Of a stretch of DNA of 64,000 bases, positions 1 through 64,000 are shown piece by piece. The position numbers and the translations under genes were made by a program. The notes beneath the pieces are model-generated. The model saw only the letters and a list, made by a program, of their open reading frames with translations. It was not told the DNA's origin and did no database searches. Every line of letters starts with the position of its first letter. Within the stretch, counting starts at the first letter, position 1. The stretch is from the NCBI GenBank assembly GCA_028275165.1, contig JAQCNF010000100.1, forward strand, positions 1 through 64,000, read 5' to 3'. Origin of the DNA: Haloquadratum sp. Its GTDB lineage: Archaea; Halobacteriota; Halobacteria; Halobacteriales; Haloferacaceae.

Positions 1-212
1 GGAACCGCGAGGTTCGACCGCTTGGGTGAGAGTCACGTCGAGAAACCGCGTGACGATGACACGCTTGCGGATGGGAGCACGTGTGGCGGTGCCATAGGAC
101 GCTCCCGGCCGAGGGACCCGCCGACGCCGGGAGAGACGGAACCGAACCGGAGCGACCGGGTTCCCTGCTGTGGAAGGGAAGCCCCGCCGTTTACGACGGG
201 CGAGGACGTCAC
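1..212 (+). pseudogene. 3' end of an IS200/IS605-type tnpB (OrfB) with right-end hairpin
   Basis: The first ~200 bases are distinctly GC-rich compared with what follows. An open frame runs in from the left edge without a stop and has the Arg/Pro/Thr/Ser-rich low-complexity character of the tail of haloarchaeal OrfB/TnpB proteins. It ends over a hairpin (about 183-201) followed by GAGGACGTCAC. That closely matches the right-end pattern of other elements in this window (hairpin, then GAGGATGTCA). The catalytic part lies outside the window, so whether the gene is intact cannot be judged. The identification rests on the hairpin and the tail composition. The open frame continues to about 315, but the part beyond the hairpin is probably not coding. 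Confidence 0.45.
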
Positions 213-398
213 AAGGATACAATCGCAGATACGCTCAGTGCTCATTATCACGACAATGGCTGATCTCGATCTGTGTAACAGCTATTTGAACGGATATATC
301 AGGCTGAAAGGATGAAATGCATTACTTTCGTTTTGCTTTGTTCCGTTCAACAGTCTCGCCGCAATCGTGTCTGTGTAATGAGTGTGGAGAAATATAAC

Positions 399-851
399 TC
401 AGCGGATTGAGTCATGAAGGAGCGAGTTAGGGTCGCTCCCATCAATCGAGCTGGTGAGTTTTTGTTGAGTTTCAAGTCCTGCCTGGTACCGTGAAATGAT
501 CTCTGATTGATGCCGAGGACATGCCGGGATTGCCACCATCCCATCACCGATCTGAATCACTGGATGTCCAGGTTCGTATGGGGCTAACTGGCACCCAGGA
601 CATGAAATTCCTCCAGCAGGATAGTACTCAAGTCGTTCGGCAGAATCACTTGTCGTTAATCCACAAATGGAACTGAACTGGTCACCATGGGTATCACAGC
701 TGATCATCGGTATTGTGAGATTATCGATTATAAAGAATGAGATGCTCTCTCGCTGTGCAGATTCTAAAGCTTCTCGACATTCATCACAGCCGATATTCGC
801 CTGTGCGAGAAACTCGCCTTCCTGTGCCGACGGTGTCTCTGCGGGGCGCAT
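399..851 (-). CDS. Conserved-looking small cysteine-containing protein, function unknown
   Basis: This 150-residue acidic protein has a CxxC pair near residues 22-25 (CDEC), a second CPGC near residue 84 and several histidines. The layout suggests bound zinc, but no family was recognised. It has no signal peptide and no membrane segment. The ATG at 851 follows an AT-rich stretch (tatattatat) that could be its promoter, giving a very short leader. It is flanked by IS605-type debris on both sides and has no partner in the same direction, so context gives no role. Composition is typical for the window and it is probably a real haloarchaeal gene. Confidence 0.6.
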   Translation of the reverse strand: MRPAETPSAQEGEFLAQANIGCDECREALESAQRESISFFIIDNLTIPMISCDTHGDQFSSICGLTTSDSAERLEYYPAGGISCPGCQLAPYEPGHPVIQIGDGMVAIPACPRHQSEIISRYQAGLETQQKLTSSIDGSDPNSLLHDSIR

Positions 852-1052
852 ATATTATATAATGTGGCCTACAGAGGTATATATGACATCATTAGCCGTT
901 GCCCCGTCGTCAAGCCCTGTTCCCCTTGAGCTACCTACCAGTATGTACCAGCTGAAGCTAAATGGTTGTTTTGACGACGTCTGAGAGGGCCGAAGTTAAC
1001 CATTGAGACACGACTCCGGCTGTCGGGCGGTACACTGGCTCCCATCGTGTTG

Positions 1053-1085
1053 GCTTCATCCCACGGCCCAAGCCGATTGGCTTTC
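1053..1085 (-). repeat. Solo IS605-type left-end hairpin
   Basis: On the minus strand the bases read as a hairpin followed by CCGTGGGATGAAG. This is nearly the same as the left end of the MITE at 13.3-13.6 kb (AGCCGTGGGATGAA). No transposase frame is attached. The gap 852-1343 holds nothing else recognisable apart from weak similarity to MITE interior sequence (GACAGCCGGAG near 1010-1025). Confidence 0.45.
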
Positions 1086-1343
1086 GCCTCGCCACTGCGG
1101 TAATCCGATCGTCTCTGTTCTTCGGCTCAAAGCTAGGTATCAAGAGACCTCCCCGTGGCGGGATTAGATATTCGTCCTCAAGCAACTGGTTTGGGTGAGA
1201 CTATCGCTTGTGAGTGCGAGAGTTGGAACCGGTCCTGGGCGAGTTTAGAGACTCCACTCAACGCAGTTGTAAGCCGGCCATATCGTGCAATGTGGTATCC
1301 TGTGACTCGCATTTTTTACAATGACAGCAGCACTACTATCTGT

Positions 1344-1580
1344 ATGCACACTCCTGGTCCCGATGCCGATACTGCATTTCGAACTGGACAAATTATTGCG
1401 ACAATTATTGGATTATCTGTCGTCGGGCTGCTCTGGTACAGTGGGGCTTTTTCGTTGTATTTCACTATATACGTGTTATTGTTTCTCTTTCCGATCTATT
1501 TGATATTATCAGCCGCTGTGTTGAGCGTCTGGTTGGGATATAATACCGATCTGACTCAATTCCAGGCTGAGCTCTCCTGA
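1344..1580 (+). CDS. Small integral membrane protein, unknown function
   Basis: From the ATG at 1344 this encodes 78 residues starting MHTPGPDADTAFR. A polar N-terminus of about 15 residues is followed by two hydrophobic helices (residues about 16-35 and 38-63) and a short acidic tail ending in LS. The open frame extends upstream to 1155, but that part is repeat-derived and overlaps the solo hairpin region, so the internal ATG is preferred. Small two-helix proteins of this type are common and uncharacterised in haloarchaea. No operon partner is present. Confidence 0.5.
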   Translation: MHTPGPDADTAFRTGQIIATIIGLSVVGLLWYSGAFSLYFTIYVLLFLFPIYLILSAAVLSVWLGYNTDLTQFQAELS

Positions 1581-1749
1581 AGCACCTCGGGGTCAAGTGG
1601 TTTGAGAGACGAACTCGGAGTCATCACCGAAAAGTTCGTCTCCCGTACGAGTGGCTTCTCGTTCCCACAGTTTATGTGAGCCTGATTAGGGCGTTCCGCA
1701 CAGAGATACTCCCAAGGCACTCACACCCTGAACCATCCAATCGTTGAGC

Positions 1750-2219
1750 CACCCTTGACATCAGGTTGTTTTGAGTCTCGACGGTTGGCTCGGTTGTGGT
1801 CAGTGGCTTCACGTTACTCAATACCAGCCATTCTCAGTTCTTATGACTGGAAGTCTATTGAGAGGCGGCACAATTCAATCCAACTTCTTCAACGCCTTGC
1901 TCCGCAATCGAGACACACGCTTGCTAGTATGAAAGTCGTATTCGAGCGTTTTGTTGTAAACGGGTCGAGATTTGGTTGTTGTATCGTCCAGGACTCCTGT
2001 GTCGCCACTTGTGATGTTGAGTTCGAAGTTGAGCGTTTTGTGGCAATTTCTATCATTCGATACTGGTATTGTGGTCTCAGGAGTTTTACCGCTCAGTATT
2101 GTTGGTGTTTGGTAGGCAGACGGGATTCAGCCCCTCAAGTCTGGGGAGACTCCCCGTTGCTCTCTATTGTTTTGTATAGAGAGGGCTCTGACTGCTGGAC
2201 TTTCCAGGTGGTGACATGA
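1750..2219 (-). pseudogene. Degenerate IS605-type element: left end plus broken tnpB N-terminus
   Basis: Read on the minus strand, a GC-rich hairpin at about 2121-2158 has the left-end layout (GGGGCTGAATCCC). It is followed by a frame at about 2062-1875 with the flavour of a TnpB N-terminus: KTLNFEL, then VYNKTLEYD, ending KALKKLD before a TGA. The rest of the transposase is missing. The region 1581-1750 holds nothing else identified. Plus-strand frames here are cysteine- and tryptophan-rich and are not believed. The assignment is by pattern only. Confidence 0.35.
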
Positions 2220-2268
2220 TTTAAATATCTCCTCCGACGCAGCTGCTAGGCTCAGACAAGGGAGAATA

Positions 2269-2928
2269 TCAGTTCTCGCGATTCACCTCTGCAATCGTGG
2301 CCGCAATCAAGTTTCGCATCCCGCGTCGTAACCGACCGCTCATCGCAGTTGAAGAGAGACCCAATGCCCCAGCCACTTCGCTCAGCGAGACGTCTCTCGG
2401 CTCGCTGAAATACCCTCGATTGAATGCTATCTGTAGCGCGGTTCGCTGTTCGTCTGTCAGTCCATACGATTCATCACCACCTGCATCTTCATTTGAGTAT
2501 ATCTCAATGATATCGAGACGAATATTTTCTTTTGCAGCATACTCCCAGATGCTATTCAGCGCTTGCCGCTCTGGTAACAATAGATGAACGAGCCATCCCT
2601 CACTTTTTGTCTTTGTGCTCATCAAGAATCCATTCACATCTGTCACCACAGTACTGATGAGTTTCGTCTCAGGAGTATGCTCTATATAATAGATACTAGT
2701 CTCGTTAGTCCGGTCAACTAACTCGAACTTATCAACAGTCTCATCAACGTCGAGTAACTGCTCAAGTTCATGTGGGTTGTCATATTCGATGAGGAATGGA
2801 AATACAGTTGAACCAGGATCAGTCGTCCCTTGTGTGATGACTTGGATATGGATATCATCCAGCTGTCGAAGTGTTGGAACCAAAGAGAGCTGTTCATGTT
2901 CGATATACACTTTTGCGGTGATTGACAT
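2269..2928 (-). CDS. HTH-10 (bacterio-opsin activator type) transcriptional regulator
   Basis: This 219-residue cytoplasmic protein has a divergent N-terminal sensor-like half, roughly residues 1-150, and a C-terminal HTH-10 domain from about residue 158. The domain shows the family pattern LTDEQRTALQ, then GYFSEPR, then a helix-turn-helix (VSLSEVAGALGLSS) and a recognition helix (MSGRLRRG). Proteins of this family regulate rhodopsin, respiratory and redox genes in haloarchaea, but the target here is unknown. Upstream at 2980-2991 lies ATGCTTAATTTT-like sequence, also found just upstream of the second HTH-10 gene (5276-5287). The divergent gene at 3225 encodes an aminotransferase. The spacer between them (about 300 bp) holds no other feature. 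Confidence 0.85.
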   Translation of the reverse strand: MSITAKVYIEHEQLSLVPTLRQLDDIHIQVITQGTTDPGSTVFPFLIEYDNPHELEQLLDVDETVDKFELVDRTNETSIYYIEHTPETKLISTVVTDVNGFLMSTKTKSEGWLVHLLLPERQALNSIWEYAAKENIRLDIIEIYSNEDAGGDESYGLTDEQRTALQIAFNRGYFSEPRDVSLSEVAGALGLSSTAMSGRLRRGMRNLIAATIAEVNREN

Positions 2929-3224
2929 GGAATTTAATTTGGACGCTTAATCCGAGTTGCTATAGCATTACAGACACCTATGCTTAATTTTATCTTCCAA
3001 CGTTCCTGTCAAGACAGTTCTATGCGATGATGGATATGCTCACATACAGTAACATGAGACATTCAGATAGTATCCGCACCCTTACATTCGGAGTCTTGGA
3101 TACCCTCGAGATGAATGCATATGCTGAAGTGCTGTCTATCTATGAACCAGAGATATTTACATTGCCTGTGATATATTATTAGTATTCAAGGAGCGCATTT
3201 CGATGATCATATTCAATTGTATCA

Positions 3225-4355
3225 ATGAGCATGATACCGACTGAGCTAAGAGAATCAGTCCCGGCTTTCGATGATGTTCGATACATGAACACTGGTGCGA
3301 GCGGCCCGACACCGCGATCGGTGCTCGAGGCAGGACAGGCTGAACTTGAGAGCCACGAATGGGAGTCAGCAGGTGATGATGGCCCCTATCCACACGCATT
3401 CAATCTCTACGATACGGTTCGCGACTCTATTGCTAGCTTTATTCAGACAACTTCAGAAGAGATTGCACTTACACAAAGCACGAGCGATGGAATCAATCGG
3501 ATTGCCACGGCGATTGAATGGGAGCCTGGCGATGTGATCGTACGAACTGACCTCGAGCATCCAGCAGGAGTCTTACCATGGGAGAGGCTAAAACAAAAAG
3601 GGTGTGAAGTCAGGGTAGTTCCGACTGAGAATGGCCGCATACACAGAGATGATTTCACTGACGCCATCCAGGGTGCAAAGCTCGTGTGTCTGAGTGCAAT
3701 TACGTGGAACTATGGGACTGTGCTTCCGGTTGCGGAGTTATCAGCAGAAGCAGCGGACGCTGGGGCATTTGTTCTTGTTGATGCAGTCCAATGGCCAGGA
3801 CATCTTCCATTGGATGTCAGTTCTTGGGATGCTCATGCAGTCGCGATGGCCAGTCACAAGTGGATGCTTGGTCTTTGGGGTGCTGGATTTCTCTATATTG
3901 ATCGGGCAGCCTTGTCGCGCTTAGAGCCTGCACAAATCGGGTATCGCAGCGTTGCTCAAATGTCTTCGGGCGGATATGAACTCCATTCAGGCGCACAGCA
4001 ATTTGAAGTTGGAACGACAAGCACTGCACCGTATGTCGCTCTCGATTCGGCTGTGACTCTGCTCGAGGATATCGGTCTGCCAGCGATTGAGTCGCACATA
4101 CTGAGTCTCGCCGAATTATTGACCGATTCAATTGACGCTGAACGTATCTACAGCCCACGAGACCCAGAGACTGGCTTAGTTACTATCCAGGTTGAGAATC
4201 CAGATACGACAATTGAACGGTGTAAAGACGAGTACAACTTAGTGCTCCGAACTTTGCCAGAGCCTTCCGATGCGATTAGAGCCTCGATACACGCATACAA
4301 TACGAGAGAAGATGTTGAGATATTGGTCGAGGCACTTGACCGTATAGCCAAGTGA
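3225..4355 (+). CDS. Class V aminotransferase (SufS/isopenicillin-epimerase-like fold)
   Basis: This 376-residue PLP-dependent enzyme of fold type I carries expected family landmarks. These are YMNTGASGP near 20-28, EHPAGVLPW near 111-119 (PLP-stacking His112), DAVQWPGH at 186-193 (Asp186, Gln189) and the Schiff-base lysine Lys212 in ASHKWM. True cysteine desulfurases of the SufS type have a mobile active-site cysteine near the C-terminus. Here the equivalent region (TLPEPSDAIRASIHAYNT) has none, so an aminotransferase, epimerase or lyase role is more likely than sulfur transfer. Start could be the ATG at 3225 or 3231. The gene stands alone, divergent from an HTH-10 regulator. The substrate cannot be told from sequence. 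Confidence 0.85.
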   Translation: MSMIPTELRESVPAFDDVRYMNTGASGPTPRSVLEAGQAELESHEWESAGDDGPYPHAFNLYDTVRDSIASFIQTTSEEIALTQSTSDGINRIATAIEWEPGDVIVRTDLEHPAGVLPWERLKQKGCEVRVVPTENGRIHRDDFTDAIQGAKLVCLSAITWNYGTVLPVAELSAEAADAGAFVLVDAVQWPGHLPLDVSSWDAHAVAMASHKWMLGLWGAGFLYIDRAALSRLEPAQIGYRSVAQMSSGGYELHSGAQQFEVGTTSTAPYVALDSAVTLLEDIGLPAIESHILSLAELLTDSIDAERIYSPRDPETGLVTIQVENPDTTIERCKDEYNLVLRTLPEPSDAIRASIHAYNTREDVEILVEALDRIAK

Positions 4356-4589
4356 ACTCTCTCAGCCCACTCGCCCCTGATAGTCGATTATTGACAGGGG
4401 GACTGAGTCGGCACCAGCTGAATACGCGTGTATACCGGAGACAAATCGATTAGAAGCATCCGCTGAGAGTCGTTTTGATGAACAGAGATAGAAAGCAGCT
4501 TAACTGGCTTGGGTCGTCCGGGAGTCGGGGATTTCTAACATGAAGAGAATCGAATATCCTCAACCGATTTTACTTGACCTCAGATCAGT

Positions 4590-5255
4590 TCACGAAAGGA
4601 TTTCAGAGAGGAGCTTGCGTTGCGCTACAGCAATGTGTTCGGTGAACGTTGATAAGCCAATATCCAACTCTCCAGCCACCATCGTCGCGTTTGCGTCTCT
4701 TGGATAACTGAAGTATCCCATGTTGTATGCTGTCCGTAGTACCTCTCTCTGTCTTTCGGTGAGTGCACCTCGATCGACCAATGTGCGGTCTTGCTTCTTT
4801 CCACCTTCCTTTGCATTAGCGTGCACTAAGTATCGGAGTTCGACTCGATCAGCGACCTCGTCAAGTCGTGACACAATGTCGCGTAGTTTTTCAACGTTTT
4901 CAAGATGCAATGTCAGATAAAGTGTTCCAGAATTGACTCGCACGTCCGCAACTGGAGAGCCGGCTGACTCCACTACATCACAGGCGCATCGAGTTGTTTC
5001 GTCTCGGTCGAATCGATACACCGTTTCGTTCCCAACATCAACGAGCGGCTCGATTGCAAATGACGACTGTGGGAGAGATGGTGTGGTCTCCTTGCCAGCA
5101 CGAAACTCTTCGACGATATTCCCATCCGGGCCTGCCTGTGCCCAAGAGATATCTGAGATATCTCCGCAGCCGGATGTAGAGAGTGTTGCCACTGGACAGT
5201 TATCTGGGTCATGCACAGCTAACTCGGTTCGAACACCATCTACCATCATTCGCAT
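4590..5255 (-). CDS. HTH-10 (Bat-type) regulator next to the retinal-synthesis gene
   Basis: This 221-residue protein has an N-terminal beta-rich domain (about 1-150) and a C-terminal HTH-10 domain with LTERQREVLRTAYNMGYF, then YPRDANATMVAGEL, then the HTH ending AVAQRKLL. It lies divergently from the Brp/Blh-like gene at 5611. In Halobacterium, bat (an HTH-10 protein) and brp are neighbours that control bacterio-opsin and make retinal. The arrangement here suggests this regulator belongs to the retinal/carotenoid system, but it lacks the large PAS/GAF part of Bat proper. ATG at 5255; AT-rich sequence (TTTTTATT) lies immediately upstream. Confidence 0.85.
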   Translation of the reverse strand: MRMMVDGVRTELAVHDPDNCPVATLSTSGCGDISDISWAQAGPDGNIVEEFRAGKETTPSLPQSSFAIEPLVDVGNETVYRFDRDETTRCACDVVESAGSPVADVRVNSGTLYLTLHLENVEKLRDIVSRLDEVADRVELRYLVHANAKEGGKKQDRTLVDRGALTERQREVLRTAYNMGYFSYPRDANATMVAGELDIGLSTFTEHIAVAQRKLLSEILS

Positions 5256-5610
5256 ATCGCGCTGGCAGAATAAAAATGCTTAATTTTCACCCAGACGGCT
5301 GTCTCCGACTTGCTCCTGGGAGTATTCTACGGACCGATAGCGTGAGAGACACACCTCTGACACAGAAATCCTCGCTGCCGAACACCACGGCAGCACTGTA
5401 CTTGTCTCAGCCAGTCGCTGAACTCGCCTGATCTTAGCTAGCACTGAGTGAGAGTCACTACACAAACTCAAATGAAATCCCGACTGTTGGTTTCAACCTA
5501 TTCGGTCTGCCCTGCCTGTAGATAGAAACTCATGTGAGACTCTGTTCGCCTAAGAGAACCCGCATCATCAGGGTGTGTGAGTAACCACATTTTCGAACAT
5601 AACCGCAAAC
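5256..5610. other. Intergenic, divergent promoters of regulator and blh
   Basis: About 355 bases lie between the HTH-10 regulator and the Blh-like gene. They contain ATGCTTAATTTT (5276-5287), which recurs upstream of the other HTH-10 gene, and a small inverted repeat GCTGCC...GGCAGC near 5377-5396. No open frame of merit and no recognisable bop-type upstream activator box were seen. Confidence 0.4.
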
Positions 5611-6663
5611 ATGAGTACAGTACATGCGCGCAACTTATTTGATATTACCACAGTTGCACTCACGACCTCCCGAGCAAGCATCGTGGGACTCATCATTATC
5701 TTCTTGGGAATACGGCTATTGAATATCTCAATTCCACTGGAAACACAAGCGGCGATATATCTCGTTGGAATGGTTGCACTCAATCTCCCGCACGGTGGGT
5801 ATGAACACTTCATGAATCTTCGTCGCCGTGCCATGAAATTTCGTGGGAAGTATATACTTGGTTATCTTCTCATGGCTGGTGGCTTCATCGGCCTATTTTT
5901 ACTCGCCCCAATAGTTGGTCTAGCTCTTTCCATCGGCATTGCTGTTGCGAAGGGCGGTGGTGGTGATATATACGTGCTGAAATCGACAACTGGCGCAGAG
6001 CACATCAAATCCACGATACAGATGTATCTGGCTGTTGGAGCCCGAGGAGGTGCTGTCATGGCCGTCCCAATAGTTGCTTTCCCAGAGAGCTTTCACCGCT
6101 TTTCTGAGTTGATGGTGAGCATGATTCATCCCGAAGGGATTGGTGCCATTGGGTCGTATTTCAGCATTACCGGACCGCTCATCGGTATCGGATATGGACT
6201 GGTCTTCATTGGACATGTGTGGCTCGGCTTTCGTAATCGCGAGGGGACTGGCTCGTGGGAGATCGATGTGGCAGAGACAATATTACTGGTCGTGTACTTC
6301 GCCATTGTCCCGGTCGTCATCGCAGTCGGGTTGTATTTTCCGCTGTGGTATTCAGCCCGTCAAATTGCTCGTGAATTATCAGTCGATAAATCACCTACTA
6401 CTCAAACGGACATACTCGGTTGTCCAGAGACAGACCCCACCTCTGTCGCGCTGCGTGCATGGTTCGTATTAATCGCTGGGGCACTCGCCACGGCATCTGT
6501 CGTTGTTGTATTCTGGTTTGCCATTCCGAATCCGCTTCCGAGTGGGTCAGTGCAACTTAGCGGAGTCGCGTTCTGGAGTGTGTTTATCAGCGTGATTGCA
6601 CTTCCGCATGTGGCAATCGGTGGTATACTAGACAGACAGCGTGGGATCTGGTATGTCCCTTGA
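5611..6663 (+). CDS. blh: Brp/Blh-family beta-carotene 15,15'-dioxygenase
   Basis: This 350-residue polytopic membrane enzyme is of the family that cleaves beta-carotene to two retinal molecules. About eight to nine hydrophobic helices are visible. The family's iron-ligand histidines sit in motifs such as LNLPHGGYEHF (residues about 57-67), FHRF and SMIHPEG near 150-170, and LPHVAIGG near the C-terminus, before DRQRGIWYVP. Retinal is needed for bacteriorhodopsin and halorhodopsin proton and chloride pumps. The gene is divergent from a Bat-type regulator and 0.8 kb from a phytoene desaturase, so carotenoid precursor and product genes are clustered. No rhodopsin gene is inside the window. Brp and Blh paralogues cannot be separated by eye. 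Confidence 0.88.
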   Translation: MSTVHARNLFDITTVALTTSRASIVGLIIIFLGIRLLNISIPLETQAAIYLVGMVALNLPHGGYEHFMNLRRRAMKFRGKYILGYLLMAGGFIGLFLLAPIVGLALSIGIAVAKGGGGDIYVLKSTTGAEHIKSTIQMYLAVGARGGAVMAVPIVAFPESFHRFSELMVSMIHPEGIGAIGSYFSITGPLIGIGYGLVFIGHVWLGFRNREGTGSWEIDVAETILLVVYFAIVPVVIAVGLYFPLWYSARQIARELSVDKSPTTQTDILGCPETDPTSVALRAWFVLIAGALATASVVVVFWFAIPNPLPSGSVQLSGVAFWSVFISVIALPHVAIGGILDRQRGIWYVP

Positions 6664-6938
6664 TGTGATCTACCAGTCTATCTTCGTGATGTCCTCAGGG
6701 AGCACTATCTTGTATGATGAACATAACTACTCCTTCTGAGGTGCTGTTGAACAGCAAGCACATGTTTCAGGAACATCCGCTTTGATTCGTGAGTCGGGCT
6801 GGAAAGTTCGACTACGACTCCTCGCGTGGTACAAAATCTATTGGAGCGTTCTGCAACCTGGTCGTAGGGCTCACTTCTGGATACCACTTCAACTCACTCC
6901 AGACCAGCAAGGATTGTAGGATGACATACTCGATGACG

Positions 6939-7108
6939 AATCGACTCCCGCGAACTTCGCTTGCAGAAACACCGAAAAACGTGGACGCTTCATGTCACCG
7001 TCGAATACGAGATCGAAGACACGTCTGAATTACCCGACAACCCGAATCGGGTTGGATTTGATATTGAAGGGGCCGATGTTAGTCACGGGCTGTGCCCCCC
7101 GGTATGAC
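6939..7108 (+). pseudogene. Internal fragment of a tnpB transposase
   Basis: A frame not starting with a normal start codon reads RELRLQKHRKTWTLHVTVEY, then EIEDTSELP, then RVGFDIEGAD, before a stop. This resembles the stretch leading into the first RuvC-like motif of TnpB (hydrophobic strand, then GxDxG). Only about 50 residues survive; the N-terminal part upstream (6664-6939) is frameshifted and the C-terminal part is gone. It lies in the 0.8-kb gap between blh and crtI. I place it in the IS605 family by pattern, not by alignment. Confidence 0.45.
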
Positions 7109-7480
7109 ACCCCTATCAAACCCCTATGACTCAACGGAAAGGAAGCCAAGCGACTCCGCACGGAGACGACATTTGTTTTATTGCACATGATGTAGACCTG
7201 AAGAGAGCCTGTCAGTGAAACAGATAGGCGATGACGCGGGACAGGTGCAGTCGCGATACCGCACGACTCAGTGTGAGCAGAGCGTCCCAGCGTCGATAAC
7301 ACTCACACTGTGTTGGGAGTCGAAAGCGAACTACTACTCACTGACATTCTCTTTGTGTAGAGTGCCCCTCACGACGGAGAGGATATCACACGACGGCTAT
7401 GGCTACGGCCACAGTCACGGGCAAATAAAACCGCCCTCACTGCCTGAATGTGGCGGCTCTTACATCTCCCGTCGCCCAAG
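7109..7480. other. Intergenic, nothing coding recognised
   Basis: About 370 bases follow the tnpB fragment up to the 3' end of crtI. A short inverted repeat CCGCC...GGCGG near 7431-7453 lies just beyond the crtI stop codon and could be part of a transcription end for either strand. The open frame at 7215-7628 overlaps crtI on the other strand and is rejected. Confidence 0.3.
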
Positions 7481-9016
7481 TCAGTTACGTGCCTTCATTG
7501 GGTTGAGCCGACTAAATCTTGATGAGCGGTCCGAATCCACGTCATTTTTGATCGCCTGCGTTACGTGCTCTGCACTAATAAGACACATAGGCATCCCAAT
7601 TCCTGGGTTGGTGAATGATCCAACATAGTACAGACTTGGAACTGCCGTTGATCGGTGATCCGGTCTAAATGGCCCTGTCTGTCGAAGTGTGTGTGCGAGC
7701 CCCAGTGCTGTACCATCAGGGTATCCCATCGCTGCAAACTCGCTGATGCATGCTTCTTCTTGGAAAACGATTCGGCCACGTAAGTCGACACCAGTGTATG
7801 CTGCGATATCATCAAATACTCTCGATCGGAACTGCTGACGCTGAGCCTCATTATCGGGAAGCCCTGGTGCGATAGGAACAAGAATAACGAGAGTTGAATA
7901 GCCGTCTGGGGCGACAGTGTCGTCAGTTGCTGTTGGGACGTTAAGATAATACGATGGATTCTCTGGCCATTGCTTCTCATCGAATATTGAATTAAAATGC
8001 GGTTCCCAGTCTGTCGGTAACACGAGTGAATGATGATCTAGTGTTTCTATTTCACCCTCGACACCAAGATAGAGTAAAAACGCAGAGGGGGCATATGTAC
8101 GATTCTCCCAGTACGATTCGCGATGATCTCGAACGCCCGTGGCCAGTAATTCACGCTCAGTATATGCCGGTGGGGCGGCACTTACACCACGATCAAATTG
8201 GGGTGTTCCTTTCTCTGTTTCAAATTGAATCCCGTTTGACACTGTCTGAATCGATTGAACACCTGTTGCTGTACGGATAGTGACTCCCTGATTATGAGCC
8301 AAACGCACCAGTCCATTTACGACACTCGCAATACCACCCTCTGGATAGTAGACGCCCATATTATAATCGACGTGACTCATGAGCGAGTACAGCGCAGGCG
8401 TGTTGTATGGTGACCCACCAAGAAAAACGAGTGTATACTGTAAGAGCTGCTGTAGTTTCGTCGACTCGAAATACCCAGAGACGTGCTCGTCCATTGATCC
8501 AAGCAATGTCACTCCGCGAGCTGTCTTCAACAGACTGGGGTCAATCCAATGACGAAGGCGTGGACGGTGTTCGTAAACGAACTCTTCCATGCCGATATGA
8601 TACGCTTCCTTGGCCTCCTCAAGATATGTTTCAAGTTTCTCGCCGGCACCCGCCTCATATGATTCAAACAACGCTCGCTGCCCTGCTCGGTCTGCAGGGA
8701 CAATGGCAGTATCGCCATCTTTCCAAAAGACCTGATAATTCGGATCCAACTGTCTGAGTGAATAATACTGCTCAGGCGTTTCATCAAAGTGGGCGAAAAA
8801 CCGCTCAAAGACATCAGGCATTAGATACCACGAGGGGCCAGCGTCAAACTGGAATCCATCTTGCGAGATCTGGGTTGCGACACCACCCAGTTGCTCTTGT
8901 TGTTCATACAGCGTCACGTCAGCACCAGCGTTAGCGAGCAGTGACGCGGTAGCGAGTCCACTGATTCCACCACCGATAATACCGATTGATTCAGTCTCAA
9001 GTGTCGTGGCTGTCAT
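7481..9016 (-). CDS. crtI: CrtI-type phytoene desaturase (carotenoid biosynthesis)
   Basis: This 511-residue FAD-dependent amine-oxidase-fold enzyme has an N-terminal dinucleotide-binding site IGIIGGGISGLATASLLANA (residues about 12-31), then the glutamate loop YEQQEQLGGVA. DAGPSWYLMPDVFERFF (about 57-73) is typical of bacterial/archaeal CrtI. The C-terminus has YYVGSFTNPGIGMPMCLISA, the conserved CrtI FAD/C-terminal signature. It converts phytoene to lycopene, the precursor of bacterioruberin and beta-carotene. Haloarchaea usually carry several CrtI homologues, including CrtD 3,4-desaturases, so a different desaturation step is possible. The start is the ATG at 9016. Its nearby partner is blh, which would consume beta-carotene downstream. 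Confidence 0.85.
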   Translation of the reverse strand: MTATTLETESIGIIGGGISGLATASLLANAGADVTLYEQQEQLGGVATQISQDGFQFDAGPSWYLMPDVFERFFAHFDETPEQYYSLRQLDPNYQVFWKDGDTAIVPADRAGQRALFESYEAGAGEKLETYLEEAKEAYHIGMEEFVYEHRPRLRHWIDPSLLKTARGVTLLGSMDEHVSGYFESTKLQQLLQYTLVFLGGSPYNTPALYSLMSHVDYNMGVYYPEGGIASVVNGLVRLAHNQGVTIRTATGVQSIQTVSNGIQFETEKGTPQFDRGVSAAPPAYTERELLATGVRDHRESYWENRTYAPSAFLLYLGVEGEIETLDHHSLVLPTDWEPHFNSIFDEKQWPENPSYYLNVPTATDDTVAPDGYSTLVILVPIAPGLPDNEAQRQQFRSRVFDDIAAYTGVDLRGRIVFQEEACISEFAAMGYPDGTALGLAHTLRQTGPFRPDHRSTAVPSLYYVGSFTNPGIGMPMCLISAEHVTQAIKNDVDSDRSSRFSRLNPMKARN

Positions 9017-9171
9017 TTTTGCGATTCCGATATGTGAGATAATGTGATATGAGATAGTTTCCGTATACAGTCCCCAATCATGTGCATTAGATAATATGTC
9101 AAAACAACGGGTAACGGAATCGCCGTGATACTGCGGGCATTCAGACAGGAATTAAAAAAACCGAAGTTTGT

Positions 9172-9879
9172 ATGTGGCATGCAGGACGAGTAGAGACTGT
9201 GAAAGAAGCACTATTCATTGTCAGTCAGGAAGGATACTGGGGGGAGGAGTGTATCGAACCATTGAGAATCCTCACAGACGCAGGCCTCAACATCACCGTT
9301 TCGACTCCTACTGGGGGACCGCCCGTTATTGACGACCGTTCGATTGATCCCTCAGAAGTCGGACAGTCTTTAGCAGATCGTGTGTGTGAAATTCATGAGT
9401 CGGACGAGCGGCTCCAAAATCCGACTTCCCTTGCGCAAATTGACGCTGCTGACTATGATGTGGTTGTGTACCCGGGTGGACATGGCACAGAGTATGATAT
9501 TACCCATGATAGACATGCACGCAAGATCCTCCGTGAGACGGTCAACGGCGATTATGGAAAAGCTATGATTCTGTGTCATGCGGTCGGGATCCTCGGATTC
9601 ACGCGTGACGCCACTGGTGACTTCCTCGTGAATGGTCGATCGGTAACTGGCTTTCCAAATGCATGGGAAGAAGGAATTGTCGACGAAGATGACCGCATGC
9701 CAGATGGGAGAAAACTCCCATACTGGGTTGAAGATGAGGTGCGCGCTGCCGGCGCCGACTGGGATGCTGAACTTGACCAGGAAACGAGTGTCCGTATAGA
9801 TGGAGACCTCATAACTGGTCGTGGTCCTGCCTCAAGTGGTGCAGCCGCGAAAACACTCGTTGACTCACTGAAGAGATAG
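9172..9879 (+). CDS. DJ-1/PfpI-family protein (glyoxalase III/Hsp31-like subgroup)
   Basis: This 235-residue protein has the class I glutamine-amidotransferase-like fold. Signatures seen are SQEGYWGEE near 19-26 (acidic residue near the active site), VVVYPGGHG at 97-105, and the nucleophile elbow MILCHAVG with Cys135-His136. The length and the insert between strands fit the class of DJ-1 proteins that includes methylglyoxal-degrading or chaperone enzymes (Hsp31/YhbO-like). The exact activity cannot be assigned. Start may be the ATG at 9172 or the in-frame GTG at 9199, which would give a family-typical N-terminus (VKEALFIVSQ). It is divergent from crtI and followed 33 bases later by an HtrA-like protease in the same direction. 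Confidence 0.82.
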   Translation: MWHAGRVETVKEALFIVSQEGYWGEECIEPLRILTDAGLNITVSTPTGGPPVIDDRSIDPSEVGQSLADRVCEIHESDERLQNPTSLAQIDAADYDVVVYPGGHGTEYDITHDRHARKILRETVNGDYGKAMILCHAVGILGFTRDATGDFLVNGRSVTGFPNAWEEGIVDEDDRMPDGRKLPYWVEDEVRAAGADWDAELDQETSVRIDGDLITGRGPASSGAAAKTLVDSLKR

Positions 9880-9912
9880 CGCGACACACTGAAATCAGGC
9901 TTCAGATAGCTC

Positions 9913-10995
9913 ATGGAGAAATTTAATCGGCGACAGGTGCTTCAGGCCATTGGCACAGTAGTTGCAGGCGGAGTCGCAGGATGTAATGCCCGTCCAGGCC
10001 AGCCCAATAGCTCAGACAGTGAGACCACTCGTGTTGGTAGTACCAGCACAACACCGGTACCGAATCCCAGTGAAGCTGGCAGTGTCTACACAGATGTGTA
10101 TAATTCGACCGCAGATTCCGTTGTTTTTATCCGGGTCTCACAGGGGCAGGGGACGGGATTCGTCTATGATTCGAACCATGTGATTACGAATGCGCACGTG
10201 GTGAGACAGGAGCGAACTGTCTCTCTTCGATTCAAAGCCGGTGAATGGACTGATGGAACGGTTATTGGTATCGACCCTCACTCCGACTTAGCGGTCATTC
10301 AAGTCCAGAAAATCCCATCAGAGGCGACCGGTTTATCATTTATTGATGGGTCTGCCACGATTGGACAGGAAGTTGTTGTGATAGGCAATCCGTTCAATTT
10401 GAATGGGACAGTCACGACCGGTATTATTAGTGGCATTGACCGCTCAATTCCTGCACCGACGGGGTTTCGTATCCCAGATGCTATTCAGACTGATGCAGCA
10501 GTAAACCCGGGGAATAGTGGAGGCCCAATAATGTCCCTCAGCGGCAATGTCGTTGGGGTCATAAATTCAGGCGGGGCAGAGAATATTGCATTTGGTATTT
10601 CAGCAGCACTCACGTCTCGTGTCGTCCCAGCTTTAATCCAGTCGGGAGATTACAATCACTCATACATTGGCGTTGAATTTGAACCGGTTGATCCAGCCAT
10701 TGCAGATGCGAATGATATCGAAGATCCGCGAGGGCTCATTATCGTTGAAACGCGCTCAGACACCCCGGCGAGTGGGACCCTGCAATCGAGCGCAACTGAA
10801 CTCTTTGTTGAGGGCCGGGAAGTTCCAGTTGGCGGCGATATTATCATTGCTGTTGACGGCCACCCGGTCAATACGGCAGAGGACTTAGGCAGTTACCTTG
10901 CCTTACAGACATCGCCTGGAGATACAATTCAAGTAACAGTCATCAGAGATAGAAAGCGACGACAGCTGTCCTTACAACTGATCTCACGCCCGTAA
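9913..10995 (+). CDS. HtrA/DegP-like serine protease, Tat-exported lipoprotein
   Basis: This 360-residue protein has an N-terminal twin-arginine signal (RRQVLQAIG, residues 6-14) and a lipobox VAGC with Cys24. It should therefore be exported folded and lipid-anchored outside the membrane, the usual haloarchaeal route. A Thr/Ser/Pro-rich linker precedes a trypsin-like domain with the triad His95 (ITNAHVV), Asp125 (HSDLAVI) and Ser202 (NPGNSGGP). A C-terminal PDZ-like domain from about residue 250 has GGDIIIAVDG. HtrA proteins degrade or refold damaged exported proteins. It overlaps no gene but is close to the DJ-1 gene upstream and 27 bases from the small protein downstream, so a three-gene stress operon is plausible. 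Confidence 0.9.
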   Translation: MEKFNRRQVLQAIGTVVAGGVAGCNARPGQPNSSDSETTRVGSTSTTPVPNPSEAGSVYTDVYNSTADSVVFIRVSQGQGTGFVYDSNHVITNAHVVRQERTVSLRFKAGEWTDGTVIGIDPHSDLAVIQVQKIPSEATGLSFIDGSATIGQEVVVIGNPFNLNGTVTTGIISGIDRSIPAPTGFRIPDAIQTDAAVNPGNSGGPIMSLSGNVVGVINSGGAENIAFGISAALTSRVVPALIQSGDYNHSYIGVEFEPVDPAIADANDIEDPRGLIIVETRSDTPASGTLQSSATELFVEGREVPVGGDIIIAVDGHPVNTAEDLGSYLALQTSPGDTIQVTVIRDRKRRQLSLQLISRP

Positions 10996-11022
10996 ATGGG
11001 AATATAGATAATTTATGCCACA

Positions 11023-11457
11023 ATGTCACGACCACTGTTAGTCTACGACGGGCAGAGAGACATCTTTCGACGAGTGGCGGATGGTGTCACGTCCTTGATA
11101 GGCGATGTCCAGCCCATTCCGTGGGAATCTGCACGGGTACAGCAGTTTTTAGACGCCCAATTTGGCGAGAAGGCATTTGTTTTTATGATTGTCGAAGATG
11201 AATATGTCCATGTCGGTGATCGGGCAGTTCAGCGGCTAGGGGAGCTATCTGAGCTATCAGCAGGGCTGATTAATACTCTCAGCTTGATATATCCATCAGT
11301 AGCTGGCCCTTTCGGGTTGATTGTTCACGGGAACAAGCCGAGCGATATACATGGATCATTTGAGTTGCACCCAACAGCTCAAGAGATCATTGCTCCACTT
11401 CGAAGTCCAACGGAAATTCCGCTCACGACAAAACACGGCGAGAGCACCGATACATGA
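11023..11457 (+). CDS. Uncharacterised haloarchaeal protein, DCC-like start without CxxC
   Basis: This 144-residue soluble protein starts SRPLLVYDGQRDIFRRV. The opening resembles DCC-family thiol-disulfide oxidoreductases (VYDGxCxxC), but the cysteines of that motif are absent, so the similarity may be fortuitous. The rest is a mixed alpha/beta acidic sequence with no membrane segment. It follows the HtrA-like gene by 27 bases in the same direction and may be cotranscribed with it. Composition and codon use look like a real gene. No function is proposed. Confidence 0.6.
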   Translation: MSRPLLVYDGQRDIFRRVADGVTSLIGDVQPIPWESARVQQFLDAQFGEKAFVFMIVEDEYVHVGDRAVQRLGELSELSAGLINTLSLIYPSVAGPFGLIVHGNKPSDIHGSFELHPTAQEIIAPLRSPTEIPLTTKHGESTDT

Positions 11458-12045
11458 GTGTCGGTTCCTGATGAGAGAGCTATTTGTCTCGCATACAACT
11501 ACATTGACATTTCCCTCCACGTTCATGCGGAGAAATTCAGAGGGAGTTTCAGATTTGTCGTCCAATTGCCGGGCTCCCACATCGTATAGGTACAGGTAGT
11601 CTCACAGTATCAGTGTCGTCGACCGCTCGCGATGCCAAGCCACCGTTACTCCTCACCCGTGTATGGCGTCCTACTAGCAAAAACACCAGTGGGACGCGAG
11701 CGTTAGCAGGCATCAGCAGAGTCGGCGGTATCGTGTTGCCCGTTTTGGGCAGTCAGTACAGACACACACGTTTAGAATGTGCATTCACCGACTGGTCTTT
11801 CAGATATTGCCTCGTTAGGTAGACAGACAGGCCGCCTCCACAGAGTAGGACGGCCCGGAATCTGTTCCGACCGATTCCTCTGTTAGTTTCAGGTGGCCTG
11901 TCAATTAAACATCAGCATGGAAGAATTAAACCAGATGTTTGAACAGTGGTGTGTTTCTTCGGGCGACAACGTATATCTACGCCGCGCTGTAGACGGCGTA
12001 AGATGGCATCTGCTCAGTCTACAAATATCTCAGCTGCATACTGAT
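11458..12045. other. Intergenic, possible decayed sequence
   Basis: About 590 bases hold no credible gene. A frame at 11893-12126 (GTG start) runs into the 3' end of the kinase gene on the other strand and is not accepted. A perfect-looking small inverted repeat lies near 11978-12003 (TACGCCG...CGGCGTA). GC content fluctuates, as in other decayed mobile-element regions here, but no transposase motif was recognised. Confidence 0.3.
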
Positions 12046-12990
12046 TCAATCGAAGTGATCGTTTCGAAGACTTCGAACTCTCTCCATCTGGGGGATACTT
12101 TGTTGTGCACCAACGTCAGTGGTTGAGAGCGAAGCTGCGCATACAGCAATCCTCAGTGCTTCGTGAAAATCACGTCCCTCAGCCAATTGACTACACAGAA
12201 ATCCATTTAAGATATCACCTGCACCGGTCGTCTCAACAGTTTCGACAGCAGGCGGCGATAGCACTCCCGTCTGTTCTCCCTCAATGGTGACTGGTCCCCC
12301 ACCATGTTTGTGTATAATTGTCCCAGAAAATGCATCGAGGTGTTCAGATAGGGACGCATACTCATGCTCATTCGGTGTGATATATGAGATCACATCGTGA
12401 TCTAATAACTTTTCAGTACCCTGGGGAGGTGCTGGGTCAAGAATGACCGTCGGCGGGGTTCGTTCATTTGCCAGTCTTTTGAGAAGAAAATGAACTGGTT
12501 CAATCGGAATCTCATTTTGCAGTAGAAGATAGTCCGCAGTCGTAATAGTTCTATAACAGTCGTCAATGTACTGTCGTCCAACCTGATTGTTTGCTCCCGG
12601 CACAACGATGATACGGTTTGACCCGTCAGGTTCAACATAGATATATGCAACTCCAGTTGGTGCAGTGACCTGCTGTATCGCATCGGTATCGACTCCTTTC
12701 GATTGAAGATGTTTCAACAGGTCATACGAATTCTCATCTCTCCCAACCATCCCAAGCAATTGAGTTCTGGACTCTCCCATCGCAGCTGCAACGGCTTGAT
12801 TTGCTCCTTTCCCTCCATAGTACTGTTCCTCAATATTCTCATCAAGCTGTGGCTGTGTTTTTCCAATGGTAACTGTCTCTCCTCGAGACGGAAACCAGGG
12901 GTAGGTTTGGCTCAGCTGTGTGACTCTATCCACAGTGACCGACTTTTTCAGATCAATATTGATGCTACCCAGAGTGATAATTTTCGTCAT
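12046..12990 (-). CDS. rbsK: PfkB-family sugar kinase, ribokinase-like
   Basis: This 314-residue cytoplasmic kinase has the ribokinase-family signatures. These are LGSINIDL at 7-14, the substrate-binding GGKGANQA at 59-66, and DPAPP near 185. The anion-hole/catalytic motif is TTGAGDILNGF, with probable catalytic base Asp259. It would phosphorylate a sugar or nucleoside ribose with ATP. GGKGANQA favours ribokinase over fructokinase, but the substrate is uncertain. Compared with bacterial ribokinases it has a short extra loop between residues about 23-50. Nothing nearby is a sugar transporter. It is monocistronic and flanked by non-coding, MITE-containing sequence. Confidence 0.8.
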   Translation of the reverse strand: MTKIITLGSINIDLKKSVTVDRVTQLSQTYPWFPSRGETVTIGKTQPQLDENIEEQYYGGKGANQAVAAAMGESRTQLLGMVGRDENSYDLLKHLQSKGVDTDAIQQVTAPTGVAYIYVEPDGSNRIIVVPGANNQVGRQYIDDCYRTITTADYLLLQNEIPIEPVHFLLKRLANERTPPTVILDPAPPQGTEKLLDHDVISYITPNEHEYASLSEHLDAFSGTIIHKHGGGPVTIEGEQTGVLSPPAVETVETTGAGDILNGFLCSQLAEGRDFHEALRIAVCAASLSTTDVGAQQSIPQMERVRSLRNDHFD

Positions 12991-13314
12991 TATCTTACCT
13001 CATATTGCCCCACAATCTGTGTGACTGACCAAACAGTAATAATGTGGTCAGATTCTGACGCGATACCTTTGCGGTGACATTACCGAATAGAAGCCAGCGA
13101 ATATCTGGCCGGGGATGTATTCTTTTCACAACTATCTCTCTATTACACAGGGCTGTTCGGACAAAGGTACGTTTGTCGCTCATGAATCGCTACTTGCCAA
13201 GGTGGCAAATACAACGAGGCATAACCTCAGCCCAGAGTAGTTCGAGTGTAAAAGGTGATATATGATCGGTATCGCGGCATGAAAGAAACCGACGTTAATA
13301 ATCTAATCAGCGTC

Positions 13315-13580
13315 TGACATCCTCCCACGACTGAACTCGTGGATTTCTACAATCACAGACCACGCCCACGACGGGGTGGTTCTCCACTCGTCAGAGACGG
13401 TGGGATTGTGGACCGTGCCAGTTCGGCCAACCGAGGTGGCGGGCTTCATCTCCCGCCACGGTGGCGTGCGTCTCCTTCCCTCACACTCGGGAGCATAACC
13501 AACGGGACGAACCGTGGGAGTTGTTCCGGCTGTTGTCGGATTCATCCCACGGCTGAAGCTGTGGGCTTTCTCCTCAAAAC
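13315..13580 (-). mobile_element. MITE derived from an IS200/IS605-type element
   Basis: A ~265-bp element oriented on the minus strand has both ends of an IS605-type transposon but no transposase. The left-end hairpin is at 13546-13565 (CCCAC...GTGGG arms on the plus strand), followed in element orientation by GGATGAA. The right-end hairpin is at 13325-13342 (CCACGA...TCGTGG, six perfect pairs), followed by GGAGGATGTCAGAC. The interior is GC-rich and keeps one frame open (RGMNPTTAG...), as in deletion derivatives of OrfB elements. It sits between the kinase gene and hyuA, inside the 0.7-kb gap 12991-13686, and may carry the hyuA upstream region. Confidence 0.7.
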
Positions 13581-13686
13581 GCTGTAATGATGGTTCGAGA
13601 GACATGGATAGTCGACTTCGACGGCTGATTTCCGGACTGTTAAACTCCTGTAGTGAGTGTTCAGGATATGTGCTCAGAGAGGCGAT

Positions 13687-15708
13687 ATGAGTAACAATAC
13701 GATTCGAGTCGGCGTAGACGTTGGTGGCACATTTACCGATGTCGTGTTGTGGGACGGGAACAAATTCACACAAACGAAGGTAGCAACGACAGAGAACCAG
13801 GCTGATGGGGTGGTGGCTGGAATTGAGAAAATATGTAATCTGACAGGCTCTGAGCCTTCACATATCGATAGTTTTGTACATGGAATGACGGTGCCGGTCA
13901 ATGCGCTGCTTGAGCGGACTGGAGCCAAGACGGCGTTGATCACCACAGCTGGATTTCGGGACATTCTCAAGATAGGGCGACAAGACAGACCAAATTTGTA
14001 TGATCCAACTGCCTCACGTGTTGCGCCTCTCGTCCCACGGGACCGTCGATTTGCTCTCTCAGAGCGAGTTGGCCCGGATGGATTGAAAGAGACTGTGTCA
14101 GCTGAGGAAATGCAACAGATAACGCAGGAAATCACACAGAAGCAGATCGATAGCGTCGCCGTATGTTTCTTGTTCTCATATCAGGATGCAACAAACGAGC
14201 AAAAGGTCAAAAACTATCTGAAGAACACGCTCTCGATCCCAGTGAAGATTTCAAGTGAAGTACTCCCCGAGATTCGTGAATACGAACGAACAGCTGCGAC
14301 GGTTATCGATGCGTATCTCACGCCTGTGATGAATTCATATCTTGAGACACTCGCCCAACAGTGTCGTGAACGGGGCATTCCAGAACCACATATCATGAAA
14401 TCAGATGGTGGAGTCGCACGTCTTGAGAGTGCACAATCTCGACCTATTACAACCATCATGTCAGGGCCAGCAGCGGGAGTTGTCGGAGCGCGATCGACTG
14501 CAAAGTCAGAAAGTGATAGTATAGCTACGAAGAGCTTTATTTCGCTTGACATGGGGGGAACTTCAACTGATGTGAGTTATCTCGATCGTGGTGAGATTAC
14601 ACGAACCACAGATGCAACAGTTGGAGAGCAGCCAGTGGCCATATCTGTTGTCGACATAGAGACTGTTGGGGCAGGTGGTGGGTCAGTTGCCTGGGTCGAT
14701 TCAGGTGGTGCACTTCGTGTCGGCCCAGACTCCGCTGGTGCCGTGCCAGGCCCAGCATGTTATGATCGCGGGGGAACCGATGCAACTGTGACCGATGCAG
14801 CACTGCTCAAGGGATTCTTAGCTGATAATGCAACCCTCGGGAATGAGGTACAACTCAATCGGAGTAAGGCATATTCAGCACTACAGACAGTCGCAGAGGA
14901 ATCCGACCTGTCAGATCCTCATACGGCCGCAGAGGGAATATTTGAAGTCGCAACACAGCGCATGGGGAGAGCAATTCGAAGTGTGACCGTCGAGCGAGGG
15001 TTTGACCCTCGAGAGTGCGGACTCGTTGCATACGGTGGTGCTGGCCCGATGGTGGCGACACAACTCGCGTCACAGCTCGACATCAACACTGTCATTATCC
15101 CGCCGTTAGGTGGGGTATTATCTGCATATGGACTTGTGAGCGCAAATGAGCGGTATACGTCTTCACAGACGTATCAGGCCTCCCTCGAATCAGCCAGTGA
15201 TACCGAAATCGAGTCACTATATGCACAGTTAGAGGACAGTGTGAGCGATGAGTTCGATGAAAAACAGATCAGCTCACTGTCTCGGACCGCGGAGTTACGT
15301 TATGAGGGCCAAAGTCACGAGATATCAGTCGCTGTTGAGACACCATTCGACAGTAGGAAAATGATTGCTAAGTTTCATACAGCGTATGCAGATCAATATG
15401 GATACCAAATGGATGATACCGTCGAAATTGTCACCCTTCGTGTTGCAGCGGTACAAGATCGTGACATTCCACCGGCATCAGTAGGCGTCGCAGAGTCGAC
15501 TCAACCAGTCGACTATCGTGATGTGCTCTTTGCCTCCTCAGGTGGAAAGCGTGAAACACCAATCTATCGGCGAAGTTCGGTATCTGTCAACGACTACATA
15601 GATGGACCAGCAGTTATCGAAGAAAGCGAGCATACGATTATTGTACCGCCCAGGTGGACCGCTGATATGATGAATAATGGAACAATACAAATCAGATCTT
15701 CAACATAA
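13687..15708 (+). CDS. hyuA: Hydantoinase/oxoprolinase subunit A (N-methylhydantoinase-type)
   Basis: This 673-residue ATP-dependent amidohydrolase subunit of the HyuA family starts SNNTIRVGVDVGGTFTDVV, the actin-fold phosphate-1 loop of the family. A second nucleotide-binding segment is SLDMGGTSTDVSYLD near residue 287, and VETVGAGGGS and GPGPACY-like motifs follow. The upstream ATG at 13657 gives an unlikely N-terminus (MFRICAQRGD), so the ATG at 13687 is chosen. It forms a complex with HyuB, with which its stop overlaps by one base (TAATG). Members hydrolyse 5-oxoproline, hydantoins, N-methylhydantoin or, in acetone carboxylase relatives, carboxylate ketones. The substrate here is unknown; N-methylhydantoin would link to the sarcosine genes at 50-55 kb. 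Confidence 0.88.
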   Translation: MSNNTIRVGVDVGGTFTDVVLWDGNKFTQTKVATTENQADGVVAGIEKICNLTGSEPSHIDSFVHGMTVPVNALLERTGAKTALITTAGFRDILKIGRQDRPNLYDPTASRVAPLVPRDRRFALSERVGPDGLKETVSAEEMQQITQEITQKQIDSVAVCFLFSYQDATNEQKVKNYLKNTLSIPVKISSEVLPEIREYERTAATVIDAYLTPVMNSYLETLAQQCRERGIPEPHIMKSDGGVARLESAQSRPITTIMSGPAAGVVGARSTAKSESDSIATKSFISLDMGGTSTDVSYLDRGEITRTTDATVGEQPVAISVVDIETVGAGGGSVAWVDSGGALRVGPDSAGAVPGPACYDRGGTDATVTDAALLKGFLADNATLGNEVQLNRSKAYSALQTVAEESDLSDPHTAAEGIFEVATQRMGRAIRSVTVERGFDPRECGLVAYGGAGPMVATQLASQLDINTVIIPPLGGVLSAYGLVSANERYTSSQTYQASLESASDTEIESLYAQLEDSVSDEFDEKQISSLSRTAELRYEGQSHEISVAVETPFDSRKMIAKFHTAYADQYGYQMDDTVEIVTLRVAAVQDRDIPPASVGVAESTQPVDYRDVLFASSGGKRETPIYRRSSVSVNDYIDGPAVIEESEHTIIVPPRWTADMMNNGTIQIRSST

Positions 15709-17285
15709 TGAGTGAGTTAGATGCAATCACTTTAGAGGTCATAAAAAATCAGCTTGAGGAGGTTGCCGAAGAGATGGGCGAAGTGCTGATCCGTGGAGCT
15801 TACTCGGCGAATATTAAAGAGCGTGAAGACTGTTCAACGGCTCTCTTCGATCACCACGGACGACAAATCGCGCAGGCAGAGCACATCCCAGTCCATCTCG
15901 GGGCGATGCCTGATGCAGTTGCTGCTGTGCGCGAGCGGGAACCTGACCCAGGTGAGATTTGGATGCTGAATGATCCATTTATTGGGGGGACACACCTACC
16001 GGACATTACACTTGTCTCGCCGGTCGGTGTCCCAAATGGATCAGAGTGCACGCTTGATGATATCCTCGGCTATGTCGTCTCAAGAGCACACTATGCGGAT
16101 GTCGGTGGAAGCGCGCCAGGGAGTATGCCGGCGGTAGGCCAAGAGATCTATGCGGAGGGGGTCCGTATTCCCCCGACTCGAGTCGCAACTCACGATGGTC
16201 AACAAAAAGATATTGTTGAGCTTATTCTCTCGAACATGCGTGGAACAGCGAAACGTCAGGCTGATTTCAGTGCACAGGTCGCTGCACATAGCCGTGGCGC
16301 CGAAAGGCTCAAACAGTTGAGTATGACACACGGTGAGAGGCTGACTGAGGCATATGACGCTGTTATTGAGTACTCAGCAGAGCGAATGGAAGCAGAATTG
16401 GCTGAGATTCCAGATGGCGAGTACCAAGCGCGGGATGTATTGAGAACAGTCGAGTCTGAGAGTATCGATATTAGTGTCACTATTCGAGTCGATGGAAAGC
16501 AAGTATATTTTGATTTTACTGAGACAAGTGATCAAGTCCAGGGGAATCTCAATGCCCCGCAAGCGGTCACAAAAAGTGCGGTCTATTTTGTGGCACGATG
16601 TCTGACCGACCCAGATATTCCGCCAAACGCAGGGTGTTATCGACCAATTCAGATACATATCCCAGAAGAAAACCTTCTCAACCCGGACCAACCAGCCGCA
16701 GTCGTTGGTGGAAATGTTGAAACCAGCCAGCGTGTGGCGGATGTTCTGTTTGCTGCGTTCGGTGAGGCAGAGCCTCAGATGGTACCAGCACATGGACAGG
16801 GAACCATGAATAATCTTGTTATCGGATCGCGTAGATCAGGTTTCACTTATTATGAGACAATCGGTGGTGGGGCGGGAGCCAGCGCAACATCTGACGGTGA
16901 AGACGGGGTGCAGGTTGGGATGACAAATACGCTTAATACCCCGATTGAAGTTATTGAGACAGAATATCCACTACGGGTTGAGCGATATGAACTCCGACAG
17001 GGGAGTGGAGGAGCAGGCGTTCACTCAGGCGGTGATGGCGTTGTCCGAACCCTGCGAATATGCGAGCCAGCAACAATCTCACTACTGACAGGGCGCAGAG
17101 ATACCCCACCGAAGGGGATAGACGAAGGTGAGTGTGGATCAACTGGTAGCAATCGTATCGGGGGGAAAGTTGTCCCTGGAAAAATCACGACAGACGTTGA
17201 ATCTGGGACGACTGTGACTGTCAAAACACCTGGTGGTGGTGGCCATGGAAATCCAGTCATGATGGATGATGAGACCGATGAGTGA
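15708..17285 (+). CDS. hyuB: Hydantoinase/oxoprolinase subunit B
   Basis: This 525-residue HyuB-family protein is of normal length for the family (about 520-580). It begins ELDAITLEVIKNQLEEVAEEM, the characteristic family start. Conserved segments include DHHGRQIAQAEHIPVHLGAM and NDPFIGGTHLPDITLV. The C-terminal Gly-rich stretch is GSGGAGVHSGGDG, with TPGGGGHG near the end. It is translationally coupled to hyuA (TAATG). Together they hydrolyse a cyclic amide with ATP. No transporter or regulator lies directly alongside. Confidence 0.88.
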   Translation: MSELDAITLEVIKNQLEEVAEEMGEVLIRGAYSANIKEREDCSTALFDHHGRQIAQAEHIPVHLGAMPDAVAAVREREPDPGEIWMLNDPFIGGTHLPDITLVSPVGVPNGSECTLDDILGYVVSRAHYADVGGSAPGSMPAVGQEIYAEGVRIPPTRVATHDGQQKDIVELILSNMRGTAKRQADFSAQVAAHSRGAERLKQLSMTHGERLTEAYDAVIEYSAERMEAELAEIPDGEYQARDVLRTVESESIDISVTIRVDGKQVYFDFTETSDQVQGNLNAPQAVTKSAVYFVARCLTDPDIPPNAGCYRPIQIHIPEENLLNPDQPAAVVGGNVETSQRVADVLFAAFGEAEPQMVPAHGQGTMNNLVIGSRRSGFTYYETIGGGAGASATSDGEDGVQVGMTNTLNTPIEVIETEYPLRVERYELRQGSGGAGVHSGGDGVVRTLRICEPATISLLTGRRDTPPKGIDEGECGSTGSNRIGGKVVPGKITTDVESGTTVTVKTPGGGGHGNPVMMDDETDE

Positions 17286-17450
17286 ATGCTGGTATGGTGA
17301 GCACAGGACACCAATCAGCGCCGTGCGTGTCGGACTATCACTGAGTGTGTTGATGTTTTGCTCTGGTCTGTTTGAACAGAGATGATCAGACGCAGTTCAC
17401 ATATCCTGAAATACCCATGAATCAATATACCTATTGAATAAATTAGTTGT

Positions 17451-17798
17451 ATGAATTGCCCTCGTTGTGAAATACAACTGACAATAATGTCGCTTAGCGG
17501 TGAGCATGAGGTGACTTACTGTGATGACTGTGGGTTCGCTGATATTGAGTCGGATCACCTCCGCGTCAGTCAACCGACTGAGTCATGGGATGATGCGTTT
17601 GAACGATTCGACACTGTTCACCACACCAACGAAACAACCGAACACGGGGCACATACTGAGGACGAGGAAACATCATCGGTAGATCTCCCTCGGCTCAGAT
17701 CTGATACTGATGATATCGGTAAGATACGTGTTCGAAAAGAAGGTGATGGCGACTCGGACGCACAAACCGACGAGCAAAACGATGAGAACAGGTCCTAA
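17451..17798 (+). CDS. Small zinc-ribbon protein with acidic disordered tail
   Basis: This 115-residue protein begins MNCPRCEIQ and has CDDCGFAD at residues 25-32, giving a CxxC...CxxC zinc ribbon. After about residue 40 it is highly acidic and low in complexity, so probably disordered. Such proteins are common in haloarchaea and mostly uncharacterised. It lies 22 bases from, and convergent with, the actin-like gene. No clear role. Confidence 0.65.
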   Translation: MNCPRCEIQLTIMSLSGEHEVTYCDDCGFADIESDHLRVSQPTESWDDAFERFDTVHHTNETTEHGAHTEDEETSSVDLPRLRSDTDDIGKIRVRKEGDGDSDAQTDEQNDENRS

Positions 17799-17819
17799 AA
17801 GGCGCGCAGTGAGTGAATA

Positions 17820-18836
17820 TTACTCTTCGTTGGCTGACGCGGTCGTCCCCTGTGCTGATTCCTCTTCAGACCGAGCAGCCACAAGTGCACCACGACCAAC
17901 GCTATAGAGGGGGTCGTCAACGCTTTGGACGTCACTGATTGAGAACGGAATATCTACATCCTTTAGATGCTGTTCAAACAGATCTTCAAACCCGTCCGGA
18001 CTTGATGTTCCCCCCGTAACGACAACTGGAACATCTAAATCCTCCTCAATATCCTCTTCGTCTACCTCTGCAGAAATATTTTCAATCACGTAATCAAGCA
18101 GATTTTCATAGTAAATCGATAGCGCACCTTCAACCCCACCGACATCAGTGGTAAAATCGATACTGAAATCCTCTTCCTTGATCGACGTTATTTTATCAAC
18201 TGGTGTCCCAGTAGCTTGAGCTGCTTGCTTGTCGATATAGTCCCCACCGCGGGCAATCGAGAATTTCATGACTGGGACCGCATAGTACGAAAGACAAATA
18301 TTCGTCATTCCTGCACCGAATGAAACGCCTAATCCAGTGAAGTTGTTATCTGCAAGTTCGCTATATATGACCGCCATTCCCTCGTTGATTGGCTCCGGGT
18401 CGAAGCCGGTGTCTGAGAGCATCGATTCAAGTGTTTTTTGATGATATAATGTCGATAGGTCAGAGTCAATCGGGTCAGCTGGTGAAGAGAAGAAGATTTT
18501 CTCGTTCGGTCGGGACGGTGACCCGACCACCTGCTCAGAAATTAATTTGATCATCGGGATCGCAGAGGCTTCGTCACTCGAAAGAATCCCCTGTTCCATC
18601 GGGCGGCGCGTTTCCTTGTTAAATATGTTTGCAAAATTTAGCGCATCGTCGCCGACGACATATACCTTGTCGTCCTTGCGGATATGGAGAACCTGACTTC
18701 GGGATAGCATCTGCTCTGCCATATCGCTATAATCAATCTCGACGAATGAGTTGCGTTGTTGAACGAACTTTGTACCATCATTCTCTGGAGACGCCGAAAT
18801 AATATTCATTGTCCCAACATCCAGTCCTTTCGCCAT
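17820..18836 (-). CDS. Actin/MreB/Hsp70-fold ATPase, salactin-like
   Basis: This 338-residue protein shows the three actin-fold nucleotide motifs. Phosphate-1 is GLDVGTMNI at residues 4-12, phosphate-2 is [14 protein letters not shown] near 170-183, and the adenosine motif is [12 protein letters not shown] near 288-299. The tail is acidic and disordered. It is too short for Hsp70 and lacks a membrane-binding MreB N-terminus. A dynamic actin homologue called salactin is known from Halobacterium, and this protein fits its size and style. Orthology is inferred, not shown. It lies downstream of, and on the same strand as, a multi-helix protein resembling division scaffold CdpA, which supports a cytoskeletal or cell-shape role in a square cell. 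Confidence 0.7.
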
Positions 18837-18955
18837 ACTTCTACCTCAGAGGGAATGGATAAAAATCTTCAGTGTTGACCGGTGGTAATTGAGGGAAAAT
18901 TGAGTCACAGAGCAGTTGTTCAGTCATTGCGTGCCAACTTCTGCAAGCGTATCAC

Positions 18956-19855
18956 TCATCGACCAAACAATGACAGTATTTTCTCAACGAGTGTGGGTGT
19001 GGAGTGTGTTTGTTCTGCATGGCGCTGCTCTTGGGTTGTACGAAGCTCAGCAAGTGCGGAGGCCTGATCTGTCGTTCCAGAGCCGGTTTCGGTTTTTGTA
19101 TCCCCACCTTTCAATCCTTGCAGTCCGGCTACAGCATCGTCAACGCTGCTTCCTGTTGACTCCTCAGCTGAGATATTGGACAAATCGACGGAGGCAAACT
19201 CATCTTCGTCAGCAGTAAGTGTGATCCCGCGTGTGTCATCTCGCTCGACTCCCCCCCAGTTGATCTCTGCACCTTCCATAGCTGTTTCAATATCACGGCG
19301 CACTTCGGCCTCAGATACATCATCTTCTGTTGCTCGCTCTTGTTCAGCCTCAGCATTTGCCTCAAGTTGTTGCTGAGCGAGCTCACGGCTCGTTCGCTCA
19401 ACATAATATCCCGAAAGTGCCGTTCCTGCGGTCGCAACAACAATGATTGCTCCTAATGCATATAGTCCGACCACGATGCTGCTATTGTTGTTTAGAAACC
19501 ACTTCTCCCAGTATACCTGAGTAAAGCGGACAGCAGCAATCAAACAAAGAGCAACGCCGCCGCTGCTAATAAAGTCAATCCGGCGCGAAACTGGCAGGAG
19601 CACAGTAGTGCCGAGCAGAAGGGTTGGGATGCCACTTGCACCAGTAAAGACCGCAAATTCACGCAGAATATATTTAAATTCTTGCCCAGGTTGAATTGTC
19701 GTGCTCCACAGGAAGATTGCAATCGATGTGATGATCAGGCCGACTCCGGTAAAAAACAGGCCGAACCCAACATACACCGTGCGGCTATCTTTTACGGGTC
19801 CGATGTACTGCCGATATACACGATGGAGGAATTTCTTCGAGCCATTATCAGACAT
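18956..19855 (-). CDS. Four-helix membrane protein with long acidic tail, CdpA-like
   Basis: From the ATG at 19855 (MSDNGSKKFLHR) it has 299 residues; an in-frame ATG at 19870 is possible. The longer open frame to 19951 has an unlikely Cys/His-rich start. Four hydrophobic helices occupy roughly residues 28-170 (VYVGFGLFFTGVGLIITS, ILREFAVFTGASGIP and two more). A charged coiled segment and a Ser/Thr/Asp/Glu-rich linker follow. The protein ends in a short amphipathic segment, HSTPTLVEKILSLFGR. Helices, disordered linker and short conserved C-terminus match the published layout of the haloarchaeal division scaffold CdpA. The match is by architecture only. It sits about 120 bases upstream of the actin-like gene on the same strand. 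Confidence 0.6.
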   Translation of the reverse strand: MSDNGSKKFLHRVYRQYIGPVKDSRTVYVGFGLFFTGVGLIITSIAIFLWSTTIQPGQEFKYILREFAVFTGASGIPTLLLGTTVLLPVSRRIDFISSGGVALCLIAAVRFTQVYWEKWFLNNNSSIVVGLYALGAIIVVATAGTALSGYYVERTSRELAQQQLEANAEAEQERATEDDVSEAEVRRDIETAMEGAEINWGGVERDDTRGITLTADEDEFASVDLSNISAEESTGSSVDDAVAGLQGLKGGDTKTETGSGTTDQASALAELRTTQEQRHAEQTHSTPTLVEKILSLFGR

Positions 19856-20047
19856 ACCTATATTGACCATGACGAAAGACAAATATCTTCGCCCCAATTC
19901 TGAACAACGACACAGACACACGTGAGCGGAGTGCCAAATCAATGGGAGCAATCAAGTAGAATAGCTATTCAGATACGCAAGATATGCTTCACACGGTATG
20001 TTGGTACTTCTTGAGGAGAGTGAAAGAATACTGTACTATGCTGGGTG

Positions 20048-20905
20048 CTACCCAATCCATATGTCTGTAAATGACTCAAAGAAATCAGAGTCTGTTGGAA
20101 GCATATTGTGTTGAACGGCTAACTCTTGTGCCCGCGAATTAACGTCATCGACAAACTGATCAACAGCAGATTGATACTGTTTTGCCCGGCTCCCACCAAA
20201 ATACGTCCGTCGTTGGATAGCCGTCTCAGTGCCTTTGAAAATTGTATCACCGCTAATATCTGGGTTAATCTCTCCAGGAGCGAGAACCTGTGCCAGAATG
20301 ACCTCATTCTCAGCCAACGAAGAAAGTCCAGTTTCTAACTCAGATAGGTCGCCAAGACAATCAGTTACGATAACAACAAGAGAGCGCGAGTTGATACTCC
20401 CAGCATATGTTTCGAACGCAGTCGCAAACTCGGCCTCGCCGCTGGGGGTGTATTCATTCAATTGATCAATGAGAGTCAAAACCTCCCCGCGGGTTGAGGC
20501 ACCTGTATCGATCCGGTCATATGAGTTTGTAAAGAGTGAAAATCTAAATTCGTCGTGCGCTTCAGCGGTGAGATATGCATACCCCAGCCCTAACTTGGCT
20601 CCAAACTCAAATTTATCCTGTAATTCTTCTCCAAAGTCCATCGATGCACTTGCATCTAGGAGGATATGAACCGTCAAATTACGTTCTTCCTCAAACTGCT
20701 TGATATAGTATTCACCGGTCCGTGCATACAGTCGCCAATCAATCAACCGAGTATCATCACCACGTGAATACCGCCGATAATCACTAAATGTCAATCCCTC
20801 GCCGACGCTCTGTGACTGCTGTTCTCCCTGTTGAATACTCGTTGTCTGCTGATCTATTCCAGATTCAAATCGTGCTAGTTCGTCAAGGAATGCAGGTGAA
20901 ATCAC
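20048..20905 (-). CDS. DUF58 protein, partner of MoxR ATPase
   Basis: This 285-residue soluble protein has the DUF58 core GDDTRLIDWRLYARTGEYYIKQ near residues 50-70, followed by a VWA-like stretch beginning VHILLDASASMDFG with a MIDAS-type DxSxS. DUF58 proteins are encoded next to MoxR AAA ATPases and VWA proteins and are thought to form chaperone-like assembly systems. The start is GTG at 20905 and overlaps the moxR stop codon (GTGA), which indicates translational coupling. It is the last gene of the six-gene minus-strand set that begins at 27598. Confidence 0.85.
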   Translation of the reverse strand: MISPAFLDELARFESGIDQQTTSIQQGEQQSQSVGEGLTFSDYRRYSRGDDTRLIDWRLYARTGEYYIKQFEEERNLTVHILLDASASMDFGEELQDKFEFGAKLGLGYAYLTAEAHDEFRFSLFTNSYDRIDTGASTRGEVLTLIDQLNEYTPSGEAEFATAFETYAGSINSRSLVVIVTDCLGDLSELETGLSSLAENEVILAQVLAPGEINPDISGDTIFKGTETAIQRRTYFGGSRAKQYQSAVDQFVDDVNSRAQELAVQHNMLPTDSDFFESFTDIWIG

Positions 20906-21855
20906 GAGAACTCGCTCACTAGTTCGCGTATCACATCTTCACTCGTCACACCATCGCGTTCTGCGCGGAAGTCAAGAAGAATCCGATGTCGGAGCACGGG
21001 GATTGCCATCGCTGTGACATCTTCCCAGGAGACATAGTTTCTCCCTTCAAGAAAGGCACGCGCTTTGGCAGTTCTTACTAACCCCATGCTTGCTCGTGGA
21101 GAGGCTCCAAACTCAACTGTCTCAGCTGTCCGTGTTGCACGGACAAGCTTAATCGCTTTATTCCGCATATCTTGGGCAATTGGAACATCCTGAACCAATG
21201 ATTGAATTTTCATCAGCTCTTGCCGGTTTAAAATGCGGTTGACTGGCGGTGAGGACTCTCCTTCTACGTATAATTCAACGATATCCTGCTCTTCAGTGTC
21301 CGATGGATAATCCAGGACTAATTTTAATAAAAACCGATCAGTCTGGGCCTCTGGAAGCGGGTATGTTCCCTCTTGATCAACGGGATTCTGTGTAGCAAGA
21401 ACGAAGAATGGACGCGGCAAATCATATGTTTCGCCCCCAGCAGTTACTTGTTTCTCCTGCATCGCTTCTAGTAGAGCAGCCTGTGTTTTTGGTGTCGCCC
21501 GGTTAATCTCATCTGCTAAGACAACATTTGCAAAGATCGGCCCTTTTTCGAATACAAACTCGCGCTCGTTCTCTGATTCACGGATAATTTCGGTCCCTGT
21601 GATATCAGATGGCATCAAATCAGGGGTATTTTGAATACGCGAAAAATCGAGATCAGTTACATCGGCCACCGTCCGAACCATGGTCGTCTTTCCCAATCCA
21701 GGGTTGCTTTCGAGCAGTGCATTACCATCTGCCAGGATACAAACCAATAGCCGTTCTAATACGTCTTTTTGACCAATGATTCGCTTTTCAGTCTCCTCTC
21801 GGACTTGCTTCAGCTGTCTCTGCAGCGCGTCAACGTCCAGTTCTGTTTCACTCAT
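20902..21855 (-). CDS. moxR: MoxR-family AAA+ ATPase
   Basis: This 317-residue AAA+ ATPase has Walker A NPGLGKTTMV near residue 58 and Walker B VVLADEINRATPKTQAALLEAMQ near residue 112. Sensor 1 is VLATQNPVDQEGTYPLPEAQ, and the arginine-finger/sensor 2 region is GASPRASMGL. MoxR proteins remodel or help assemble metal-binding or VWA-domain client proteins. The VWA-domain genes upstream and the coupled DUF58 gene downstream are typical partners. Start ATG at 21855, 12 bases after the preceding gene stop. This is among the most secure calls in the window. Confidence 0.93.
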   Translation of the reverse strand: MSETELDVDALQRQLKQVREETEKRIIGQKDVLERLLVCILADGNALLESNPGLGKTTMVRTVADVTDLDFSRIQNTPDLMPSDITGTEIIRESENEREFVFEKGPIFANVVLADEINRATPKTQAALLEAMQEKQVTAGGETYDLPRPFFVLATQNPVDQEGTYPLPEAQTDRFLLKLVLDYPSDTEEQDIVELYVEGESSPPVNRILNRQELMKIQSLVQDVPIAQDMRNKAIKLVRATRTAETVEFGASPRASMGLVRTAKARAFLEGRNYVSWEDVTAMAIPVLRHRILLDFRAERDGVTSEDVIRELVSEFS

Positions 21856-21867
21856 ATTGTTGTTTAG

Positions 21868-22779
21868 TTATCTAGAGTCTGTTTCTGTGCGGATTTGAAT
21901 ATTGTACTCTCTAATGAGTGCTGCATCCTCAACATCTGTGCCACTATCATATGCAGCACGTTGGCTTTGAATATTCGTTGCTGAGTCAAATCCCGTGTTT
22001 TGATAACCGGATGGTGCATCAGTCGCGTTTCCGTCTGTATCTCCGGATCCCGTAGAGCTGACCGTTGCGTTCTCAACGGCTTCACCCTCTGGGACATCCG
22101 TTGGGTCCCCTAATAATGAAGAACCATTCCGTAATCCATCATATTCGGTTTCTGATTCACCAGGAATCGTCTCAACGGAGTCTCGCTGTCCCGTGAGCTC
22201 AATGTCGACAACTGCCAAGTTAATCGTTGCTCCACTTAAAATAGCAACAAGTACGAGGGATGCAGCTATTCGTTTAAAATTAAGCAATCCGACGCTCGAT
22301 GCTTTGTTGAGATTATCTAAGACCTCGCTGTACAGTCGATTTATCATTGCGGAATCTGCGTCTCTTCGCACTGCATCGCGCGCAGTGCGGAGTGACTCCT
22401 GTAACGGTGGATTAGCTGCTTCGAATTGCTCGATAAGTGGCTGTCGCTGCCGCCACCATACTTCAGCTACGAACACGACTATCCCTGTAGCACTTCCAAT
22501 GAGAACTCCTGCGGAGAGCAAGACAGGCTGGCCGCTGGTTCCTAATCCAAGCGTATCGCTGAGCAACTCAGACGTCGTCGGATCAAGCGGTATCTGGTCT
22601 GGCAAAACCGGAACCGAAAACACCGTCAACACGACATTAACTAACAGCACAACTGCCGCAGCGTCGATAACTGCGTAAATCACTGCCAGTTTGACTCCTT
22701 CGCGATTGATTTCAGATAGTGCCGTTCGGATTTCTTCCTTGTTGGCGGATGAGGAGTGTGAGTTGTGTTTTGGAGTCAT
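21868..22779 (-). CDS. Membrane protein of the MoxR/VWA operon
   Basis: This 303-residue protein has an N-terminal charged segment and hydrophobic helices at roughly residues 30-50, 75-97 and 155-175. After them comes a long extracytoplasmic-looking Ser/Thr/Gly/Asp-rich tail (SGDTDGNATDAPSG) with several possible N-glycosylation sites. No family was recognised. Position between the coiled-coil gene and moxR, with a 12-base spacing to moxR, makes it a probable component of the same complex. Comparable membrane proteins occupy the same slot in other haloarchaeal MoxR operons as far as I know. Confidence 0.7.
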   Translation of the reverse strand: MTPKHNSHSSSANKEEIRTALSEINREGVKLAVIYAVIDAAAVVLLVNVVLTVFSVPVLPDQIPLDPTTSELLSDTLGLGTSGQPVLLSAGVLIGSATGIVVFVAEVWWRQRQPLIEQFEAANPPLQESLRTARDAVRRDADSAMINRLYSEVLDNLNKASSVGLLNFKRIAASLVLVAILSGATINLAVVDIELTGQRDSVETIPGESETEYDGLRNGSSLLGDPTDVPEGEAVENATVSSTGSGDTDGNATDAPSGYQNTGFDSATNIQSQRAAYDSGTDVEDAALIREYNIQIRTETDSR

Positions 22780-22824
22780 TGAGCTGATTGAATTGAACTG
22801 ATTTGAGTTATGTCGGCTATCTAC

Positions 22825-23400
22825 TTAACAGTACGATGGGATTGCAATCGTTGCATTTGTTCTGGCATCTGCACTTCTAAGTCTGGAGCAGGCATCTTGT
22901 ACATCATTTTGCAAGCTCTCTTTTTCAGCCTGAAGATCACTCACTTGATTCTCAAGATCGGTGACGTCTGATTGAAGTTGCTGATTATCTTCCTGCAAAG
23001 TTTGTACCTCGTTTCGTAACTCACTGTTCTGTGCATTGAGTTCATTGACTCGCTGTTCAACTTGCTGAAGTTCTTGACGCGTGTTCGCTAATTCTTGCTG
23101 AGTCTCTTCCAAATTCGACTCTGTCTGTTCAAGATTGCTCGAAACCTGTGACACATCTCCCCGAGCTGTTTGCAGTGTCTGATTCAGCTCCTGAACGCGC
23201 TGTCGCGCAGCGTTCAGCTCAGATCGTGTTTGATCAAGTCTTTCCCGAAGTTGCTCGTTTTGTGATCGAAGCTCACTATTTTCACTATTCAGACCCTGTA
23301 CCGACTCTTGATAAAACAGAGTCGCCCCCGCTGTTCCGGCGACTGAAAGACAGATGAGGAGTGCCAATCCGATATTGATTGACTGTCCGATGATACTCAT
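22825..23400 (-). CDS. Membrane-anchored coiled-coil protein
   Basis: From the ATG at 23400 it has 191 residues; the longer frame to 23508 starts inside the upstream gene and gives a non-native N-terminus. A single hydrophobic segment at residues about 7-30 (IGLALLICLSVAGTAGA) acts as signal or anchor. Nearly the whole remainder, to about residue 170, is a Gln/Asn/Glu/Leu-rich heptad coiled coil (LNSENSELRSQNEQLRERL). A short tail with two cysteines and IAIPSYC ends it. Its ATG overlaps the stop of the VWA gene (ATGA). A structural or spacer role outside the membrane is likely. Coiled-coil content limits homology inference. Confidence 0.75.
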   Translation of the reverse strand: MSIIGQSINIGLALLICLSVAGTAGATLFYQESVQGLNSENSELRSQNEQLRERLDQTRSELNAARQRVQELNQTLQTARGDVSQVSSNLEQTESNLEETQQELANTRQELQQVEQRVNELNAQNSELRNEVQTLQEDNQQLQSDVTDLENQVSDLQAEKESLQNDVQDACSRLRSADARTNATIAIPSYC

Positions 23401-25802
23401 TTCAATCCGCTCTCTAGTGAGGTGTGACCTTGGTATACTTGAACTCGCCGGAGAACGACCTCTGTTACGAAGACGAGCAGTCCAACTGTGATGAAAACCC
23501 AGTCCCACTCACGACGGATATCACGGACACGAACTGACTGGTCACGGGCAAACTCCGCAATGTCTGCGGCTTCGCCAGTTCTGAACTGTTGCCCACCAGT
23601 TGCAGATACAGCTTCTGACAGAGCTGGCGATGAACCAAACCCAGCGAATTCGGCTGGATAGTTTGCAGCGTAAGTAATGTTACCAACCTGATGGAATCCG
23701 ATTCTCTCTGGAGTGACGGATGCTTCATACACCTCATCTCCAACCGACCGAAAACTGCGATTTTCAATCTCTGGTGGCTCGCTCCCACGGTAGGTTATCG
23801 ATGTCGGCTGGTTGAGACGTGTATCTGGAGCATCAGTGAAGCCGGTTGCTTTTCGATCTGGATTACCGATAACATAATTTGTTGTCTTCGTGAGCAGGAG
23901 AGAGTCCGACTGGTCAAGTAATCCACCAAGGGATCCACCCAGATCATATGTTGTTAAAGTTGCTACACGCCCCAGTCCGAACTGCCAGGTGGCCAACGCT
24001 GGATCTCCGTCAGGACTGGCAACTAAGAAGTTTGCACCCGGACGAACAGACACGTCATTCGCCCGTGTCGGTGAAGCTTCTAATGAGATACCCTGGGTAA
24101 TATAATTCTGAGTATCGACGACAGTGAGTGAGTCGCCACCGACCGCCTGGCCGGCACCACCGAATAAAATACGTAGTCGGTCTGTTTGGTCGGCTCTAAA
24201 GTACGTCCCCCCAGATATGTCAGCTAATCGTTGGAGGAGTGGTTCATTGACCTGTGCTCCGGCGCCGATTGTGATCACTCTAATGCCCTGCCGGCCAAGT
24301 GTCTCTGCAACGACACCGGAGCGACTGCGGCTATCGACACCGTCACTAATGAGTAGCACTGTCCCACGCTGTCCATCGAGTAGCTCTTCTGCGCCGCGGA
24401 GTCCATTTGCGATATTCGTCCCGCCTCGGGATGTCAGTCGACGAATGTTTTTACGGACTCGGTCTCGACTTTGCCCGAGGTCAGATAGATTATTAATTCG
24501 GTATGCTTGCCGATTGAATCCAACGACCCCAACAGTCGTTTGATCGCCGAGTTGTGAAAGCGCGTCCAATGCAACTGCCTTTTGAATCTTCATGCCACCC
24601 TCGGTACTTCCTGAGACATCGATTGCCATAACGATCCGAGCGCTGCCTGGTGACGATTCTCCGAATTGTACCGGTAACATCGTCGCTAATGTGGTATTAT
24701 CATAATTGCCACTTTCAAATGCACTTGGGCCTCCAGTGATAAACAGACCATTTCCATCAATCACGAACTCTTGAAGCGTTCCGATATTTCCCAGCTCACC
24801 AGCTGCAACATTTTGAACAACAACGGCGCTGTAGGGGTCTAAATTCGAGGGAACCGCAGTCGCAGTCTCGACTCGATACAGCTGCGATAGGTAACTCTCG
24901 AATGGATACGAACCACGAGAGATATACAGGATTCGTGGTTGCTGAACCACACGGGTGGTTGCACGCGCAATATTATTTACCTCAAAGAGGTCATCGCTGG
25001 CAATTTCAGCACGTATCTGATGTGAGCCAACCGAGTCGAACGTATGCTGTATCTGAATCTGTCCGGTGCCAGTAGAGATCTCTGTGGCATTGACTTCTTC
25101 GCCGTCGATTAATATACGAATAGGAAGCTCTTCAGATGCCTCGACACCTTGTATAGTAACGCCAATTTGAGTCGTGACACCAACGCTTGTTTTCTGCGGG
25201 GCTTCTATGCTCACATATTGTTCCGTTCGCTGCGCATCTGGGGAGACTGAACTGATTGTTGCATTCAACGAGCGAGCGAATTCTGCTGTTTCAGCTAAAC
25301 TCTGCCCACCAGTTCGTTGACCGTCCGAGAGAACCACGACCGAGCTATTCTGCCTGAGATTCGCAGCAATTGAGTCGCCAAGGCGCGACGTATTCGCCGT
25401 CGCAATTTGTGACCTCCTGACCGGCATTCCGGTCTCCTCAATATCAGTTTCAAGTTGGTCAGCGACCGTTGGTGAGACTGACATACTACTTGAATTGTCA
25501 ACGAGCAATGTCACTGATGGGTCACCAGCACTCTCCACGGTTGCGATGCTGTATGGGCCTGCTGCTCCGATAATTAATAACGTAATAATTAGGAGCCGAG
25601 AGATAATAAATAAACGTCTGGACCGAGCTGATGCGGTTCCATCAGTACGGAAGTAGATTAACACAAATAAACCAAAAGCACCGACTGGGAGTCCAACCAA
25701 GGCAATAGGTCGGGAAAGACCAATTAACGTATCTAAGAGTGAGGTCTGTATGTTAAGAAGCCGCACCCAAGCTGTAGTGAATGAATAAAACAACAAAGTC
25801 AT
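23397..25802 (-). CDS. Large membrane VWA-domain protein
   Basis: This 801-residue protein from ATG 25802 (GTG 25805 is also in frame) overlaps the upstream stop as TGATG. Two to three N-terminal helices precede a VWA-like region starting VTLLVDNSSSMS near residue 95. A glutamine-amidotransferase-like segment lies around residues 330-370. A second, full VWA domain follows at about 390-560, with MIDAS motif AIDVSGSTEGG and LLISDGVDSR. A C-terminal helix (WVFITVGLLVFVTEVVL) anchors it with a short cytoplasmic end. The architecture matches BatA/BatB-associated proteins with a central GATase-like fold that serve as MoxR clients. Most of the protein lies outside the membrane. Confidence 0.85.
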   Translation of the reverse strand: MTLLFYSFTTAWVRLLNIQTSLLDTLIGLSRPIALVGLPVGAFGLFVLIYFRTDGTASARSRRLFIISRLLIITLLIIGAAGPYSIATVESAGDPSVTLLVDNSSSMSVSPTVADQLETDIEETGMPVRRSQIATANTSRLGDSIAANLRQNSSVVVLSDGQRTGGQSLAETAEFARSLNATISSVSPDAQRTEQYVSIEAPQKTSVGVTTQIGVTIQGVEASEELPIRILIDGEEVNATEISTGTGQIQIQHTFDSVGSHQIRAEIASDDLFEVNNIARATTRVVQQPRILYISRGSYPFESYLSQLYRVETATAVPSNLDPYSAVVVQNVAAGELGNIGTLQEFVIDGNGLFITGGPSAFESGNYDNTTLATMLPVQFGESSPGSARIVMAIDVSGSTEGGMKIQKAVALDALSQLGDQTTVGVVGFNRQAYRINNLSDLGQSRDRVRKNIRRLTSRGGTNIANGLRGAEELLDGQRGTVLLISDGVDSRSRSGVVAETLGRQGIRVITIGAGAQVNEPLLQRLADISGGTYFRADQTDRLRILFGGAGQAVGGDSLTVVDTQNYITQGISLEASPTRANDVSVRPGANFLVASPDGDPALATWQFGLGRVATLTTYDLGGSLGGLLDQSDSLLLTKTTNYVIGNPDRKATGFTDAPDTRLNQPTSITYRGSEPPEIENRSFRSVGDEVYEASVTPERIGFHQVGNITYAANYPAEFAGFGSSPALSEAVSATGGQQFRTGEAADIAEFARDQSVRVRDIRREWDWVFITVGLLVFVTEVVLRRVQVYQGHTSLESGLK

Positions 25803-27598
25803 CACAGATCACCTCGTCTACGAAGGAGACCAACTTCGAGAAGGCCAATCGCACCCCCGAGCAGCGCTACTACCCACGTTAGCGGGCGTGAAACGACGGT
25901 CTCCTCCTGTCTTGTCTCAAGCGATTCCGAGGCCTGCGTCTCAGAGACTGAGGCGGTATCCACAGCTGATTCAGATTCGCTCATAAGTGATACAGCGTAC
26001 GTCTTGCCTCCACCTCGGTAGATGCCTGTCTCTTGTAACGAAATCGTTTGACCAGTCAGTGTTGTCGTCGGCCCCTCAACAGTGGTTGTATTTTCATACT
26101 GGAGTCGTTCACCGGTTTCGCGATTCAGCGACGATGTCTGGGCACGGCCGGCTAAGTAAAACACCGCTCGTTTCCAAAAGACGGGATACTGATAATTAAA
26201 CCGAAAAGGATCACTATCAGCGAGAGACCCGTAATATAGAATTCTTCCCTGACCACGCTCAGCAGTCGCGATGAGTGGACTCCCCGAACTGGTTGCAATA
26301 TGAGTCTGTCCGTTTGTCAACGAGCCCCTGAGATACTGCTCTGGCGGCGGAAACTCTATCTGCTCAGTCAGTGGTGATGAGCGACCACGCACGACTGTTG
26401 GATTTGCTGCGGTTCCCTCTGGATTAATCAAGAGTAGATCCTGATAGGATGTTGGCGGCGATTCCTGAGCCACGATCCCTACTCCGCCACCATTTGATAC
26501 GATATCGCGTCCAGTTTCGACGCTCCCATCAAGCAGACGTTCGGGTGCAACATCACTATACAGTATCACATCATAGTCTGGTCTGATTGATGTCGGTGGC
26601 TCTCGCACCGACAATGATACCACATCGATCACTGAAAGTGCCGTTTGAAGATATCGATTCGGGTCGTTTGACAAGAGCAGCACATCAACGGTGTCTTGGG
26701 TTGGTGCCGAGACGTACGCAATATTGTCCTCCGCGAAGGAGTCTGTAGGACGCAACTCTGCACGCCCTCCACCAGGGGGCGCACGAAAGGTCATATCGGT
26801 GATTCCATCAGGCGAGAGGCGGACCCGCTTCGTTGAGTTGCCAACCGATACCGTGCTGGTGACTGTGCTGCTACCGAAGTTTTTGATTGTATATGTGATG
26901 TTTTGCCCAGAGAATGACTGCGAAATGAATCCGATATTTGCTTCTCCTCCATCGTTGAACTGTTCAAGCGAGACTTGCAATCCCTGCGCGCGAGCCGACC
27001 TCACTGCTTCAACCCATCGGTTTCCTGCAAAGTCGCTCAAAACGACTATCCGAGCGTTCTCTCCGGCGACCGCTGTCGCTTGTGTGATTGCTGCCTGTAA
27101 ATTTGCAGGCACTGGCCGTGCCTGCAATCCGTCTAAGGCAGTCGCTGTTTCACTTGGGGTCCCCGTCTGCAAGACTACCTTTGGTCGATTGCCAGCATAC
27201 ACAATTGAATTTGTCCCAGTGGAGGATTGTTTGGCTTCCGAGACTGCCTGCTCAAACCGAGTGCTATCAGATGTTTCGGTGAGCATACTAGCACTCCCGT
27301 CTATGACCAACACGGTTTCCGAAACGGTCTGACTTTGCGCGACCGAGATATATGGGCCAGCGAGTGCTATGGCAAGGATAACGATGATGAGCAGCTGAAG
27401 TAATAACAACGTATTCCGACGAAGTCTATCAAATAATGGGCGAGATGAGTCTTGTTCCTCCTCCTCAAAGATGAACCGGACAGTTGGTAGTTCGATTTCT
27501 TGTGGATCAGGTTGTATAAGATATAAATAAACAACTGGAACGGCCGCGAGGAGGGCTCCAAGTCCAATTGGAGAGAGCAAGAAATCATCTAGGACCAT
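25802..27598 (-). CDS. BatA-type membrane protein with VWA domain
   Basis: This 598-residue protein starts at the ATG at 27598 (MVLDDFLLSPIGLGALLAA); the ORF extending to 27640 adds an implausible Cys/His-rich leader. The N-terminus is the BatA type, with two helices enclosing QEIELPTVRFIFEEEE (about 32-47). A VWA domain follows with MIDAS VLVIDGSASMLTET near 108. Further on come a beta-rich extracytoplasmic part and a C-terminal helix (TWVVALLGGAIGLLEVGLLR). It is the first gene of the MoxR/DUF58/VWA operon and overlaps the next gene by one base (TGATG). No promoter was identified beyond an AT-rich stretch upstream. Confidence 0.85.
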   Translation of the reverse strand: MVLDDFLLSPIGLGALLAAVPVVYLYLIQPDPQEIELPTVRFIFEEEEQDSSRPLFDRLRRNTLLLLQLLIIVILAIALAGPYISVAQSQTVSETVLVIDGSASMLTETSDSTRFEQAVSEAKQSSTGTNSIVYAGNRPKVVLQTGTPSETATALDGLQARPVPANLQAAITQATAVAGENARIVVLSDFAGNRWVEAVRSARAQGLQVSLEQFNDGGEANIGFISQSFSGQNITYTIKNFGSSTVTSTVSVGNSTKRVRLSPDGITDMTFRAPPGGGRAELRPTDSFAEDNIAYVSAPTQDTVDVLLLSNDPNRYLQTALSVIDVVSLSVREPPTSIRPDYDVILYSDVAPERLLDGSVETGRDIVSNGGGVGIVAQESPPTSYQDLLLINPEGTAANPTVVRGRSSPLTEQIEFPPPEQYLRGSLTNGQTHIATSSGSPLIATAERGQGRILYYGSLADSDPFRFNYQYPVFWKRAVFYLAGRAQTSSLNRETGERLQYENTTTVEGPTTTLTGQTISLQETGIYRGGGKTYAVSLMSESESAVDTASVSETQASESLETRQEETVVSRPLTWVVALLGGAIGLLEVGLLRRRGDL

Positions 27599-27703
27599 AT
27601 CGAAAAGATTTCTGCAGTGAGTATTTGTCTTTCGGAACACGGAATGGAATGAAGCTGAGCTGAACCGAACTCACCTCACCTCCACGGGATTACAATACAG
27701 GAA

Positions 27704-28585
27704 TCAGTGGGTTTGATTGCCTTGCCGATTCTGCTTTCGCTCCTGCGTGGGATGATTCGAAATATACACTTTGGTATGGTCGGGAATATCCTCGGTGATC
27801 CAAGAGTTTGCCCCGATTGAGACATGATCGCCGACATTCACAGGCCCGAGAACCTTCGTTCCCGCACCGATCACGACGTGATTGCCGATATTTGGGTGTC
27901 GCTTATAATCTTTTTTGAGCTTGTGAGCTTCGCCCTCCTGCTCTTTAAAGTGAAGGGCACCAAGAGTGACATCCTGATATAATCGAACCCACCGCCCGAC
28001 TGTCGCTGTTTCACCAATTACGACTCCGTTTCCATGATCAATAAAAAAGTGCTCACCAATCTCCGCTCCAGGATGAATATCGATACCAGTCTGTGTCTTA
28101 GCATACTCTGTCAGCTCACGAGCATACTCAGGAGCTCCTGCTGTGTACAGGACATGTGCAATTCGCTGCATGGCAATCGCAAGGAATCCAGGATACGAGC
28201 GAATAATCTCCGTGTAGCTCTTCGCAGCTGGGTCGCCTTTATACGCCGCTTCGACATCCTTTTTGAGTGTTTCACGCAACTGTGGCAATGTATCAAGAAC
28301 ACTCGTAACGATTTCATCAGTGTTCGAACTCGTGTATGGGCAGACGCCCGCATGAAAAAGACTACCAAGTTCATCAAGTGAGTCTACGATGGCAAGTTCA
28401 TCTCGAACTAGCTCTGGGGCATTCCAACAGGTCGGAAACAAGAGGCGTTGAATGAGCTCAATCTCGCCCCGCCGCTGATCTCGCTCTGGAAAACAGACCG
28501 AAACACTGGTTGGAAACGGTTCCTCGTCTGCCTGTATTGAGGTATGTAACTCCTTGTGTGCGTTTCCACCATATCGGTAGTTCAT
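27704..28585 (-). CDS. cysE: Serine O-acetyltransferase
   Basis: From ATG 28585 (MNYRYGG) it has about 293 residues; an in-frame ATG at 28594 is also possible. The N-terminal helical domain (about 1-170) is followed by the left-handed parallel beta-helix. Hexapeptide repeats include IDIHPGAEIGEHFFIDHGNG, VVIGETATVG and RLYQDVTLGA, then HPNIGNHVVIGAGTKVLG and VSIGANSWI. The catalytic HG pair in DHGNGVVIGE is typical of CysE. It acetylates L-serine with acetyl-CoA as the first step of cysteine synthesis. The neighbour on the other strand is trpE. It stands alone. Confidence 0.9.
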   Translation of the reverse strand: MNYRYGGNAHKELHTSIQADEEPFPTSVSVCFPERDQRRGEIELIQRLLFPTCWNAPELVRDELAIVDSLDELGSLFHAGVCPYTSSNTDEIVTSVLDTLPQLRETLKKDVEAAYKGDPAAKSYTEIIRSYPGFLAIAMQRIAHVLYTAGAPEYARELTEYAKTQTGIDIHPGAEIGEHFFIDHGNGVVIGETATVGRWVRLYQDVTLGALHFKEQEGEAHKLKKDYKRHPNIGNHVVIGAGTKVLGPVNVGDHVSIGANSWITEDIPDHTKVYISNHPTQERKQNRQGNQTH

Positions 28586-28763
28586 ATATATCAATATTTA
28601 CGCCACGGTTTGACCTTAGCGACTGCAGTTGCACGGTCTTAACGAGCGAATGTCATCAATATGAGCATTTGAGTAGAGAACTATTTGAATTTCCAGCAAT
28701 AAACAATGGTATTGAGTAACCAAAGAATGAATCAGCATTGGACAAACACAAATATCGAACAAA

Positions 28764-30356
28764 ATGTCTAAAGACAGTACGAAGTGTCGTGTCGAGACGA
28801 CACAGTCAGCGTATCTTGAAACCGCAGATGGTGAAACGGCCTCAACCCGAATCCCTATCGAGGTTCGTACAACAGTTGAAGACCCGTTCAGAGCCTTCCA
28901 GCGAGTGCGGGAAGATACAACCGAGTCAGTTCTCTTAGAGACCAGCGGTGGAAACTCCGGTTGGTGTTATGCTGCAGTCAATCCGATTGAACGTCTTCAG
29001 GTCAATGAGCATGCTGAACAATTAGATAGCGCGGTCCGCAATTCTTCCAATCAAATAGCAAACGGGAGTCATTCACTTGAAGCACTTGATGCAGTACTTC
29101 AAAAAGAGAGCCTACGGCGTGGAGAATGTGAGGTTCCATATCCATGCGGAGTGTTTGGCTGGCTATCGTATGATATCGCACGTGAAATTGAGTCACTCCC
29201 AGACGAGACGCCACCCTCAAAGCTTCCGCGGCTACAGGTGGGCCTCTTTGAGAGCGTTATCGCGTGGAAAGTGCCGCAAGACTCTCCAGTTGAGTTACAA
29301 ATCACGCACTGTCCACCAAGAGGGACGGATCCTCGCGAAACGTATCAAAATGGCAGAAAGCAAGCAAAGCAGCTTGCGAGAACGTGCACCCATCACGCTG
29401 CCTCTGTCGACCAACATGCCTCGTATGCAAACACAGATGTTCAATTCAAAAGTGAGTGCGGTCGTGAAAAATACGCCGACCGGGTAAGGCAGGTAAAAGA
29501 ATACATTACAGCAGGTGATACGTTCCAGGCGAACATCTCCCATCGGTTGGTCGCCCCTGCACCGATCGAGTCGATTGCGGTATATGATGCCCTTCGGGAG
29601 GTAAATCCTGCTCCGTACTCTGCGTTCGTCGAGTTTCGAAATATTGATTTGATTAGCGCAAGTCCTGAGCTGCTCTTAGAAACAGATGGTGAGACGCTCA
29701 TGACTGAGCCGATCGCTGGCACGCGTCCACGTGGGGAGACGTCAAAAGAGGACAGGCAATTGGAGACAGACTTGTTGGCCGATGAAAAAGAAGCGGCCGA
29801 ACACGCGATGCTCGTCGATCTGGAACGAAACGACATAGGGAAAGTTTCCAGCTACGGCACTGTCGACGTAAGCGAACACCGTCGTATCGACCGATATGCA
29901 TCGGTCATGCACCTCGTGTCGAAAGTAACAGGGAACAAAGAGAGCAGTTTCTCACTCGCTGATTCTATCGCGGCAGTGTTTCCAGGCGGAACGATTACAG
30001 GCGCACCAAAGCCTCGGACAATGGAAATTATAGAGTCGTTAGAGCAATCCCGCAGAGGTCCATACACTGGGAGTATCGGTGTTTTCGGGTTTGATGGGAA
30101 GGCGACGCTCAATATCACCATACGAACGATCACCCACGTCGATTCACAGTTTCGGCTGCGTGTAGGTGCTGGAATTGTTCATGACTCGATTCCAGAGGCA
30201 GAGTATGCTGAGACGTTGGATAAAGCTGGAGGACTCATCGAAGCAATGAATGAGGCTCTCGGCGAACGAACGTCGCTCTCGGTTGCACAGCACCCGATTG
30301 AATCAGTGCATGAGGAGACTGTTGATGCGGCTCAGTCTGCTGGGGGATCGCAATGA
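28764..30356 (+). CDS. trpE: Anthranilate synthase component I-type chorismate enzyme
   Basis: This 530-residue protein has a chorismate-binding domain. The C-terminal half contains FQANISHRL, the signature PIAGTRPRG (residues 316-324), then DEKEAAEHAMLVDLERNDIG, FPGGTITGAPKPRTME and GSIGVFG. Anthranilate synthases have Ala in PIAGT, whereas aminodeoxychorismate synthase (PabB) has Lys (PIKGT). On this residue it is TrpE-like and would make anthranilate from chorismate. The N-terminal tryptophan-feedback motif LLES was not clearly found. It ends overlapping trpG (ATGA) so the two subunits are coupled. Folate genes lie 12 kb away, so a PabB role should be kept as an alternative. Confidence 0.85.
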   Translation: MSKDSTKCRVETTQSAYLETADGETASTRIPIEVRTTVEDPFRAFQRVREDTTESVLLETSGGNSGWCYAAVNPIERLQVNEHAEQLDSAVRNSSNQIANGSHSLEALDAVLQKESLRRGECEVPYPCGVFGWLSYDIAREIESLPDETPPSKLPRLQVGLFESVIAWKVPQDSPVELQITHCPPRGTDPRETYQNGRKQAKQLARTCTHHAASVDQHASYANTDVQFKSECGREKYADRVRQVKEYITAGDTFQANISHRLVAPAPIESIAVYDALREVNPAPYSAFVEFRNIDLISASPELLLETDGETLMTEPIAGTRPRGETSKEDRQLETDLLADEKEAAEHAMLVDLERNDIGKVSSYGTVDVSEHRRIDRYASVMHLVSKVTGNKESSFSLADSIAAVFPGGTITGAPKPRTMEIIESLEQSRRGPYTGSIGVFGFDGKATLNITIRTITHVDSQFRLRVGAGIVHDSIPEAEYAETLDKAGGLIEAMNEALGERTSLSVAQHPIESVHEETVDAAQSAGGSQ

Positions 30357-30916
30357 TTCTCGTCATCGACAACTATGATTCGTTTGCGTACAACCTTGTG
30401 CAATATGTTGGAGAGTATGACGAGGTTGTCGTGCGGCGAAACGATACAGTCAGCATTGATGATATCCAAGAATTAGACCCAGATGGAATTATCGTGTCGC
30501 CGGGACCAGGAAGCCCTGAAGAAGCTGGCATATCGATTGATATATTCCGGCACATGACTATCCCTACGTTGGGTGTGTGCCTGGGTCATCAGGCCCTCTG
30601 CGCAGCGCACGGGGCTACTGTCGGGAGTGCTCCTGAGGTAGTACATGGAAAGAAGTCAATCGTGACACATGATGAAAGCGTGTTGTTTGATGGGATTCCA
30701 AGTGAGTTCGAAGTCGGACGATATCATTCACTGGCAATCAGTGAGCATGAGATTCCATCGCCGCTGGTCCAGACTGCAATTACAAAAAGTGCTCAAAACG
30801 TCGTGATGGGGGTTCAACACCCAAGATATCCACATTACGGTGTCCAGTTCCATCCGGAGAGTATCCTCACCACACAGGGAAAACAAATCATCTGTAATTT
30901 TTCAGATATCACCTAA
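30353..30916 (+). CDS. trpG: Anthranilate/aminodeoxychorismate synthase glutamine amidotransferase
   Basis: This 187-residue class I glutamine amidotransferase has VIDNYDSFAYNLVQY at the N-terminus. The oxyanion loop is SPGPGSPEEAG. The nucleophile elbow is LGVCLGHQAL (Cys about 78), and the His-Glu pair is in YGVQFHPESILT. It supplies ammonia from glutamine to TrpE. Its start overlaps the trpE stop (ATGA). The protein is a normal family size with no truncation. TrpG and PabA are interchangeable in many organisms, so the symbol follows the neighbouring TrpE assignment. Confidence 0.88.
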   Translation: MILVIDNYDSFAYNLVQYVGEYDEVVVRRNDTVSIDDIQELDPDGIIVSPGPGSPEEAGISIDIFRHMTIPTLGVCLGHQALCAAHGATVGSAPEVVHGKKSIVTHDESVLFDGIPSEFEVGRYHSLAISEHEIPSPLVQTAITKSAQNVVMGVQHPRYPHYGVQFHPESILTTQGKQIICNFSDIT

Positions 30917-31000
30917 ACAGGTACAAAAAGCAGATATCGTATGGGAATTGTCCCAACAAACGGTATGAAAGATGTAATCAAAGTTCATTGCATCGCAACT

Positions 31001-31010
31001 TTTAATAAAG
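31001..31010 (+). promoter_or_regulatory. Probable TATA box of gvpA
   Basis: The sequence TTTAATAAAG lies about 45-50 bases upstream of the gvpA start. It would place transcription start near 31030-31036, leaving a short leader. It is the strongest AT-rich box in the 136-base trpG-gvpA gap. The assignment is by position and composition only. Confidence 0.4.
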
Positions 31011-31052
31011 TAGTTGGTACAGTTTACATCGGGACACTAGTCCAATCTAACT

Positions 31053-31271
31053 ATGGCACAGCCAGATTCTTCAAGTTTAGCAGAAGTGCTGGATCGAGTA
31101 TTAGACAAAGGAATCGTCGTTGACACATTTGCCCGAATCTCGCTTGTCGGGATTGAGATTCTGACCGTTGAGGCGCGCGTCGTTGTCGCATCTGTTGACA
31201 CATTCCTCCACTACGCAGAGGAAATAGCCAAGATTGAGCAGGCGGAACTTACCGCAACAGCTGAAGCCTAA
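31053..31271 (+). CDS. gvpA: Gas vesicle major structural protein GvpA
   Basis: This 72-residue protein contains the near-invariant GvpA core: [20 protein letters not shown], then [17 protein letters not shown] and [10 protein letters not shown]. GvpA forms the ribs of the gas vesicle wall and is the main protein made. It opens the cluster and is followed by gvpC after 74 bases. A T-tract (AATTTTTTCA, near 31321-31330) just upstream of gvpC may end most gvpA transcripts early, which is known for gvpA in Halobacterium. The gvpD/gvpE regulators are not found nearby. Confidence 0.97.
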
Positions 31272-31345
31272 CGAGTTCGCGTCTTATTTTGGCTTGAGAT
31301 GAACAGCGCGTCAGCGATCAAATTTTTTCACATTATCCACCAAGC

Positions 31346-32473
31346 ATGAGTGTACAAGACAAGCAGGATGCTATTGTAGAATATCAAAAAGAGGCCGCAG
31401 AGAAAAAATCCGTATTTGATTCATACGTGGAGAATTTCCAAGAAAGTCTCTCAGAGAAGCAGGAGACAGAACATCTCGAAGCTGCCTTCGAAGAGTTCCG
31501 CACCGACATCATCACACAGGTTGGATCGTTTGAAGAATATGCTCACTCGTTCAATGCTGCGGTGGAGGAGCAGCACCAAGCGATTGAAGCTCTTCAATCG
31601 GCAATCGAAGATGTCAAGAGTACTATGAGGGAGTACAGCACACTGTTTGAAGCAGATGTTACCGAAAAACAGGACATCTCATCCTTCCTCGCCGCTGTTG
31701 AGGAATTCAATGCTGAAATTGAAGCAGCGAGAGACACCTTTGATGCGTTTGGCTCCGAGTTTGATGCTGACGTCGAACAGATCCAAGACATCAGCCAGCT
31801 TCAGACTGCCATTGAGGAGTTAGAAGAGGAATTCACCCGAGTGAGTGATGTATTTGGGCAGTACAGGATCGTCTTTGCCGAAGATGTAGAGTCGTTAAAT
31901 TCGGAAATTATCGACAAACAGGATGAATTTATTATTACGCGGGATACGTTCGTGGAGTATCGCCAGCGATTCGACGATGAATTAGTCGCACCGATGCTTG
32001 CGAGTATTGATGATGTCGAATCCGCAATGCAGATGATGCAAGACGAATTTAGAGAGACAGAGCGCAATTTTGAGATTTATAAGACTGAATTCTACGGAAG
32101 ACAAGAAGCTTCGACTGAGAGCCAAGGTCAAGCGGAATCCGCAGAAGATGTAGAATCGTCAGAGGAGACCGAAGAGAAGTCATCGCTCGAAACTGACTTT
32201 GCTGAAAACTCAGAGTCACAGGGAGAGCCGTCAACTGAAACTGAGGAGGGTGAGGAAGCAGAGCAATCAGCAGAAATCGAGTCAGTTGAAGTCGGCGAAG
32301 TATCCACATTGATTGAGGAAGAGACCGATGAAAATGAAGCTGAGGACATGGTACGGTGTAAAATCTGTGGCGAACAATATCAGGCAATTACAGAACCACA
32401 TCTACAGACACATGACATGTCAGTGCAAGAATATCGCGAAGAGTTCGGTGAGGATGTCCCTCTCCGTCCATAG
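31346..32473 (+). CDS. gvpC: Gas vesicle protein GvpC with C-terminal C2H2-type finger
   Basis: This 375-residue acidic, helical protein is built of about seven degenerate repeats (~35 residues), each with a phenylalanine-containing core (SFEEYAHSFNAAVEE and similar), spanning residues ~15-250. Then comes a Glu/Ser-rich linker, residues ~250-335. The C-terminus holds RCKICGEQY with Cys338, Cys341, His352 and His356, a C2H2-type zinc finger as in other haloarchaeal GvpC. GvpC wraps the vesicle outside and controls shape and strength. Start at the ATG at 31346; gvpN follows after 8 bases. Confidence 0.93.
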   Translation: MSVQDKQDAIVEYQKEAAEKKSVFDSYVENFQESLSEKQETEHLEAAFEEFRTDIITQVGSFEEYAHSFNAAVEEQHQAIEALQSAIEDVKSTMREYSTLFEADVTEKQDISSFLAAVEEFNAEIEAARDTFDAFGSEFDADVEQIQDISQLQTAIEELEEEFTRVSDVFGQYRIVFAEDVESLNSEIIDKQDEFIITRDTFVEYRQRFDDELVAPMLASIDDVESAMQMMQDEFRETERNFEIYKTEFYGRQEASTESQGQAESAEDVESSEETEEKSSLETDFAENSESQGEPSTETEEGEEAEQSAEIESVEVGEVSTLIEEETDENEAEDMVRCKICGEQYQAITEPHLQTHDMSVQEYREEFGEDVPLRP

Positions 32474-32481
32474 TGTAATAT

Positions 32482-33507
32482 ATGAGCAATAATTCCCGTG
32501 AACGAAAAGTCCGTGGAAGTCAGATTCGTTCATCTCGAGAGAACAAGCGGTCGAACAGTCGAGATAAAAAAGAGATTCGACGCTTAGAACGACAGCAACA
32601 GGGAGATGATGATTCCCAGTATCAATCGAGAGTGCTCCCAGAGTCTGACTCATTTGTTGAGACACCCGCAGTCAAGCGAATAAAGCGTCGAGCCAGTCGC
32701 TGGATAGATGTGAGTAGGCCTGTCCATCTTATCGGTCCTACTGGCTGTGGGAAAACAGCACTAGCAATGAATATTGCTGGAATGCGTGACCGACCAACTG
32801 TGTGGATCAATGGTGATGCAGATTTATCAACCAGCGACCTCATCGGTGAATTCGGTGAAAAAGAACGAATCAGTGAGAAAGATAAATACGTTCACAACGT
32901 TCAAAAAAGTAAGGAAATAATTCGTGATAGATGGGTCGATAACCCACTTAGCATTGCTGTCAGAGAGGGTGCAACGCTGGTGTATAATGAATTTTCGCGA
33001 ACGAAGCCGGTCGCGAATAACGTCTTACTCTCTGTCTTTGAGGAGGGCATTCTTGAACTGCCGGGTCAACGTGGTGAATCACGATATATCGAGGTTCACC
33101 CGGAATTCCGTGCGATTTTGACTTCGAATTCAACTGAATATGCAGGAGTCCACAAGCCACAAGATGCCCTTCTTGATCGACTTATCGGAATTCACATGAA
33201 TTTTTATGACGAGGAAACAGAGCAAAAGATCGTTTCCCAACATGTTGACTCATTGGATGCCGATACAGTCACCGAGATAGTTCGATTCTTTAGACAGCTT
33301 CGAGGAACAGTTGAGCACAGTATTGGGACGCGGGCAATGCTCATGACTGCCGAGGCGCTGAGCACGATGGAATCATATGACGAGACAGATGTCATTGAGT
33401 TATCTACAGACGTTCTCGCCTCAAAGATAGCTCACCAAGACGAGTTAGACCATCTTCGTGAGCAAATTGCTGAAGCGATTCATAAATCCGATACCGAGTG
33501 GAGATAG
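32482..33507 (+). CDS. gvpN: GvpN AAA+ ATPase
   Basis: This 341-residue MoxR-related ATPase has a charged N-terminal tail (about 1-60), Walker [12 protein letters not shown] (85-95) and Walker [12 protein letters not shown]. Sensor 1 is [12 protein letters not shown], and sensor-2-like [11 protein letters not shown] lies toward the end. GvpN is needed for full-size vesicle assembly and likely works with GvpA and GvpC. It lies 8 bases downstream of gvpC and 8 bases upstream of gvpO in the same direction. Confidence 0.95.
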
Positions 33508-33515
33508 CGCCCAGT

Positions 33516-33866
33516 ATGAGCGACGATTCACAGACAAAGCCACCTGAGGACTCAACTGAACCCGAGAGCCAGCAAGAAAATAACGAATCGAGCCAAGATA
33601 AGGCACTCTCGCTGGCTGAAGCACAGGATATCGTTGAGGAGGTCACTGAAGATTTGTTTGATCACAGCTTCGATGGGATAATCAAGGCGGAAACAACCGA
33701 GGAGGGTGGATGGCGGACCCTTGTGGAGTTGGTGGAGCGAAGCGCAATCCCAGACACACAAGACATCATCGGTCGGTATGAGATCACACTGGACCACTCT
33801 GGTAGTGTCGAAGGATACGAGCTACGAGAGCGATATCAGCGTGGCGATATGAAAGAGGAGATCTAG
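33516..33866 (+). CDS. gvpO: Gas vesicle protein GvpO
   Basis: From ATG 33516 it has 116 residues; the upstream in-frame start at 33498 overlaps gvpN and is less likely. A low-complexity Ser/Glu/Gln-rich N-terminus precedes the conserved GvpO half: VEEVTEDLF, then [19 protein letters not shown] and [11 protein letters not shown], ending [10 protein letters not shown]. GvpO is essential for vesicle formation in Halobacterium. It closes the first block; 18 bases after its stop a ParA fragment begins, then a mobile element. Confidence 0.9.
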
Positions 33867-33884
33867 CCCACGATAGTGCAAGAA

Positions 33885-34133
33885 ATGCACTACTATGTCG
33901 CAGTAGTCAATGAAAAGGGCGGTGTGGGCAAAACCACGACAGCCATTAACGTTGCTGGAGCCCTGAGTGCGGAGGGAGTTGAGGTATTGCTGATTGATCT
34001 TGACGCGCAAGGCAATGCGACAACGGCACTTGGATTCGATTCAGCATATACCGATGACAGCCTCAATATGCACGACCTGCTTACAGATGTAGGGAAGCAG
34101 TCCGCGGTCTCTCATGTTATAGAACAGCAAGGC
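33885..34133 (+). pseudogene. 5' fragment of a ParA/Soj-family ATPase gene, cut by a mobile element
   Basis: About 83 codons from ATG 33885 encode the start of a ParA-type ATPase. They include the deviant Walker [15 protein letters not shown] (residues 11-24) and the second motif [16 protein letters not shown]. The reading frame then runs into the left-end hairpin of an IS605-type element (34140-34155) and stops at 34205 after transposon sequence. No ParA C-terminal part was found after the element. About two thirds of the protein are missing, so it should be inactive. It lies in the gvp cluster between gvpO and gvpF, a place where ParA proteins are not usual in haloarchaea, though a parA is known within Serratia's gas vesicle cluster. 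Confidence 0.8.
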
Positions 34134-35510
34134 GAAAACCACGGCTTCAGCCGTGTAGATGAAACCGACATGAGATGGATCATCCCACAGGAATGGCCGA
34201 TCTGACTCCCCGATGTATCTAAATACCCAGTGTTACGCACACCATATGGAAGTGCGGCGAACTGTCCCGGTTGCACTCGATGTTGACAGTGATAACGCCG
34301 CACTCCTTGCAGACATAGTGGATGCATTCCTCCGGTCGGCGCAATACGTCGTTGATCACGCCTTTCGGAGCGAGTACGTCACGACGAGGAAGACGACGCT
34401 CAATGCCGAGACCCACGACGATGCGCGAGAGAAAACGGGTGGTTTTAATCGTGGATTAGTGCAAGCCGCCCGCAACAAAGCCGCCGAAGCCTGCAAGAGC
34501 GTCGTGCGGAAGTGGGACCGTGGAAAGAAAGCCACTAAACCGCAGTTCACCAGTCCACACGTCGTCTACAATCACCGCACGGCGACCTTTCATGACGACT
34601 ATGTAAGCCTCGCCACAGTAGACAGGCGAATCGAAGCCGACTATGTCCTGCCTGACGAGAGTAGCGACACACCGCACGCGGAATATCTGTTTTCGAGCGA
34701 GTACGAAACGACTGGTGCGGAGCGACACTACAACAACGGTAACTGGATACTCCACATCCACATCAAGATGGAGGTGGAGTCTGACACACCGGCACAATCG
34801 ACACCTGAGAACAGGACAGTCCTCGGGGTCGACCTCGGAGTGAACGACCTTGCCGATACCAGCACTGGCACGTTCTGGACGGGTGACGAGTTCGATCACT
34901 GGCGACAGGAGTATGAACAGCGGCGTGGCAATCTCCAAGCCTGTGGCTCTCGATGGGCACACCGAAACATACAGCCTGTTGGCCGGAAGGAGAAAGGTCG
35001 GTTCAAACTGACTCTCCACCGTATAGCGAACGAGCTAGTTGCAGAAGCCCGCGAGTACGGTTGTTCGGTGATTGCGTTTGAGGACTTGACCGACATTCGT
35101 GAGCGCACTGGCGCGTCGTGGGGCCACAAGTGGGTCTTCAACCGACTGTCCGACTATGATGAGTATAAGCCCGAGGAATACGGTATCGACGTGGAGCAAG
35201 TTACTCCCGAAAACACGTCACGCCGTTGCTCACACTGCGGGTTTCCGCATCCAGATAACCGCGCTGATGAGTTGTTTGAGTGTCAGAAATGTGGCTACGA
35301 GACCCACGCCGACTACAATGCAGCCAAAAACATCAGCTTGCGGTATCTTCGTCGCAACCAAACTGGAGGCGGCGAAGGCGCACCCCTGGGCGTGCGCTTG
35401 AACAGCGGGACGTTGAACGCGAATGGAGGCTATTCCCCTGCCGAGGATTCGGCCAGAACGGGAGTCCACGCTGAATCCCACGACTTCTCGTGGGGAGCTC
35501 AAGAGACACA
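34131..35510 (+). mobile_element. IS200/IS605-family element with tnpB only
   Basis: The left-end hairpin CACGGCTTCAGCCGTG (34140-34155) is followed by GATGAAACC, as in other left ends here. The right-end hairpin CCACGACTTCTCGTGG (35478-35493) is followed by GGAGCTCAAG, a variant of the usual GGAGGATGTCAA. Between them is one intact tnpB; no tnpA (Y1 transposase) is present, so movement would depend on a TnpA elsewhere. Exact ends are approximate because the cleavage tetranucleotides cannot be fixed by eye. The element lies between gvpO and gvpF and truncates a ParA gene. Confidence 0.8.
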
Positions 35511-35517
35511 TATATGA
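34246..35517 (+). CDS. tnpB: TnpB (OrfB) RNA-guided nuclease of the IS605 family
   Basis: From ATG 34246 ([17 protein letters not shown], typical OrfB start) it has 423 residues. The open frame extends upstream to 34213, but that part is element leader. RuvC-like catalytic motifs are present: GVDLGVND (Asp), [10 protein letters not shown] (Glu) and [10 protein letters not shown] (Asp). A four-cysteine zinc ribbon sits between the last two: CSHCGFPHP and CQKCGYET. No internal stop is seen, so it could be active. TnpB proteins are RNA-guided DNA nucleases using an RNA made from the element's 3' end, and help retain the element. Its C-terminus runs through the right-end hairpin, where that RNA would lie. 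Base composition is more GC-rich than the flanking gvp genes. Confidence 0.93.
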
Positions 35518-35575
35518 GCATATCGTGGTCATACCACATCGCAGGCAGTAAATCACAGAGACTAATGATGATATT

Positions 35576-36214
35576 ATGAGTGAGAATTTGTACACCTATG
35601 GTATAATCGAACAGGAAGACATTCAAATGGATATTGAGGGTGTTCAAGATGCAGAGACACTCTATACCGTCGATTATCGAACTCTCTCCGCACTCGTATC
35701 AGAGATTGATACAACAGAGCCAGAACGCACCGATGAGGATGTACAGAGGCATAATCGAGTCCTCCAACAGGTGCTAGAGTTTGAGGATGGCCGGACTGTC
35801 GTTCCGATGAGTTTTGGGATGGCGTTCAAAAATAGTCGAACGATTAAGGGAGTGATACGCGGCGCTCGACGGGCACTCAGGAGTGCATTGAATGATATTG
35901 ATGGGATGATCGAGCTAGGTGTGAAAGTGATTACAATTCAAGAAGACACGATCAATGAAGGCGAACTGCGTAATGATATCGTTGAACAACTCTCTGCAGT
36001 CAGCGTGAATGAGACTGAAAATGATCTCTTCAGCGACCGGCTTATCCTGAATAAATCATATCTGGTGGATCGGTCCAATCGGAGTGAATTTGATGAGGCA
36101 ATCGAAGCGATTGAATCGACACATACTGACAGCGTAAAAATACAATATACTGGTCCTTGGGCACCATATAATTTCGTGGATATACATATCGGTGCTGAAC
36201 AGTCTGGTCGATAA
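35576..36214 (+). CDS. gvpF: Gas vesicle protein GvpF (GvpL/GvpF family)
   Basis: This 212-residue protein shows GvpL/F family motifs: LYTYGIIE at the start, VDYRTLSALVSEI, then HNRVLQQVLE and TVVPMSFG in the first half, and the C-terminal TGPWAPYNFVDI. GvpF is a minor vesicle component that contacts GvpA during early assembly. It is the first gene after the mobile element, so its promoter may have been separated from gvpACNO. A TATA-like stretch (ACATATATGAG, 35507-35517) is 60 bases upstream and overlaps the end of tnpB. gvpG follows after 3 bases. Confidence 0.92.
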   Translation: MSENLYTYGIIEQEDIQMDIEGVQDAETLYTVDYRTLSALVSEIDTTEPERTDEDVQRHNRVLQQVLEFEDGRTVVPMSFGMAFKNSRTIKGVIRGARRALRSALNDIDGMIELGVKVITIQEDTINEGELRNDIVEQLSAVSVNETENDLFSDRLILNKSYLVDRSNRSEFDEAIEAIESTHTDSVKIQYTGPWAPYNFVDIHIGAEQSGR

Positions 36215-36217
36215 CTC

Positions 36218-36469
36218 ATGTTATTAATCGATGATTTACTCATACGACCGTTTATCTCGCTTGTAGAGATCATCCAAAATATGGCCTTAGATGAAATGTA
36301 TGATACCGAGAAAATACGTGATGAGCTGAAAGAAAATCAACTCCTATTTGAGTTAGGGGAGCGCTCAGAGTCTGAGTATCGGCAGACAAAAGAAAAATTA
36401 GAGACACAGCTCAAACTTGCAGATGAAATACGGTCGCAGATGAGTAGTAAAGTCGAGATCAAACAGTGA
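36218..36469 (+). CDS. gvpG: Gas vesicle protein GvpG
   Basis: This 83-residue protein starts MLLIDDLLIRPFISLVEII, a typical GvpG N-terminus. A predicted helical and strongly charged remainder follows (DEMYDTEKIRDELKENQL). GvpG is a small accessory protein needed for vesicle formation. It is tightly packed between gvpF and gvpH. Confidence 0.9.
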   Translation: MLLIDDLLIRPFISLVEIIQNMALDEMYDTEKIRDELKENQLLFELGERSESEYRQTKEKLETQLKLADEIRSQMSSKVEIKQ

Positions 36470-36513
36470 TGTCAGACAAACACTGACACTTGAGGAAACA
36501 ACATACAATTAAG

Positions 36514-36951
36514 ATGGTAAAAATAACAAAAGCGTCTAAAATGATCGCGGATACGGTTAGTTACCTGACAGAGCTAGAAAACTCTGATTGTGATGTGCAA
36601 TATACGCGGGGTCATTTTGATACTGGGCAATGGTCAGTTGAATATAGCCACCGAACACAGATTGGCCTTGACCATGGAGTGTCTGTAGACTCTCAGAATC
36701 AGACACAGAGAGATGCATCTCTACAGGTGGAACTGCATTCGACCACAGATCAAAGGATACTCGTCGCTGATCTTCCTGATTCAATTGATTCAACAGAAGT
36801 TCGCGCTCAGCTTACCGACTCATCGCATGCAGTAGTTCTTTCAACCAATGGTAACAAAATTGCACACATTGATGTTGAGGAGTCAATCACACACATTGAA
36901 GAGACAGCGATTGAGAACAATGTGTTGAGAGTAACACTCCTCACAGGATAA
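36514..36951 (+). CDS. gvpH: Gas vesicle protein GvpH, Hsp20-like
   Basis: From ATG 36514 it has 145 residues; a TTG in frame at 36490 is possible. The sequence is diverged. The C-terminal half fits the weak alpha-crystallin/Hsp20 fold described for GvpH: QRILVADLPDSIDSTEV, then HAVVLSTNGNKIAHIDV and ENNVLRVTLL. The N-terminal part is Ser/Gln/Asp-rich and disordered-looking. It may bind and protect GvpM or GvpA-like proteins. Position between gvpG and gvpI supports the assignment more than the sequence does. Confidence 0.82.
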   Translation: MVKITKASKMIADTVSYLTELENSDCDVQYTRGHFDTGQWSVEYSHRTQIGLDHGVSVDSQNQTQRDASLQVELHSTTDQRILVADLPDSIDSTEVRAQLTDSSHAVVLSTNGNKIAHIDVEESITHIEETAIENNVLRVTLLTG

Positions 36952-36955
36952 CAGT

Positions 36956-37321
36956 ATGACAGCCAACGAACACGCCCCCACAAAACAAGCCACGCAGGCA
37001 ATTAAAAAGGCAAAGTCGAATCGGGATCAAGCACGCAAAAAGTTGCTCCGGCAGCGAGAACGCCTAGCAGAGCGAAGAAAACAGAACAAATCCAAATCTG
37101 AGCAGAATCGGGCGCAAGATCCAAGCTCTGAAACGACTCAAAACCCGTCCGCACACTCAACGGTTCCTCCACAGAAAACGAACGGGCAGAACGCGGCACG
37201 GAACTCGCATTCAACGGTCCCAAGAGTGCCGAAATACTCAGACGTTGATGCTCAACAGCGGTTGTACGGACTTCGATTAGCTACACACCAGTCTGGGGCA
37301 GACACTGACAATGGGGAGTGA
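36956..37321 (+). CDS. gvpI: Gas vesicle protein GvpI
   Basis: This 121-residue protein is unusually basic for a haloarchaeon, with many Lys and Arg in residues 10-50 (KKAKSNRDQARKKLLRQRER). A Ser/Thr/Pro-rich tail follows, ending in a short acidic end. GvpI is known as the basic Gvp protein, so size, charge and location fit. Its last 11 bases overlap the gvpJ start (37311). It probably interacts with GvpH. Confidence 0.85.
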   Translation: MTANEHAPTKQATQAIKKAKSNRDQARKKLLRQRERLAERRKQNKSKSEQNRAQDPSSETTQNPSAHSTVPPQKTNGQNAARNSHSTVPRVPKYSDVDAQQRLYGLRLATHQSGADTDNGE

Positions 37322-37646
37322 CCCAAAGCCAACCCGCTCACAGGGTGACCTTGCAGAGATGCTTGAACTGCTTCTTGATAAGGGAGTTGTCGTGAATGCT
37401 GATATTGCTGTCAGCGTAGGCGACACTGAGTTGTTGGGAGTCGAGATTCGGGCTGCCATTGCCTCATTCGAGACTGCCGCAAAATATGGTCTTGAATTCC
37501 CTGCTGGGACGGACATGTCTAAACTTCCCGAGGAAGCTGACAATAAACAGACAGGTAAGATATCATCCGTTACCTCACAGGACAGCTCTGAGAGCAATTC
37601 AGGCACAGTTGAGCATATTCCCGATCATCTGAATACCTCCGAATAG
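37311..37646 (+). CDS. gvpJ: Gas vesicle protein GvpJ (GvpA paralogue)
   Basis: This 111-residue protein has the GvpA/J/M core: [19 protein letters not shown], then [18 protein letters not shown] and [12 protein letters not shown] Ser/Glu-rich C-terminal extension of about 40 residues is absent from GvpA. GvpJ is a minor vesicle protein related to the rib protein. The ATG at 37311 overlaps gvpI by 11 bases, so translation is coupled. Confidence 0.93.
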
Positions 37647-37647
37647 T

Positions 37648-37992
37648 ATGGAGTTCACACTCGCAGATTCCGATGGTGATGTTGAAACAGGACTTTCAGC
37701 TCTCGTTATCACAGTTGTCGAACTTTTGATCGAGGCATTAGAGCAGGAGGCAGTAAGACGGATGAATGCCGATGATCTTTCAGAGGCGGAAATTGAACAA
37801 CTTGGTCGACATCTCCTCACACTCGAGGCTGAATTGGACTCACTGAAGACTGAACTCGAGATTGATGAGGACGTCTCGAACATGAAATCAGATCTTGACT
37901 CACTTATCCGGTCTGCGCTGGTGAGTTCAGACTCAATGAGACATGGTCAGGGGACACCGAATGGGGTGATAGACTTTGGGAAGCCCAAGTGA
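37648..37992 (+). CDS. gvpK: Gas vesicle protein GvpK
   Basis: This 114-residue acidic helical protein has the GvpK core: [25 protein letters not shown], followed by [16 protein letters not shown]. The gene begins one base after gvpJ stops and ends inside gvpL, which starts 17 bases before the gvpK stop. GvpK is a small accessory protein needed for vesicle formation. Confidence 0.92.
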
Positions 37993-38818
37993 TGGTTCAT
38001 CTCAGCAGGATAAATCCAACACAGACGTATCTCAAAGTTACTATCTCTATTGTTTGATACCCGCTCCACAGGGTGAAAACGGCATACCTGAGTTGAATGG
38101 CGTTGATTCAACTGGAGTCGAATTGATACAGTCGGAGGGCATCGGATGTATTGTACATCCGTGTGATGGCCCGTATGAGGTCTCAACGATAGATATTCTG
38201 CAGAAAGAGATTCTGAACCACCAACAGGTCGTTGATACGATAGGTGAAACGTTTGGAACCCCGCTGCCTGTGCGGTTTAATACAGTGTTAGCAGGTGGTA
38301 AACGGCGAATACGTGCGTGGATTACTGAAAATCAAGACGATATTCAAGATGGGTTATCAAGCCTCGTCAATCACTGGGAATATCGCGTCCAGGTGCGATT
38401 TAATCGGTCCGGATATCAGCAGACGCTCACCGACTCAGACAAGAGATTACAAGAGATTGATGCTCAAATTGCAGCTGCGTCTGAAGGCACTGCATTTATG
38501 CTCGAAAAGAAGCGAGAAAATCGTCTCTCATCGCTCACAGATGAGAGAGAGTCTGAAATTGTCTCGCACGTTCGATCCATACTTCAGTCGAACAGTCGTG
38601 AATTTCAGTTAGTTGAAGAAACTGCAGCATTAGATTCAATTAGCTCGGAATCATCGGATGAGAAACAAGACGTCGCCAAATTTAGTGCCCTTGTTCACAA
38701 AACAGACGAGGGATCACTCGGGAACGCGTTGGACGAAGTCGCAGAGATACAGGGTGTCTCTATTCGATTCAGTGGTCCATGGCCACCGTATTCGTTTGCA
38801 CCTGACATAGGAGAATAG
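37976..38818 (+). CDS. gvpL: Gas vesicle protein GvpL (GvpL/GvpF family)
   Basis: This 280-residue GvpL/F family protein has [16 protein letters not shown] near the start, then [20 protein letters not shown] and [16 protein letters not shown]. The C-terminal motif [12 protein letters not shown] parallels TGPWAPYNF of GvpF. The only possible start is the TTG at 37976, because an in-frame stop lies at 37970 and no ATG or GTG follows before the conserved region. This gives a 17-base overlap with gvpK. Translational coupling at a TTG start would keep GvpL at a low level, in line with its role as an interaction hub in assembly. Confidence 0.92.
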
Positions 38819-39031
38819 ATGAAGCCGACAAAAGATAGTCAACATGCATTAGTTGAGCTCGTCGATATACTGCTCCGGGATGGGGCCGTCATTGAGGCTG
38901 ATATCGTCGTAACAGTTGCTGATATTCCACTGATTGGAATCAGCCTTCGCGCAGCAATTGCAGGAATGACGACGATGACACAGTATGGATTGTTCGCTGA
39001 ACGAGCGAAACGCCGTACACAGAGTGATTGA
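38819..39031 (+). CDS. gvpM: Gas vesicle protein GvpM (GvpA paralogue), C-terminus abutting an IS scar
   Basis: This 70-residue GvpA-like protein has the core VELVDILLRDGAVIEADIVV and DIPLIGISLRAAIAGM. It starts at once after the gvpL stop (TAGATG). Its stop codon (TGA, 39029-39031) is formed from the first bases of an IS605-type right end (TTGACATCCTCCC). The last residues may thus be changed relative to an ancestral GvpM, and the protein is shorter than the ~84 residues remembered for Halobacterium. The core motif is complete. Confidence 0.9.
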   Translation: MKPTKDSQHALVELVDILLRDGAVIEADIVVTVADIPLIGISLRAAIAGMTTMTQYGLFAERAKRRTQSD

Positions 39032-39062
39032 CATCCTCCCTGCCCTGAAGAGCGGGATCTTC
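39028..39062 (-). repeat. Solo IS605-type right end next to gvpM
   Basis: On the minus strand the bases read GATCCCGCTCTTCAGGGCAG followed by GGAGGATGTCAA. This is the textbook haloarchaeal right-end layout (hairpin, then GGAGGATGTCAA). No transposase or left end is adjacent: the ridA promoter region starts about 100 bases away. It is a scar of a lost element. Confidence 0.65.
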
Positions 39063-39188
39063 ATTTTGAAACTTCTGATCATAAATAGCTAATCTATGAG
39101 TTATACGAAGGATTACATATCCGATTGAGTATTTTGTGGGTCGTGATATACCTATACTTATACTGCTCCTGTGGGTTGAATTACAAAC

Positions 39189-39572
39189 ATGAAAGAAGTT
39201 GTTGACACAACTGATGCACCTGCTGCAGTCGGTGCGTATAGTCAGGCAACTATGACAGATGATTTACTGCTCACTGCTGGGCAACTCCCGCTGACAACAG
39301 AAGGAGAGTTGCTTGATGAAGCGCCAGTTGGCCAACAAACACGGCAGTGTTTAGAGAATATTGAAGCCATCCTTGATTCCGCAGGGTTGGAGATAGAATC
39401 ACTCATCAAAGTGAACGTATTTTTAGACGATATGGCTGATTTTGACGATTTCAACGACGCTTACGCGGAGTTTTTTTCGAAGGCGCCACCAGCACGAAGT
39501 GCCGTTGAAGTAGCGGCAGTTCCCAAGGGGGCTGCGATTGAAATCGAAGCGATCGCAACACGCTCATCATAG
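39189..39572 (+). CDS. ridA: RidA/YjgF-family imine deaminase
   Basis: This 127-residue protein is of standard RidA length with characteristic GAYSQA (residues 15-20), TAGQLPLTTEGEL and LIKVNVFLDD. It has the substrate-binding arginine Arg103 (ARSAVEV) and acidic Glu120. RidA hydrolyses reactive 2-aminoacrylate and other imines formed by PLP enzymes such as threonine/serine dehydratase; a threonine dehydratase gene lies at 48.8-50.1 kb. A TATA-like stretch (ATACTTATACTG) lies about 30 bases upstream. It stands alone after the gas vesicle cluster. Confidence 0.93.
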   Translation: MKEVVDTTDAPAAVGAYSQATMTDDLLLTAGQLPLTTEGELLDEAPVGQQTRQCLENIEAILDSAGLEIESLIKVNVFLDDMADFDDFNDAYAEFFSKAPPARSAVEVAAVPKGAAIEIEAIATRSS

Positions 39573-40574
39573 CCGATCTTTGTGAGCACAGACGTCCGTT
39601 GATGTTCACCTGAGTTGATATCCTCCCCGAGATAAGACCCGAGGATTGCCAAGCGTTGTGATATGAGGACTCGGGACCTAGGTATAGCTGTTCCTTCGGG
39701 TGGAACGACCCAGAAGTTTAGTCGAACAGGAAGCTACGAGCCGTGCCAAACGGCCGTTACTCATCTGCTCCGGGCTGTGAACGACTCCCGCTCGCGCTCG
39801 CTGAGGCTTCCTGGTTCTGCGACACGTCACAGATGCTTGACTTCGGGTGCCCACGCAGTCTCCGCAGGTCGTTCGAAAATCGGAAATTTTCGTGATCACG
39901 AGAGACACCGCCTCTCAGACGACCTGGATTCGGAGTGACCCATACCCACTCCGACTCGCTCGGTGGTGATGGCGAGAATCATCTCACCGCTTGTCGGGCT
40001 CTCAGCCGAGACAATGAGTTGCTGCCATTATACGACCAGTGTTCGACTAGCAATGGTTTATCCAGTACCCGAGAGTGAAACTGAAACGATGACCTGTCTC
40101 CCATTTCGCTCTCAACTGTGCTGCGCTCTCGCCCCACTGGCGCGGATTGCGCGTCCGAAAATCGGCGATTTTCGGGACCACATCTTCGATTCACGAACGA
40201 CTCCTTGAGGGGAGAGGGAGGGGGCTGAGCGCCTGCATTCAGCTAAATTTGTGTCTCCGATGGTTAATATAATCACATCTGCACTCATTTTCGCACTGCA
40301 CGACTCACGTATAGTCGACGCTCTGGGCGGTTCGCGCCACGCTTCTGCCCGCGACACGAACACGTGTTACTCGTGTGCTGTAGGGGCGGCGATTGCCAAA
40401 CGCCTGCTCACTGCATACTGATCTCACTATAATGCTGGTATCAATGCCGTGGGAGAGACGCCACTCTGATTAGAAAAGATAAATTTAGATCAAAATCATA
40501 CAAATCTCAACTGAAACCTGCCGTCGGCCGCGGGCAAAGATAGGTATAGGTTGGCTATTCAGGCATCAAAAGAG
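39573..40574. other. One-kilobase non-coding, GC-rich region with IS605 scar and palindromes
   Basis: No gene was accepted. An IS605-type right end on the minus strand is at 39615-39650 (hairpin followed by GGAGGATATCAA). Much of 39660-40400 is more GC-rich than neighbouring genes and could be decayed transposase sequence, but no motif was found. Two related palindromes occur: CGAAAATCGGAAATTTTCG at 39874-39892, and CCGAAAATCGGCGATTTTCG at 40155-40174 (one more G completes a perfect palindrome). Both are set in similar flanking sequence (GTTCG/GTCCG before). Nothing else was recognised. Confidence 0.4.
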
Positions 40575-42299
40575 TCAGAACAAGCCTGATATATTCCCGT
40601 CTGCATCGATATCCATTTCTGCGGCTGCCGGGTCGGCCGGCAGTCCAGGCATTGTCAGCACGTCGCCAGTGAGCGCAACGAGAAATCCGGCTCCTGCAGA
40701 TGGGTAAATCTCGCGCACATCTAGGCTCCATCCATCAGGAGCACCTTTCTTGCGCGGATCATCAGTGAGCGAGTGGAATGTTTTCGACATACAAATAGGC
40801 ATATCATCAAAGCCTAATTCTTGCATTCTCTCAATATCCTCCCTTGCAGTCGTAGAGTATGTGACACTTCCAGCGCCATAAATCTCGGTCGCAATCGTTT
40901 CGATTTTCTCAGTTATTGAGTCAGAGCTCTCGTAGAGAGGCTGGAACTCCGTCTCGTCGCCTGACTCAACTGCAGAGATAACGCGTTTTCCTAATTCCTT
41001 CCCCCCATCGCTCCCCTCAGCAAAGACTCTGGACTCAGCTGCCTGCACGCCGATTTCATCTCGACAGTGCGAGAGAATCGTATCTACTTCTCTGTCGGTG
41101 TCGTCAGGGAACCGATTAACTGCCACGACAACTGGAATACCGAATTTCTGCAAATTGCGGATGTGCTTATCAAGATTTTCAAAACCAAGTTTCAATGCGT
41201 CGATTCCTGCATCATTAATGGCGTCCATGTCTGCCGGCCACATCTCGAGGCCGTGATATTTGAGCGCTCGCGCTGATGCGACGAGGACCACTGTATTTGG
41301 TTTCATATTACCCAGACGACAGACGATATTCATGAACTTCTCCGCACCAAGGTCTGACCCGAACCCAGCCTCAGTAATTAAATAATCGCCCATCCCGAAG
41401 GCAGCCTTATCAGCAATGAGTGAGTTTGTCCCATGAGCGATATTTGCGAAGGGACCGCCGTGGACAAGTGCGGGCGTGCCCTCAATTGTCTGGACGACGT
41501 TCGGCTCAATCGCATCACGCAGTAACATAGTCACTGGCCCAGTTGCGTCAATATCCTCGGCAGTTACTGGTGCCCCACCTTGATCATAGGCAACGATAAT
41601 TCGACTCACTCGTTCTTTCAGATCTTGAAGATCACTTGCGATGCAAAGCACGGCCATGAGTTCAGAGGCAGCCGTCAACAGGAATCCATCCTCTCGCGTC
41701 GTCCCACCGCTTGTCCCACCGAGACCAATCACCGTTTCGCGGAGTGCGCGATCATTCATATCTAAGGCACGTGGCCAACGAACATCGTTCGTTTCGATCT
41801 CGAACTCATCGCTTTGCGATAGCTTCGCATCAAGCATTGCCGAGATGAGATTGTGGGCCGAAGTAAGTGCGTGGAGATCTCCAGTAAAGTGTAGATTGAT
41901 CTCTTCCATTGGGAGAACCTGTGAGTACCCACCACCTGCTGCCCCGCCTTTCACCCCAAAAACAGGACCTAATGAGGGCTCACGGATTGCAATCATTGCT
42001 TCTTCATTCAACGAGTTCAGCGTCTGACCAAGGCCTACAGTAGTGACAGTCTTTCCTTCGCCCATCGGTGTCGGTGTCATCCCGGTGACGAGAACGAGAT
42101 TTTGCTCTCGGTCAGCGGCTTTTTGTTGTAACTGCGACACTGCGTCATGAGACAACTTTGCCGTATATTCTCCGTAGTACGACAGTTCGTTATTCCCGAG
42201 ACCCCAAGGCTCCAACAGCTCCCAGATCGGTTTCATCTCGGCGTTCTGTGCAATTTCATAATCGGTTGGCATTGAGGCTTCATCGCCGGAATTAGTCAT
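40575..42299 (-). CDS. fhs: Formate-tetrahydrofolate ligase
   Basis: This 574-residue enzyme starts at ATG 42299 (MTNSGDEASMPTDYEI); the frame reaches 42323, but that start is less plausible. It has the ATP-binding motif TGMTPTPMGEGKTVTTVGLGQ, then REPSLGPVFGVKGGAAGGGY and DLHALTSAHNL. PCRLGNMKPN-like and KFGIPVVVAVNRF segments follow. It makes 10-formyl-THF from formate, THF and ATP. Length is near the family norm (about 555-560). It is divergent from folCP, so two folate genes share one 210-base control region. It supports use or recovery of one-carbon units released by the demethylation enzymes further on. Confidence 0.93.
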   Translation of the reverse strand: MTNSGDEASMPTDYEIAQNAEMKPIWELLEPWGLGNNELSYYGEYTAKLSHDAVSQLQQKAADREQNLVLVTGMTPTPMGEGKTVTTVGLGQTLNSLNEEAMIAIREPSLGPVFGVKGGAAGGGYSQVLPMEEINLHFTGDLHALTSAHNLISAMLDAKLSQSDEFEIETNDVRWPRALDMNDRALRETVIGLGGTSGGTTREDGFLLTAASELMAVLCIASDLQDLKERVSRIIVAYDQGGAPVTAEDIDATGPVTMLLRDAIEPNVVQTIEGTPALVHGGPFANIAHGTNSLIADKAAFGMGDYLITEAGFGSDLGAEKFMNIVCRLGNMKPNTVVLVASARALKYHGLEMWPADMDAINDAGIDALKLGFENLDKHIRNLQKFGIPVVVAVNRFPDDTDREVDTILSHCRDEIGVQAAESRVFAEGSDGGKELGKRVISAVESGDETEFQPLYESSDSITEKIETIATEIYGAGSVTYSTTAREDIERMQELGFDDMPICMSKTFHSLTDDPRKKGAPDGWSLDVREIYPSAGAGFLVALTGDVLTMPGLPADPAAAEMDIDADGNISGLF

Positions 42300-42509
42300 G
42301 TAATTGTGTCTGCACGTGGCCACCCTAAGAGTGTTCGCGATAGTGACAATGTATTACCAGAATGAGTTTTTGCCATATCGTCATCACGCCGCATAAAATA
42401 TCCACCTGCTGAGATATCGACCGTCCCAAATCGGAGGCTCAAAAACGGATCCAAACACAGGCTGGACCCGTCCGACAGTATCATTAATCGTGGAACATCC
42501 TTAGCTGGT

Positions 42510-44912
42510 ATGGAATATCAAGAAGCAGCTTCTCTTCTCTCGTCTCTTCAAACCCGACGACCGAAGCTCGGTATAGACACGACGTCTAAAATGCTGGCGC
42601 AATATGGTCACCCTGAGGAGGATGTCGACTGTATTCAGATTGCTGGCTCAAATGGGAAGGGAAGTACAGCAACGATGATCGAGAGGATTCTCCGAGAGGC
42701 AGGCTTCTCTGTTGGACTGTTTACCTCTCCAGCACTGGATGGATTTCGTAAACAGATCACTGTTGATGGTCGTCCGCTTCCCAAGCGGGCACTCAGAGAA
42801 TATGGAAGTGATTTTCAGCCTATCTTAGAAGAGCTTAGGGAGGAGGATGATGAGCCCACACACTTTGAGGCCCTTACTGCAGTTGCAATTCGACACTTCG
42901 CTGAGAGTGACGTGGACTTCGCTATTCTTGAGGTTGGTATTGGGGGGCAATATGATGCAACGAGCGCTGTGAACCCTGTCGCGAGCGCAGTCACTAGTAT
43001 CAGTCTTGAGCACACTGAGTTGTTAGGAGAGACTCGGGCCGAAATCGCACGTGATAAAGCGCATGTCGCTCCAAAATCTCGGCCGCTCGTGACTGGTGCG
43101 ACAGGTACTGCGCTGGAAGCAATTAAAGATGAGACGGAGGTGATAAGCGTCTCTCAATCCCATGCTGAAGCTGATGTAACTGTGACATACGGCGGATTGG
43201 CGAACGAGACTGAGTGTCTGATTCAAGTGACGAGCGGTGGGTCTGATTTGGAAGCGGAACTCCAGTTGCTTGGTGAGCATCAGGCGCAGAACGCAGGGGT
43301 CGCTGTGAGCGTCGTAGATCAGTTGGTTGATATTAGCGACAAGGATATCAAGCAGGGACTGCGAAAAACAACACTACCGGGCCGGTTCGAAATTATTGAT
43401 CACGACCCAATCGTCATTCTTGATGGCTCGCACAATCCTGGGGCATGCAAAACACTCGAATCACTTACTCGCCACTTCGAGTATGATAATCTGATCCTTG
43501 TTTTTGGTGCAATGCAAGATAAAGATCATAAAAAAATGGTCAATCAACTCCCCCATGTAAATATTGGCTATGCGACGCAACCAATGGTTGATCGGTCTGA
43601 GAATGCCAACAAGATTGCAGATGTTCTCACTGACTGTGCGGAGGTCGTCTATACTCAGCCAAATAGTGGTCGGGCAACCGAGAGAGCACTTGAATCAGCT
43701 GGAGAGAATGATATGGTTCTTATCACTGGCTCATTCTATCTCATTAGTGAAGCACGGGATCGGTGGACTCAGCGGATAGTGCCACTCTCGAACAATAGTG
43801 AGTCGACAACGACGAGTTACAAAGCTCTCCGTAATGAATTCAGTACCGTCGATACGCAAACAGCGACACAGTCTTTTCGTCTCACAGTTCGGCCAGATCA
43901 GCAGGAGGCAATTGAGCAGTTAACTCGTGACAAAGGAGCAGTTGTGCGTATCATCGATGAACATAGTTCTAGTAAGTCATTAACACTACTTCTTCAAGGA
44001 ACGCTCTTGCAATTACGGCGAGTTGCAGCGCAAATGGAGTCTACCGGAGATGGGATCCAACACATAGGCTCGCAATTACAGGCGCAACTCTCAGATGAAA
44101 CTCATAGTCAAGTCCCAGGCATCCAAGAGCAGCGAACAGCTGTCATGGGTATTCTAAATGTGACGCCAGATAGTTTCTATGACGGTGGAGAGTATAATAC
44201 AGTAGACCTAGCAGTCGAGCGAGCAAAGGAGATGACGAGTGCAGGAGCAGATATTATCGACATAGGCGGTGAATCAACCCGCCCGGGTGCTGATCCTGTT
44301 TCAATACAGGAGGAGATCGACCGCGTTGTTCCAGTGATTGAGCGACTCCAAGCTGAAAATATTCCACTTTCGATTGATACTCGAAAAGCGCCTGTTGCCG
44401 CAGCAGCACTACAAGCGGGAGCTGATATCGTTAATGATGTATCTGGACTTGAAGATCCAGAGTTACCGCATGTTGTTGCTGAACATGACGCGCATCTAAT
44501 TTTGATGCACAGCCTCTCAGCACCGGTTGATCCGTCATTAACTCCAAGATATGATGATGTTGTTGATGAGGTACAAAATGTGCTAAACGAGCGTATTCTT
44601 CGGGCACAAAGGGCCGGAATCTCCCGAGATAAAATTGTCATCGACCCTGGACTTGGGTTCGGAAAAACCTCACAACAGTCGTTTGAACTAGTTGATCGAA
44701 TTCACGAATTTAATTCACTGTGCTGTCCTCTTCTGATTGGTCATTCAAGAAAGTCAATGCTGAAGAACGTCTCAAGTCCAGAGTCAGACCGGCTTCCTGC
44801 AACAGTCGCCGTGACTACGTTGGTGGCTCACAATGGAGTCGAGATTGTTCGAGTGCATGATGTAGAGGAAAATGCAGCGGCTGTTCGCTCAGCGGCCACT
44901 CAAACACGGTAA
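42510..44912 (+). CDS. folCP: Fused folylpolyglutamate synthase and dihydropteroate synthase
   Basis: This 800-residue protein has two domains. Residues about 1-425 are FolC: AGSNGKGSTATMIERIL (ATP loop), EVGIGGQYDATSAVNP and LDGSHNPGACKTL. Residues about 545-800 are FolP: VMGILNVTPDSFYDGG, DIIDIGGESTRPGAD, LSIDTRKAPVAAAAL and IDPGLGFGKTSQQSFEL, ending GHSRKSMLKN. A linker of ~120 residues (425-545) is of unknown type. A fused FolC-FolP is known in Haloferax volcanii, where it serves folate synthesis, so this is a lineage trait and not an assembly error. Start ATG at 42510. Confidence 0.92.
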   Translation: MEYQEAASLLSSLQTRRPKLGIDTTSKMLAQYGHPEEDVDCIQIAGSNGKGSTATMIERILREAGFSVGLFTSPALDGFRKQITVDGRPLPKRALREYGSDFQPILEELREEDDEPTHFEALTAVAIRHFAESDVDFAILEVGIGGQYDATSAVNPVASAVTSISLEHTELLGETRAEIARDKAHVAPKSRPLVTGATGTALEAIKDETEVISVSQSHAEADVTVTYGGLANETECLIQVTSGGSDLEAELQLLGEHQAQNAGVAVSVVDQLVDISDKDIKQGLRKTTLPGRFEIIDHDPIVILDGSHNPGACKTLESLTRHFEYDNLILVFGAMQDKDHKKMVNQLPHVNIGYATQPMVDRSENANKIADVLTDCAEVVYTQPNSGRATERALESAGENDMVLITGSFYLISEARDRWTQRIVPLSNNSESTTTSYKALRNEFSTVDTQTATQSFRLTVRPDQQEAIEQLTRDKGAVVRIIDEHSSSKSLTLLLQGTLLQLRRVAAQMESTGDGIQHIGSQLQAQLSDETHSQVPGIQEQRTAVMGILNVTPDSFYDGGEYNTVDLAVERAKEMTSAGADIIDIGGESTRPGADPVSIQEEIDRVVPVIERLQAENIPLSIDTRKAPVAAAALQAGADIVNDVSGLEDPELPHVVAEHDAHLILMHSLSAPVDPSLTPRYDDVVDEVQNVLNERILRAQRAGISRDKIVIDPGLGFGKTSQQSFELVDRIHEFNSLCCPLLIGHSRKSMLKNVSSPESDRLPATVAVTTLVAHNGVEIVRVHDVEENAAAVRSAATQTR

Positions 44913-44939
44913 GAGTCGCGTCAGAGTAAATCTGACAAC

Positions 44940-45065
44940 TCCGTTCTCTTTGCCGAGGGTCGCACTGACCCCACGACTCCACCGAACGGAGTGAGAAATT
45001 CCCGGAGTCGAGGCACGGTCTATGGCTGTGGAGTCCCACGAGTTCAGTCATTGGTGGATGTCAGA
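44940..45065 (+). repeat. IS605-type right end with short OrfB-tail remnant
   Basis: GC-rich sequence just after folCP ends in GGAGTCCCACGAGTTCAGTC, then ATTGGTGGATGTCAGAC (45029-45065). It matches the right end of the MITE at 13.3 kb (CACGAGTTCAGTCGTGGGAG, then GATGTCAGAC) apart from a degraded hairpin arm. In frame it reads VESHEFSHWWMSD against VEIHEFSRGRMSD in the MITE. It is a truncated copy of the same element family. No left end was found nearby. Confidence 0.5.
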
Positions 45066-45664
45066 CCACGATCACTGTTTATTTCCTTTGTTGCACGCTT
45101 TTCGCACGCTGCACTCTGCCGCTTACGTGTCTTCGATACTCGCAAAACGTGACTTGGAGGTGGTGATGGAGCAGTCGAACGTCGACGCATTTAGAGGGGA
45201 CCCGAAATCGCTGGGGACTCTCGACGGCAGCCCTGTGAGATATTTCATTGCTGACTGTCTATTCCCGAGCGGTGTGAAGATCTACCGCGTACCGCACGCA
45301 CTTGCTAAGCTATCATCCACAAACTATCAAATGATTTACATCAATAGAAAAATCGCCGATTGAAGAAGACCCAAAATACTGCCGTATAAGAATATAACCA
45401 ATTCGGTAGCACGTGGGGTGAACCTTTATATGTCGATAACTCTCAGATGCGTGTAGTTGTGTAGCATGGCAAAGTCCATACTCTTGATCAAAGCGAGGTT
45501 CGATGGGTTGTCGCACTCCCCGACTATGAAGAGGAGGTGAGTTGGCGTATGTGCACACACAGAATGAGAGTATGGGTGCTACACATACCAGTTCCAGGTC
45601 CGATACCTGTGAAAGGTTCTAATTATGCCAATACAAACATCACAAAACCGCTTGGAGGGATCGT
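45066..45664. other. Intergenic before the BCCT gene, no gene accepted
   Basis: About 600 bases. An open frame at 45022-45363 starts in the IS scar and has a non-acidic, atypical composition, so it is rejected. At 45425-45435 a TATA-like CTTTATATGTC precedes a short frame at 45466 (24 codons, MAKSILLIK...). In another frame the same bases read HGKVHTLDQSEVRW, then VVALPDYEEEVSW, with no start; this could be a remnant of a gene. No function is proposed. The BCCT gene promoter was not pinned down. Confidence 0.3.
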
Positions 45665-47419
45665 ATGTCAGAGAATGAAGACGCAGCAGGAGAGATGTCT
45701 GATGGACTTCAGGTAGAGCTATTCCATCCGGAGTCTGACCGAGAGCCCGGGGACACAAATATTCAGAAGTGGGGATTCGACATTCACCCAGTTGTGTTCC
45801 CTGTCGCTCTTGTTGTCATTGCGCTATTTATTGCAGTCACACTTGGGATGGGAGATTCAGCTTCTGCAGCATATACGTGGTTATTCAACACAATCGGTGA
45901 TACATTTGGGTGGTTCTATCTACTGGCGGTCAATATATTTATTGTCACTCTACTGTTCTTCGCGTTGAGTAAATATGGAAAGATCAAGATTGGTGGTGTT
46001 GAGGCTGAAAAAGAGTTCAGTGACTTTTCTTGGATGGCAATGCTATTCAGCGCAGGCATGGGTATTGGACTCATGTTTTTCAGCGTCTCTGAACCACTCT
46101 ATTACCTGCAGACTGTTCCGTCATTCTTTGGTGCCGAAGCTGAAACAGGCGCAGCTGCGTCTGCAGCAATGGCACAAACATTCTTTCACTGGGGGTTCCA
46201 CCCATGGGCGATTTATGGCCTTGTTGGATTGGGACTCGCATTCTTTTCTTTCAATCGTGGACTCCCACTCACGTTCCGATCGATATTCTGGCCACTTTTA
46301 GGTGAGAAGATTTACGGCTGGCCAGGACATGTCATTGATCTCGTTACCGTTTTTGCAACCTTGTTCGGCCTTTCAACTTCATTAGGGCTCGGCGTTGCGC
46401 AAGTCAACACAGGCCTCTCATACGTCGGTGGGGATATGCTCGGCGTCGCTAATATCCCGACTGGGACGATTCCACAGGTTGCATTGATCGCAGGGATCAC
46501 GCTGATAGCAACAATGTCAGTGGCAGCCGGATTAGATGGAGGAGTCAAAAGGCTCAGTACGCTCAACCTGTATCTGATGTTTGCGCTGCTGGGCTTCCTG
46601 TTGATTGTCGGTCCAACAGTCTATATTTTCGGTTCCTGGGTTGAAGGATTGGGTGCATACTTTGGAAACATTCTTGCGCTGAGCTTCTTTACAGGAACCC
46701 TTGGTCAAGCTGCTAACGGCACCCCAACAGCATGGACAGTATTCTATTGGGGATGGTGGATTGCATGGTCTCCATTTGTGGGAATGTTCATTGCCCGGAT
46801 TTCAAAAGGGCGTTCTGTTCGTGAGTTCATCATGGGTGTACTGTTCCTCCCGTCTTTATTCTCCACGCTATGGCTATCTACCTTCGGTGGCTCAGCACTA
46901 TTTAATACTCTTGAAGGAAGCGGTGCTGCAATCGCAACTTACAATGAACTCGGACAAACTGTTGCGATGTTCGCAATGCTTGAGCAGTTCCCATTGGGCG
47001 CGCTGTCTGGCATTATTGCAACGCTGTTAGTCATTACCTTCTTCGTGACCTCATCAGACTCTGGATCGCTTGTTATCGACCACCTGACTTCTGGTGGGAA
47101 GCACGATGTCCCGAAGGCACAGCGAATTTTCTGGGCTGTCACTGAAGGAGCCGTTGCATCGATTCTGTTGATCGGAGGGGGCCTGACTGCACTACAAACA
47201 GCATCAATTACCACAGGTCTTCCGTTTGCTGTAATACTGTGTCTGATGTGTTATACAGTGTATCAGGGTCTCCGAAATGAGTACCAAATATTGGAGTCAG
47301 AGGAGTTCGCAGAGTCGATCCAAGACCTTACTGACCAAGATGAGGTTGAAGTCGTCACCTCAGGTGATGAGATGGTGACTGACATATCAAATAGCGATGA
47401 AGCACCAGGGAGTGATTGA
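45665..47419 (+). CDS. BCCT-family betaine/choline/carnitine transporter
   Basis: This 584-residue protein has 12 predicted membrane helices and charged, acidic N- and C-terminal ends. Family motifs are FSAGMGIGLMFFSVSEP (unwound Gly-rich helix, residues about 128-144), FHWGFHPWAIYG, and the signature FYWGWWIAWSPFVGMFIARI near residue 361-380. TSSDSGSLVIDHLTSGG follows. BCCT carriers import methylated osmolytes such as glycine betaine, choline, carnitine or dimethylsulfoniopropionate with Na+ or H+. The nearby dehydrogenases and demethylase suggest the solute is also broken down, but the exact substrate is unknown. Start ATG at 45665. Confidence 0.92.
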   Translation: MSENEDAAGEMSDGLQVELFHPESDREPGDTNIQKWGFDIHPVVFPVALVVIALFIAVTLGMGDSASAAYTWLFNTIGDTFGWFYLLAVNIFIVTLLFFALSKYGKIKIGGVEAEKEFSDFSWMAMLFSAGMGIGLMFFSVSEPLYYLQTVPSFFGAEAETGAAASAAMAQTFFHWGFHPWAIYGLVGLGLAFFSFNRGLPLTFRSIFWPLLGEKIYGWPGHVIDLVTVFATLFGLSTSLGLGVAQVNTGLSYVGGDMLGVANIPTGTIPQVALIAGITLIATMSVAAGLDGGVKRLSTLNLYLMFALLGFLLIVGPTVYIFGSWVEGLGAYFGNILALSFFTGTLGQAANGTPTAWTVFYWGWWIAWSPFVGMFIARISKGRSVREFIMGVLFLPSLFSTLWLSTFGGSALFNTLEGSGAAIATYNELGQTVAMFAMLEQFPLGALSGIIATLLVITFFVTSSDSGSLVIDHLTSGGKHDVPKAQRIFWAVTEGAVASILLIGGGLTALQTASITTGLPFAVILCLMCYTVYQGLRNEYQILESEEFAESIQDLTDQDEVEVVTSGDEMVTDISNSDEAPGSD

Positions 47420-47463
47420 CACGGACCAGATTGGCTTCACTCGATCGAAGGAAAGTTCTCAAG

Positions 47464-47473
47464 CGTTTTTTTA
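47464..47473 (+). terminator. T-tract terminator after the BCCT gene
   Basis: A run of seven Ts (GTTTTTTTA) 45 bases after the transporter stop codon fits archaeal T-tract termination on the plus strand. No stem-loop is required in archaea, and none is obvious. Confidence 0.4.
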
Positions 47474-47589
47474 TTGAAAATTAATCACGATACTGCGAGC
47501 TACTCTCTTTCAATTTTATCTTCACTCTCTGAGAATAAAAAATACGGGCTATGATATATATGTCTGTGACGAGTATGACACGGTAATAA

Positions 47590-48009
47590 ATGAGTTTGAG
47601 TTCACGTGGGGTTATTAAATGGTGTGCATCGGTTCTTCATCGCATCGTGGCGCCACTGCAGAAGGGAAATGGTCCGAATAAGTTTCAACTTTCAAGTATC
47701 GAGACTGCAACAACGACTTACCATGGAGATGTGGGATGGGCAAACCGACCAACGGCAGTAATTGAATGCCCGAAGTGTGAGGCAGATATTACACAACCGA
47801 TGTCATCTGATCGAATCGACTGTGATCGATGTCGAGCACGACTCCCACACTATGACTTTCCAGAGGCGACTCTTCTCTATTTTCAATGCCCAAGCTGCGG
47901 GAGTCAAATGAAGCACGGAAAGCGCCATCCTGATGAGTTTGAAATTCCTGAGTGGGCAACCTGCAGTCAGTGTCGGTATCACTGGGAGTTTGAGCATTCA
48001 TACAGTTAG
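47590..48009 (+). CDS. Zinc-ribbon protein of unknown function
   Basis: This 139-residue protein has three or four Cys pairs: IECPKCEAD near 58-66, DCDRCRARLPHY at 76-87, FQCPSCGSQMKHG at 98-110 and ATCSQCRYHWEF near the end. It suggests two zinc ribbons built in series. The N-terminus (first about 45 residues) is basic. It has no membrane segment. It may bind nucleic acid, but there is no proof. Start ATG at 47590; it precedes a tiny membrane protein gene in the same direction. Confidence 0.7.
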   Translation: MSLSSRGVIKWCASVLHRIVAPLQKGNGPNKFQLSSIETATTTYHGDVGWANRPTAVIECPKCEADITQPMSSDRIDCDRCRARLPHYDFPEATLLYFQCPSCGSQMKHGKRHPDEFEIPEWATCSQCRYHWEFEHSYS

Positions 48010-48089
48010 GTGATTGAGACAATCAGAGAGATGGTGTCGATTGAATTAATTAGCTCGGATAATTCGAATGAAATCGTGAGTCCGACTAC

Positions 48090-48257
48090 ATGTGGAAGAA
48101 TATGATTGCAGTAATTGCCGCTATCCTTGCTGGGCTATTTTTCTTGCTCGGATTAATCCTGATGACCGTCGGCGATTTACAGACAGCGGGGGCCACATTC
48201 CTTATTGCGAGTTTGATTATTTATCTCCGCGAGACCCGGCTTACCGAAACCTCATAG
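48090..48257 (+). CDS. Small two-helix membrane protein (55 residues)
   Basis: The frame from ATG 48090 to TAG 48255-48257 gives 55 residues. It starts MWKNMIAVIAAILAGLFFLL, a strongly hydrophobic helix. GLILMTVGD and a second helix GATFLIASLIIYL follow, then a charged end RETRLTETS. The competing longer frame (48092-48397) on the same strand is cysteine- and tryptophan-rich and runs antisense into uspA, so it is rejected. It lies 80 bases after the zinc-ribbon gene in the same direction, and its stop is 44 bases from the uspA stop. No family was recognised. Confidence 0.65.
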   Translation: MWKNMIAVIAAILAGLFFLLGLILMTVGDLQTAGATFLIASLIIYLRETRLTETS

Positions 48258-48301
48258 CAGCCGCTTATTTTAAATCGTGGACGCGGAAAGTCTGCAGCAG
48301 T

Positions 48302-48748
48302 TCAACTGATCTCATCGGCCTCCATTCGGCGAGTGATAACCGGAACAGATGCACTCCGAACAACTTTGTCAGTTGTTCCTCCGATCAAATTGCCTAATTT
48401 CCCCCGATATGCTGATCCAATCACTATGACGTCCATTTCTGCTTCGGCAGCGAACGTCACTATCTCATCACTCGGGGATCCAGTAAGAATATGTGATTCA
48501 TAGTCTACACCTGCTTCTGCTGCCATCGAACCGAGATCATTCAACACAGATTCACCGTACTCCTCATACTCTCGACGAATTTCTTCCTCGTCATCACGGA
48601 GTGCAACAGCACGCGGCGCACCAGGGAGACTGATAACATACAATCCATGAACCGTGGAACCTACTTCGGCGGCTAGTTCTATGCCATGTTCAACACCTTT
48701 ATCTGCCTCTTTGGTTCCATCATACGGCAGCAACATATCATTGTACAT
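48302..48748 (-). CDS. Universal stress protein, UspA family
   Basis: From ATG 48748 (MYNDMLLPYDGTKEADKG) it has 148 residues; the longer frame to 48778 is unlikely. The UspA fold has the ATP-binding pattern VIGSAYRGKLGNLIGGTTDKVV near the C-terminus (GxxG...GS type) and the LPYDGT start. Single-domain UspA proteins bind ATP or AMP and are common stress-response proteins in haloarchaea. It is convergent with the small membrane gene. The specific role is unknown. Confidence 0.9.
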   Translation of the reverse strand: MYNDMLLPYDGTKEADKGVEHGIELAAEVGSTVHGLYVISLPGAPRAVALRDDEEEIRREYEEYGESVLNDLGSMAAEAGVDYESHILTGSPSDEIVTFAAEAEMDVIVIGSAYRGKLGNLIGGTTDKVVRSASVPVITRRMEADEIS

Positions 48749-48831
48749 AGTTAACGTATTACAGTCATACGATAGCAATTTAAAATAATTTTCGGCAACA
48801 GACTAGCAATGCACTGTGTGTCGGGTCAAAT

Positions 48832-50088
48832 TCACCCAGAAATGGCGACATTTTCGACTGGATACCCAGCCGACTCTATCGAGGTAATAATCGTATCAGC
48901 ATGCTCAGACCCACTCGTCTCAATATTAAATATCAAGAACGCCTCACCAATATCGAGATCTTGGATTGACCGTTCATGCCGAACATCGTGGATATTCGCA
49001 TCATGATCGGCGATTACGCCCGAAATGTCTTCTAAAACGCCAGGGGCATCATCGATTCGAATTTGCAATCGTAGCCGTTGCTCACGGGCGGTAAGAGCAT
49101 GATCAAGGATCTCCCTGAGTCGAGTCATGTCAAGGTTTCCGCCACAGAGAAGTGGCATAACTGTCTCTCCAGAGACATCAGTCTGGTCGCTCAGCAGAGC
49201 GGCTACAGACGCTGCGCCAGCACCCTCAACGACCTGCTTTGCACGTTCAATGAGGAGTAGAATTGCTTGCGCGATTTCGGTGTCACTCACCGTGATGACT
49301 TCATCGACGTTTTGCTGTATGAGCGAGAGCGTTTGTTCTGAGATACCACCAGTTGCAATACCGTCGGCGATCGTGTCAACTCGATTTAACGTAACCGGGT
49401 GGTCTTTTTCTAAACTCTTGATGACTGTTTCGGCGCCATCAGCCTGGACTCCAATAACTCTGGTCTCTGGAGAGAGGTGCTTAATTGCAGTTGATATGCC
49501 CCCGATCAGACCACCCCCTCCAATAGGGACGACCACAGTGTCCGCATGTGGCAGGTCGTGATACATCTCAATACCAAGGGTTCCTTGCCCTGCGATAATC
49601 GCTGCATCGTCAAATGCGTGGACAAATTCTGCTGTGCTGTCCTCAGCAGCCTGCTTGGCATGCATCATTGTTTCTTGGAAGTCGTGTCCGACTAATCTTA
49701 CACTCGCTCCGTAGCCACGCGTTGCGTCCACCTTTGTTTGTGGAGCATCAGTCGGCATAAAGATCTCCGCTTCTGCGTTACACTTCGCTGCTGCTAAGGC
49801 GACCCCCTGTGCGTGATTGCCAGCACTCGCTGCGACAAAGGAGTTCGTCCCATTTGCTGTCGATTGTTTGATTTTATTGTATGCTCCACGCGTCTTGAAC
49901 GACCCAGTCCACTGCAGATGCTCCATCTTGAGATGAACCTCCGCATTGAGCATCTGTCCAAGCGAAGTGCTTTGCTCAATCGGCGTTGACTTCACGACTG
50001 ATTCGTCAGTCAGTCGTTCGCGTGCACGCTGGATATCGACATAATCGATCGGCAGTGATTGTGTTGAGCTTATTTCGGTATCGCTCAC
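48832..50088 (-). CDS. ilvA: Threonine ammonia-lyase (threonine dehydratase)
   Basis: This 418-residue PLP enzyme starts with a GTG at 50088. The PLP lysine is Lys65 in SFKTRGAYNK, the asparagine-containing loop is SAGNHAQGVAL, and the PLP phosphate-binding loop is PIGGGGLIGG. A C-terminal ACT-like regulatory domain (about 330-418) is present: LRLQIRIDDAPGVLEDISG. It converts threonine (or serine) to 2-oxobutyrate (pyruvate) and ammonia; a 2-aminoacrylate intermediate is a RidA substrate (RidA gene at 39.2 kb). It may serve isoleucine synthesis or catabolism. It is separated by about 60 bases from the flavoprotein gene upstream on the same strand. Confidence 0.9.
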   Translation of the reverse strand: MSDTEISSTQSLPIDYVDIQRARERLTDESVVKSTPIEQSTSLGQMLNAEVHLKMEHLQWTGSFKTRGAYNKIKQSTANGTNSFVAASAGNHAQGVALAAAKCNAEAEIFMPTDAPQTKVDATRGYGASVRLVGHDFQETMMHAKQAAEDSTAEFVHAFDDAAIIAGQGTLGIEMYHDLPHADTVVVPIGGGGLIGGISTAIKHLSPETRVIGVQADGAETVIKSLEKDHPVTLNRVDTIADGIATGGISEQTLSLIQQNVDEVITVSDTEIAQAILLLIERAKQVVEGAGAASVAALLSDQTDVSGETVMPLLCGGNLDMTRLREILDHALTAREQRLRLQIRIDDAPGVLEDISGVIADHDANIHDVRHERSIQDLDIGEAFLIFNIETSGSEHADTIITSIESAGYPVENVAISG

Positions 50089-50145
50089 AGTACCTCACCT
50101 CCGACCGGTATCAGTCCGTGAGATCGTTCTCTATGCATATGAGCC

Positions 50146-52698
50146 TCACCGAGTGATTTTCTCTCGGGCTGCATCATACAGTGGTTCATCACGAACAGTA
50201 GCGTCATACTCTTGACCTTCACATTGAATTGTGACTGATGTACCTGCCTCTGCGACTGTGGCAGGAAGGTAGGTATACGCTATTGAGGCATCAACACTAT
50301 ATCCGTAACTACCAGCTTGGACATATCCTTTCACTGATCCATTATGTGAGACAGGTCGGCCGCTCAACATAATATCAGTCGAATTATCAATCGTGAGTGG
50401 CGTGATTTTGTTCTGAGGCTGTCTTTGTCCTTGGTTATCTAACGCAGCTTGGCCGATAAAGTCCGTCTCCATATCGACGGCAAAGGGTAGTCCTGCTTCG
50501 AACGGATTCACGTCGGTATCGATGTCGGTTCCCCAGAGTCGATATCCTTTCTCTAAGCGCATTGACTCAAGCGCACCATCACCCATCGGTCTAATATCAA
50601 GATCTTGCCCGGCATCCCATAGGGTCTCCCATAGACGAGCACCGTACTCTACTGGTGCCCAGAGTTCCCAGCCCAGTTCACCAACGTAAGATACGCGCAG
50701 TGCTGTTACTGGGACTTCACCAACATAGAGTTGCTTAGCAGTGAAATATGGGAATTCATCATTAGACACATCAGCGTCTGTGCATCGCTGCAAGAGCAAC
50801 CGAGAGTCAGGACCCCATAATCCAATAGTGCTTTTAGCGCCTTCTTCAATATTGACTGCGACAGTTTCTGGAGCATGCGACTTGAGCCATGACCCATGTA
50901 TCTGTGGAGAGCTCCCGCCCCCAGTGGTAACCATATATTTCGTATCAGCGATTTTAACCACGGTCACATCGCCAAGGATACCACCACCTTGGTTCAAAAG
51001 CAGTGAGTATCGAACATCCCCGACATCAAGCGAGATATTATTGCTGCACATACGCTGCAGGAACGAACCTGCATCTGTGCCTTCGATCATGATACTACTG
51101 AATGAACTCATATCGTAGAGCGAAACCGCCTCGCGCGTGTGAAGATGTTCGGCAGCTTCGATACGCGAACGGTTAATCGCCTGCCACCCATCTTGGGCTG
51201 GTATCTTGTCCTCGTATCGCTCTAACAGGTCCTCGTTGCTCGCATACCATCGTGCAGACTCCCACCCACCGCTGTGGGTGAACTCCGCACCAAGATTATC
51301 CTGGTGAGCATGGAATGGACTTCGGCGGAGGCCTCGATGTGATGACGATTGCCATCGAGGTTCAACGATAGAGTAGACTTGTTGATATCGTTTGGCACCT
51401 TTGTCAACGAAATAGTCTTTCTCGCCGACATGCGGGGCAAATCGCTCAACATGAATCGCACTGCTATCGATGCGCTGTCCATCCAGCTGAGGAACGCCAC
51501 TCTCCATCCACTCTGCTAATATATTTCCGTATCCCCCAGAGTGTGTCCACCAGATAGCAAGTGCACTCCAGAGCCCATCGACATCAGCGAGTGGTCCAAG
51601 CGCTGGCATTCCATCTGGAGTAAAGACGAAAATGCCATTCTCGGTCGCCATGTATCCCTGATCTTCGACGGCCGGCAGTAGCGTTTCAAACGCTTCCTGC
51701 GCGGATTTCTCTCGGTTTGGATGTGTTGGTTGCTCCCAATGCTTGGGTGTAAATGGATTCACAGACGCTTGCTCGTCTGCTGAATTCGTCCCCATTTCAT
51801 CGGGATCGACCGACAACGACTCGTGATTGTATGAGCCTAATCCGATGGAGTTACCATGCGTACGGAAATATAGCGAATTGTCTTGGTCCCGACCAACTGG
51901 CAGAGTCGGGCCTTCACTCATTACCTCCTGAATGTCCCGATTGCCAGGTATCTCTAATCCTGTCGTATTATTCCCAATAGTTGAGCGTTCATTCGAAAGT
52001 TCAGTGAGCGGCTCAGTGACGACATATTGGTGTTCGACAGGTGCTATTGGAAGGTCAATATCAGCGAGTTGTGCTGTCTGATACCCCCAGTTATTGGTCG
52101 CAATCACACACCGTTCACACTCGATATTGCCACGGTCTGTGATGACACGGGTTATTGATTGTTTGTCTGTCTCTAAGTCAATAACTTGGGTATGACTAAA
52201 GAAACGTCCATTTGTGTGCTCGCGATACCACTCTAGTGCGGCAATCCCATCAACTCTCCCATCAGTCGGAGAGTAATACCCACCCAATATCTCGGAGCTA
52301 TCAACGAGTGGTAATCGATCTGAAACTTCTGATGGTGAGAGAAGCGTCGGGTTCGGTAGTCCGTACGACTTCGCCCACTCAACTCGTCGCTGCAGGAAAT
52401 CCATTCGTTGCTCACTTCTCGCTACTTCGATTCCACCCACTTCATCATATACTCCAGCGTCGGAGAGAAGACGTGAAGTATAATATGCAGTCTTGGTTTG
52501 AATCTTTGATGGGGATGTCTGAAACATAATCCCTGGTGCGTGAACAGATGATCCCCCAGTGACTGGTAGTGGTCCTTGATCAAGAACAAGTATGTCTTCA
52601 GCGCCAAGTTCACTCAGATGATATGCGACTGAGCTTCCCACGGCACCGGCCCCGATAATCACAGTGTGCGCTTGGCCCGGCAGTTCGGTTGAACTCAT
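50146..52698 (-). CDS. Dimethylglycine/sarcosine dehydrogenase-like flavoprotein with GcvT domain
   Basis: This 850-residue enzyme has an N-terminal DAO-type FAD domain, VIIGAGAVGSSVAYHLSELG (14-33). His53 follows in GGSSVHAPGIMFQT; this matches the histidine (TWHAAG) to which FAD is covalently bound in dimethylglycine and sarcosine dehydrogenases. The C-terminal half (from about 470) is a GcvT/aminomethyltransferase-type fold with SLYDMSSFSSIMIEG, NQGGGILGDVTVV and ELGWELWAPVEYG, which binds tetrahydrofolate. It would oxidise a methylamine such as dimethylglycine or sarcosine and pass the methyl carbon to THF. It is a tandem paralogue of the next gene. Confidence 0.88.
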   Translation of the reverse strand: MSSTELPGQAHTVIIGAGAVGSSVAYHLSELGAEDILVLDQGPLPVTGGSSVHAPGIMFQTSPSKIQTKTAYYTSRLLSDAGVYDEVGGIEVARSEQRMDFLQRRVEWAKSYGLPNPTLLSPSEVSDRLPLVDSSEILGGYYSPTDGRVDGIAALEWYREHTNGRFFSHTQVIDLETDKQSITRVITDRGNIECERCVIATNNWGYQTAQLADIDLPIAPVEHQYVVTEPLTELSNERSTIGNNTTGLEIPGNRDIQEVMSEGPTLPVGRDQDNSLYFRTHGNSIGLGSYNHESLSVDPDEMGTNSADEQASVNPFTPKHWEQPTHPNREKSAQEAFETLLPAVEDQGYMATENGIFVFTPDGMPALGPLADVDGLWSALAIWWTHSGGYGNILAEWMESGVPQLDGQRIDSSAIHVERFAPHVGEKDYFVDKGAKRYQQVYSIVEPRWQSSSHRGLRRSPFHAHQDNLGAEFTHSGGWESARWYASNEDLLERYEDKIPAQDGWQAINRSRIEAAEHLHTREAVSLYDMSSFSSIMIEGTDAGSFLQRMCSNNISLDVGDVRYSLLLNQGGGILGDVTVVKIADTKYMVTTGGGSSPQIHGSWLKSHAPETVAVNIEEGAKSTIGLWGPDSRLLLQRCTDADVSNDEFPYFTAKQLYVGEVPVTALRVSYVGELGWELWAPVEYGARLWETLWDAGQDLDIRPMGDGALESMRLEKGYRLWGTDIDTDVNPFEAGLPFAVDMETDFIGQAALDNQGQRQPQNKITPLTIDNSTDIMLSGRPVSHNGSVKGYVQAGSYGYSVDASIAYTYLPATVAEAGTSVTIQCEGQEYDATVRDEPLYDAAREKITR

Positions 52699-52887
52699 TG
52701 GTGATAACTCACAATGATTTTGTCACGGATATAAATACAACGGTGAGAGCAACGAACAGGCGAAATTCTTCACTCTCAGCCGCTCAGGCGTCAAGAAAGC
52801 ATTTCCGGGTGATGAACGAACACGCGGATTCACACAGTATGACGACGATTTGATAGGTAGAGGAAGTATATGTTCCCAGAGACGACG

Positions 52888-55470
52888 CTATACGAGTGGT
52901 TCCTCTCGGACAGTGGCTGTGTAGCGGGTGCCTTCAAACAGGATGTCAACAGATGTGCCTGGATCCGTGTATGCAGGCGGCAAATATGCGTATGCAACAC
53001 AGGACCCGACCGTATATCCATATTCTGCACTATGAACGTATCCCAATGATTCATCTCCATCAAGAACAGGACGATTGTCCAAGATTGCTGCATCTGGGTC
53101 ATCAAGGGTCAAACAAGCAACTTCCTTCGCAGGTGTGCCCCCATCAGCGGTTGCTGCTATGCGTTGGGTGAGTGCGTCCTTGCCAATAAAGTCAGTGTCG
53201 TAATCAACCGCCCACTCAAGACCCGCTGTTTTCGGAGTATGCTCGGTGTGTAGGTCCTCACCCCACAGGCGGAATCCCTTCTCAATACGGAGTGCATTTA
53301 ATGCACCATTTCCGTATGGCCGGAGTCCATATGATTCACCTGCATCAAGTAAGATTTCCCATAACTGCTCACCGTACTCCGATGGAGTGTACAGCTCCCA
53401 TCCGAGTTCACCAGCATATGACACTCGAAGTGCCCGTACAGGAACATTCCTCACATAGAATTCTTGCGTGGTAAAGAATGGGAATGCTTCGTCTGAGAGA
53501 TCGATATGAGTGACTTCCGACAGAACCTTTCGTGCATTCGGGCCTGTACACACCATTGCAGCATAACTTGAGGTTACATCATTCACGACAACATCGGCTG
53601 GCGACTGGTTTCGGACCCATGCCACGTGATTGTTTCCAACCTCACGTCCAGTAGTGAGTACGAGATATCTATCTGTGTCGGTTCGTGTGACTGTTACATC
53701 GGCTCGAACACCACCTCCCTCATTACACATCAAGGTGTATTTGATCTCACCAACATCTATATCCATGTTGTTTGTACACAGTCGCTGGATGAATTCAGGT
53801 GCGCTACTCCCGATGACTTCCATCTTATTGAAAGAGGTCATATCATGAAGCCCGACGTTTTCACGGACATTCAGCGCCTCTGCCCCCTCTATTGGAGACC
53901 AGTATTTTCCTTCCCATCCATTTCGAGACGGGATCTGATCCTCATACCGGTCAACTAAATCTGCGTTTGACTCGAACCACTGTGGCTCTTCCCACCCGGC
54001 TTCAGCCCACAGTTCCGCATCAAGTTCCTTGTGGGTATGATACATCGGTGTTCGACGAATATTCCGTTGTTTGTCCGTCCAGACCCACTTTGGGTGCATA
54101 GCGTTGTAGACAATGCGGTACTCTTCGGCACCAATGTCTCGTGCAAAATTCCAGCTTCCTTCATGTTCATCAAATCGGTTCACATTGCACTCAGAGAGAT
54201 CGATCGGTCCGTCAGCGAGCTTTGGAACGCCTGTTTCCATCCATTCAGCAAGTGCCTTAGCAGCTCCACCAGCGTGAGTGATCCAAATGGCTGCTGCTGT
54301 CCACAGACCATCATATGACTCAACAGGGCCGAGCACAGGGAGTCCATTTGGCGATTCCGCAAACATGCCATTATATTTATACTCCAGATCCACTCCTTGA
54401 GTCGCTGGGAGCAACTCATCGCTCGCCTGTCGAGGTGACTTGTGTGGACGGTCAGGATGCGTCGCAGTATTCAGATGCTTTTCGGTGAACTCATGAACTG
54501 ATCCTTGCTCGCCGTCCGGATCGTTTCCACTCAGTTCCTGTGGATCTGGGACGATCGGTTCGTGATTATATGACCCGATTCCGTATGAATTACCGTGATT
54601 ACGGTAGTACATCGCGTTATCTTGATCACGAAGGATCGGGCGGTCTGGGCCGACAAGTAGCTGGGCAGCTTTGCTTCCAGAGACGTTTTCGTAGTTCTCT
54701 AACAGTGGATGCGATGAGATATCTACTTCACTATCGGCGAGTTCGGGCAGTGACTCAGTCATCGTGTACTGGTGCTCAACAGGTGTGATTGGAAGGTGAA
54801 CACCAAGTTTTTCGCTCAGTTGTCGAGCCCAAATGTTCGTTGCAATAACGACCTCATTGCAGTCTATCGTCCCTCGTTCGGTGTCAATGCCAGTGATCTC
54901 TTCACCACTGGTTTCGACATTCTCCGTCCGCGTATGAGGTACGAAGGTGGCGCCGTTGTCAATTGCCTTCCGTGCGAGCGCCTCGCACGCTACCACACCG
55001 GAGGCCTGTCCATCGGTTGGAGAATAATACCCGCCGAGAATCTGGCTCTCATCAACGAGAGGAAGTCGTTCTGAGACTTCAGATGGCGAGAGAATTTCTG
55101 GGTCGGGGATTCCCCATGCCTTGGCGTGCTCGACTCGACGTTGGAGGAATGCCATACGCTCTTCGCTTCGAGCTACCTCGATGCCGCCGACTTCATTATA
55201 TGCTTGCTGACCGTCTGCACCTTCAAGATTAGTGTATACTTGACGGCTATAGTCAGCGAATTTCGAGAGCACTTTCGGCTCAGCAGTCTGGAACATAATT
55301 CCGGGGGCATGCGTAGATGACCCGCCCGTCGTTGGCATGGGCCCTTGGTCAACAACGACCACATCGTCTCGCCCCATTTCGGTCAGCTGGTAGGCGACAT
55401 TACATCCAACAATACCTGCCCCAACAACGACAGTATCTGCACTGGCAGGGAGTGTCTCATTCGGGTTCAT
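52888..55470 (-). CDS. Second dimethylglycine/sarcosine dehydrogenase-like flavoprotein with GcvT domain
   Basis: From ATG 55470 (MNPNETLPASADTVVVG) it has 860 residues; the frame extends to 55533 with an unlikely Cys-rich leader. The FAD site is TVVVGAGIVGCNVAYQL, and the putative flavin-attaching histidine is His54 in GGSSTHAPGIMF. The GcvT-type C-terminal half has GLHDMTSFNKMEVIGSS, NEGGGVRADVTV and ELGWELYTPSEYG. It is clearly homologous to the previous gene along its length but diverged, so the two likely act on different but related substrates (dimethylglycine, sarcosine) in succession. The spacer of 190 bases between the two suggests separate or tandem transcripts. Confidence 0.88.
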   Translation of the reverse strand: MNPNETLPASADTVVVGAGIVGCNVAYQLTEMGRDDVVVVDQGPMPTTGGSSTHAPGIMFQTAEPKVLSKFADYSRQVYTNLEGADGQQAYNEVGGIEVARSEERMAFLQRRVEHAKAWGIPDPEILSPSEVSERLPLVDESQILGGYYSPTDGQASGVVACEALARKAIDNGATFVPHTRTENVETSGEEITGIDTERGTIDCNEVVIATNIWARQLSEKLGVHLPITPVEHQYTMTESLPELADSEVDISSHPLLENYENVSGSKAAQLLVGPDRPILRDQDNAMYYRNHGNSYGIGSYNHEPIVPDPQELSGNDPDGEQGSVHEFTEKHLNTATHPDRPHKSPRQASDELLPATQGVDLEYKYNGMFAESPNGLPVLGPVESYDGLWTAAAIWITHAGGAAKALAEWMETGVPKLADGPIDLSECNVNRFDEHEGSWNFARDIGAEEYRIVYNAMHPKWVWTDKQRNIRRTPMYHTHKELDAELWAEAGWEEPQWFESNADLVDRYEDQIPSRNGWEGKYWSPIEGAEALNVRENVGLHDMTSFNKMEVIGSSAPEFIQRLCTNNMDIDVGEIKYTLMCNEGGGVRADVTVTRTDTDRYLVLTTGREVGNNHVAWVRNQSPADVVVNDVTSSYAAMVCTGPNARKVLSEVTHIDLSDEAFPFFTTQEFYVRNVPVRALRVSYAGELGWELYTPSEYGEQLWEILLDAGESYGLRPYGNGALNALRIEKGFRLWGEDLHTEHTPKTAGLEWAVDYDTDFIGKDALTQRIAATADGGTPAKEVACLTLDDPDAAILDNRPVLDGDESLGYVHSAEYGYTVGSCVAYAYLPPAYTDPGTSVDILFEGTRYTATVREEPLV

Positions 55471-55560
55471 TTGGTTACAGATTATCTTTGATGGGTAAAC
55501 TAATATGTACCGCTGCTTGTTATGTTCACACAAAGTATCAGTAATGATATAGATAACTAT

Positions 55561-56295
55561 CTACCCTGTTCGGGGCGCAGCGGAGCGATGCACCACAGCA
55601 TCAATCAACTCACACAGCGATTCCCCTGCGAGGCGAAGGAGCTCTGCCCCGAGAGATTTCGACGCCTCACGGGGGTCGCCAACGACCCCGTTCTCGGTGA
55701 ATTCATCAGAATCGACAGCGAGGTTTACTTTTCCTTGCCACTCTCCCCATTGGTCACTGGCATCGACCGCGGCTGCTTCAATACGATCTGTCGAAACCAG
55801 CTGAGGGTATGTTTCCAGTAATAACGCTGTCTCTATTGAGCCAGCGTGTCCCATTTGAGACCGGTGTTCGTCAATTTCATCGAACCAGGTGAACGCGGTG
55901 GCGTATACTGGGTCCTCGCGCACGATTGTCGCTGTTACCTCTTTCAGAGCGTTCGTATTCCCACCGTGGCCGTTCACAACAATCACATGCTCACAATTGT
56001 GTGAGGCAAGACTATTGACGATATCTCGGATGTACGCCCTGAATATCTCTGGACGCGTCCAGAGCGTTCCATCAAACGCCCGATGCTCTTTCGCAATTCC
56101 GACCGGAACAGCTGGAGCAACAATAACGGTTGAGTCAGACGACGCTGCACCTTCCTCAGCAACTGCCTTGGCTGTGAGTGTATCGGTCCCAAGTGGTGCG
56201 TGTGGTCCGTGTTGCTCTGTGCTCCCAACTGGTAGCAGTGCACAGTCAGCGTTGGTAGCGGCTACATCTGTGGTTGAATACTCTTCGAGGTTCAC
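55561..56295 (-). CDS. Creatininase-family amidohydrolase
   Basis: This protein has the family start LLPVGSTEQHGPHAPLGTDT, the metal-binding Glu/His/Asp (EQHG...GTD), and VVNGHGGNTNALKE. The ATG ORF start at 56352 gives an extra ~19 residues (MSYLCAVGSWIN) that do not fit the family. The GTG at 56295 (VNLEEYSTTDVA) puts the GSTEQHG motif at about residue 24, as expected, so GTG is preferred (244 residues). Family members include creatinine amidohydrolase and archaeal formamide hydrolases in flavin/deazaflavin synthesis. Location next to sarcosine-type dehydrogenases favours creatinine or a related amide, without proof. It is divergent from the deacylase at 56363. Confidence 0.85.
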   Translation of the reverse strand: MNLEEYSTTDVAATNADCALLPVGSTEQHGPHAPLGTDTLTAKAVAEEGAASSDSTVIVAPAVPVGIAKEHRAFDGTLWTRPEIFRAYIRDIVNSLASHNCEHVIVVNGHGGNTNALKEVTATIVREDPVYATAFTWFDEIDEHRSQMGHAGSIETALLLETYPQLVSTDRIEAAAVDASDQWGEWQGKVNLAVDSDEFTENGVVGDPREASKSLGAELLRLAGESLCELIDAVVHRSAAPRTG

Positions 56296-56362
56296 GATAT
56301 CAGACTGATATGAGCGATTAATCCATGAACCTACTGCACATAGATAGCTCACGAATCAGCAC

Positions 56363-57358
56363 ATGTCTTCAGAGTTATTCCGACATGACTCCGAGCGAGT
56401 CCCGATTGGAATCCTCCCGCATGGCAACGAAATTAACATTACCGTTCACCGATATGAGTCTGGACCAGGAGATACTGTATATATACAGGCCGGGCAACAC
56501 GGGATTGAGTTGAATGGTCCGGTTGCACTAAAACGTCTTCATCACGCTCTTATACGGTCTGAAGGGAGTGGAACCGTCGTTATTGTCCCAGTGGTGAACC
56601 CAATCGCGTTCGATAATCGAGAGTATAGCACGCCACCGAATTACGACGCGAGAAATGGCAATATCAATCGCGTGTGGCCAGGAAATGAGAATGGAAGCTA
56701 CGTCGAACGGATGGTAAACGAACTTTGGCCTATTGTTACCCAAGCTGATTACGCCATTGACCTCCACACAGGGTCTCCGGAAATGCTCCCTCATGTGCGC
56801 ATATGTCAGAACACGACACCACAATGCCGTCTCGCTCGTCCATTTGGATCAGAATACCGGCTAATAGGCGAAGGTCCGGGGAACCAGGAGAATAACTCAA
56901 AGAAAACGACATTTCGGCTCGCAGCGGAGGGGGTCAATATTCCTGCACTGACCGTTGAGCTCGGCAACAGTGGGTCTGTAGGTATTGAAGCTGTAAGACG
57001 AGGGAGGAATGGATTGATGAGAATACTCCAATCACTTGGGATTGTCACTGGCCTTCCAGACGGACTCACACTCCCGGAGCCATCTTCACAGCGAGTTATA
57101 TACGACGACGTGCCGCCAGTACGAACACCAGCTTCTGGTATCTTTGAGCCAACGAGTGAATTAGGTGTTGGTCAAGTTGTCGAAGCTGATACAAAATTAG
57201 GCCATGTATTTAATCCAGCAACATTTAATCAAGAGGCAACGATAACTGGAGGAGACTCAGGTGTGTTATATTCCCGTCTTGACGGCGGAATTGTATTCAG
57301 TGGCGAGCGCATCGCGAGCATTGCGACGGAGCAGTCTCCAGGTGGACAAATAAAATGA
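56363..57358 (+). CDS. Succinylglutamate desuccinylase/aspartoacylase-family zinc deacylase
   Basis: This 331-residue enzyme of the M14-like AstE/AspA family has the zinc motif AGQHGIELNG (His46, Glu49). VNPIAFDNREYSTP, DARNGNINRVWPG and the third ligand His135 in AIDLHTGSPE follow. It hydrolyses an N-acyl amino acid or similar amide. Tandem arrangement with a creatininase-family gene suggests a joint role in degrading a nitrogen compound, though ectoine-degradation deacylases belong to the same family and are another option. The divergent gap to the creatininase gene is 67 bases (GTG start). Confidence 0.85.
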   Translation: MSSELFRHDSERVPIGILPHGNEINITVHRYESGPGDTVYIQAGQHGIELNGPVALKRLHHALIRSEGSGTVVIVPVVNPIAFDNREYSTPPNYDARNGNINRVWPGNENGSYVERMVNELWPIVTQADYAIDLHTGSPEMLPHVRICQNTTPQCRLARPFGSEYRLIGEGPGNQENNSKKTTFRLAAEGVNIPALTVELGNSGSVGIEAVRRGRNGLMRILQSLGIVTGLPDGLTLPEPSSQRVIYDDVPPVRTPASGIFEPTSELGVGQVVEADTKLGHVFNPATFNQEATITGGDSGVLYSRLDGGIVFSGERIASIATEQSPGGQIK

Positions 57359-57442
57359 TTAATGTTGAACGTATACTTCAATAGGTTCAGTATTCCCCAT
57401 ATACCCTTAGAAGATCATAAGTTGTTGTCTACTCACAAAGTT

Positions 57443-58519
57443 ATGGGGTCGCAGATTAATGACTCACTTCATGCGCTATCAGAGTTTGTCGACACGTTTG
57501 AATCTAAACACGGAACGATCGGTCAAGTAGATGTTGAAATTCAAAGCAATCCAGCAGAAAGCTTGAGTGCAGAGCTTTCAGTCCCGCTATGTCTGTGCGC
57601 TAATTCAGATCAGAGCTCAGATGTCGTTTTGATCGATATCTCAGATATTGCGTTCAAACAAGACTCAATCCGATTGTGCGGATCCATTCCTGCAGTCGAA
57701 TCTATTCGGTCATCAAGTGTAGTGTCGATAGAAGATACCGATGTCACACAGATAGACGAGGAGCTCAAGCTCATCGTAACTTTGAGTATTGACCCAGCAT
57801 CGTCTACGCAATCAAGCGTGATGACGACGACATCAGACCAGCAAACAGCATCACGAACTGTTGAGAATCGAGGCGGATCAGAGCGGCAGGTTGGTGTCTT
57901 TGGAGGGATTACCGGCAGCCAGTCAAATCCAACTCATGTGGATTCAGAACACCATTGCGATGAACCGCCGACGGGGAATGCAGATCAGACGGTCATACAC
58001 GCATTAGAGGATGCACGAAGCGAGGATATCCCTGCGTACGATGACACAGCGTACCTTCGTGAACTATACAATCGATTGGACACGTTTGAGCAGATGGCCG
58101 AGCGAATTGAACTTGATGTCTCTGGAGAGACTGTCCGTCGATATATGATCGACGCAGGTATTCACTCCCCAACTACATACCAGCAAACTACCACTCAAGA
58201 GTCACAAGAGGACACCGCTTCATCTCCCGACAACCTCTCCGACGACAGCGGCGTTCATCGGTCTGATGAGCAACGATTACTGGCCGATGGGCGAGGAATG
58301 CCCGACCAGGTAACTGCCGCAGAATTAGCAGAGGCAGTGATTCATTCGCAGACAGTGTACCAAGTGCGCAGGCGGCTTTCGCTTGACGATGATGAGACAA
58401 GACAGCTACTCAGACGGTTCAATCTATTGGATCTTGTCATTCACCGTGTGAACAAGAACACACAGCATAATACAACCTATGACGATGTCATAGAGCGTAT
58501 TCAGCAACGACTGTCATAG
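57443..58519 (+). CDS. Uncharacterised protein with HTH-like C-terminal part
   Basis: From ATG 57443 (MGSQINDSLHALSEFVDT) it has 358 residues; the frame from 57362 carries an atypical leader. Residues about 1-130 form a beta-rich acidic domain. A Ser/Thr/Gln-rich disordered linker follows, about 130-205. Two helical segments come next. The first is YLRELYNRLDTFEQMAERIE, continuing LDVSGETVRRYMIDAGIHSP, which looks like a helix-turn-helix. A second shorter repeat of the theme is ELAEAVIHSQTVYQVRRRLS. A DNA-binding regulator is possible. It follows the deacylase gene by about 85 bases and precedes the MTHFR-like gene, so it may regulate this region. Confidence 0.6.
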   Translation: MGSQINDSLHALSEFVDTFESKHGTIGQVDVEIQSNPAESLSAELSVPLCLCANSDQSSDVVLIDISDIAFKQDSIRLCGSIPAVESIRSSSVVSIEDTDVTQIDEELKLIVTLSIDPASSTQSSVMTTTSDQQTASRTVENRGGSERQVGVFGGITGSQSNPTHVDSEHHCDEPPTGNADQTVIHALEDARSEDIPAYDDTAYLRELYNRLDTFEQMAERIELDVSGETVRRYMIDAGIHSPTTYQQTTTQESQEDTASSPDNLSDDSGVHRSDEQRLLADGRGMPDQVTAAELAEAVIHSQTVYQVRRRLSLDDDETRQLLRRFNLLDLVIHRVNKNTQHNTTYDDVIERIQQRLS

Positions 58520-58540
58520 CTGAGCTCATAGGACAGACAG

Positions 58541-58553
58541 CCGTATATAAACG
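58541..58553 (+). promoter_or_regulatory. TATA-like box upstream of the methylenetetrahydrofolate reductase gene
   Basis: The sequence CCGTATATAAACG lies about 60 bases upstream of the gene start at 58609. Archaeal TATA boxes sit about 25-30 bases from the transcription start, so the leader would be about 30-40 bases. It follows directly after the HTH-like gene stop. Confidence 0.4.
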
Positions 58554-58608
58554 GGTTTGTCAATGCACCCGTACATCAAAATACGTGAAGAACTGACATA
58601 GACAACAT

Positions 58609-59472
58609 ATGTCACTTGGTGCGGTTTCACAGGCGACTGACGATGGAGTGAATCACTTGCTGGCAGACCCACGGTTTGAGCTGATGCCATTCGACAGCTT
58701 TGAGTCTGAGATCGAAGCGCTTCCGACCGGATCAGCAATTGCAATCACCACATCACCACAATTAGGTATCGAAAGCACCGTAGACCGTGCAGAACTGGCT
58801 GCATCAATGGGATATGAGGTCGTTCCACACATTGCTGCAAGATACGTCAATGGAGACGATCAGCTCAGGGACATTGCACGCCGACTTACTGGGGCAGGTA
58901 TCACTGATATGTTCGTCCCGGGTGGAGATAGAGAGGAGCCTGCAGGCTCATACGAATCAGCATTGGATCTCTTAGAAGCACTAGATGACATGCCATATTC
59001 GTTCGATGAGATTGGTATTACAGGGTATCCTGAGGGGCACGATTTTATTTCAGATAAGGAATTGACACGTATCATGAATCGAAAAGCCCCCTATGCAACA
59101 TATATTGTCACACAATTGTGTTATGATCATGAAGCAATTTTAGAATGGATTTCCGATATCAGAGACCAAGGGATTGAGCTTCCTGTCGAGATCGGCATCC
59201 CAGGTGTGATGAATTATGCGAAATTACTCAAGATATCGCATAAAGTTGGGGTCGGTGATTCAATTAAGTTCCTGCGGAAGACATCAGGAATTGTTGATAC
59301 TGTGAAACGGTTCGTAGGGTCTCGGGGTGTGTATAAACCTGATGACCTCATCGATGGGTTAGCTCCATATTACGATGATGATAAGTACAATATCGATGGC
59401 GTTCACATCTACACATTCAATCAAACACCCGACGTCGAGTCCTGGCGACAAAACAGGGTCACACAGAGATAG
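58609..59472 (+). CDS. Methylenetetrahydrofolate reductase-like enzyme
   Basis: This 287-residue protein has the MTHFR TIM-barrel features: VVPHIAARYVN near residue 65, MFVPGGDREEPAGSYESALDLLEAL, then the substrate motif ITGYPEGHDFI near 140. FLRKTSGIVDTVKRFV follows. MTHFR reduces 5,10-methylene-THF to 5-methyl-THF (or works in the reverse direction in folate-linked demethylation). Length is close to the bacterial type (about 290-300). Location within a set of THF-dependent demethylation genes suggests it handles methyl-THF released by the demethylase at 59964-61331. Confidence 0.85.
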   Translation: MSLGAVSQATDDGVNHLLADPRFELMPFDSFESEIEALPTGSAIAITTSPQLGIESTVDRAELAASMGYEVVPHIAARYVNGDDQLRDIARRLTGAGITDMFVPGGDREEPAGSYESALDLLEALDDMPYSFDEIGITGYPEGHDFISDKELTRIMNRKAPYATYIVTQLCYDHEAILEWISDIRDQGIELPVEIGIPGVMNYAKLLKISHKVGVGDSIKFLRKTSGIVDTVKRFVGSRGVYKPDDLIDGLAPYYDDDKYNIDGVHIYTFNQTPDVESWRQNRVTQR

Positions 59473-59963
59473 ATAGTGATGTGTCATTTCCGGAAACATA
59501 GCGTGTCTCAAGAGATCTCAGTCGATGATCCTCATTTAGCAGGATACAATCACTCCCGTCACGTCAGAAGCGACCGCGGGGCGGGAAGGGAAACAGCGTC
59601 GCCCGTGAGTTGTGGTGTGCGAATCGCGGAGCGATTTGTCACGTTCTCAGCGGTTCAGACAGCTCCACACGTTTATTCTGGCCTGTGTCACAGCATGTAA
59701 CACGATGCTTCCCACATCTGCAAGCTATTCGAGCGCAGGGAGAGCGCGGTGGTTCACACAGTTCACAAGCACTGTATTTCAATGCAGTCGTCATTCAATC
59801 TGTAAACTGACGTTGCAAATCGTCACCACGCCTTTATTTCTGACACCTCGCAGTGCATCTCAGTGTATGCACAGATACACAAAAGAGTGAGCCGCGGCCA
59901 AGATTCAGATGAGAATTGAATTGAATTGGTATCGACACCAATAGCTTCGGTTTAGAAACTTAC
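59473..59963. other. Non-coding 490-base gap, GC-rich in part
   Basis: This is the gap between the convergent MTHFR-like and DmdA-like genes. It is partly GC-rich (59560-59760) and has the short inverted repeat CGAATCGCGGAGCGATTTG near 59620-59638. Open frames here (59476-59890) are Cys/His/Ser-rich and not haloarchaeal in composition, so they are rejected. It may be mobile-element debris. Nothing else was recognised. Confidence 0.35.
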
Positions 59964-61331
59964 TTAATCACTCGCTTCTTGTTTTGCTCCTAACTTAGCC
60001 TGTTCTCTTGCGCTTGGGTTGACTGACTCCTTGAACGGAACCTCAGCTACCGTCGCAAACACCGACTCATCACCCTCACTATACCTGTCTGGTAGGTGGA
60101 CCTCAAATTCGAGATCAAGATCGTCCTCATATATCTCGTCGTTTAATCTCACATCAGTTTCTTCCTGAAGCTTCTCTGCAGGGACAAACCCGAGTCCAAT
60201 ATTTGTTTCGAGATCTGGATTCCACCACGGGGAGGTCATGTATCCACATTCATTGCCCGTCTGTGGGTCGGAGATCAGCCAGAAATCAGGCGCATAGTCT
60301 CGAATAGGCTCGCCAGCTATCTTGAGACCAACAAGCTTGAGATTGAACGGATACTCGCCTTCGTTGATGAGAGACTGCTGTCTCTCAAGTTCTTCTTTGC
60401 CGATATAGTCTCCTGGTTTCTCATCTGGAACTTGGTATCCAAGATTTACCTGGAATGGTGACGTCTCGTGGTCCATATCTTGGCCCCATGAGAGAATTCC
60501 TGCTGCGATACGGCGATGATGTCCCGGTGCAATCTGCATTCCGCCGTGTGCTTTGACTGAATCTAACACAGGATCCCAGACACGTTCGGCGTTTTTCGAT
60601 GCGTCTCGAACATATATTTCGAAGCCTTTCTCACCAGAGAATCCAGTCTGGCTGATAAGTACCTCTGCACCATTGATTTCTGCCTCCATCAACCCATAAT
60701 AAGGGATCTCAGACACAGATTCACCAGCAACATCAATCATTACATCCTCAGAGAGCGGCCCTTGAATTTGCATGGGAGCAACATCGATTTCATCCACCTC
60801 AGCATCGAAATCCATGCCCACGTTGACACCCTGAATCCACTGCATTAACGTCGAATCTGAGATAGAGAACCAGAATTCATCATCAGATATTCGAAGAAGA
60901 ATTGGATCGTTTAGGATGCCGCCATCCTCGTTACAGAGAATGACATACTTTCCGTGCATCGGATCGATTTCTGTTGCATCTCTGGTAATAACGTAGTCTG
61001 TCAGTGCTTCTGCATCTGGACCCTTGACACGTATTTGACGCTCAACTGCGACGTCCCACAGTGTCACTGCTTCTGTCAGTGCTTCATACTCCGCCATCGC
61101 ACCACCATCTTCTGGCTCAACAAGTCCACGAGGGTGATATATCCGGTTGTAAACAGTGCACCGCCAGGCACCTTCTTCATTGAATGATTTATCGAAAAAA
61201 GGGGATTTTCGCACACGCGTTGAAACGAGCATCTCAATTCCGGGGTCACCAGTCTGTCTCAGATTTCTCGGGAGCACTCGATCAGACTGATCGACATCCG
61301 GATGATTCGGGTGATCTTGACTATCACTCAT
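59964..61331 (-). CDS. DmdA/GcvT-family tetrahydrofolate-dependent demethylase or aminomethyltransferase
   Basis: This 455-residue protein of the GcvT fold has VSTRVRKSPFFDKSFNE near the start (residues 36-52). TVYNRIYHPR, LWDVAVERQIRVKGPDA and YVITRDATEIDPMHGKY follow, with NEDGGILNDPILL after them. The pattern (S-x-R-x-R-x-x-P, then YN, then D-V-A-V-E-R-Q) resembles dimethylsulfoniopropionate demethylase DmdA more than the glycine-cleavage T protein, which begins differently. The product would be methyl-THF plus a demethylated compound. The C-terminal part is extended and acidic. Whether the substrate is DMSP, a betaine or an amine is not decidable from sequence. An AT-rich box (GATTATTTATG) is about 20-30 bases upstream of the ATG. 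Confidence 0.8.
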   Translation of the reverse strand: MSDSQDHPNHPDVDQSDRVLPRNLRQTGDPGIEMLVSTRVRKSPFFDKSFNEEGAWRCTVYNRIYHPRGLVEPEDGGAMAEYEALTEAVTLWDVAVERQIRVKGPDAEALTDYVITRDATEIDPMHGKYVILCNEDGGILNDPILLRISDDEFWFSISDSTLMQWIQGVNVGMDFDAEVDEIDVAPMQIQGPLSEDVMIDVAGESVSEIPYYGLMEAEINGAEVLISQTGFSGEKGFEIYVRDASKNAERVWDPVLDSVKAHGGMQIAPGHHRRIAAGILSWGQDMDHETSPFQVNLGYQVPDEKPGDYIGKEELERQQSLINEGEYPFNLKLVGLKIAGEPIRDYAPDFWLISDPQTGNECGYMTSPWWNPDLETNIGLGFVPAEKLQEETDVRLNDEIYEDDLDLEFEVHLPDRYSEGDESVFATVAEVPFKESVNPSAREQAKLGAKQEASD

Positions 61332-61820
61332 GCTTTTTTACTTATTGAGTATACCGACATAAATAATCATGCTCACCACGTCGTGGATTTAAATATGATC
61401 GTCAATCTATCGAATAGATGAGATGCACTTGCGACGTGGTAGGTACTCATTGAGTGGTTAAATAGTGTTGCTGGCTATCACATCGAAAGTCACGCATTGA
61501 GGCAAATTGATAGCAGCTTCTAATTTGAGGGACTCCATTGCATTATTTTCATATACAGGAAGCAAGCCCCGAATCTTGGCTCTTGGGGTGAAGCAACTGA
61601 CCCACAAACAGCCACGTTACATCAGAATTGAATATCAATAATCGGAACGAAATATGACTGTGTTGGAAGAACTGCATGGATGATTTGTAACCCATGCACT
61701 GCAGTTACCTCTCGACAGAGATTTGACTGGTGCAGGCTCGGTCTTCTTCGTTAGCGAGAGGAGACAGTCGTCTGCTATCCCTCACAGGAGATGATCAAAA
61801 CTGAGCGAACGCATGGGTTG
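61332..61820. other. Non-coding 490-base gap with a solo IS605-type left end
   Basis: A plus-strand left end is at 61564-61595: hairpin CCCCGAATCTTGGCTCTTGG, then GGTGAAGC, in the pattern of the left ends at 1053-1085 and 13546-13565. No transposase frame is attached. The promoter of the DmdA-like gene lies at the left edge. No gene is accepted. Confidence 0.4.
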
Positions 61821-63392
61821 TCATGGTTGGCTCGTGTTATTTTGCCTGTCATTGTCGATATTTATAGACACATTACCTCCCTGAGGAACGGTGATGTTTC
61901 GTGTGCCGACGATTTCGCCTGAATCATCAGTTACAACCACAGTCACTTCAACAGTATCGGTGGTTGCGTCTGTATTATCTTCTTGTTGCTGCTCAAATTC
62001 TTCCTGAGTGAGGAACGCATAGATCGGTTCTGTCCCGTCGACGAGTGTCACCGCGCCAGACTCAGCGTTCACGAATGCTGTATAGACAATTCCAGAGCGT
62101 CTTGACGGAACGACTTTGGTATGCCAAAATAATGTCTCTCCGCGCACGACTGGCACAGGTGCGACTGCTTCTGCATTTGATAATCGATTTACCTGTGGCC
62201 GCTGCTCAACGAAGTCGACTGCTTTCTGTGGGCCAATCTGTGATTCGGTGTAGCTTTGTACACTCAAATCGCCAGACTGTCCATCAGTAACCCAGACCTC
62301 ATAGATACCATCGCCGCTTCCAGTCGGTTCCGTTGCAATAAAGTAGTCTAGCCTCGGCGCATCTGACCCAGTCGGGACAACAACGGGCCACGAGTTACCG
62401 CGCTCGGGGAGGTCCGCAATCGCGAGGACATCCTCCTTAAAAAACCACTTATTGAGCGCCCCATTTTTAAACTGCATTGACTCGACTTTGAACATTGCAA
62501 TGTTATATGGATAGAAGTTTTGCCCAACGAGAAGCGGTGAGTCCTCTGCAGCACTCGGTGAAAGGCTCTGGATACGCCCATCAGGGCGCATTATTTCGAC
62601 GGAACCATGCTGTGGAACTGCATAGAGCTGCGGGAGGGGGGCGAGTCGGAATCGCCAATCATACGTTGTCGTTGAGTGGGCAATATACGAGCTGTTGCCC
62701 GCTTTCGCGTTGAATGTTGTATCCCAATTGTGTCGTTTCAGCGGTGAGTGGAGCACGCTTTGGTAGCGATACGAGTCAAATAGGAGCTGCCCGCGACCAG
62801 TCTGAAAATTTGTGTCCTCAATGCTGACAGACTTCTCCGTTGTTGTCATATTGACATAGAGTGCCCCTCGTTGTGTGTTCAGTAACGAGACAAAGAAGTT
62901 GTCTGGGATTAATCCATACGACCATTTGTAATTACCGTCCTGATATGTAATATCGGAACTTGAGAGTTGATACTGTGGGAACTGCATCGATGACTGCGCA
63001 TAATTATCAGAAACGCTTCGTGGCAGAACACGCACACTCTCGGTTGAGGTGTTTGGGAGTGTGTCGAGTTCAGTCGCATCTGCCTCAATAGTCTCTGCTA
63101 CGTCTGTATGTGCATATACCCCACCAGCGACGGGTCCGGCGACGAGACCAAGTCCAACAAATATCAGAATCGCTAAGGTAAAGATTGCATTGCTCTCACG
63201 CTGGAATGCAAGCACGAGTAAGGCTCCTGATACGAGCCCCCACTGCGCGATACTCGGGGTTCCGATTACCGCCTTATATAATATCGACTGGATAGTCGGA
63301 AATGCAATAATTAGGATAATGAGACCAATAACTGCATACGCGACAATCTGCGCTCGAGAGTACTCAAATTCGACGCTATCTGGAGCGCTCAT
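61821..63392 (-). CDS. Membrane protein with large extracytoplasmic domain, unknown function
   Basis: From ATG 63392 (MSAPDSVEFEYSRAQ) it has 523 residues; an in-frame ATG at 63404 is also possible. Three N-terminal helices lie at about residues 15-100: IVAYAVIGLIILIIAFP, WGLVSGALLVLAF and FTLAILIFVGLGLVAG. The rest, about 400 residues, is a beta-rich domain outside the membrane, with repeated Tyr/Trp/Phe patches (NYKWSYGLIP, YDWRFRLAPLPQLYAVP). The tail is Asp/Asn/Thr-rich (NVSINIDNDRQNNTSQP). No family is recognised. It could be a proviral or surface-related protein, but there is no flanking evidence for a provirus. Confidence 0.75.
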   Translation of the reverse strand: MSAPDSVEFEYSRAQIVAYAVIGLIILIIAFPTIQSILYKAVIGTPSIAQWGLVSGALLVLAFQRESNAIFTLAILIFVGLGLVAGPVAGGVYAHTDVAETIEADATELDTLPNTSTESVRVLPRSVSDNYAQSSMQFPQYQLSSSDITYQDGNYKWSYGLIPDNFFVSLLNTQRGALYVNMTTTEKSVSIEDTNFQTGRGQLLFDSYRYQSVLHSPLKRHNWDTTFNAKAGNSSYIAHSTTTYDWRFRLAPLPQLYAVPQHGSVEIMRPDGRIQSLSPSAAEDSPLLVGQNFYPYNIAMFKVESMQFKNGALNKWFFKEDVLAIADLPERGNSWPVVVPTGSDAPRLDYFIATEPTGSGDGIYEVWVTDGQSGDLSVQSYTESQIGPQKAVDFVEQRPQVNRLSNAEAVAPVPVVRGETLFWHTKVVPSRRSGIVYTAFVNAESGAVTLVDGTEPIYAFLTQEEFEQQQEDNTDATTDTVEVTVVVTDDSGEIVGTRNITVPQGGNVSINIDNDRQNNTSQP

Positions 63393-63648
63393 TTGAGATC
63401 CCAAATGGAGAATTTCGCATTACGATTCATGTTTATGACACACTATTTATAATAAGCCAGTTCGGGGTTTGAACCTTCTCATCTCTGCTGTAGCGAGGAA
63501 ATCCCGCCGTTCGCCACATGAGAAAGTCACCATGAAATTGACTCACTCGCCGTCAAGACCCCAGATATCCGCGTTAGTTAATTGCTGAACTACCTCAAGG
63601 TCGAGTCCCATGGCACTCTCGCCCTTACCCGGAGACCTGCACGGACAC

Positions 63649-64000
63649 TTAGCCCCGAAGGGCCTCTACCGGATGGTCGTTTGCTGCTTTCCACGCTGGA
63701 TAAATTCCGCTGAGGAGGCTCGCAAAGACTGCGAACCCGAATCCGGAGAGAAGATGCTGGAGTCCCCTCCATGTGAACACCAACATTCCGTTATCGGCAA
63801 GAAACCGAAAAATGATTATGCCTGCACCCATCGAGACGACTGCACCAAGAGTTCCCCCAATAAGACCCAAGAACCCGGCCTCGGCCAGTATCATTCGAAG
63901 GACTTCGTTCCGGCGAATACCAACTGCTCTGAGAACGCCAATTTCTCCACGTCGCTCAATCGTACTCATCAACATCACATTGAGTATAGCCACACTGGCA
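63649..64000 (-). CDS. ABC transporter permease, FtsX/MacB type, C-terminal part
   Basis: The gene runs off the right edge of the window. The visible 117 C-terminal residues include NVMLMSTIERRGEIGVLRAVG, then ILAEAGFLGLIGGTLGAVV, a further helix, and the ending FASLLSGIYPAWKAANDHPV, then EALRG. The ExxGxLRAxG turn, four-helix layout and PAxxAxxxxPxEALR end are typical FtsX/MacB-type permease features, often in lipoprotein-release or peptide-export systems. Its ATPase partner and the N-terminus are outside the window. Confidence 0.88.
   Translation of the reverse strand, partial: ASVAILNVMLMSTIERRGEIGVLRAVGIRRNEVLRMILAEAGFLGLIGGTLGAVVSMGAGIIIFRFLADNGMLVFTWRGLQHLLSGFGFAVFASLLSGIYPAWKAANDHPVEALRG

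Follow-up and report, generated by a model that had tools for sequence, protein, structure and literature searches.

Among the compatible solutes of salt-adapted microbes, glycine betaine is a major one, and its breakdown is known to begin in three ways: with BHMT, with the Rieske-type GbcAB or with corrinoid-linked enzymes of the MttB type. In SAR11, Roseobacter and Arthrobacter, BHMT or GbcAB is followed by a dimethylglycine dehydrogenase or oxidase (DMGDH/DMGO) and a sarcosine enzyme, the C1 units are oxidized in a THF-linked manner, and glycine is converted to pyruvate via serine. Methyl transfer to THF is also carried out by DmdA, which acts on the sulfonium of DMSP, and by LigM of Sphingobium SYK-6, a demethylase of methoxy-aromatics that is tied to a MetF oxidizing 5-methyl-THF.

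In 2011, genes resembling those of DMG oxidase were reported close to BCCT genes in haloarchaea, with the enzyme converting betaine to dimethylglycine left unnamed (PMC3102087). The literature searched contained no description of how haloarchaea open up glycine betaine. Here, a haloarchaeal gene cluster is described that may encode the folate-dependent catabolism of glycine betaine, with a DmdA-like enzyme acting first. A probability of about 0.66 is given to this reading, whose substrates, MTHFR direction and electron acceptors are all predictions; the observations beneath it are the genes, folds and catalytic residues, a conserved linkage, genome-wide co-occurrence and a swap with a Rieske oxygenase gene.

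Organization of the locus

The window, a stretch of 64,000 nucleotides, originates from a Haloquadratum-like haloarchaeal MAG whose genome is 73% complete; three of the four GCV_T matches in this genome lie inside it. A preliminary description had listed a BCCT transporter, two flavoproteins, creatininase-family and AspA/AstE-type proteins, an MTHFR-like gene and a DmdA-like gene, with Fhs and FolCP at 40.6-44.9 kb, as a system for folate-linked breakdown of methylated osmolytes. Pfam and NCBIfam searches found all of these genes intact and near the positions given for them. Three further genes belonged to the same runs, namely those for an IlvA-type PLP ammonia-lyase, a universal stress protein (Usp) and a 385-aa protein. 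On the minus strand, the creatininase-family, FAD2, FAD1, IlvA-type and Usp genes were separated by gaps of 27-189 bp, and on the plus strand, the AspA-type gene, the gene for the 385-aa protein and the MTHFR gene were separated by 3 and 89 bp. The clustering of these genes is not due to chance, because the grouping was seen again in dozens of loci from haloarchaea and, over whole genomes, the key genes occur together. Genes in G+C-rich loci were called by tblastn and by a gene finder that scores composition.

The tandem flavoproteins

FAD1 (50146..52698, minus strand, 850 aa) and FAD2 (52888..55533, minus strand, 881 aa by the first start; the true start is likely the ATG at 55470) are flavoproteins of the DMGDH/DMGO type with a THF domain, both consisting of DAO, FAO_M, GCV_T and GCV_T_C. 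Against dimethylglycine oxidase (1pj5), FAD2 scored 573 bits and FAD1 scored 542 bits. Like 1pj5 and dimethylglycine dehydrogenase (4pab), both proteins have the four domains and the catalytic residues, with equivalents of His48, His225, Tyr259 and Asp552 of DMGO; these include the covalent-FAD His, the catalytic His and Tyr and the THF-site Asp. Among the flavoproteins compared, these residues were conserved in 66/67, 67/67, 67/67 and 65/67 sequences, respectively. Unlike 1pj5 and 4pab, the window encodes two tandem paralogues with about 47% mutual identity, between which dimethylglycine and sarcosine are probably split. FAD2 and a monomeric sarcosine/N-methyl-amino-acid oxidase were never encoded together in one locus; where the monomeric oxidase was present, the flavoprotein kept was FAD1 or its relative FAD-C. 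FAD1 is therefore proposed to be probably the dimethylglycine dehydrogenase, and FAD2 probably the sarcosine dehydrogenase.

Co-occurrence and the proposed first step

Across 145 haloarchaeal genomes, a DMGDH-type flavoprotein was found in all 30 genomes with a DmdA-like gene, and a MetF-type MTHFR was found in 30/30 of these genomes versus 1/115 of the others (G057, the single genome with MTHFR and no DmdA-like gene). Fisher p values for the pairing of the DmdA-like gene with the flavoprotein and with MTHFR were 1e-21 and 3e-30 over genomes and 6e-8 and 1.5e-11 when counted over genera. In bacteria, a DMGDH-like gene directly adjoined the orthologue in all seven of the Gemmatimonadota and gammaproteobacterial loci with enough flanking sequence. 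In Rhodobacteraceae, the orthologue was rare (7/249) and its neighbours varied, so an attempt to name the substrate from them gained little.

Twelve genomes contained the flavoprotein without the DmdA-like gene, and in 11 of them a Rieske oxygenase gene lay 2-5 kb from the flavoprotein gene, accompanied by an IlvA-type gene in 9/11 and a BCCT gene in 10/11 loci. The best matches to the Rieske protein were GbcA (141 bits) and carnitine monooxygenase, an assignment by similarity only and well under the GbcA cut-off. The two genes are not strictly exclusive, because four genomes with the DmdA-like gene (G051, G080, G130 and G132) also have a Rieske gene by the flavoprotein; in one genome (G053), the flavoprotein is accompanied by neither gene. 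BHMT as a hidden first step was rejected since the family was present in 0/145 haloarchaeal genomes. An MTTB-type corrinoid methyltransferase was likewise rejected as a general first step since it was found in only 6/145 genomes, all of them already positive for the DmdA-like gene.

These data bear on the donor of the methyl group. The protein might act on choline, carnitine, proline betaine, trimethylamine N-oxide (TMAO), trimethylamine or a methoxy compound and have only the C1 pathway in common with betaine breakdown. GcvT relatives such as LigM and TMAO demethylase do accept varied donors, the nearest solved structure of the swapped Rieske protein is carnitine monooxygenase, and six of the genomes with the DmdA-like gene also carry MTTB-family genes. 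However, another donor would leave unexplained both the DMG/sarcosine-type flavoproteins in every genome and the appearance of a GbcA/CntA-type oxygenase beside them when the DmdA-like gene is absent, and this possibility is considered unlikely. Against betaine itself counts a report, as cited in PMC3102087, that it gave no growth enhancement of H. walsbyi.

The DmdA-like protein

The DmdA-like protein (59964..61331, minus strand, 455 aa; GCV_T, 143 bits) is best read as a glycine betaine:tetrahydrofolate N-methyltransferase, that is, a putative betaine demethylase. Its AF2 model (pLDDT 85.7) had as its best PDB fold match DmdA of P. ubique (3tfh), with a TM-score of 0.93 over the target. The GcvT fold and the conserved folate-site residues Asp142 and Glu238, the same as those of DmdA, place it in the superfamily of THF methyl/aminomethyl transferases. 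Like DmdA, it would transfer a methyl group from an onium donor to THF in a redox-neutral reaction.

In other respects, the family differs from DmdA. In the GcvT tree, 31 orthologues formed their own clade (support 100/99), sister to DmdA plus a group of 36-42%; the tree includes one mis-chosen row from L004, a non-GcvT ORF on a very long branch, and the clades used are independent of it. The identity with DmdA is about 30%, the family has invariant residues of its own (e.g., Arg63, Tyr65, His66, Arg68, Gln188, Tyr212 and Phe231) and a Gly-Gly-containing insertion, and its genomic partners are betaine/DMG genes. Moreover, Roseovarius carries the orthologue in addition to a DmdA whose gene adjoins an acuI-like gene. 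The family is thus sister to DmdA and distinct from it. At the position of W197 of 3tfh, to which we mapped the W171 termed key for DMSP in DmdA (PMC7487153), all orthologues have Phe; the acuI-adjacent Roseovarius DmdA has Tyr, so this position varies within DmdA.

DMSP had been among the substrates suggested in the preliminary description. A true DMSP demethylase would allow algal DMSP to be used, with the flavoproteins serving a separate DMG/sarcosine pathway; the nearest solved structure and fold are those of P. ubique DmdA, and BCCT transporters can carry DMSP-like compounds. This identity was nevertheless rejected as improbable on the basis of the clade, of an NCBIfam DmdA score of 234.8 bits, under the equivalog cut-off of 410, and of the constant co-occurrence with DMGDH-type flavoproteins, which are not needed for DMSP demethylation. 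Both proteins are held by Roseovarius, and no dmdBCD or acu-like genes were noticed adjoining the DmdA-like gene.

The MTHFR partner

The MTHFR gene (58609..59472, plus strand, PF02219) encodes a MetF-type protein of the demethylase-coupled kind. Its best PDB match was 7xg9 (124.7 bits, 33% identity over 258 positions), all other MTHFR chains scoring at most 52.7 bits; the protein thus resembles the 7xg9 type more closely than it does canonical MTHFR. The 7xg9 structure appears to be the Sphingobium SYK-6-type MTHFR. According to a review (PMC13001107), this type runs in reverse and has coevolved with a demethylase that depends on THF, and the window MTHFR is linked to a THF-dependent demethylase-like gene in all 30 genomes. 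It is proposed to oxidize 5-methyl-THF to 5,10-methylene-THF. The system differs from the LigM-MetF pair in being archaeal, in having the DmdA-like protein in the place of LigM and in its proposed donor, betaine rather than methoxy-aromatics.

As a group, haloarchaea are believed to rely on an F420-type MTHFR (PMC8305020); therefore, the MetF of the cluster is an extra, demethylase-linked enzyme. The usual direction of MTHFR is reducing, and G057 has the enzyme alone, as might be expected if MTHFR made methyl-THF that the DmdA-like protein spent on methionine or another methylation. Such a biosynthetic role is very improbable, considering that most haloarchaea lack a MetF-type MTHFR, that the partners are catabolic flavoproteins, a BCCT transporter and an ammonia-lyase, and that the nearest MTHFR structure is of the reverse-running type.

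Transporter and accessory genes

The BCCT transporter (45665..47419, plus strand; PF02028, 592 bits) is proposed to take up betaine. It scored 513.9 bits with the betaine BCCT model, under the equivalog cut-off of 650 and over the general BCCT cut-off, and contains the motifs FHWGFHPWAIY, WTVFYWGWWIAW and TSSDSGSL, interpreted by reference to BetP. The IlvA-type protein (48832..50088, minus strand) is a PLP threonine/serine ammonia-lyase type with an ACT domain (TIGR01127, 430 bits; cut-off 379), is encoded in 34 of the 66 DmdA-like loci and is proposed to convert serine to pyruvate and ammonia. The 2-aminoacrylate produced by it could be cleared by a RidA family protein (39189..39572, plus strand; PF01042, 130.6 bits).

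Fhs, a formate-THF ligase (40575..42323, minus strand; PF01268, FTHFS, 805 bits), and a FolC-FolP fusion of folate biosynthesis (42510..44912, plus strand; Mur_ligase_M/C and Pterin_bind domains) were confirmed as described and were near the DmdA-like gene in 16/66 and 8/66 loci, respectively. Usp (48302..48778, minus strand; 90.5 bits) was found in 23/66 loci, often adjoining the BCCT gene. The 385-aa haloarchaeal protein (57362..58519, plus strand) had no match in Pfam or NCBIfam searches; two helix-turn-helix-like stretches were seen by eye, homologues were found in 23/66 DmdA-like loci and several Rieske-type loci, and the product is possibly a regulator of the cluster.

Two genes appear to be accessory. 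The AstE/AspA-family zinc deacylase (56363..57358, plus strand; PF24827, 102 bits) scored 79 bits with the DoeB model, under the cut-off of 403, and was present in 5/66 loci. The creatininase-family hydrolase (55561..56352, minus strand; PF02633, 224 bits) was below the cut-offs of both the creatininase model (91 versus 235 bits) and MftE (133 versus 172 bits). Although its gene adjoins the sarcosine-type flavoprotein gene, the suggested creatinine/creatine pathway, in which creatininase activity would lead to sarcosine, is barely credible and was rejected on these scores and on rarity (7/66 loci), and no creatinase was seen in the cluster.

Proposed pathway and implications

Folate-linked breakdown of a methylated osmolyte, as first proposed, is well supported by the genes present, by their conservation and by the catalytic residues; the list of substrates was too wide. 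This leaves betaine, dimethylglycine and sarcosine, among which betaine has the best support as entry substrate. The DmdA-like protein and MTHFR are likely the missing first step, a role that the preliminary description had not given to the pair.

Betaine would be imported by the BCCT transporter, and one N-methyl group would be transferred to THF by the DmdA-like enzyme, yielding dimethylglycine and 5-methyl-THF, the latter being oxidized to methylene-THF by MTHFR. FAD1 would convert dimethylglycine to sarcosine, and FAD2 would convert sarcosine to glycine, the methyl carbons of both reactions passing to THF as methylene-THF. Glycine and methylene-THF would give serine by SHMT, and serine would give pyruvate and ammonia by the PLP ammonia-lyase. 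Excess C1 units would exit via FolD, Fhs and formate dehydrogenase, yielding ATP and reducing power. Genes for SHMT, FolD, Fhs, FolCP and molybdopterin oxidoreductases are found repeatedly in the vicinity of DmdA-like genes, and such neighbours (SHMT, FolD, Fhs, formate-dehydrogenase-like and serine/threonine-ammonia-lyase types) fit the conversion of glycine via serine to pyruvate together with C1 oxidation.

The flavoproteins, the THF-linked C1 oxidation and the fate of glycine would be shared with SAR11, Roseobacter and Arthrobacter; the difference would be that the first methyl group is passed directly to THF, with no need for homocysteine, O2 or cobalamin. That a GcvT-fold protein of haloarchaea and some marine bacteria has this new activity, with a dedicated 5-methyl-THF-oxidizing MTHFR as partner, and that it supplies the missing first step of betaine breakdown in brines is judged slightly better than an even chance. 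If so, direct methyl transfer from betaine to THF would add a fourth kind of first step, one that works without O2 or cobalamin, and the theme of DmdA, LigM and TMAO demethylase would reach a quaternary ammonium compound. The gene would then be a marker for betaine turnover in brines, possibly also in some marine bacteria, and a missing step in betaine recycling by brine life would be explained.

Gene organization of the cluster

The source genome of the window is a Haloquadratum-like haloarchaeal MAG (3.1 Mb, 73% complete). All the genes named for the cluster in the preliminary description were found. The genes for a creatininase-family protein (55561..56352, -), the tandem DMGDH/DMGO-type flavoproteins FAD2 (52888..55533, -) and FAD1 (50146..52698, -), IlvA (48832..50088, -) and Usp (48302..48778, -) form a co-directional minus-strand run, which lies head to head with a plus-strand run of AspA (56363..57358), w57362 (57362..58519) and MTHFR (58609..59472). 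The DmdA-like gene (59964..61331, -) is convergent with MTHFR, 491 bp past it, and its closest named relative (98% identity) is from Haloquadratum sp. J07HQX50. BCCT (45665..47419, +), Fhs (40575..42323, -) and FolCP (42510..44912, +) lie farther left. The w57362 protein represents a poorly conserved, unassigned 385-aa haloarchaeal family that adjoins MTHFR and occurs in Rieske-type betaine loci too; with two helix-turn-helix-like stretches, judged by eye, it is a candidate regulator.

Elsewhere, the window contains a hydantoinase/oxoprolinase A and B pair (13657-17285), a run of MoxR-type AAA, VWA and BatA-like genes with haloarchaeal DUFs (18956-27640), and an IS605/TnpB-type gene (34213-35517; Cas12f1-like TNB domain) between gas-vesicle genes (GvpC-type, 31346-32473; GvpL/F, 37976-38818). 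A chorismate-binding and glutamine-amidotransferase pair (28764-30916) possibly encodes p-aminobenzoate synthase for folate. Other haloarchaea have comparable PabA/PabB-like pairs in the vicinity of their DmdA-like genes.

Identity and distribution of the DmdA-like protein

The 455-aa protein has a GcvT fold in its AF2 model (pLDDT 85.7), for which the closest PDB fold was DmdA 3tfh (TM 0.93 over the target). Asp142 and Glu238, acids of the folate site, are present. Its identification as DmdA was rejected: it fails the equivalog cut-off, belongs to its own clade, and coexists in Roseovarius genomes with a separate DmdA-type protein adjoining an acuI-like gene (named by eye). This family keeps diagnostic residues not shared by DmdA; for example, it has Y-N-R-x-Y-H-P-R where DmdA has Y-N-H-x-L-L-P. 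A non-DmdA clade of homologues was recognised in a 2020 study of DmdA evolution (PMC7487153).

The clade includes bacterial orthologues at 60-65% identity (support 100/99). In all seven Gemmatimonadota and gammaproteobacterial loci with sufficient flank, the orthologue directly adjoins a DMGDH-like gene whose affinity is to a third flavoprotein clade of haloarchaea; by this gene context, the predicted tie to dimethylglycine chemistry holds outside haloarchaea too. Close orthologues in Gemmatimonadota and gammaproteobacterial MAGs (L071-L084, ~62%) are accompanied by a divergent DMGDH-like gene wherever the flanks are long enough to show it, and the distribution in Rhodobacteraceae is patchy (7/249); this pattern suggests lateral transfer. 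Several haloarchaea carry a second paralogue (~66% identical; L104:8997-10361, L027:11825-13186), which may use another methyl donor, since aldehyde dehydrogenase, TPP-enzyme and GMC-oxidoreductase genes lie near it in L104.

Conserved neighbourhood

A search baited with the DmdA-like protein gave 80 named loci for retrieval, of which haloarchaea or haloarchaeal MAGs account for 66. Within the retrieved flanking DNA of these 66 loci, with families checked on representatives, the neighbours were MTHFR (52), a bacterio-opsin-activator-type HTH protein (35), an IlvA-type lyase (34), DMGDH-type flavoproteins (31), BCCT (28), FolD (27), the w57362 family and Usp (23 each), Fhs (16), SHMT (10), PabA/PabB-like proteins (9 and 8), and a formate-dehydrogenase-like molybdopterin oxidoreductase and FolCP (8 each); the creatininase (7) and AspA (5) genes were minor neighbours. 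The recurring neighbours are parts for uptake of methylated glycines, collection of methyl groups on folate, their oxidation or reuse, and conversion of glycine to serine and pyruvate. Such pathway logic has been described for SAR11 and Ruegeria (PMC3160333, PMC4744692). A catabolic role of the cluster is very likely, and the general idea of folate-linked catabolism of methylated osmolytes proposed earlier stands; DMSP and creatinine as substrates were not supported.

Each query was also searched against one set of 145 haloarchaeal genomes. The DmdA-like gene was present in 30, all of which were among the 42 with a DMGDH-type flavoprotein (Fisher p 1e-21) and among the 31 with a MetF-type MTHFR (Fisher p 3e-30). 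By genus, the association was 12/12 for both the flavoprotein (p 6e-8) and MTHFR (p 1.5e-11). The BHMT family was found in 0/145 genomes, and the MTTB family in six, all DmdA-like positive. MTTB-family methyltransferases were observed beside Fhs, FolCP or flavoprotein genes (L101:7309-8787, L102:14714-16207, L103:18306-19766).

The paired MTHFR

The window MTHFR is of the MetF type; its best solved relative is 7xg9 (33% identity; 124.7 bits versus <=52.7 for all other MTHFR chains), which we take to be the SYK-6-type enzyme. A review describes the subfamily exemplified by the Sphingobium SYK-6 enzyme as oxidising 5-methyl-THF, with methylene-THF as product, and as having coevolved with LigM, a THF-dependent demethylase (PMC13001107). 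For haloarchaea in general, the MTHFR in use is thought to be F420-dependent (Mer-like) (PMC8305020). The 7xg9-like MetF occurs almost only in genomes that also have the DmdA-like gene (30/31), which argues that the DmdA-like protein would make 5-methyl-THF.

Exchange with a Rieske oxygenase

Twelve of the 145 genomes had the flavoprotein without the DmdA-like gene, and all but one of these encode a Rieske oxygenase 1.9-5.1 kb from the flavoprotein (11 genomes). Most fetched Rieske loci share the flavoprotein, IlvA-type lyase and BCCT, and some add SHMT and a monomeric sarcosine/N-methyl-amino-acid oxidase. Where other genomes have the DmdA-like gene and MTHFR, these loci have the Rieske gene together with a small HVO_B0008-type protein. 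Because its best match was GbcA, glycine betaine monooxygenase (141 bits, below the 670 cut-off), and its best match among solved structures was carnitine monooxygenase, the Rieske protein is placed by similarity among the quaternary-ammonium oxygenases. The DmdA-like and Rieske enzymes are unrelated but alternate before the same dimethylglycine/sarcosine module, so most simply both would carry out the initial demethylation of betaine. Four genomes have both, which makes the exchange less than strict. Betaine is the probable methyl donor of the DmdA-like protein (probability about two in three).

FAD1 and FAD2 both have DMGO/DMGDH domains and residues and form two sister clades. Ten loci contain the monomeric oxidase, accompanied by FAD1 or its relative FAD-C and never by FAD2, whose 22 loci all lacked it; this separation suggests that FAD1 is a dimethylglycine dehydrogenase and FAD2 a sarcosine dehydrogenase. 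Since EtfB/EtfA-like genes adjoin the third flavoprotein clade, electrons may pass to ETF instead of O2.

In 2011, DMGO-like genes were noted near BCCT transporters in H. walsbyi, H. volcanii, H. marismortui and H. turkmenica, and possible use of betaine, dimethylglycine or sarcosine was raised, although growth of H. walsbyi was cautioned not to improve with betaine; the first-step enzyme was left unnamed (PMC3102087). A THF-dependent betaine demethylase was not reported in the literature searched, which is weak evidence, subscription papers being mostly outside its scope. As with all substrate assignments in the cluster, it is from genome evidence that the DmdA-like protein and MTHFR would constitute a betaine-demethylating entry module, alternating with the Rieske oxygenase.
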